Positions 1-24,265 of a stretch of DNA of 24,265 nucleotides are shown in pieces. The DNA is from Clostridia bacterium BRH_c25 (GTDB lineage: Bacteria; Bacillota_A; Clostridia; Lutisporales; Lutisporaceae). The DNA lies in the NCBI GenBank assembly GCA_001515955.1, contig LOES01000138.1, positions 1 to 24,265 of the forward strand, read 5' to 3'. Numbering within the stretch: the stretch's first letter is position 1; each line of letters opens with the position of its first letter. The position numbers and the translations under genes are program-made. The notes beneath the pieces were generated by a model. It made no database searches. It was not told where the DNA came from and saw only the letters and a list, made by a program, of their open reading frames with translations.

Positions 1-47
1 AGCGAAGTATCTTAAGATCCTTCGGTCGTTCCTCCCTCAGGATGACA
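1..47. repeat. TGTCATTCTGA-type palindromic repeat, truncated by window edge
   Basis: Right arm and part of the left arm of a dispersed near-palindrome, ending CTCAGGATGACA. Its right arm is the same as that of the copy at 14356-14416, and both are followed about 20-30 bp later by CATAACAATG.CAAT, so the repeated unit is longer than the palindrome itself. Confidence 0.8.
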
Positions 48-106
48 CCGCTGGTAATTGGCTCTCATAACAATGGCAATTTTCCCATGGCATGCGCCCC
101 TACCTT

Positions 107-134
107 CCCCGAACCTCGTACCCCGCACCCGAAC
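107..134. repeat. 7-bp repeat array (CCYCGNA words) next to a GTAGGGGCG half-site
   Basis: Four consecutive 7-bp words, CCCCGAA, CCTCGTA, CCCCGCA, CCCGAAC. Just outside is CGCCCCTAC (reverse complement GTAGGGGCG), the same partner seen next to the 7-bp arrays at 17521 and 22079. The array ends within the mbl terminator arm. Confidence 0.7.
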
Positions 135-177
135 TATTAAAAAAGGCAACCTTTCGGTTGTCCTTTTTTAATAGTTC
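131..177 (-). terminator. Intrinsic terminator of mbl
   Basis: An inverted repeat with a GAAA-type loop (minus strand CAACC-GAAA-GGTTG), an A-run on one side and a T-run on the other. The outer arms GAACTATTAA/TTAATAGTTC extend the stem to about 20 bp with one bulged base. The mbl stop codon (168-170) sits in the stem. The T-run on the minus strand fits termination of mbl; the symmetry would also allow termination from the other side. Confidence 0.85.
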
Positions 178-1202
178 ATTGTTATTATCTTCCTGTTGGC
201 ATTTATATCCGCATCTTCCAGCATGTCTATATGCTCCAGAGCTTTCCCGGTACCGATGGCCACGCAGGATATTGCATCCTGGGCAACATATACCGGTATG
301 CCTGTCCTTTTGCTGATCAGCTTGTCAAGGCCGTTTAAGAGTGAACCTCCACCTGTCATAACAATTCCTCTGTCGCTTATGTCTGCAGAAAGCTCCGGCG
401 GCGTCCTCTCCAGCACTGAATGTACTGCATCCGCAATGGCGGAAACAGGCTCAGAAAGTGCTTCAAGCATTTCATCAGAACTAACTTCTATTGTCTTCGG
501 AAGTCCTGAAATCAGGTTCCTTCCTCTGACCTCCACCTTAATCTGTTCGTCCCTGGGGAATGCGGTGCCGACATTTATCTTCAGCTCTTCAGCGGTTCTT
601 TCACCAACCATTATGTTATGCTTTTTCCTCATGTACCTTACTATAGCTTCATCAAACTTGTCCCCTGCAATCTTTATAGAAGTAGATACAACTATCCCGC
701 CAAGTGAAATTACAGCTATATCTGTAGTACCGCCGCCTATGTCTATTACCATATTGCCGCTGGCTTTGGCTATATCCAGACCTGCTCCGATAGCAGATGC
801 TATAGGCTCTTCAATAAGCCTGGTTGTCCTGGCACCTGCATTATTGGCAGCATCAATAACCGCCCTCTTTTCAACCTCTGTAACACCACTGGGCACACAG
901 ACAACCATCCTGGGCTTGAATATTCTTCTCCTGCCGATTGCCTTATCTATGAAGTACCTAAGCATTTTCTCAGTTACGTCATAATCAGAAATAACTCCCT
1001 CTCTAAGCGGTCTTATCGCAACAATATTGCCGGGTGTCCTGCCTAGCATCAACCTTGCATCTTCACCTACTGCCAATATTTTGTTTGAATTCCTGTCAAT
1101 GGCAACAACCGAGGGTTCCCTCAGTACAATGCCTTTCCCTTTTATGTAGACCAACACGCTAGCCGTTCCCAAATCGATGCCTATGTCTTGTCCTCCGAAC
1201 AT
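168..1202 (-). CDS. mbl: MreB/Mbl family rod-shape actin homologue
   Basis: Bacterial actin that polymerises under the membrane and guides lateral cell-wall synthesis. The sequence shows the actin-fold nucleotide motifs: phosphate-1 loop DIGIDLGTASVLVY near the N-terminus, phosphate-2 DIGGGTTDIAV in the middle and adenosine motif MTGGGSLLNG near the C-terminus. The chosen ATG at 1202 has GGAGGT six bases upstream; an in-frame ATG 8 codons earlier has no such site. Length of 344 residues is normal for the family. Its place next to spoIIID matches B. subtilis spoIIID-mbl, which is why I call it Mbl rather than the mreBCD-linked MreB; sequence alone does not separate the paralogues. The stop codon lies inside the 3' arm of the DNA inverted repeat that forms its terminator. 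Confidence 0.9.
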   Translation of the reverse strand: MFGGQDIGIDLGTASVLVYIKGKGIVLREPSVVAIDRNSNKILAVGEDARLMLGRTPGNIVAIRPLREGVISDYDVTEKMLRYFIDKAIGRRRIFKPRMVVCVPSGVTEVEKRAVIDAANNAGARTTRLIEEPIASAIGAGLDIAKASGNMVIDIGGGTTDIAVISLGGIVVSTSIKIAGDKFDEAIVRYMRKKHNIMVGERTAEELKINVGTAFPRDEQIKVEVRGRNLISGLPKTIEVSSDEMLEALSEPVSAIADAVHSVLERTPPELSADISDRGIVMTGGGSLLNGLDKLISKRTGIPVYVAQDAISCVAIGTGKALEHIDMLEDADINANRKIITMNY

Positions 1203-1342
1203 CTCAATACCTCCATAATATTTCAAATACAGTTTCTTACGCTAAATAATAGAAAATCGTTCACAAAACTTGCATAATCATTTACATATTCTATATAAAT
1301 ACTATAATTCCTGCATGAATCGATAATAAACGCTAAAAATCT

Positions 1343-1364
1343 TAGTCACTAGTCTCTAGTGTTA
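1343..1364. repeat. 7-bp repeat array, AGTCNCT words
   Basis: AGTCACT, AGTCTCT, AGTGTTA in 7-bp phase. The end CTAGTGTTA is the exact reverse complement of TAACACTAG at 1545-1553, so this array and the next one bracket the palindromic repeat at 1407-1513 in opposite orientation. Confidence 0.65.
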
Positions 1365-1406
1365 ATACAATTAAATAAGGCTAAAATAACTTCATCGTCT
1401 TACCCG

Positions 1407-1513
1407 TGTCATTCCGAGTATGCGAGGAATCTTATGCTTATGAGCACACCCCAGACAAATATACATAGGCATTCTTTTAGGGTCATAGATCCTTCACTAC
1501 GTTCAGGATGACA
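1407..1513. repeat. Long-form TGTCATTCTGA palindromic repeat
   Basis: Arms TGTCATTCCGAG...GAATCTT and AGATCCTTC...TTCAGGATGACA are about 27 bp each and inverted, separated by about 50 bp. That central segment resembles the one in the copy at 15959-16061 (shared ACAAAT/GCAAAT, ATTC, TAGG/AAGG, then AGATCCTTC), so the long form is a distinct variant of the roughly 54-bp short form at 11031. Confidence 0.75.
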
Positions 1514-1537
1514 TTAATAATAATTTTGCGTTATTTA

Positions 1538-1645
1538 GTAGTTGTAACACTAGTCTCTAGTCTCTAGTCTCTAGATTTCGCTAAGCCTTCGAAGCCCTTC
1601 CCTAATTCTAGTGACTAGCGACTAATGTCCAGTGACTGTTACTAC
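1538..1645. repeat. Inverted 7-bp array element with TTCGAA core
   Basis: Left array TAGTCTC three times (1551-1571), a core containing GCCTTCGAAGC (1585-1595), then a right array of the complementary type, TAGTGAC, TAGCGAC, TAATGTC, CAGTGAC (1609-1636). The outermost bases GTAGTTGTAAC and GTTACTAC are also inverted. The core recurs at 7451-7462 and, altered, at 22118-22128. Confidence 0.8.
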
Positions 1646-1691
1646 AGCTTGTCTACACTTTGATTATAAAATAAATACTATTAAATAACAA

Positions 1692-1748
1692 GCTCCAGCA
1701 ATTATATTGTCAATATGCCAGCATCAGCACACAAATAACTGCCGGAGC
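1692..1748 (-). terminator. Inverted repeat downstream of spoIIID, probable terminator
   Basis: GCTCCAGCAATTAT (1692-1705) and ATAACTGCCGGAGC (1735-1748) are inverted with 12 of 14 positions paired, 14 bases past the spoIIID stop codon. On the minus strand it is followed by TTGTTATTT, a modest T-rich stretch. Termination is the likely role but the T-run is weak and the loop is long. Confidence 0.5.
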
Positions 1749-1762
1749 CTGAACTTTCATCA

Positions 1763-2017
1763 CTACAGGCTTATGGACTGGTACTTCATCTTTGTTGCCC
1801 TTCCGCCTCTTATATGTCTTTCAGCTTTGTTCTGGTCCATTATCTCTTTAACCTGAAGTGCCACACTTGGATTTATCCTCGGAAGTCTTTCTGTGACATC
1901 TTTATGTACTGTACTTTTACTTACCCCGAATATTTTCGCTGCATCTCTGACCGTTGTCTTGCTGCTTATTATATATTTCGCAATTTCCAATGCTCTTTCT
2001 TCGATATAATCCTTCAA
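1763..2017 (-). CDS. spoIIID: Stage III sporulation DNA-binding regulator SpoIIID
   Basis: Small mother-cell transcription factor that, in the family, modulates the sigma-E regulon and helps switch to sigma-K. The 84-residue protein has a helix-turn-helix at about residues 22-41 (TVRDAAKIFGVSKSTVHKDV) and a basic C-terminal tail (RHIRGGRATKMKYQ), both characteristic of the family and near its usual length. The start is TTG at 2017, about 8 bases after a GGGGG Shine-Dalgarno run; no in-frame ATG fits. It lies between the SpoIIQ-like gene and mbl, the order known from Bacillus. A sigma-E type promoter is expected upstream, but I saw only a weak GCATATT-like -35 without a good -10. The 110-bp repeat lies 115 bases upstream in the opposite orientation. 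Confidence 0.95.
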   Translation of the reverse strand: MKDYIEERALEIAKYIISSKTTVRDAAKIFGVSKSTVHKDVTERLPRINPSVALQVKEIMDQNKAERHIRGGRATKMKYQSISL

Positions 2018-2131
2018 TTACTACTACCCCCTTATTGGTGTCTTTTTACATTAATATGCTGTTTTTTTGCTAATTAGAACACTCGTATTTGTTCATTAAT
2101 CAATGCTTTTTAACATAATAGATTTTCTATA

Positions 2132-2241
2132 TTGAACGCACAAAAGTATTTACATTGGGCAAAGTGCGAATTCAATAACAATCAAGGAAACATTTACGCG
2201 AAACCTGAATTAAGAATGTAAAATGTTTTTCGCGAAATATA
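2132..2241 (+). repeat. 110-bp structured repeat, copy A
   Basis: Nearly identical to the copies at 20701-20812 and 24188-24265 (minus). It contains TATTGAACGCAC ... GTGCGAATTCAATA (inverted) and CATTTACGCGAAA ... TTTTTCGCGAAAT (inverted with one bulge). No plus-strand gene follows; it lies between spoIIID and the SpoIIQ-like gene. Confidence 0.85.
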
Positions 2242-2277
2242 TAGTTATTCAAATGTTAAAAATGCATTACCGCTGTT

Positions 2278-2296
2278 TAGTGCCTCGAAGGCACTA
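2278..2296 (-). other. Perfect hairpin containing the spoIIQ stop codon
   Basis: TAGTGCCT, loop CGA, AGGCACTA: an 8-bp perfect stem. The stop codon TAG (2294-2296) forms the start of the stem on the minus strand. No T-run follows, so it is not a classic intrinsic terminator; it may mark or protect the 3' end of the message. Confidence 0.6.
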
Positions 2297-3088
2297 GTTC
2301 TTCAGAGATTGCTTAGGCAAATACTTTTTGGGATCAATATTCTTGCCTTCCTTAATTACTTCAAAGTGCAGATGAGGATCATCCGCAATTTCGTATAGTG
2401 CTGTTTTTCCTACACCGCTGATTACATCACCTTTTTTGATTGTCTGATTTATAGTAACCAGATCCAGGGTGGAAAGATTGCTGTACTTGGTATAGACTTC
2501 GCCTCCATGGTTTATGACGATAGTCAGACCTAGCTGGGGATCATTCACAAGTTCCTCCACCACACCATCCATTGCTGCTCTTACCGGGCTTCCTTCTTCT
2601 GCTTTTATATCAATTCCGGCATGTGTGCTCCACTGATCCAGTGTTTTTGAATAAATAAGTGCCTCATCCGAAAATTCGGTATATGCAGTCCCGAATACAG
2701 GAACTACCATTGTATCCATCTTTGGTTCTTCCATCTTTATTGCAGAAATGGATTTATCTTCATTTACTTTTTTGCTTTCTTCCGGTTTGTCCGTTACCTT
2801 ACTGTTTTGTTCTTTATCAGCTATTTTTACTGAGCTGCTGTTTGAGACTTCCGTCGCATCCTGAGCTTCGGAAGCGTCTACTTCTGTTTTTTCCTCTATT
2901 ATTTTTGCAATGGAATCATAATCAGATTCCCCGGTAAATTCTTCTAGGCTCTTCTCGAACTCCAGCTGTGCCCGCCTATCCTCAAGGTAGCCCCTATACT
3001 GCAATAGCCCTCCTGCAGTAAGCAATGCCGCTATCAATAAGACAACTAAATATATATACCTATTCTTGAACTCCCTGTTAAATTTCAT
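2294..3088 (-). CDS. spoIIQ: SpoIIQ-like membrane-anchored M23 (LytM) peptidase domain protein
   Basis: Forespore membrane protein that pairs with SpoIIIAH across the two membranes around the engulfing forespore. The 264 residues show a short cytoplasmic N-terminus, one membrane helix (about 11-30), an acidic low-complexity linker (about 45-125) and a LytM domain (about 126-255). Unlike B. subtilis SpoIIQ, which is known to lack a catalytic zinc ligand, all are visible here: H156 and D160 in THAGID and H239/H241 in PHLHFEV, as reported for clostridial SpoIIQ, so it could bind zinc and perhaps cut peptidoglycan. ATG follows GGAGGTGTAAATT. Its position next to spoIID supports the name over a generic M23 endopeptidase. 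A sigma-F promoter lies just upstream. Confidence 0.85.
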   Translation of the reverse strand: MKFNREFKNRYIYLVVLLIAALLTAGGLLQYRGYLEDRRAQLEFEKSLEEFTGESDYDSIAKIIEEKTEVDASEAQDATEVSNSSSVKIADKEQNSKVTDKPEESKKVNEDKSISAIKMEEPKMDTMVVPVFGTAYTEFSDEALIYSKTLDQWSTHAGIDIKAEEGSPVRAAMDGVVEELVNDPQLGLTIVINHGGEVYTKYSNLSTLDLVTINQTIKKGDVISGVGKTALYEIADDPHLHFEVIKEGKNIDPKKYLPKQSLKN

Positions 3089-3106
3089 AATTTACACCTC
3101 CGCTTG

Positions 3107-3136
3107 TATTATTTCCAATAGTTTTAAAAATAATAC
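3107..3136 (-). promoter_or_regulatory. Sigma-F type promoter of spoIIQ inside a perfect inverted repeat
   Basis: On the minus strand, -10 GGAAATAATA (3107-3116) fits the sigma-F/G consensus GGNNANAHTR at every position. GTATT (3132-3136) lies 15 bases upstream, one mismatch from GYATA. Both elements sit within a perfect 14-bp inverted repeat, CGCTTGTATTATTT / AAATAATACAAGCG (3101-3141). Transcription would start almost at the Shine-Dalgarno site, giving a very short leader. Confidence 0.7.
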
Positions 3137-3184
3137 AAGCGAAAGACACATTTTTACGGTAAAAAATTGAATTTTTGGCTCTAT

Positions 3185-3230
3185 GGGAACGGGTAACACG
3201 GAACACACGGAAATCCACGGAACACACGGT
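3185..3230. repeat. CACGGA 9-10 bp tandem repeat, left arm
   Basis: Starts GGGAACGGGTAACACGGA, followed by CACGGA at intervals of 9, 10 and 9 bases. The reverse-complementary arm is at 3390-3437, and a third copy in that inverted orientation is at 14485-14533. Confidence 0.75.
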
Positions 3231-3389
3231 TATTTTATTAATAGAATATATGCATGTTTTGATTATCATCTACTTTTAGCGTCATAAGCAGCTTAAATAT
3301 CTTTTACAGTGGTACCGAATTATACTGAACTATCATAATTCACTCAAGATACTAAAGCTCACTGAATTCACGATAAGATAATAAATTTT

Positions 3390-3437
3390 ACCGTGTCTTC
3401 CGTGTAACATCCGTGTCATTCCGTGTTACCCGTTCCT
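3390..3437. repeat. CACGGA tandem repeat, right (inverted) arm overlapping the spoIID end
   Basis: Reads ACCGTGTCTTCCGTG... and ends TTACCCGTTCC, the reverse complement of the left arm's start. The last codons and stop of spoIID (3416 upward) lie inside this repeat. Confidence 0.75.
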
Positions 3438-4393
3438 ATTATCAAATCGGACATGGATACTACATCAACTCCCTGGTAATAGTGCAATACTATATCACGG
3501 TAGCTTGCTCCGTTTTTCGCCATGCCGTCTGCACCATACTGGCTCATTCCGATACCGTGTCCGTTTCCGGCCACTGTAAACAGGATTGAGCTTCCTCCGA
3601 TATTGAAGTTGAAGTTTGCAGAATTCAAACCCAAAGCATTTCGTACATCGGTACCCTTAAAGGTCTTATCTCCTACTTTGAGCCTTGTTATTCTTCCCCC
3701 TTCGCTTCTTTCCAATACCTTTATCTCATTCTTTATATTTTTTTTATTGATTGTCACACCTGAGTCAAGCTTCTTCATGTGCTGTATGAAGTCATCAATA
3801 CTTATCTCCTGCTGAGCGATATATTTAGGAGAATGTTCCTCATACTGGCTCATTACACTTCTCAGGTACGGCACTCTGTTTGACCAGATTTCCTCCGAAT
3901 TTTCTGTTTTTCCTCCGCTGGTGGAATGGAATACCGCATCTATAAGCTTATTGTCATAAACTATTACCTCTCCTGCTGTGCCATAAACAGCTTCCTTAAG
4001 CTTATCCAGATCTGTCTTGATGGAAGCCGGATTTCTGTATGCCTGACAGTGGCTGGAATCGGTACATATCTCCGCCCCCGGATGTTTGCTGCAGCCGCTC
4101 CCTCCAAACCTGTTCATTCTCAGCATTGTATACGTCCTGGCAGCCAGAGCCTGCGCTTTAAGTGCCTCCGGATGAAAGCTTGCGGGCATCTCTCCTGCTA
4201 CTACACCTAATAAATAGTCCTCAAGATTCATTGTGACTATCTTGTCAATATCACACATATATACTTCTATAGGCAAATCGGTAACAGGCCTTAAGTCTTT
4301 ATCCAGCTCCTTTTCCTCGTCCTTTAACAAAACCAAGGGAATGATAAATAGCAATAGCATTAGTACCGCAATGGCTGCAGCCAGTTTCCTCAA
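3416..4393 (-). CDS. spoIID: Stage II sporulation protein D, peptidoglycan lytic transglycosylase
   Basis: Part of the engulfment machinery (SpoIID-SpoIIM-SpoIIP) that remodels peptidoglycan as the mother cell engulfs the forespore; SpoIID cleaves glycan strands. With a TTG start at 4393, seven bases after an AAGGGGGT Shine-Dalgarno site, the protein is 325 residues and opens with a basic residue pair and a membrane helix (RKLAAAIAVLMLLLFIIPL). The family core follows: EDYLLGVVAGEMPASFHPEA with the expected glutamate, LKAQALAARTY, and a cysteine/histidine-rich stretch (GCSKHPGAEICTDSSHC) like the metal site of clostridial SpoIID. The C-terminal half has GHGIGMSQYGA. The final residues GTGNTE plus stop are encoded by a dispersed repeat, so the natural end may be a few codons different. 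It lies just downstream of murA and its terminator. Confidence 0.93.
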   Translation of the reverse strand: MRKLAAAIAVLMLLLFIIPLVLLKDEEKELDKDLRPVTDLPIEVYMCDIDKIVTMNLEDYLLGVVAGEMPASFHPEALKAQALAARTYTMLRMNRFGGSGCSKHPGAEICTDSSHCQAYRNPASIKTDLDKLKEAVYGTAGEVIVYDNKLIDAVFHSTSGGKTENSEEIWSNRVPYLRSVMSQYEEHSPKYIAQQEISIDDFIQHMKKLDSGVTINKKNIKNEIKVLERSEGGRITRLKVGDKTFKGTDVRNALGLNSANFNFNIGGSSILFTVAGNGHGIGMSQYGADGMAKNGASYRDIVLHYYQGVDVVSMSDLIIGTGNTE

Positions 4394-4411
4394 AAGCTGT
4401 ACCCCCTTCCG

Positions 4412-4439
4412 ACAGTATCGTATATTATAAGTTATATTT
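4412..4439 (-). promoter_or_regulatory. Candidate sigma-E promoter of spoIID
   Basis: On the minus strand, AAATATAAC about 12-14 bases before GATACTGT loosely resembles the sigma-E pattern (-35 ATATT-like, -10 CATACANT). It lies after the murA terminator and just before the ribosome site. spoIID is a sigma-E gene in studied species. The match is partial. Confidence 0.3.
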
Positions 4440-4481
4440 AATATATTATTTGGGAGGGGGAGGTTATATGTCACAAAAAGC

Positions 4482-4506
4482 AAAAAACCCGGCGCATTGC
4501 ACCGGG
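4482..4506 (-). terminator. Intrinsic terminator of murA
   Basis: CCCGGCGC-ATT-GCACCGGG hairpin (4488-4506) followed on the minus strand by six Ts (4482-4487), starting seven bases after the murA stop. It separates murA from spoIID, which therefore needs its own promoter. Confidence 0.9.
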
Positions 4507-4512
4507 AAGTTA

Positions 4513-5766
4513 TCATTCCTCTATTCTTTTTATGTCTGCACCGAGTCTTTTCAGTTTTTCCTCTATCCTTATGTACCCTCTGTCAATATGATATATATCC
4601 GATATTTCCGTTCTTCCCTCTGCACAGAGCCCCGCTATGGTCAATGCCGCTCCCGCTCTCAGATCAGTGGCCTTAACCTTTGCACCGCTAAGTCTGTCAC
4701 AGCCCTCAATTATTGCGCTTCGCCCATCCACCTTTATCAGTGCTCCCATCAGCTTCAGTTCATTAATATGCATGAACCTGTTTTCAAAAACCGTCTCTGT
4801 AGCTATGCTTGTTCCTTTAGCCAGGCACATTGCCGTCATTATCTGAGACTGCATATCGGTGGGGAATCCCGGATACGGCATTGTCTTGATATCTACTGAG
4901 TTTAACCGGTCCGGCGCTTTTACCCTTATAGCCTTCTCATATTCCTGTACTTCGGCGCCCATCTCCTTAAGCTTTGCAGTGACAGGCTTCAAATGCTCGG
5001 GTACCACTCCCTCCACAATCACATCTCCGCCTGTGGCTGCTGCAGCAACCATAAAGGTGCCTGCCTCTATCCTGTCTGGTATGGCAGCATGGGTTGCGCC
5101 CTTCAGTTCTTTTACACCTTCGATTCTTACCGTATCAGTACCGGCACCTTTTATTACCGCTCCCATTTTACTTAAATAACTTGCCAGATCTACTATCTCC
5201 GGCTCCTCTGCTGCGTTCTCTATGACAGTTATTCCATCTGCCAGACAGCCTGCCATCATAAGGTTTTCCGTAGCTCCTACGCTGGGAAAGTCCAGGTATA
5301 TAGTTTCGCCCTTCAGCTTTTCGGCATATGCCTCAATATAGCCATGTCCCAGTGTAATATTTGCTCCCATCAGTGAGAATCCTTTAAGATGCAGGTCTAT
5401 TGGTCTTGTTCCTATAGCACAGCCACCCGGAAGGGAAATCTTTACCCTACCTATCCTGGCCAGCATGGGACCCATTATCAGAAAGGATGCTCTCATCTTG
5501 CGTATCAGCTCATAGGTTGCCTCAAAGCTGTTTATGCTTTCCGCTTTGATGATCAGGCTGCTGTCTGCCCTTTCCACCTCTGCACCTATAGACCTTACAA
5601 CCTCTTCCATTATATCAACATCATCAAGATAAGGTACTTCCTCCAGAATGCAGGCCTCAGGTGTAAGCATGGATGCTGCTATTACCGGGAGTATTGCGTT
5701 TTTCGCACTGTTCACCCTCACATCACCCTTCAGAACGCATCTGTCTTCAATGATTATTCTAGTCAA
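4513..5766 (-). CDS. murA: UDP-N-acetylglucosamine 1-carboxyvinyltransferase
   Basis: First committed step of peptidoglycan synthesis: transfers enolpyruvate from PEP to UDP-GlcNAc in the cytoplasm. TTG at 5766, seven bases after GGAGG, is preferred to an ATG five codons earlier that overlaps this ribosome site. The resulting 417 residues match the family. K22 and N23 (SAKNAILP) and the PEP-reactive, fosfomycin-targeted C116 in PGGCAIGTRPIDLHLKG are in the expected places. The C-terminus keeps the RAGAALTIAGL motif. It follows ywmB by 43 bases, so the two are probably co-transcribed. A second MurA paralogue is common in Gram-positives; synteny points to the MurAA type. Confidence 0.96.
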   Translation of the reverse strand: MTRIIIEDRCVLKGDVRVNSAKNAILPVIAASMLTPEACILEEVPYLDDVDIMEEVVRSIGAEVERADSSLIIKAESINSFEATYELIRKMRASFLIMGPMLARIGRVKISLPGGCAIGTRPIDLHLKGFSLMGANITLGHGYIEAYAEKLKGETIYLDFPSVGATENLMMAGCLADGITVIENAAEEPEIVDLASYLSKMGAVIKGAGTDTVRIEGVKELKGATHAAIPDRIEAGTFMVAAAATGGDVIVEGVVPEHLKPVTAKLKEMGAEVQEYEKAIRVKAPDRLNSVDIKTMPYPGFPTDMQSQIMTAMCLAKGTSIATETVFENRFMHINELKLMGALIKVDGRSAIIEGCDRLSGAKVKATDLRAGAALTIAGLCAEGRTEISDIYHIDRGYIRIEEKLKRLGADIKRIEE

Positions 5767-5809
5767 AATTCTTCCTCCCATTGTAACATCTTGCTGTACG
5801 GCCAGCTCC

Positions 5810-6559
5810 CTAATACCCCATAGGAATCAACGGTGTGCCTATCCAGATGTAGGTTTTATCATCATAGGAGCTGTATCTTATAGCAAGCTGAACATTCACT
5901 CTGTTCTGGTCGGACATTACATAACCCCCTACACTGGTACTGAAGGCAGATATGCTTTTCAGCTCATCATTTTCAATGCCTTCCACCTTTTTTGCATTTA
6001 TGGATTGCAGTGCAATTCTGGATTTCTTCTCCACATCCTTCTCCCCCAGCCTGCCTTTATAGGTACCTATAATGCAGCTGCTGCAGTTTATTGAGCTTTC
6101 ATCCAACTGTACTGCATTTATTATATTTTGCCTCTCGTTTATTAAATCCTTATAATTCTTGCCCATGGATACATCAAAAACAATATAGGTCTCTCCACCC
6201 GTTTCCTCTTTTATTGATTCTATTGCGATATTATAAGCTTTATCCCCTTGAGAACCGTATAATACTATCTTGTTCAACCGGTCATCGCTTTCAACATTTT
6301 TTTCAACCGTTGCCTTGTCCAGATATATGCGGCTTACTATTCTGCTCATTTCAGCTTCAATCTGTTTTATATCAAGGAACTTGCCGTTAAGCTTTACCCA
6401 GCAGCTTATTGTGCTTTCCAGCACAGCTGCTCCGGTGCTCTCAAACGAAGTTATCAGCGCTTCCTCTTCCGTATAGTATTTGACTGGGTATGCTGCTGCA
6501 TCAAAGCTTCCGACAGTGAGCAACGCACAGACAAGCATCAATAAAATTCTTTTAAGCAT
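5810..6559 (-). CDS. ywmB: YwmB-family secreted protein
   Basis: Exported protein of unknown biochemical role, of the YwmB family (a TATA-box-binding-protein-like fold by family knowledge), found directly upstream of murA and spoIID in many Firmicutes. The 249 residues begin with a clear signal peptide (LKRILLMLVCALLTVGSFDAAA), and the rest is a soluble alpha/beta sequence without catalytic motifs I recognise; a CSSC pair lies in the middle. ATG follows GGGAGG. Function is unproven; the neighbourhood suggests a cell-envelope or sporulation role. Its last three codons and stop share a 14-base identity with the end of comEB. Confidence 0.8.
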   Translation of the reverse strand: MLKRILLMLVCALLTVGSFDAAAYPVKYYTEEEALITSFESTGAAVLESTISCWVKLNGKFLDIKQIEAEMSRIVSRIYLDKATVEKNVESDDRLNKIVLYGSQGDKAYNIAIESIKEETGGETYIVFDVSMGKNYKDLINERQNIINAVQLDESSINCSSCIIGTYKGRLGEKDVEKKSRIALQSINAKKVEGIENDELKSISAFSTSVGGYVMSDQNRVNVQLAIRYSSYDDKTYIWIGTPLIPMGY

Positions 6560-6641
6560 ATTGATTCCTCCCTTTGGCTTCTTTTAAATTATTGCCTCCT
6601 GAGAGGATTAATATTCAGTTTGGAATATTGAATGCACAACG

Positions 6642-6675
6642 AAAAAAAATGACGGCAATTAATTTGCCGTCATTT
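6642..6675 (-). terminator. Intrinsic terminator of ctfB
   Basis: AAATGACGGCAA, loop TTAAT, TTGCCGTCATTT: a 12-bp perfect stem (6647-6675) followed on the minus strand by eight Ts. It ends the ctfA-ctfB unit before ywmB. Confidence 0.9.
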
Positions 6676-6696
6676 CATTTGATATATTAAATACTA

Positions 6697-7362
6697 TTAA
6701 ACATCCATTAATTTGAGATTTTCTGCTATTATAAGCTCTGCCTCAGTAGCACTTATTACCTCTTCGACTGTAGTCTCAGGTGCCAATTCAGTCAAAAGCA
6801 GTCCTTCAGGGGTTACCTTAATGACTCCCATATCTGTAACGATAAGGTCAACCTCTCCCTTAGCCGTCAAAGGAAGATTGCATTTTTTCAGTATCTTCGG
6901 ATTCCCTTTTGCCGTATGCTCCATGGCTATTATAACCTTCTTGGCCCCTGCCACCAAGTCCATAGCCCCACCCATTCCGGGAACCATCTTGCCGGGAATC
7001 ATCCAGTTGGCCAGATTTCCCTCCTGGTCCACCTGAAGAGCCCCAAGTACAGTTACGTCAAGGTGTCCACCTCTTATTATAGTAAAGGACATTGCGCTGT
7101 CGAAAAATGCGCCTCCGGGTACCACACTTGATGGCTGCCCCCCTGCGTTTACGATGTCAGCATCCTCATCACCCGGCTCAGGGGTTGGTCCCAGCCCTAC
7201 ATAACCATTTTCAGATTGAAGCAGTATATCAATCCCCTCCGGGATGTAATCAGCTACTAATGTAGGCATTCCAATGCCCAAATTGACCAGGTTCCCATCC
7301 TTCAGTTCTTTTGCAACTCTCTTGACAATGATTTCTCTTTTTCTATCCTTATCCTGGATCAC
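6697..7362 (-). CDS. ctfB: Short-chain acyl-CoA:acetoacetate CoA-transferase, beta subunit
   Basis: Catalytic beta subunit of a class I CoA-transferase that moves CoA between acetyl/butyryl-CoA-type donors and acetoacetate or a related acid. The 221 residues carry the catalytic glutamate E51 in the SENGYVGLG motif, with the usual GGAMDLV and ELAPE segments. GTG at 7362 follows AAGGAG at normal spacing. Its partner ctfA is upstream, but the two are separated by about 156 bp containing a repeat, unlike the few bases usual for these subunits. Exact substrate (AtoDA-, CtfAB- or Sco-type) cannot be told from sequence. The sigma-54 promoter upstream of ctfA fits the AtoDA pattern of control. Confidence 0.9.
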
Positions 7363-7410
7363 TCAATTCACTCCTTTACGTATTTACTCTTGGGTATGCG
7401 TTTTGGGTCA

Positions 7411-7503
7411 AGTCGCTAGTCTCTGGTCGCTAGTCTCTAGCTTTGAGAAAAGCCTTCGAAGCATTGCCCAAACCTAGCGACTAGTGTCTAGCATCTAGTG
7501 ACT
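7411..7503. repeat. Inverted 7-bp array element with TTCGAA core between ctfA and ctfB
   Basis: Left array of GTCNCTA words (7411-7440), core AGCCTTCGAAGC (7451-7462), right array CTAGCGA, CTAGTGT, CTAGCAT, CTAGTGA (7474-7501). The layout and core match the element at 1538-1645. Confidence 0.8.
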
Positions 7504-7504
7504 T

Positions 7505-7527
7505 ACGCAGTAGCGCAGCTACTGCGT
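7505..7527 (-). other. Perfect hairpin containing the ctfA stop codon
   Basis: ACGCAGTAGC, loop GCA, GCTACTGCGT: a perfect 10-bp stem. The stop codon TAG (7519-7521) lies inside the stem, which abuts the 7-bp element. No T-run follows on the minus strand. Confidence 0.65.
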
Positions 7528-8163
7528 AATTATGTCCACAAATATTGAAGGGGTCATTACGTCAGTGGCATCCAGCTCTCCCACTTCCACTATTTTCTCA
7601 GCTTCGACTATAACTACGTCTGCTGCTGTTGCTATCAGCGGGTTAAAATTCCTTGTAGCTTTGCTGTAATATACATTCCCTTTTTTATCTACAATACTGC
7701 CCCTTAGAAGGGCTATATCCGCCTTGAGAGGAAGCTCCAGAAGATATTCCTTTCCATCAACAGTTATTTTTTGCTTGCCTTCTTCCACCACTGTACCGAC
7801 ACCTGTATGGGTAAGTATTCCTCCAAGCCCTGCTCCTGCGGCCCTTACCCTCTCTGCAAGAGTCCCCTGAGGCACCAATTCCACCTCCAGCTCACCTGCA
7901 TTCATCTGCCTGCCTGTCTCAGGATTGGTTCCTACATGAGATACTATTACCTTGCTTACTGCCCTGCTTACTACCCACTTGCCAACTCCCTTGTCGGTAA
8001 AGGCCGTATCATTGCAAATGAGTGTAAGGTTCTTTATGCCCTTGGCAACAACAGCATCGACAAGTTTTTCAGGGGTCCCTGTGCCCATAAACCCTCCAAC
8101 GGCCACAGTCATACCGTCCTTTATGTAGCTTGCTGCTTCATCAATTGTCTTTATTTTGTTCAC
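7519..8163 (-). CDS. ctfA: Short-chain acyl-CoA:acetoacetate CoA-transferase, alpha subunit
   Basis: Alpha subunit of the heteromeric class I CoA-transferase completed by ctfB. The 214 residues contain the family's glycine-rich CoA-site motif GGFMGTGTP (23-31) near the N-terminus and the conserved GTLAERVRAAGAGLGG segment in the middle. GTG at 8163 follows a GGAGGTGG ribosome site. Transcription is predicted from a sigma-54 promoter about 100 bases upstream, suggesting activation by a sigma-54 enhancer-binding protein in response to a short-chain acid. No acetoacetate decarboxylase or thiolase gene is adjacent, so an acetone pathway is not implied. Confidence 0.9.
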   Translation of the reverse strand: MNKIKTIDEAASYIKDGMTVAVGGFMGTGTPEKLVDAVVAKGIKNLTLICNDTAFTDKGVGKWVVSRAVSKVIVSHVGTNPETGRQMNAGELEVELVPQGTLAERVRAAGAGLGGILTHTGVGTVVEEGKQKITVDGKEYLLELPLKADIALLRGSIVDKKGNVYYSKATRNFNPLIATAADVVIVEAEKIVEVGELDATDVMTPSIFVDIITQ

Positions 8164-8264
8164 AACTCCACCTCCAAAATATTAAAAATGAAACATGACT
8201 TTCTAAATATTACTGCTGCATATATGAGTAACAGATTTTGTGCAGACTTTGTTAATCATTTAAT

Positions 8265-8282
8265 ATGCAAGTAATATGCCAA
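8265..8282 (-). promoter_or_regulatory. Sigma-54 (-24/-12) promoter of ctfA-ctfB
   Basis: The minus strand reads TTGGCATATTACTTGCAT. The invariant GG and GC dinucleotides are exactly 12 bases apart, and TTGGCA and TTGCA match the RpoN consensus TTGGCACGNNNNTTGCW. The predicted transcription start near 8255 leaves a leader of about 90 bases before the ctfA GTG. Confidence 0.75.
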
Positions 8283-8359
8283 CTACAGCATAGATTAGAA
8301 TTTGATAGACAAAGGTCCTTTTCCCAATGAAAACTTTAATTTTCCTTATGAGTTTTTAA

Positions 8360-8372
8360 TGGAATTATTCCA
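8360..8372. promoter_or_regulatory. Candidate enhancer site upstream of the sigma-54 promoter
   Basis: TGGAATTATTCCA is a perfect 13-base palindrome about 100 bases upstream of the predicted start, the usual distance for a sigma-54 activator binding site. The role is inferred from position only. Confidence 0.4.
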
Positions 8373-8470
8373 GTTATAGCCTAAATTTCGGCGTCACATA
8401 TTCTGATACCGAAGGCACTTAAGTATACATTCAGGTAGTGACTCAGGAAGAACTGTGCAATTTCAGGCAA

Positions 8471-8497
8471 TGCCGAAAATCCGCCGATTATTCGGCA
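8471..8497 (-). other. Inverted repeat just after the wecB stop
   Basis: TGCCGAA and TTCGGCA separated by 13 bases, six bases past the stop codon. It could form a 3'-end hairpin but lacks a following T-run, so intrinsic termination is doubtful. Confidence 0.4.
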
Positions 8498-8503
8498 CAA
8501 GGT

Positions 8504-9667
8504 TCACTTTGAAAGCTCGCAGTGAGGCCGGAAATTCTCCGGTCTGGTCTTGGTCACTCCGAAATGAAACAAGAGGCTTTCAATTATCCTGGCTGATGCA
8601 TGGCCATCACCGTATGGATTGACTGCATTAGCCATTCTTAGATACTCCTTCTCATCATTAAGTAAAGTCTCTGCAAGTTCAAGAATGTCCTTCTCATTAA
8701 CTCCCGCAAGCTTCAGGGTTCCAAACTCGATGGCTTCCGGTCTTTCAGTCTCAGTCCTGAGCACCAGCACCGGCTTGCCTAGGGAAGGAGCCTCCTCCTG
8801 GAGACCGCCTGAATCCGTCAGCACCATATGGCACTTGGCCATGAGATTGTGCATTTCTGCTACATCCAGGGGATCCAGAAGATGTACTCCCGGCATATTG
8901 TCCAATATACCAAAAACAGTCTCTCTTACTTCAGGATTCTTATGTACGGCATATACTATTTCAACATCTTCATAGGTTTCTGCTATTGTCTTCAGTGCCC
9001 TGCAAATATTCTCCAATGGCTCACCCAGGTTCTCCCGCCTGTGGGCTGTCACCATTATAACTCTCTTACTGTCATAATCAAGCTTTCTCAATTCTTCCGT
9101 ATAAAACGTGAAGTCCTTCTTTACTGTAGTTATTAATGCATCTATGGCAGTATTGCCTGTTATATATATGCTCTCTTCCTTAACGCCTTCTCTCAGGAGA
9201 TTCGCCTTTGAGGTGGACGTTGGTGAGAAATGTATATCCGACATTGCTCCGGTAAGCTTCCTGTTAATTTCCTCCGGGTAAGGAGAATATTTGTTGAAGG
9301 TCCTCAAGCCTGCTTCCACATGGCCGATCTGTACCTTATTATAGAAGGCAGCCAAGGAACCTACAAAGGTCGTAGTTGTATCGCCGTGTACTAATATAAT
9401 ATCAGGACGCAGTTCTTTGATTATCTTCTCAAGTCCCGAAAGTGCATTTATGGTTATATCTGAAAGGGTCTGCCTGTCCTTCATTATATCCAGATCAAAG
9501 TCAGGCTTTATACCAAATATTTCCAGCACTTGATCAAGCATGTCCCTATGCTGCGCAGTCACGCATACATGAGAATCAAACCGCCTGTCCGCCTTTAATG
9601 CCTTTACAAGAGGTGCCATCTTTATCGCCTCAGGCCTTGTTCCGAATATCGATAATACCTTTATCAA
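8504..9667 (-). CDS. wecB: UDP-N-acetylglucosamine 2-epimerase (non-hydrolysing)
   Basis: Interconverts UDP-GlcNAc and UDP-ManNAc in the cytoplasm, supplying ManNAc for teichoic-acid linkage units or other surface polymers. At 387 residues it is slightly longer than the usual 370-380. Family residues are present: RPEAIKMAPL at the N-terminus, D96 (HGDTTT), E118 (VEAGLRT), E132/R136 (PEEINR), H209 in AHRREN, and TDSGGLQEEAP. TTG at 9667 follows AAGGAG; no nearer ATG fits. It follows tagO, which makes lipid-linked GlcNAc, so the two probably serve the same wall polymer. The C-terminal 15-20 residues past LLFHFG look like a lineage-specific tail. Confidence 0.93.
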   Translation of the reverse strand: MIKVLSIFGTRPEAIKMAPLVKALKADRRFDSHVCVTAQHRDMLDQVLEIFGIKPDFDLDIMKDRQTLSDITINALSGLEKIIKELRPDIILVHGDTTTTFVGSLAAFYNKVQIGHVEAGLRTFNKYSPYPEEINRKLTGAMSDIHFSPTSTSKANLLREGVKEESIYITGNTAIDALITTVKKDFTFYTEELRKLDYDSKRVIMVTAHRRENLGEPLENICRALKTIAETYEDVEIVYAVHKNPEVRETVFGILDNMPGVHLLDPLDVAEMHNLMAKCHMVLTDSGGLQEEAPSLGKPVLVLRTETERPEAIEFGTLKLAGVNEKDILELAETLLNDEKEYLRMANAVNPYGDGHASARIIESLLFHFGVTKTRPENFRPHCELSK

Positions 9668-9693
9668 AACCTCAACTCCTTACTTATAAATAA

Positions 9694-9725
9694 AGGTGAG
9701 AATATTATAATACTTACTCTCACCT
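9694..9725 (-). promoter_or_regulatory. Inverted repeat around a TATAAT box upstream of wecB
   Basis: AGGTGAGA (9694-9701) and TCTCACCT (9718-9725) flank TATTATAATAC, which reads as a -10 hexamer on the minus strand. It could be an operator around a wecB promoter, but I found no good -35 at the right distance. Confidence 0.4.
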
Positions 9726-9760
9726 ACTATTCTGAATACTAGTATAAAAATGTGTTTTTA

Positions 9761-9795
9761 GTCGCTAGACGCTAGTCTCTAGTGACTCGTGACTG
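9761..9795. repeat. Five perfect 7-bp repeats between tagO and wecB
   Basis: GTCGCTA, GACGCTA, GTCTCTA, GTGACTC, GTGACTG in strict 7-bp phase. The last two are the complementary (right-array) type, so this is an inverted array with the core missing. Confidence 0.75.
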
Positions 9796-9820
9796 AGAAA
9801 TGTGATAACATCACATTTCT
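9796..9820 (-). other. Perfect hairpin containing the tagO stop codon
   Basis: AGAAATGTGAT, loop AAC, ATCACATTTCT: a perfect 11-bp stem with the TGA stop (9811-9813) inside it, abutting the 7-bp array. There is no minus-strand T-run. Confidence 0.6.
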
Positions 9821-10860
9821 TTATTGCTTTCCTGAGTCGTCTTTATTAGACCTAAGTATTTTGCCCCCATAGAGGCCAAGAGAAAAACCGCAAATACCAG
9901 TATGAATGCTGCCTTCAAAGTCACCTCTACCAATGCAACGGCACTGAAGCCCAATACAGCACTTATACTGTAAAGAGTAAGCACTGCCTGTTTCTGACTC
10001 ATCCCTGCATCCAAAAGCTTATGGTGCAGATGTCCCTTGTCTGCCTCCATCATAGGCTTTCCACTTAATGTTCTGCGTATCATTGCAAATAGTGTATCGA
10101 ATATCGGCAGTCCGATTGCGAAAATCGGTACCAGGATTGACAATGCAGCAGCTCCCTTCAAGACACCTATTACAGAAATCACAGAAAGCATGTAGCCAAG
10201 GAATAAAGCCCCGGTATCTCCCATGAATATCTTTGCAGGATTGAAGTTATACGGCAGAAAACCCAAGGTTGAAGCTGCCAGTAAAGCTGCCAGAATTGCT
10301 GCAAAAGGCTGCCCGGTATTTAGTGCCGCTACAAACAAGGTGGCTGCTGATATTGTAGATATTCCTGCAGCCAGACCATCCAATCCATCTACAAGATTAA
10401 TGGCATTAGTTACTCCGACTATCCAAAAAAGAGTAAGGGGGTATGCCCATATTCCAAATTCGATATACTCTTCTCCGAGTATAAAGTATAACGGATTGCT
10501 GACACGAGGTATAACCACTCCGCTGCGTATAACAATTATGGCAGCTATCACCTGCACAACAAATTTGAACTTTGCCGGAAGAGGCTTTATATCGTCAAAG
10601 AAACCCAAAGTAACGATTATAGCCGCACCAATAAGTACTCCAAACATTTTGGAGTCTATATCAATCAAATACAATAATCCTGCCATGAAGCCCAGAAAAA
10701 TCGCAAGTCCTCCCAATCTCGGGATAGGAACCTTATGCACTCTTCTGTCGTCCCCAGGTACATCTATAGCACCCACAAGCTTTGCCAGCCTGATCATAAG
10801 AGGCGTAGCCACATAAGCAACAGATGCAGCTAATATGAATGCTATAATGCTTCTAGTCAT
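9811..10860 (-). CDS. tagO: Undecaprenyl-phosphate N-acetylglucosamine-1-phosphate transferase
   Basis: Polytopic membrane enzyme of the WecA/TagO/MraY family that starts wall-polymer synthesis by putting GlcNAc-1-phosphate on undecaprenyl phosphate. The 349 residues contain about ten hydrophobic helices and the family motifs DDRRVHKVPIPRLGG, VDGLDGLAAG, NFNPAKIFMGDTG and the WecA-type histidine motif KGHLHHKLLDAG, which separates it from MraY. ATG at 10860 is preceded by GGGAGTGA; an upstream in-frame ATG would add 28 unlikely residues. Pairing with wecB supports teichoic-acid linkage or a related polymer as the product. The gap to comEB holds a palindromic repeat, so co-transcription with the upp operon is uncertain. 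Confidence 0.93.
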   Translation of the reverse strand: MTRSIIAFILAASVAYVATPLMIRLAKLVGAIDVPGDDRRVHKVPIPRLGGLAIFLGFMAGLLYLIDIDSKMFGVLIGAAIIVTLGFFDDIKPLPAKFKFVVQVIAAIIVIRSGVVIPRVSNPLYFILGEEYIEFGIWAYPLTLFWIVGVTNAINLVDGLDGLAAGISTISAATLFVAALNTGQPFAAILAALLAASTLGFLPYNFNPAKIFMGDTGALFLGYMLSVISVIGVLKGAAALSILVPIFAIGLPIFDTLFAMIRRTLSGKPMMEADKGHLHHKLLDAGMSQKQAVLTLYSISAVLGFSAVALVEVTLKAAFILVFAVFLLASMGAKYLGLIKTTQESNKEM

Positions 10861-11030
10861 TTTATCACTCCCAAGTACTATTATTTCTTCTGTAATTTTC
10901 ATCCATTCAATAAATATTCTACTGCAAGGAAAATTTATTGTCAATTCACTATTTTCAATGCTTCTAATATATTTTTCCCCAATGTATTAAAAATAAAACA
11001 CAATAAAAAATCAAATAAATTTATTGTGTA

Positions 11031-11084
11031 TGTCATCCTGAACGTAGTGAAGGATCTAAGATTCTTCGCAAGCTCAGAATGACA
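11031..11084. repeat. Short-form TGTCATTCTGA palindromic repeat
   Basis: A 54-base near-palindrome. Arms TGTCATCCTGAACGTAGTG... and ...GCAAGCTCAGAATGACA meet at ATCTAAGAT with almost no loop. It is the cleanest complete copy in the window and serves as the reference for the family. Confidence 0.8.
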
Positions 11085-11090
11085 CTATCG

Positions 11091-11118
11091 CTCCGTACCC
11101 CGAAACCTAATACCCCAT
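11091..11118. repeat. Degenerate 7-bp array overlapping the comEB stop codon
   Basis: CTCCGTA, CCCCGAA, ACCTAAT, ACCCCAT in 7-bp phase, starting seven bases after the palindromic repeat. The comEB stop codon (11107-11109) and last two codons lie inside it. Confidence 0.5.
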
Positions 11119-11595
11119 AAGCTCACTTAAAGAATCATCATCCTCAACCCATTTACTTACCACAATAGCCCTGTATTTATCAAAAGAATCTCTGATAATA
11201 ACTCTATCTATACCTGCATTTAGTATTAGCCTTTTACACATTGCGCAAGAATTTGAATTTGTAATATAAATACCTGATTCCATTTCTTTTCCCACCAGGT
11301 ATAATGTAGCTCCTATCATATCTCTTCTGCTTGCTGATATTATACAATTAGCCTCAGCATGTACACTTCTGCATTTCTCATAATTCTGTCCCCTGGGTAT
11401 ATTTAATTTTTGCCTGATGCAATAGCCCAAATCGCTGCAATTCATTCTGCCTCTTGGTGCTCCACTATAGCCGGTAGATATTATTTCATCGTTTTTCACT
11501 ATAATAGCTCCGTAATTCCTTCTAAGGCAGGTTCCTCTCTCCAATACAGTTTCTGCAATGTCCAGATAGTAATTGTATTTATCTCTCCTATCCAC
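11107..11595 (-). CDS. comEB: Deoxycytidylate (dCMP) deaminase family protein
   Basis: Zinc-dependent deaminase expected to convert dCMP to dUMP for thymidylate synthesis. With GTG at 11595, eight bases after AAAGGGG, it has 162 residues; another GTG three codons earlier has no spacing to a ribosome site. Zinc ligands are visible: H79 with catalytic E81 in VHAEANC, and C117/C120 in SNSCAMCKR. The residue before the first cysteine is Ser rather than the common Pro, a mild deviation. The MNCSDLGYC region fits the extra zinc loop of dCMP deaminases. It follows upp by about 36 bases, forming a pyrimidine pair. The last residues, MGY, are encoded in a repeat. Confidence 0.87.
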   Translation of the reverse strand: MDRRDKYNYYLDIAETVLERGTCLRRNYGAIIVKNDEIISTGYSGAPRGRMNCSDLGYCIRQKLNIPRGQNYEKCRSVHAEANCIISASRRDMIGATLYLVGKEMESGIYITNSNSCAMCKRLILNAGIDRVIIRDSFDKYRAIVVSKWVEDDDSLSELMGY

Positions 11596-11631
11596 ACCTT
11601 TCACCCCTTTACTGCTATTACCGTATTTTTT

Positions 11632-12728
<1,097 letters not shown>

Positions 12729-12729
12729 A

Positions 12730-13200
12730 TTAGTCTTCTCCTTCCTCTTTAAGCTTTTTTACCAGCAGTTCAATATACTTGCTGATTTCATCACGGCAAT
12801 TTATGTATATATCAAGGTCCCCTCCAAAGGGATCGTAAATATCTGCTTTACCTGCAGCTTCACAGTACTCCGTCAGAGTATATGTCTTGAAAGCCGCATC
12901 AGGTCTGAGCTGCAGCAGGTGCAGCTTATGAGAAGCGGTCATTGTAAGTATAAGATCTGCACTGTCAATTGAGGCATTGTCCACACAGCTTGAGTAATGC
13001 CGGGATAAATCAATACCTGCGTCACAGAGAGCCTGTACAGCGTTATGGGAGGCAGGCATTCCGGGATAAGCTGAAGTTCCTGCAGAGCTTATTGCAAACT
13101 TCCCTGCCAAGCCTTCCTTATCCAGCAAATGTCTCAAAAGTGCTTCAGCCATGCTGCTTCTGCATGTATTCCCAGTACAAACGAACAATATCCTTTTCAT
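12730..13200 (-). CDS. ywlE: YwlE-type low-molecular-weight phosphatase, probably protein-arginine phosphatase
   Basis: Low-molecular-weight tyrosine-phosphatase fold. The P-loop CTGNTCRS (8-15) has Thr at position 12, which corresponds to the Thr known to give B. subtilis YwlE specificity for phospho-arginine; tyrosine phosphatases usually have Ile there. The general acid lies in DIYDPFGGD (about 120-128). The 156-residue length fits. ATG follows GAGGTG. It is two bases from ywlC and one base from rpiB, in a compact operon with the same order as Bacillus. Arginine phosphorylation by McsB marks proteins for ClpCP; no mcsB is in this window. Confidence 0.9.
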   Translation of the reverse strand: MKRILFVCTGNTCRSSMAEALLRHLLDKEGLAGKFAISSAGTSAYPGMPASHNAVQALCDAGIDLSRHYSSCVDNASIDSADLILTMTASHKLHLLQLRPDAAFKTYTLTEYCEAAGKADIYDPFGGDLDIYINCRDEISKYIELLVKKLKEEGED

Positions 13201-13202
13201 AC

Positions 13203-14249
13203 CTACACCTCAATAATATTGAAGCCGGCCGCTTTATTCATCCTGTTCATTACAGCCATGCCCATATGCTTTTCATCCAAAGCTTCTGCGAATATTATAT
13301 CTACTCCCATCTTGTCAAACTCCCTCAGCTTCTCAAAGACATTAGACGCAATAACGTCTGCTTTTGTTCTGCTTCCGAGAGAAAGCACTCTGCAGTTCTC
13401 ATAATAGCTCTCTGTTTCATCAGAGGCCAGCACTCCCACCTTCAGACCCTTGCCTGCATTTTCGCCGGCCAGCTCCTGTATTTTCTTCTTAATACTCTCC
13501 AATTCCCCTTTGACAATAATCATATCAGCCTCGGGGGCATAATGGGTGTATTTCATGCCCGGAGCCTTGGGTACTCCTGACCCTCCGATACTTCCACGGT
13601 CAAGCCCCACTGATCCCAGTATGCTCTCCAGCTCTTCCACAGTCACACCTCCGGGTCTCAATACCACAGGAATATCTCCCGAAAGGTCCAGAACCGTTGA
13701 TTCTACCCCTATCCGACTTTTGCTGCCGCATAATATCATATCCACCCTGCCCTGCATATCGTCAATAGCATGCTCAGGCAGTGTAGGACTCGGTTTGCCG
13801 GAGATATTGGCACTGGGTGCTGCTATGGGCAGCTCGCTTCTGTTAATAAGCTCCAAAGCAATTCTATTATCAGGCATCCTTACTGCAACAGTATTCAAGC
13901 CGGCAGTCACTTCATAGGGTACCTTCCCGGACTTTTTAAAAATAAGAGTAAGAGGGCCGGGCCAGTATTTCTCAATTAGAAGCTTTGCTGCCTCACTTAG
14001 AGGACTCCCGATAAGATACAGAAGCATATTCATAGATGAAATATGTACAATCAGAGGATTGTCACTGGGTCTTCCTTTGGCAGCGAATATCCCTTTGACA
14101 GCTTCTCCGGATAAGGCATTGGCTCCCAGTCCGTATACTGTTTCAGTGGGAAATATCACAGTGCCGTTGCTCCTTATTATTTCTGCAGCCCTATCTATTA
14201 TATCAGAATCAATACTTCTTTCGTCCAGAAAAAAAACCTCTGTATCCAA
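13203..14249 (-). CDS. ywlC: L-threonylcarbamoyladenylate synthase (Sua5/YwlC)
   Basis: Makes threonylcarbamoyl-AMP from threonine, bicarbonate and ATP for the t6A37 modification of ANN-decoding tRNAs. The 348 residues are the long, two-domain Sua5 form: an N-terminal YrdC domain (about 1-205, with GTVIFPTETVYGLGANA, KGRPSDNPLIVHI and APSANISGKPSPT) and, after the PGMKYTHYAP linker motif, a C-terminal Sua5 domain. TTG at 14249 follows GGAGGAG at normal spacing. It heads the ywlE-rpiB-upp-comEB run. A promoter must lie in 14250-14340, where I saw no clear hexamers. Confidence 0.95.
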   Translation of the reverse strand: MDTEVFFLDERSIDSDIIDRAAEIIRSNGTVIFPTETVYGLGANALSGEAVKGIFAAKGRPSDNPLIVHISSMNMLLYLIGSPLSEAAKLLIEKYWPGPLTLIFKKSGKVPYEVTAGLNTVAVRMPDNRIALELINRSELPIAAPSANISGKPSPTLPEHAIDDMQGRVDMILCGSKSRIGVESTVLDLSGDIPVVLRPGGVTVEELESILGSVGLDRGSIGGSGVPKAPGMKYTHYAPEADMIIVKGELESIKKKIQELAGENAGKGLKVGVLASDETESYYENCRVLSLGSRTKADVIASNVFEKLREFDKMGVDIIFAEALDEKHMGMAVMNRMNKAAGFNIIEV

Positions 14250-14355
14250 AATGACTCCTCCGAAAAAACAACTGTTATAGTTATTATGATATTATTAGTC
14301 ACATTATTAGTGTTTAGTCTCAAATATATTATGATGTTATCCTGAACAGAGTGTA

Positions 14356-14416
14356 TGTCATTCTGAACGTAGTGAAGAATCTAAGATCCTTCGGTCGTTC
14401 CTCCCTCAGGATGACA
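14356..14416. repeat. TGTCATTCTGA palindromic repeat, third variant
   Basis: Left arm TGTCATTCTGAACGTAGTG, right arm ending CCCTCAGGATGACA, with the right arm extended by several bases relative to the copy at 11031. The right half matches the copy at 1-47. Confidence 0.8.
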
Positions 14417-14484
14417 CTGCAAACACCAGTGGCATTCATAACAATGACAATGACAATGTCAAAACGTTGAAACCTTCTTCATAT

Positions 14485-14533
14485 CCCATCCGTGTACTCC
14501 GTGGATTTCCGTGTGTTCAGTGTTACCCGTTCT
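14485..14533. repeat. CACGGA-type tandem repeat, third copy
   Basis: CCGTG words at 9-10 base spacing, ending GTGTTACCCGTTCT. The reverse complement is nearly the same as 3185-3230, including AACACACGGAAATCCACGGA. Confidence 0.75.
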
Positions 14534-14635
14534 CCGGAACCCCGCACCTGCGCAACATGCATAAAAAACTGTGCTAATATGCTCAAATACATAATAACAC
14601 AGCAAAATATCATATACAACTTTCATAATATCTGT

Positions 14636-15373
14636 TTAGAGGCTGGTTGAAATAATAATTCCACATATTATTCCTATTATCATACCAATGGTAGAAATTC
14701 TTCCCTTATAAATATTATGAGTCTTTGGTATCAGCTCCCCGCAGGTTATATACAGCATAGCTCCTCCTGCAAAGCTCAGGCACAGGCAGATGAAGGTGTG
14801 GGATATTTCACCCAGCATTTCTCCTACAAAGGCTCCAAGCCCCATAGGTATCCCCGCAAGTACTGTATAAAGCAATATCTTCAGTCTGCTTATGCCGCCG
14901 ATTTTTAAAGGTGCTGCCATAGCGATTCCCTCCGGCATATCATGAAGTCCTATTACAATCGCAAGCCCCAAGCCTAAATAATCACTGGCAGCAAATCCGG
15001 AGCCCACTGCAAGTCCCTCAGGGAAATTATGTATGGCAATTCCAATCCCCAAAAGTATTCCGCTTCTTACAAAATCAAAGTCTTCACTGTATTTCTGGCT
15101 TATCCTTTCAGGTATGAACTGTTCTACCGTAAGTATCATTCCCACTCCAAGCACAATACCCACAAGGCTTAAGAAAACGCCCCCCATTCCAAAGGCTTCG
15201 GGAAGCAGATCAAAGCACACTACCGATATCATAATTCCACTTGTGAATCCAAGAAGAACGGCCATAAACCTTTTCGTAGGATTTCCAAGAAACAATGTTA
15301 TTAGCCCACCCAAACCGGTACCTATCATTCCGCATAAAAAACCTATACAAGTTACAGCAAACAGTCTGCTCAC
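14636..15373 (-). CDS. ZIP-family divalent metal transporter
   Basis: Polytopic membrane protein of the ZIP family, likely moving zinc, iron or another divalent cation into the cytoplasm. The 245 residues have about eight hydrophobic segments and the two metal-binding motifs on transmembrane helices 4 and 5, HNFPEG (115-120) and HDMPEG (144-149), which define the family. The long histidine-rich loop of many eukaryotic ZIPs is absent, as in ZupT/GufA-type bacterial members. GTG at 15373 follows GGGGGCAATGAA. It lies about 95 bases downstream of the P-II-like gene, in the same direction. The metal cannot be told from sequence. Confidence 0.9.
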   Translation of the reverse strand: MSRLFAVTCIGFLCGMIGTGLGGLITLFLGNPTKRFMAVLLGFTSGIMISVVCFDLLPEAFGMGGVFLSLVGIVLGVGMILTVEQFIPERISQKYSEDFDFVRSGILLGIGIAIHNFPEGLAVGSGFAASDYLGLGLAIVIGLHDMPEGIAMAAPLKIGGISRLKILLYTVLAGIPMGLGAFVGEMLGEISHTFICLCLSFAGGAMLYITCGELIPKTHNIYKGRISTIGMIIGIICGIIISTSL

Positions 15374-15467
15374 TTCATTGCCCCCAATTCAAGAATATGC
15401 ATTAGCTCTTTATATTTATATTCATGAGGGGGATTTATAGAACGGATACCTTTGGGGAAGGTGCAGA

Positions 15468-15848
15468 TTACTCTGCTTTATACATCTGGTCCAGGCTTTT
15501 CCTGCTGACGCTTCCGCCTCTCGCCATATCGATCGGTATCGTAAACATTATTCCGGTGCCGGGCTTTGACATGTCACCGCCGCAGATTTCCTCTATTTCA
15601 TCCATGATCTTAACCGCTTGCTTTTTGCTTTCAACCACCGTAAACATAGTCTTATTATTATCTCCAACCTCGTCCAGGCTTCTCATAAGGCTTCCTATAA
15701 ACGGTATCTCTTTTCCCATGCTCTTCCTCAGCTGGGCAGTTCCAACGCTGTCAATTATTGTTGCGCTGTATATACCCACATCCTTAAGCTTTCTTACTAT
15801 CTCACCCAAATGTTCCGGTTGGTTCAATACCACGAATAGTACATACAT
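15468..15848 (-). CDS. P-II-like signalling protein
   Basis: Probable small trimeric regulator of the P-II superfamily, which bind nucleotides and control transporters or enzymes. ATG at 15848 follows AGGAGTG at good spacing and gives 126 residues. An N-terminal beta-alpha unit (YVLFVVLNQPEHLGEIVRKL, then VGIYSATIIDSVG) is followed by a poorly conserved T-loop region (about 37-62), a second beta-alpha repeat and a C-loop-like end (PGTGIMFTIPIDMARGG). No uridylylation tyrosine of the GlnB kind is evident. It lies between a cation/proton antiporter and a ZIP transporter, so control of membrane transport is a reasonable guess. I could not assign a named subfamily. Confidence 0.65.
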   Translation of the reverse strand: MYVLFVVLNQPEHLGEIVRKLKDVGIYSATIIDSVGTAQLRKSMGKEIPFIGSLMRSLDEVGDNNKTMFTVVESKKQAVKIMDEIEEICGGDMSKPGTGIMFTIPIDMARGGSVSRKSLDQMYKAE

Positions 15849-15905
15849 AAGAATCACTCCTACAATCCATACATATTTGTTTTCCATTATACATTAACAC
15901 AATAA

Positions 15906-16099
15906 TAGTCACTAGTCACTAGTACTACTTTGTTACCTTGTAAAAACTATGTTTTCTGTGTCACTCTGACGCAGGAAGAGTCTAAGACCCAAAAGGCAAG
16001 ACCCAAGCAAATGCATGTATTCCTCTAAGGTCTAAGATCCTTCTCTACGCTCAGGATGACAACTAGTGGAGATATAACAAAGTAACACTAATCTCTAGA
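15906..16099. repeat. 7-bp arrays bracketing a long-form palindromic repeat
   Basis: Left array TAGTCAC, TAGTCAC, TAGTACT (15906-15926) is followed by ACTTTGTTA. After the palindromic repeat, TAACAAAGT (16075-16083) is followed by AACACTAATCTCTAG. The outer parts are inverted around the palindrome, as at 1343-1574. Confidence 0.65.
15959..16061. repeat. Long-form TGTCATTCTGA palindromic repeat
   Basis: Left arm TGTCACTCTGACGCAGG, right arm AGATCCTTCTCTACG...CAGGATGACA, with about 50 bp between them. The centre resembles that of 1407-1513. Confidence 0.75.
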
Positions 16100-16132
16100 T
16101 TCGGGTGACGCTTTGGGGTTCACATCCGACAC

Positions 16133-17281
16133 CTATGCCGCTAGTTTTGCACTCCTGTCGGATAAGGATTTTAATACCGGCGGCGTTATAATAGTTGTAG
16201 CCAGAACTATGAATATTACTGCCGCAAACACACTATCGGGTATTACTCCAAAACGAAGGCCCATATCAGTTATTATAAGAACCACCTCACCTCTTGGTAT
16301 CATTCCTATTCCAATCTGCATGGACTCCTGTCTGTTGAATCCGGCCAGTCCGGCAATCACTCCGCACCCCACAAGCTTTCCTATTACAGCCGCTGCAAGG
16401 AGTGCCAGTCCAAATACCCATCCTTTCATCAAGTAGCTTATATCCACCCTCATACCTGTCACAACGAAGAAAACAGGAGTAAGCAGTATGTAGGACACCT
16501 CCTGGATACCCTTTGTAACTTTATTTCTGAAAGGAGTTACCGATAGTATTATTCCTGCAATATAGGCTCCGGTAATGGCGGCTACCCCGAGCTCCTCAGA
16601 GGCAAACCCCATAACAAGGCAGAATATCAATCCCATTATAGCAATATGACCTGTAACAACCTTCGTTCTAAAAAACCATTTTGCAAGCTTTACTACGATG
16701 ATGCCTACGAATATTGCCAGCACAAAGAAGCCTAATATTTTCAAGACTACGATAACAACACTTTGTCCTGCACCGGGTTTTACAAAGCCGGTAATAAGCG
16801 ATAGCAGTACAATGCCTATTACATCGTCAATAACTGCTGCACTTAAAATGGCAATTCCCTGCTTAGTTTTGAGCTTATCAATTTCCCTCAGAGTCTCCAC
16901 AGATATACTAACACTGGTTGCACATAGGATAACACCCACAAATACCCCTTCTATCGCACTCATTCCAAACAGCATTGACACACCTGTGCCTAAAACCAGC
17001 GGAAGCAGTACACCTCCCATGGCAATTAACGAAGAGGATTTTCCCGACTCGATCAGCTGCCTCAGATCTGTCTCAAGTCCCGCAATAAACATCAGCAGTA
17101 TGACTCCCAATTCGGATAAATGCGTCAGAGTTTCACTTGGTTCTACAAGGCCCAGAACCGAAGGTCCGATCACAACACCCATAAGAAGCCTTCCAAGTAC
17201 TGTAGGCTGCTTGAGCTTTCTGCTTATATATCCTCCTATTTCAGCTGCTATAAGTACGATCGCAAGCTTTATTATAAACAT
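16133..17281 (-). CDS. CPA2-family cation/proton antiporter (KefB/NapA type)
   Basis: Integral membrane antiporter exchanging Na+ or K+ for protons. The 382 residues contain about twelve hydrophobic helices and the hallmark motifs: LGRLLMGVVIGPSVLGL near the N-terminus, FIAGLETDL, the ion-binding DD pair in AAVIDDVIGI (about residues 149-158) and IPRGEVVLI near the C-terminus. There is no TrkA-N or TrkA-C domain, so any regulator must be separate; the P-II-like gene downstream is a candidate. ATG at 17281 follows AGGGAG at nine bases; an ATG three codons earlier abuts the ribosome site. A near-consensus sigma-A promoter lies 60-90 bases upstream. The transported ion cannot be told from sequence. 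Confidence 0.92.
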   Translation of the reverse strand: MFIIKLAIVLIAAEIGGYISRKLKQPTVLGRLLMGVVIGPSVLGLVEPSETLTHLSELGVILLMFIAGLETDLRQLIESGKSSSLIAMGGVLLPLVLGTGVSMLFGMSAIEGVFVGVILCATSVSISVETLREIDKLKTKQGIAILSAAVIDDVIGIVLLSLITGFVKPGAGQSVVIVVLKILGFFVLAIFVGIIVVKLAKWFFRTKVVTGHIAIMGLIFCLVMGFASEELGVAAITGAYIAGIILSVTPFRNKVTKGIQEVSYILLTPVFFVVTGMRVDISYLMKGWVFGLALLAAAVIGKLVGCGVIAGLAGFNRQESMQIGIGMIPRGEVVLIITDMGLRFGVIPDSVFAAVIFIVLATTIITPPVLKSLSDRSAKLAA

Positions 17282-17342
17282 ATATTCCATCTCCCTTACA
17301 TATACCTAAGAAAAAATTACAAAATTCAGAGCACAAATATAA

Positions 17343-17371
17343 ATTATATAACTTTGAAACTATTATTTCAA
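17343..17371 (-). promoter_or_regulatory. Sigma-A promoter of the antiporter gene
   Basis: Minus strand TTGAAA (17366-17371), 17 bases, TATAAT (17343-17348): a perfect -10 and one mismatch at -35. An inverted repeat TTTGAAA/TTTCAAA (17353-17372) occupies the -35 and spacer and could be an operator. Confidence 0.8.
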
Positions 17372-17464
17372 AATGGCTTATTGGCAAATACAGGCGATAC
17401 GGCTTTATTTGCAGCTGTCTGTGTGAATAATATCTGTATTTCTACAAAATACATGCATAGACGT

Positions 17465-17496
17465 AAAAAGCAGAGGCAAGTTAACCTGCCTCTGCT
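17465..17496 (-). terminator. Intrinsic terminator of the yqhQ-prmC-prfA operon
   Basis: AGCAGAGGCA ... TGCCTCTGCT, a 10-bp perfect stem with an 8-base loop, followed on the minus strand by a run of Ts (17465-17469). It lies about 70 bases past the prfA stop because a repeat element sits between. Confidence 0.9.
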
Positions 17497-17520
17497 TCTA
17501 TTAACACATATATATGGTGC

Positions 17521-17566
17521 GGACGCCCAATGGGCGCCCCTACTCGTATCTCGCATCTCGTATCTA
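17521..17566. repeat. 7-bp array plus GTAGGGGCG palindrome attached to the prfA stop codon
   Basis: TCGTATC, TCGCATC, TCGTATC (17544-17564) beside the palindrome GGACGCCCA-A-TGGGCGCCC (17521-17539) and CCTAC. On the minus strand the prfA stop TAG opens the first 7-bp word. The same module pair occurs at 22079-22187. Confidence 0.75.
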
Positions 17567-18631
17567 TTCCGCCCCTTTGAGCTTTTCTGCCTGTGCACTT
17601 GTTATCAGTGAATCTATCATCTCATCAATGTCTCCGTCCATGAAGGAATCCAACTGATATAAGGTCAGCCCTATCCTATGGTCCGTCACCCTGCCCTGAG
17701 GGAAATTGTAGGTCCTTATTCTTTCACTTCTGTCTCCTGTACCTACCTGACTCTTCCTGTCGCTGGCAATGGAGGCATTATGCCTCTCAATTTCAATATC
17801 CAGAAGTCTGGATTTTAATATCTTTATAGCCTTATCTTTGTTCTTGAGCTGTGATTTTTCATCCTGGCAGGATACAACCAAGCCTGTAGGAAGATGCGTT
17901 ACTCTTACAGCACTGTCCGTTGTGTTTACACTCTGTCCTCCGTGTCCGCTTGAACGGAATACATCAATTCTCAGATCATTGGCGTTTATTTCCACATCTA
18001 CATCTTCTGCCTCCGGGAGCACCGCAACTGTAGAAGTTGAAGTATGTATCCTCCCGCTGGCTTCGGTAGAAGGAATCCTCTGAACCCTGTGGGCTCCGCT
18101 TTCGTATTTGAGCCTGCTGTATGCACCTTTGCCGTTGATCTCAAATATTACTTCCTTATAACCGCCTATATCTGTAGCATTGGAGCTGAGCATTTCTACC
18201 TTCCAGCCCAATCTTTCCGCATATCTTACATACATCCTGAACAGGTCCCCGGCGAACAATGCTGCTTCTTCTCCTCCTGCAGCACCTCTTACTTCAACTA
18301 TAACGCTTTTATCATCATTGGGATCCTTGGGAAGAAGCATTACCCTGATCTCCTCTTCAATGCTCTCCTTCTTTTCCTGCAGCTCTGAAAGCTCAAATCT
18401 GACCATTTCTTCAAAATCCTTGTCAGGCTTATCTGAAAGCATAGCTTTTGAATCTTCTATACCCTTAAGCACGGACTTATACTCCTTGACCTTTGCAACC
18501 AAAGGCTCAAGGCCCGCATGCTCCTTCACAAGCTTCTGCCACATGCTCTGATCCCCTATAACTTCAGGATCACTTATCTTATGGCTCAGATCCTCATATT
18601 TCTCTTCGATAAACTCCAGTTTATCCAACAT
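17564..18631 (-). CDS. prfA: Peptide chain release factor 1
   Basis: Recognises UAA and UAG stop codons and triggers peptide release on the ribosome. ATG at 18631, nine bases after GGAG, gives 355 residues, normal for RF1; upstream in-frame starts would run into prmC. The anticodon-like tripeptide PST (187-189, PxT as in RF1, not SPF as in RF2) and the catalytic GGQ (231-233, in [17 protein letters not shown]) are in place. It lies 25 bases after prmC, whose product methylates that GGQ glutamine, the usual functional pairing. Its own stop is TAG, set inside a repeat word. Confidence 0.97.
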
Positions 18632-18656
18632 CCTATCACACTCCATATCCCAAAAA

Positions 18657-19541
18657 CTATCGTATTTTACGTCCCCATACACATCTGTCATAACCCGAAA
18701 GATCTTTTTCAATATTTAAATTGTCATAATAACCGCTCTCTTCCATAATATTTTTCACTCTAACCCCTTGATCATGTCCCACCTCAAATGCGAGTATTCC
18801 TTTATTCTTGAGAAATTCAACGCTGTCCTTAATAATTCTTCTATAGTATACAAGCCCGTCTTTGCCTCCGTCAAGAGCCAAATGAGGCTCATAGCTGCGG
18901 ACATTTATATCCAGCTCTTGTATAGCAGCACTTTCTATATAAGGGGGGTTGGACACTATTACATCAGTAATCCCCAGCAACCCTTCCTCCCTGATATTCT
19001 CAAACAAATCGCTCTTTACTACCCTTATGCTGTTCTCCAATCCAAATCGATTGACATTTATATTGCAGCAGTCCAAAGCACTATCAGAAATATCCACAGC
19101 CAACACCCTTGCATTGGGTATATTGATCGCAAGGCTTACTGCTATTGCTCCGCTGCCGGTACACACATCAATTATTTCAGGGCTTTCCAAGCCCTTGGTC
19201 AGCTCAATTACCTTTTCTGCAATTATTTCAGTGTCGCCACGGGGTATAAGCACCCCTGAATCTACGTATAACTCAAGACCCATAAATTCCTGTCTTTTGG
19301 TAATGTACTGTACAGGCTTACCCTTGCTCCGTTCATCTATAAGCTCCATATACCCTTTGGCAGCTTGCTCATCAAGCAAATACTCCTGTTGTGTCATAAG
19401 CTTTATTCTGTTAAAATCCATTCCGGATTGTTTCAGGGCAAAAATTAGCAGCAGCTCTGCATCGAGTACCGGGGTATCGGTATTCATGCACTTTTTTAAG
19501 ACTTCCACTGCATTTTTCAGCAGCTCCCTTATGCTTCCCAT
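18657..19541 (-). CDS. prmC: Release factor glutamine methyltransferase
   Basis: Uses S-adenosylmethionine to N5-methylate the glutamine of the GGQ motif of release factors. The 294 residues show an N-terminal helical release-factor-binding domain (about 1-85), the VLIPRGDTE motif (97-105, a PRxDTE variant), the SAM-binding [14 protein letters not shown] (125-138) and the catalytic NPPY (198-201). ATG overlaps the yqhQ stop codon as TAATG, so translation is coupled, and prfA follows. This yqhQ-prmC-prfA order recurs in Clostridia. Confidence 0.96.
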
Positions 19542-20470
19542 TACCAGTTATCCGCCTCCGGGTCAACTACAAGAACACTCTTAAGAGCTTCAACAGCTAC
19601 TTCTATCTGCTTGTCGTCCGGCTCTCTGGTGGTTATTTTCTGCAGCCACATTCCCGGAGCCGATATAATGCAGGATAGCTTGCTCTGGCTCTTTCCCGCC
19701 CATTTGATAATTTCGAAGGATATACCGGCCACAAAAGGTATAAGTACTATCCTTATTAGAAGCCTCATCAATACTCCTGACCAACTGAACATTGAAAAAA
19801 GAAGTATGCTCACTATCATTACTATGAAAAGAAAGCTGGTACCGCATCTTGGGTGCAGCCTGCCATATTTTTTTACATTCTCTACAGTCAGTTCTTCTCC
19901 ATGCTCATAACAGAATATGCTCTTGTGCTCTGCTCCGTGATATTCAAATACTCTTCTGATATCCTTCATTTTGGATACCGCAAGTATATAACCCAGGAAA
20001 ATGGCTATCCTTACTATGCCCTCAATTCCATTTAGCATAACATTGCTGTTGGTATATATCTTGAAAGCATCTACAATTACAGTAGGAAGCAGTATGAAAA
20101 GACCTACTGAGAACACTATTGAAATGACAACAGATATCCATATTATATTATTGCCCAAAAATTCATCAAACTTTGAAGGCTTCTTTTTCTTTTCCTCTTC
20201 TTCTTCTTCAATGAACTCGGCGGAGTACATAAGTGCTTTGACACCCAGTACCATTGAATCTATAAATGCATACATGCCTCTTAGTATAGGTATCTTGGAT
20301 ATTACCTTCCTGTTGCCCTTAAGCTTTTCCTTGCTTACAATTATCTCTCCATCAGGCTTCCTCACTGCAATGGCAACATCCTCGGCTCCCTTCATCATTA
20401 CTCCCTCAATAACGGCCTGGCCACCTACAGCCTTTGGTTTTATTTTGTTCTCAGAACCTAATATTTTCAT
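19541..20470 (-). CDS. yqhQ: DUF1385 / YqhQ-family membrane protein
   Basis: Conserved membrane protein of unproven biochemical role. The 309 residues include the N-terminal family signature GGQAVIEGVMMKG (16-28), an acid/lysine-rich cytoplasmic stretch (EEEEEEKKKKP, about 88-98), several membrane helices (about 110-135, 150-165, 212-250), and the strongly conserved FEYHGAEHKSIFCYEHGE plus GRLHPRCGTSF segments, whose His, Glu and Cys residues could bind metal. The end lies in the cytoplasm by prediction. ATG follows AAAGGT. It heads the prmC-prfA operon, with a sigma-A promoter at 20520-20548. The adjacency to translation-termination genes is conserved but unexplained. Confidence 0.9.
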   Translation of the reverse strand: MKILGSENKIKPKAVGGQAVIEGVMMKGAEDVAIAVRKPDGEIIVSKEKLKGNRKVISKIPILRGMYAFIDSMVLGVKALMYSAEFIEEEEEEKKKKPSKFDEFLGNNIIWISVVISIVFSVGLFILLPTVIVDAFKIYTNSNVMLNGIEGIVRIAIFLGYILAVSKMKDIRRVFEYHGAEHKSIFCYEHGEELTVENVKKYGRLHPRCGTSFLFIVMIVSILLFSMFSWSGVLMRLLIRIVLIPFVAGISFEIIKWAGKSQSKLSCIISAPGMWLQKITTREPDDKQIEVAVEALKSVLVVDPEADNW

Positions 20471-20519
20471 ATATTTCTACCTTTCAAATGAATTGGTTAT
20501 TTCAAAATCCTCTTATAGT

Positions 20520-20548
20520 AGTATATCGTTACTTGATGTGATTTACAA
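20520..20548 (-). promoter_or_regulatory. Sigma-A promoter of the yqhQ operon
   Basis: Minus strand TTGTAA (20543-20548), 17 bases, TATACT (20520-20525), about 50 bases before the yqhQ ATG. Each hexamer has a small deviation from consensus and the spacing is ideal. Confidence 0.65.
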
Positions 20549-20700
20549 GAGCAGGACTTTATTCGACAAATTTATGAATATTTATACAAATATGCAACAA
20601 TTAATATTTATTACCATCCATTTTTGTGTTAAAATATATTTTGTAAAACCCATGTTTATTTATTTGTCAGCTTGAAGGAAAATACTTAATAATATTGTCT

Positions 20701-20812
20701 ATATTGAACACACGTAGTATTTACATTGGGAGGAGTGCGAATTCAATAACAACCAAGGAAACATTTACGCGAAATTTAAATAAAAAATGTAAAATGTTTT
20801 TCGCGAAATATT
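20701..20812 (+). repeat. 110-bp structured repeat, copy B, leader of cheY-like gene
   Basis: About nine in ten positions match copy A by eye. The second arm ends at CGCGAAATAT, and the Shine-Dalgarno run of the cheY-like gene begins three bases later, so any transcript reading this gene from upstream carries the repeat in its 5' leader. Differences from copy A fall mostly in the loops. Confidence 0.85.
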
Positions 20813-20828
20813 TAAGGGGGGAAATGTT

Positions 20829-21338
20829 TTGGCAAAAGTACTTGTTGTAGATGACTCATCAATAATGAGAAGAAATCTGTCAGCTATACTTAAAAATGCA
20901 GGTCATACTATTGTATCAGAAGCCGCCAATGGTGAACTGGCTGCTAAAGAATATGAAAAGCATAAGCCAGATCTTGTGACAATGGATATTACCATGCCGG
21001 TGCTGAATGGCATCGGTGCAGTCAAGAAGATAATTGACTATGATCCGGAGGCCCAGATAATTATGATAAGTGCCCTTGATCAGAAATTTATGGTATTGAC
21101 TGCTATTCAGAATGGAGCCAAACATTACATAATTAAACCCTTCAGTACGGAAAAAGTAATAGCTGTGGTAAATGAAGTACTGAATTCATCCCATGGCAAA
21201 GCCGTCAAAAAAGCAGACAAGCCCTGCAAACAACCTCCGAGTGTACTTAACACCACCATTGTTGGTATCAATCAGTCTATTGATAATATTAATACCGCAA
21301 TAAAGACCCTGGATACAGAGCCTCCCGAAGAAAAATGA
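20829..21338 (+). CDS. CheY-like single-domain response regulator
   Basis: Receiver protein with a C-terminal extension but no DNA-binding domain. Acidic pocket D8/D9, phosphoacceptor D53 (TMDITMP), S81 (MISAL) and K103 (IKPF) are all present, so it should be phosphorylated by a histidine kinase. Residues about 120-169 form a polar tail ending in a short amphipathic segment (VGINQSIDNINTAIKTL) that may bind a partner. TTG at 20829 follows GGGGGG. It is the only plus-strand gene here and has no kinase or chemotaxis neighbour, so the partner is unknown. It resembles chemotaxis CheY, but regulation of another process is equally possible. The 110-bp repeat sits directly upstream. Confidence 0.85.
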   Translation: MAKVLVVDDSSIMRRNLSAILKNAGHTIVSEAANGELAAKEYEKHKPDLVTMDITMPVLNGIGAVKKIIDYDPEAQIIMISALDQKFMVLTAIQNGAKHYIIKPFSTEKVIAVVNEVLNSSHGKAVKKADKPCKQPPSVLNTTIVGINQSIDNINTAIKTLDTEPPEEK

Positions 21339-21346
21339 TAAAATCA

Positions 21347-21413
21347 AGGGGCTGTTGCAAAATTTGTAGGGAACGGTCTTGACCTTTCCACATTTTGCAA
21401 CAACCCCTTTTTA
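21347..21413 (+). terminator. 62-bp imperfect palindrome followed by T-run, terminator of cheY-like gene
   Basis: AGGGGCTGTTGCAAAAT (21347-21363) pairs with ATTTTGCAACAACCCCT (21392-21408) with one mismatch, and the interior GGAACGGTC-TT-GACCTTTCC folds again. TTTTT follows on the plus strand. It ends the cheY-like gene and faces the end of tdk, nine bases away. The GGGGCTGTTGCAAAA end is reminiscent of insertion-sequence termini, so it may derive from a small non-autonomous element. Confidence 0.8.
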
Positions 21414-21416
21414 TCC

Positions 21417-21998
21417 CTACTTCTTCCCCGGAACCTCGTGGCATTTCCTGCACCTAGCTTCATAGCTTTCCTTGGCCCCTACCAATATTATCGGATCATC
21501 ATAGCATGCAGGCTTTCCGTCTATCAGCCTCTGGGTTCTGGTAGCAGGATTTCCGCACTTTATGCATATAGCCTGGATCTTGTCCACAAATTCTGCAGCA
21601 GACATCAATTCGGGTGTAGGGCCAAAAGGCTCTCCCTTAAAATCCTGGTCAAGACCTGCCACAATTACGCGTCTTCCTTCATCAGCCAACTTGGTACATA
21701 TATCCACTACACCTTTATCGAAAAACTGCACTTCATCTATTGCTACAACAATTGTGTCATCTTCTATGTACTTCATAATATCTTCAGAGTTTGAAATCTT
21801 TAATGCTTCAATTTTAATTCCGTTATGAGATACAACGTGATCGATTGCATAACGGTCATCAATACAATGCTTGAATACCTGCACTTTTTGTCTTGCAATT
21901 TTTGCTCTGTTAATTCTCCTTATTAATTCTTCACTCTTACCGCTGAACATTGGTCCAACAACTACTTCAATCCATCCATGATCCTTCGGTCCATACAT
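21417..21998 (-). CDS. tdk: Thymidine kinase
   Basis: Phosphorylates thymidine (and deoxyuridine) with ATP for salvage; type II (TK1-like) fold. The 193 residues contain the P-loop [11 protein letters not shown] (15-25), the DEVQFFD motif (Walker B-like), the catalytic/lasso region and a zinc site made of [13 protein letters not shown] and CRKCH. ATG follows GGGGGT at six bases. A near-perfect sigma-A promoter lies 40-70 bases upstream. Tdk next to rpmE and prfA is a common Gram-positive arrangement. Confidence 0.96.
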
Positions 21999-22037
21999 AT
22001 TACAACCCCCATATGCAGAATTTTCCCTTACTTCATT

Positions 22038-22066
22038 ATTATAAATGCTCAGATAATTTATGGCAA
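22038..22066 (-). promoter_or_regulatory. Sigma-A promoter of tdk
   Basis: Minus strand TTGCCA (22061-22066), 17 bases, TATAAT (22038-22043). The repeat element begins about five bases upstream of the -35 box, leaving the core promoter intact. Confidence 0.8.
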
Positions 22067-22070
22067 GAGA

Positions 22071-22187
22071 ATAGATAGATGCGAGATGCGAGACTCGAGA
22101 TGCGAGATTTAAGCTAAGCTTCGAAGGCGGGCGAACACTGTTCGCCCCTACAACCCGGAACCTCGTATCTCGTATCTCGTATCTAAA
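22071..22187. repeat. Compound inverted 7-bp array element with two palindromic cores
   Basis: Left array of ATGCGAG-type words (about 22079-22107), core AAGCTTCGAAGGC, palindrome GGGCGAACACTGTTCGCCC (22129-22147) followed by CCTACA, right array CCTCGTA, TCTCGTA, TCTCGTA (22161-22181). The arrays are inverted relative to each other. It joins the TTCGAA core type of 1538/7411 with the GTAGGGGCG palindrome type of 17521. Confidence 0.85.
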
Positions 22188-22188
22188 T

Positions 22189-22223
22189 TAAAATAAATAG
22201 AGGTTAAAGCAATCTTTAACCTC
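22189..22223 (-). terminator. Intrinsic terminator of rpmE
   Basis: GAGGTTAAAG, loop CAAT, CTTTAACCTC: a 10-bp perfect stem (22200-22223) followed on the minus strand by TATTTATTTTAATTT. It begins six bases after the rpmE stop. Confidence 0.85.
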
Positions 22224-22229
22224 CGTGAA

Positions 22230-22475
22230 TTATTCTTCTTTGTTTTCTTCTTTAACTTCTTCTTTGATTTCTGCTTTGTCCAAGTTAAATCTCTTCTTGA
22301 ATCTGTCAACACGTCCGCCTGTATCTACAAGCTTCTGCTTTCCTGTAAAGAAAGGATGACACTTGGAACAAATTTCTACTTTTATTTCCTTTTTAACTGA
22401 ACCTGTCTCAAATGCTTCTCCACAAGCACATTTAACAACTGCCTCTCCATACTTCGGATGGATTCCTTCTTTCAT
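22230..22475 (-). CDS. rpmE: 50S ribosomal protein L31, zinc-binding type
   Basis: Ribosomal protein of the large subunit. With ATG at 22475, preceded by GAGGTGA, it has 81 residues; a GTG three codons earlier overlaps the ribosome site. C16, C18 (CACG), C36 and C39 (CSKCHPF) form the zinc ribbon of the C+ type, not the zinc-free RpmE2/YtiA type. The family motif HPKYGE near the start and FYTGK-like [18 protein letters not shown] are present. The acid/lysine-rich tail ([15 protein letters not shown]) extends it by about 12-15 residues, as in many Clostridia. It lies between rho and tdk with its own promoter. Confidence 0.97.
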
Positions 22476-22581
22476 TTTATTCACCTCTTTCTTTATGGAA
22501 TGTATATACGTGCGACTAAATCACACACTATCGTATTAAATTCTTTCAGGCAGCGCGGAATTAATTTCGTCCTTCGGCACT

Positions 22582-22623
22582 CCCCGCACCTCGAACCTCG
22601 TACCCCGAACCTCGCGCCTGCAA
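22582..22623. repeat. Six perfect 7-bp repeats upstream of rpmE
   Basis: CCCCGCA, CCTCGAA, CCTCGTA, CCCCGAA, CCTCGCG, CCTGCAA in strict phase. They lie within the rpmE leader, just downstream of its promoter, so they would be transcribed. Confidence 0.75.
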
Positions 22624-22629
22624 GTATAT

Positions 22630-22658
22630 ATTTTAGCATAGAATTTCATACTTGGCAA
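22630..22658 (-). promoter_or_regulatory. Sigma-A promoter of rpmE
   Basis: Minus strand TTGCCA (22653-22658), 17 bases, TAAAAT (22630-22635). It gives a leader of about 150 bases that contains the 7-bp array at 22582-22623. Confidence 0.7.
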
Positions 22659-22721
22659 ATATTTTTTATCAAGGGTTTTGTTTAGTTTTCCCTGAATACA
22701 GGAATTAAATTATGAATTATT

Positions 22722-24131
22722 CTAATCTCTGAAATTAGTAAATTTCAATGCATCAATGAATTCATCATTACTCTTTGTCTGTACAAGCTTGTTTATCAGA
22801 TACTCTGTGACTTCCGAGCTGGAACCGCTGCTGAAAGCTTTTCTGATTGCCATAATAGCATCGTATTCCTTTGAACTAAGAAGCATTTCTTCCCTTCGTG
22901 TACCGGAACGGTTCATATCTATTGCAGGGAATATCCTCTTCTCTGAGAGCCTTCTGTCCAGATGCACTTCCATGTTCCCTGTACCTTTGAATTCTTCATA
23001 TATCACATCATCCATCCTGCTGCCCGTATCTACCAAGGCAGTAGCAAGAATAGTCAGACTGCCGCCTTCTTCGATGTTTCTGGCTGCGCCGAAAAACTTT
23101 TTGGGCCTGTATAATGCACCCGGATCCAATCCCCCCGAAAGTGTCCTTCCAGTAGGTGCAATTGTCAGGTTATATGCCCTTGCAAGTCTTGTAATGCTAT
23201 CCATGAGAATAACAACATCCTTCTTCTGCTCTACAAGACGCTTGGCTCTTTCCAGAACCATCTCAGCAACCTTGCAGTGGTTTTCAGGCATTTCATCAAA
23301 GGTGGAATATATCACATCTCCGTTGATGGATCTCTTCATATCGGTTACTTCCTCAGGCCGCTCATCTATCAACAATACTATCAATTCTGTCTGAGGATAA
23401 TTCTTAGTAATGCTGTTGGCAATTTTTTTCAAAAGAATTGTCTTTCCTGCTTTTGGAGGTGATACAATCATGCCTCTCTGCCCCATGCCTGTCGGTGCGA
23501 GAAGATCAATAAGCCTTGTAGATAAGTCTTTTGGATTGCTTTCAAGAACAATTTTTCTATTGGGATATATTGGAGTGAGATCTTCAAAATATGGTCTTCG
23601 AATTACACTTTCAGGATTATCACCATTTACTCCCTGCACATACAGAAGTGCCGGAAATTTTTCCCCTTCCTTGGGAGCCCTTGTTATTCCTGTTATCCTG
23701 TCACCCGTCCTTAAGTTGAATCGCCTTATCTGAGATGGAGATATATATGTATCCCTGTCTCCGGACTGATAATTATCCGATCTTAGAAAACCAAATCCAT
23801 CGGGAAGTATCTCCAGTATTCCATCAGCTCTGCCGCCTTTTTCAACATCCTTGCTTTCAAGGAATTTTTTTTCTTCCTCATTTAAAGGCTTCTCAGGAAC
23901 TTCCTTCTTGATATATGCTTCTTCCAAGCCATTTTCTGCTTGGGCTTCCTCCTGCCTCTTCTCTTCCACAGGAATGGGCTTTGTAATTCCCTGAGCTATT
24001 TTTGCCTCTTCTATTTTTTTCATTATTTCACTTGCCAGCTCGTCCTTCTTGAACTTGTAATAGCTCTTGATATCCATTGACTTCGCAAGCTCTCTAAGCT
24101 CGGACATGCTCTTTTCCATTAATTCATTCAA
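22722..24131 (-). CDS. rho: Transcription termination factor Rho
   Basis: Hexameric RNA helicase that ends transcription at unstructured C-rich RNA. TTG at 24131, eight bases after GAGGTGA, is preferred to an ATG 11 codons upstream with no ribosome site; this gives 469 residues. In order: an N-terminal Rho-N/SAP-like segment (about 1-40, [11 protein letters not shown]), an acid-rich insertion (about 42-100, absent from E. coli Rho), the cold-shock-like RNA-binding domain ([16 protein letters not shown] onward), the P-loop SPPKAGKT (about 224-231), Walker [17 protein letters not shown], the Q-loop and arginine-finger region ([18 protein letters not shown]). The 110-bp repeat lies about 57 bases upstream in the same orientation, so the rho leader may carry it. 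Confidence 0.97.
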
Positions 24132-24187
24132 CCTGGTATCACCTCTTTCAAGAATTATTACCAATTTTTATTATATAATACATCAAT

Positions 24188-24265
24188 ATATTTCGCGAAA
24201 AACATTTTACATTCTTAATTCAGATTTCGCGTAAATGTTTCCTTGGTTGTTATTGAATTCGCACT
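24188..24265 (-). repeat. 110-bp structured repeat, copy C, cut by the window end
   Basis: The 3' 78 bases of the repeat on the minus strand, differing from copy A at only about two positions in the compared part. It is oriented with rho and upstream of it; the missing 5' part should lie just past 24265. Confidence 0.85.

Follow-up and report, generated by a model that had tools for sequence, protein, structure and literature searches.

Convergent heptad arrays in the intergenic regions of Clostridia bacterium BRH_c25 and its relatives

Heptad arrays described in other bacteria

Tandem heptanucleotide repeats are known from cyanobacteria as STRR sequences, which the arrays described here resemble, by description only, in being tandem heptanucleotides; STRR sequences are not known to take an inverted form around a centre. 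Heptanucleotide repeats are widespread in bacteria and have no agreed explanation, although the contact length of the polymerase and G-quadruplexes have both been put forward (PMC4679880, PMC4692102). The arrays of GGGNATC and GGGGAYT units in Xanthomonas and Nostoc are mostly intergenic, with a free position in the 7-bp unit and a preference for four units, and in Xanthomonas 70 and 75 pairs converge from opposite strands; the units have G-tracts and fold into quadruplexes in vitro (PMC4692102). Our Clostridia arrays share the 7-bp unit with its free position, the intergenic placement, the four-unit mode and, as in Xanthomonas, the convergent pairs, but they are often without any GG, bring several words under one rule, have a TTCGAA-like centre and are mixed with GTAG-tagged palindromes.

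Other described systems share fewer of these traits. Geobacter metallireducens has mostly paired, opposite-strand arrays of octa- or heptanucleotides with four to five units, interpreted as putative binding sites of global regulators (classes 1-4), as well as 49 elements of four heptads (GGACCGG); its short paired arrays resemble ours, but the units are GTTGCTYN and MTYCTGA, the pair spacing is variable, and the available text mentions no TTCGAA centre (PMC2700814). The TAACTGA repeats known from Beggiatoaceae, Cyanobacteria and Bacteroidetes, which in the Guaymas genome come in two to six copies, are likewise intergenic direct heptanucleotides, but of one fixed word, nearly always in direct orientation and mostly just upstream of start codons (PMC4679880). 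REP sequences mobilized by RAYTs are GTAG-tagged intergenic palindromes, like those adjoining some arrays here, but are described without heptad arms (PMC3733652). Among the open-licence papers listed, which for three queries were 40 of 2,129, 20 of 373 and 15 of 295 matches, we found no description of the Clostridia elements. The first-pass annotation, which could match them to no named family, was partly wrong, convergent heptad arrays with a four-unit preference having been described in Xanthomonas. On the best reading of the sequences, the Clostridia elements would extend that type, set apart by their shared rule, TTCGAA-like centre and GTAG admixture.

Arrays of the window and their placement

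The window (the whole 24,265-nt stretch analysed) contains eight runs of period 7, starting at 1550, 7411, 9759, 15906, 17543, 22077, 22162 and 22582, where 30 first-order Markov shuffles average 0.07. Among the other periods from 4 to 15, runs occur only at 6 (two), 12 (three) and 14 (four, harmonics of 7). Two further, weaker stretches, 109-129 and 1345-1358, match the heptad as well. The 7-bp phasing reported in the first-pass annotation is thus borne out at or near the places it gave, while its count of at least ten loci is reached only if two-unit stretches are included and arms are tallied separately. It had also placed the arrays in the gaps between genes, and all do lie in the 17.7% of the window that is non-genic, bar one base at the prfA stop codon. 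The window elements sit between co-directional genes.

Three of the five TTCGAA sites in the window serve as centres of inverted array pairs (1546-1636, 7412-7502 and 22077-22184), an arrangement noted from the start. In the mreB/spoIIID gap, a plus-strand arm of three perfect GTCTCTA heptads and one imperfect (1546-1573) and a minus-strand arm GTCACTG GACATTA GTCGCTA GTCACTA (1609-1636) flank a hairpin centre (1575-1608) with the core CCTTCGAAGC and TTCGAA at 1588. The element of the ctfB/ctfA gap has the same core, with TTCGAA at 7455 in a centre spanning 7441-7471, between four plus-strand heptads GTCKCTR (7412-7440) and the minus-strand heptads GTCACTA GATGCTA GACACTA GTCGCTA (7472-7502). 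In the tdk/rpmE gap, four plus-strand heptads, GATGCGA with one GACTCGA (22077-22108), and three minus-strand GATACGA (22162-22184) enclose a centre (22109-22161) that combines GCTTCGAAG (22118) with a GTAG-tagged palindrome (CCCCTAC at 22145). CCCCTAC, the reverse complement of GTAGGGG, adjoins arrays at three of its six sites in the window, as had been claimed for palindromes. Besides 22145, these are 97, where the tag precedes the three-heptad array GGTGCGG GGTACGA GGTTCGG at 109-129 (minus strand, 97-129 in all), and 17537, where a palindrome is followed by three GATRCGA in the minus-strand array that touches the prfA stop codon (17521-17565). Most arrays of the window lack such a palindrome.

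The remaining arrays are simpler. Two plus-strand heptads, GTCACTA GTCTCTA, lie at 1345-1358, and two GTCACTA, also on the plus strand, upstream of an nhaP-like gene at 15906-15923. A plus-strand array GTCGCTA GACGCTA GTCTCTA in the wecB/tagO gap runs in phase into inverted heptads with no centre (9754-9794), and the rpmE/rho gap holds five minus-strand heptads, GGCGCGA GGTTCGG GGTACGA GGTTCGA GGTGCGG (22584-22618). An Rfam search of the window gave no match; among the stretches from four relatives, one (L178) yielded five tRNAs and a SAM riboswitch, and the others nothing.

A degenerate, directional heptad

Most of the differing words are forms of a single heptad, 5'-GNYDCKR-3', which is degenerate and directional. 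Of 104 arrays from the window and relatives, 69 fit this rule, whereas 200 shuffles of column order give 19.4 on average (maximum 31), and an alignment anchored on the most variable column alone recovers the same motif (2.59 bits; maximum 1.38 with random anchors, n = 30). The fourth position is free, with a mean heterozygosity of 0.36 in the 69 fitting arrays versus 0.01-0.19 elsewhere. That it is never C rests on the first alignment, since the anchor-only alignment gives a softer motif in which C makes up 9.5 of 68 in the free column. The 35 arrays that do not fit include CTGAGYT words (in Lutispora) and AGGGAAY and GGCWATR words. The statement that the word differs by locus was therefore too strong: the five words quoted for it are phase- or strand-shifted GTCNCTA, GATNCGA and GGTNCGA, all within GNYDCKR. 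The companion statement, that words are homogenised within each locus, fails at the free fourth position.

Four consecutive GNYDCKR heptads match 309 times in 22 genomes of the family, versus 17 for the backward pattern, and 79 times versus 12 in the 13 genomes outside the derivation of the rule; element copies are not independent, so these and all other counts here overstate the number of events. Outside the family, a few genomes of the class carry the heptad too, though less cleanly, and the backward controls are sizeable in G076 and G151. Within the family the distribution is patchy, with array-rich members (G001, G007, G008, G012 and G013) and six at zero (G002, G014, G015, G017, G018 and G020). 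The period-7 excess is strong in G007 and G013 and modest in G008 (11 runs at 7, 10 at 8, 9 at 9) and G001 (14 at 7, 11 at 6, 10 at 9). A few word variants recur across many loci within one genome.

Of 43 array-centre pairs, 42 have heptads that read into the TTCGAA-like centre. Four is the commonest number of units, found in 36 of 67 arrays (three in 12, five in 14, six in 3, nine and ten in one each), a count that tolerates heptads with one mismatch, so that some four-unit arrays are three perfect heptads plus one. Of the 67 arrays, 29 have no GG, and four-unit arrays without any GG argue against G-quadruplexes as the general cause of the four units; the quadruplex-capable G-tracts of the Xanthomonas kind are not a general feature here. 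Self-folding of the heptads was rejected as well: single arms are no more stable when folded than heptads with permuted columns (mean z 0.03, median 0.23, n = 104). Palindromic tetranucleotides occur in 52 of the 104 arrays, with 41.2 +/- 4.6 expected and a null maximum of 56. One-armed forms are common, and the arms are discordant in two of 20 two-armed elements. By eye, the free position is often mismatched between the arms of an element. Several elements in G013 carry one shared asymmetric arm pair, which we read as fitting copies of one another.

Origin and spread of the elements

Orthologous gaps of congeners were compared across flanks of 80-88% protein identity, mostly diverged. In 52 of 271 gap pairs, an array is present in one genome only; the rpmE/rho gap of G001, for example, lacks the array stretch. 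The elements thus have the filled and empty orthologous sites of MITEs, along with their non-coding sequence and inverted ends. Seven pairs (five distinct gaps) have an array in both genomes, and the word differs in all seven. As proof of inheritance this co-occurrence is weak: seven of 271 is about twice the 3.4 worked out from the margins, and most gaps were chosen because one genome had an array. At the ctfB/ctfA gap, the flanks match between the window and G001 while the heptad differs; at the mreB/spoIIID gap, the centre lies 53 bp from one flank in the window and 54 bp from that flank in G013 but the arms differ, which may reflect a second insertion at a preferred site. The comparison of orthologous gaps proposed in the first-pass annotation therefore found both whole elements present or absent and changed words. 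Its view of a non-autonomous element system holds to the extent that the elements are palindrome-linked, apparently non-autonomous, and present or absent at orthologous gaps; local rewriting of arrays finds an example at ctfB/ctfA and an equivocal one at mreB/spoIIID.

We favor, at a probability of roughly 0.4, dispersed and likely mobile, non-autonomous palindromic elements, in which a hairpin-like centre is flanked by two convergent arms. The arms, most often of four heptads that are largely GNYDCKR variants, would probably be iterons recognised by a putative trans-acting protein. Copying driven by a heptad-reading transposase or recombinase might spread the elements; we infer this from the fourth position being free while the others are constrained, and from the direction kept relative to the centre. 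Slippage or unequal exchange could add or remove whole heptads, and word variants may be sub-families, one taking the place of another at a site through re-insertion or through homogenisation inside an arm.

Plain heptanucleotide repeats arising by polymerase slippage, with no recognition or mobility and with 7 bp as the polymerase contact length (a proposal of Mrazek et al. 2007, as cited in PMC4679880 and PMC4692102), would be an alternative account, and one we consider unlikely. Among long repeats, heptanucleotides are reported to outnumber every other class in most genomes (PMC4679880), and the ctfB/ctfA elements of the window and G001 are about one heptad apart (core-to-flank distances of 44 and 52 bp). 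Slippage, however, does not predict a common motif across words, a free fourth position or an inward direction at a hairpin centre; it expects a falling curve of unit numbers rather than a mode of four, and whole elements are absent at some orthologous gaps. It is less likely still that arms and centre are kept as regulatory hairpins (a terminator, or mRNA end protection) in which heptads only supply stem length. The position between co-directional genes suits such a role, as does the likeness of arm words within an element beyond within-genome arm shuffles (33 of 2000 permutations reach the observed sum), but mismatches between arms are frequent at the free position, one-armed and discordant forms exist, congeners lack the element at the same gap, single arms fold no better than permuted ones and Rfam finds nothing in the window.

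Profile searches for a candidate enzyme covered Y1_Tnp and RVT_1 and turned up no protein that would read the heptads. REP-type elements moved by a RAYT or other Y1 tyrosine transposase, the search for which had been suggested in the first-pass annotation, would account for the GTAG-tagged palindromes beside arrays, and Y1_Tnp scores above cut-off in 16 of the 22 family genomes; yet Y1 genes do not track the arrays, and we hold this explanation very unlikely. None of the 30 Y1 loci viewed (of 54 matches) has a TTCGAA core; a clear array lies at a single locus (L182) and a weak run at another (L200). Arrays occur without a Y1 match in G010 and G022 (drafts of unstated completeness), Y1 without arrays in G015 (nine matches), G017 and G018 (one each), and array-rich G007 has a single short IS200-type match (147 aa). 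The loci without cores and the lack of co-occurrence speak against Y1 as the general maker. Writing of heptads from an RNA template by a reverse transcriptase or telomerase-like enzyme is hardly credible: words do change in phase within a G151 array and differ at the same gap between species, but a search with RVT_1 came up empty in eight genomes that carry arrays (G001, G007, G009, G010, G011, G012, G013 and G016), which mostly refutes it. Target-site duplications from a transposase with a 7-bp stagger were also rejected as the source of the words, since they predict unrelated words per locus and a few variants recur.

A wider reading joins the convergent pairs of about four heptads in Clostridia, Xanthomonas and Geobacter into one general class of mobile or chromosomal element. 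The three-free-three layout of the heptad (GNY-D-CKR in Clostridia, GGG-N-ATC in Xanthomonas) would be read in 7-bp steps by one conserved putative protein, with the words as its specificity variants and the four units reflecting its oligomeric state rather than G-quadruplexes. We regard this as speculative and rather unlikely. In the elements of this family the heptad is degenerate yet directional, the arms face inward and the four-unit mode needs no G-tracts, a combination that points to recognition of the sequence. Four GNYDCKR heptads offer a concrete bait for finding the protein, and the contrast between array-rich members and the six at zero could help to locate its gene.

Arrays and genes of the window

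We read the window's chromosomal gene order as mreB, spoIIID, M23 peptidase, spoIID, murA, ywmB-like, CoA-transferase B and A, wecB, tagO-like, comEB-like, upp, rpiB, LMW-PTP, sua5, zip, a small regulator, nhaP-like, prfA, prmC, DUF1385, cheY-like, tdk, rpmE and rho. An NCBIfam scan of ten window proteins put six (MreB, SpoIIID, SpoIID, CoA-transferase B and A, WecB) above a curated cut-off; two of the remaining four have relatives below cut-off and two have none. Gene names beyond these six rest on our interpretation. The closest wecB comes from a Bacillota MAG (81%), followed by those of Clostridia MAGs and Lutispora (~68-73%).

The 24,265 bp contain 8 period-7 runs (shuffle mean 0.07, 30 shuffles) and 9 chains of at least three units obeying the directional rule 5'-GNYDCKR-3'; 100 second-order Markov shuffles average 0.09 such chains and never exceed 1, and the window read backwards has none. 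Apart from a single base at the prfA stop, these chains are confined to the 17.7% outside genes. The genome-wide figures refer to relatives' genomes only. Among runs scoring 10 or more, the period-7 excess is strong in two relatives, G007 (259 kb; 23 runs at period 7, 16 at 14, 0-9 at the remaining periods) and G013 (205 kb; 17, 8 and 0-5), and modest in two, G001 (256 kb; 14 at period 7, yet 11 at 6 and 10 at 9) and the Lutispora genome G008 (421 kb; 11 at period 7, 10 at 8, 9 at 9). Stretches of G014, G009, G002, G017 and G015 (4.5-40 kb each) yield no period-7 runs.

Other repeats occupy the window. Positions 2130-2245 and 20698-20812 are near-duplicates of ~115 bp (TATTGAACGCAC...TTCGCGAAATAT), with a relative in the mreB/spoIIID gap of G013; ACACGGA / CCGTGT repeats with a period near 9-11 (3187-3437 and ~14495-14530) form the inverted ends of a stretch between the M23 peptidase and spoIID; and dispersed repeats of TCATCCTGAACGTAGTGAAGGATCT type (~1480-1515, 11030-11085, 14335-14416, 16035-16065) are present in relatives' gaps too.

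The heptad rule and the anatomy of the elements

The collection comprises 104 arrays with a GC of 0.3 or more, taken from the window, G013, G001, G009, G007 and five Lutispora-like genomes. Orientation and phase were set on five positions (1 G, 3 Y, 5 C, 6 K, 7 R), leaving out positions 2 and 4. The criterion fits 69 arrays, against a mean of 19.4 and a maximum of 31 for 200 random column orders, although the counts are not independent because arrays are partly copies of one another. Base counts at position 4 of these 69 are 120 A, 90 T, 74 G and 3 C, with a mean within-array heterozygosity of 0.36 vs 0.01-0.19 elsewhere; position 2 can be any base between arrays and varies little inside one (0.07). 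Since the criterion itself selects for low variation at the positions used, the alignment was repeated with the most variable column as sole anchor (68 arrays). It returns the same motif (G, N, Y, free, C, K, R) at 2.59 bits (random-anchor mean 0.93, maximum 1.38), in softer form: G in 44/68 at position 1, C in 46/68 at position 5, and C at 9.5/68 in the free column. The top column's share of heterozygosity is 0.57, against 0.517 (maximum 0.543) for scattered substitutions. The 35 non-fitting arrays include CTGAGYT (Lutispora), AGGGAAY and GGCWATR. Two stretches of G008, L020 and L087, carry 8-bp arrays such as GGCAAATG/GGCAAATA and CTGAGYT heptads, both outside the rule.

A recurrent form, seen in the window, G001, G007 and G013, has two arrays in inverted orientation on either side of a centre with a GCTTCGAAGC-like core. 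In the eight elements whose two arms both satisfy a strict chain rule, 21-41 bp separate the inner ends of the arms, and some centres enclose a GTAG-tagged palindrome (window 22109-22161; G013 L178:5354). One-armed elements occur too, and at window 17521-17565 an array is joined to the GTAG palindrome alone. Of 43 pairings of a fitting array with a nearby TTCGAA-like core, 42 have the array, read 5' to 3' as GNYDCKR, facing the core (arrays close to two cores enter twice). Four units are preferred: 67 fitting arrays have three (12), four (36), five (14), six (3), nine (1) or ten (1), in a count that admits units with one mismatch, some fours thus consisting of three perfect units and an imperfect one. 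The reversed sequence yields 6 arrays (one of three units, five of four).

Of 73 core candidates, 20 have two strong arms, clearly discordant in two. Arm words have a mean likeness of 5.11/7 within an element, vs 4.68 between different elements of one genome (the observed sum is reached in 33 of 2000 permutations) and 3.75 with elements of other genomes. In G013, L172:8329, L175:3700 and L256:9871 share an identical asymmetric arm pair, and L172:11540 and L178:6790 share another in opposite orientations, which we read as expected of copies.

Orthologous gaps and spread among Clostridia

Gaps were matched among the window, G013, G001 and G009 (median protein identity 80-88%). An array is present in both genomes in 7 gap pairs, in one in 52 and in neither in 212 (271 in all), biased as rates because most stretches were fetched for an array in one genome. 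The first-pass annotation had proposed that the arrays are rewritten locally. The heptads differ in each of the 7 pairs with arrays in both genomes (5 distinct gaps). The most telling gaps are two, ctfB/ctfA and mreB/spoIIID. At ctfB/ctfA, where window and G001 have both flanks in common, the core lies 44 bp from the flank in the window and 52 bp in G001, a difference of one heptad plus one base. In the last four heptads, hand-aligned from the flank, column 3 differs in 4/4 and columns 1 and 2 in 0/4; machine alignment backs the last two only. G001 lacks the second arm, and the gap is merely 16 bp in G013 and 24 bp in G009. At mreB/spoIIID the core lies 53 bp (window) and 54 bp (G013) from the same flank, with arms of GTCNCTA vs GGTNCGR; the G001 gap has no array. 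At tdk/rpmE, inverted pairs occur in the window and in G007, with unlike heptads; G013, G001 and G009 have none.

G001 also has a ~430-bp multicopy element (L139:9430-9890, L125:1-435; ends GGAGAAAAATGTGAC...GTCGCATTMTTCTCC) that contains a heptad array, with related pieces in L001, L240, L126, L132 and L124; Rfam gives no match in L139 or L125.

The pattern (GNYDCKR)x4, whose units need not be alike and whose overlapping matches are counted apart, gives 309 matches vs 17 backward in the 22 family genomes, which also make up the order as covered here. It is present at least once in 16 and gives 0 matches in six (G002, G014, G015, G017, G018, G020). The 13 family genomes unused in deriving the rule give 79 vs 12, 11 of these 12 backward matches coming from G019. 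Class-wide, it occurs in 17 of 291 genomes, of which nine are family members. Among the other eight, forward/control matches are 85/8 in G061, 46/19 in G076 and 38/17 in G151, and five further genomes have one or two matches each, controls exceeding forward in two (G077, G102). In fetched stretches, leaving out arrays already matched by the pattern, 7 of 22 non-family arrays fit, against a null that averages 2.0 and reaches at most 6 in 300; the figure is 2 of 4 for previously unseen members of the family and 0 of 2 for G016. Beyond the family, support for the rule is moderate. In G151, words switch inside one array with the 7-bp phase unbroken. Stretch L277:8711-9152 (G115) has a block of ~150-200 bp in successive copies, with two heptad arrays per copy.

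Known systems and candidate makers

Precedents are the heptad repeats of Xanthomonas/Nostoc (PMC4692102), the paired arrays of Geobacter metallireducens (PMC2700814), the TAACTGA repeats of Beggiatoaceae (PMC4679880) and GTAG REPs (PMC3733652). The Clostridia elements are set apart by several words under one degenerate rule, by the TTCGAA centre, by the mosaic they form with GTAG palindromes, and by arms of four units that lack G-tracts. PMC4692102 describes convergent pairs and a four-unit preference for the Xanthomonas GGGNATC repeats, tied to the four G-tracts of a quadruplex. That cause is ruled out for arrays without GG: the 29 such arrays have three (6), four (20), five (1) or six (2) units, and their four-unit mode cannot stem from a quadruplex.

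The first-pass annotation had suggested looking for a Y1 (RAYT/IS200-like) transposase gene. Y1_Tnp is above cut-off in 16 of 22 family genomes. None of 30 loci examined (of 54 matches) has a TTCGAA core; a single locus carries a clear array and another a weak run. G010 and G022 have arrays without Y1, and G015 has nine Y1 without an array. By profile search, reverse transcriptase (RVT_1) has no match in eight genomes that carry arrays and is found in six other array carriers; gene absence in any single genome is weak, the assemblies being drafts of unstated completeness. Slippage alone would not leave one free position among constrained ones, a fixed direction and a preferred unit number, although slippage or unequal exchange probably alters unit number. 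These same features argue for a protein that reads the heptads in register, and elements sharing an arm pair, together with the empty gaps, suggest that the elements are mobile. We take the arms to be iterons read by a trans-acting protein that would move or arrange the elements.
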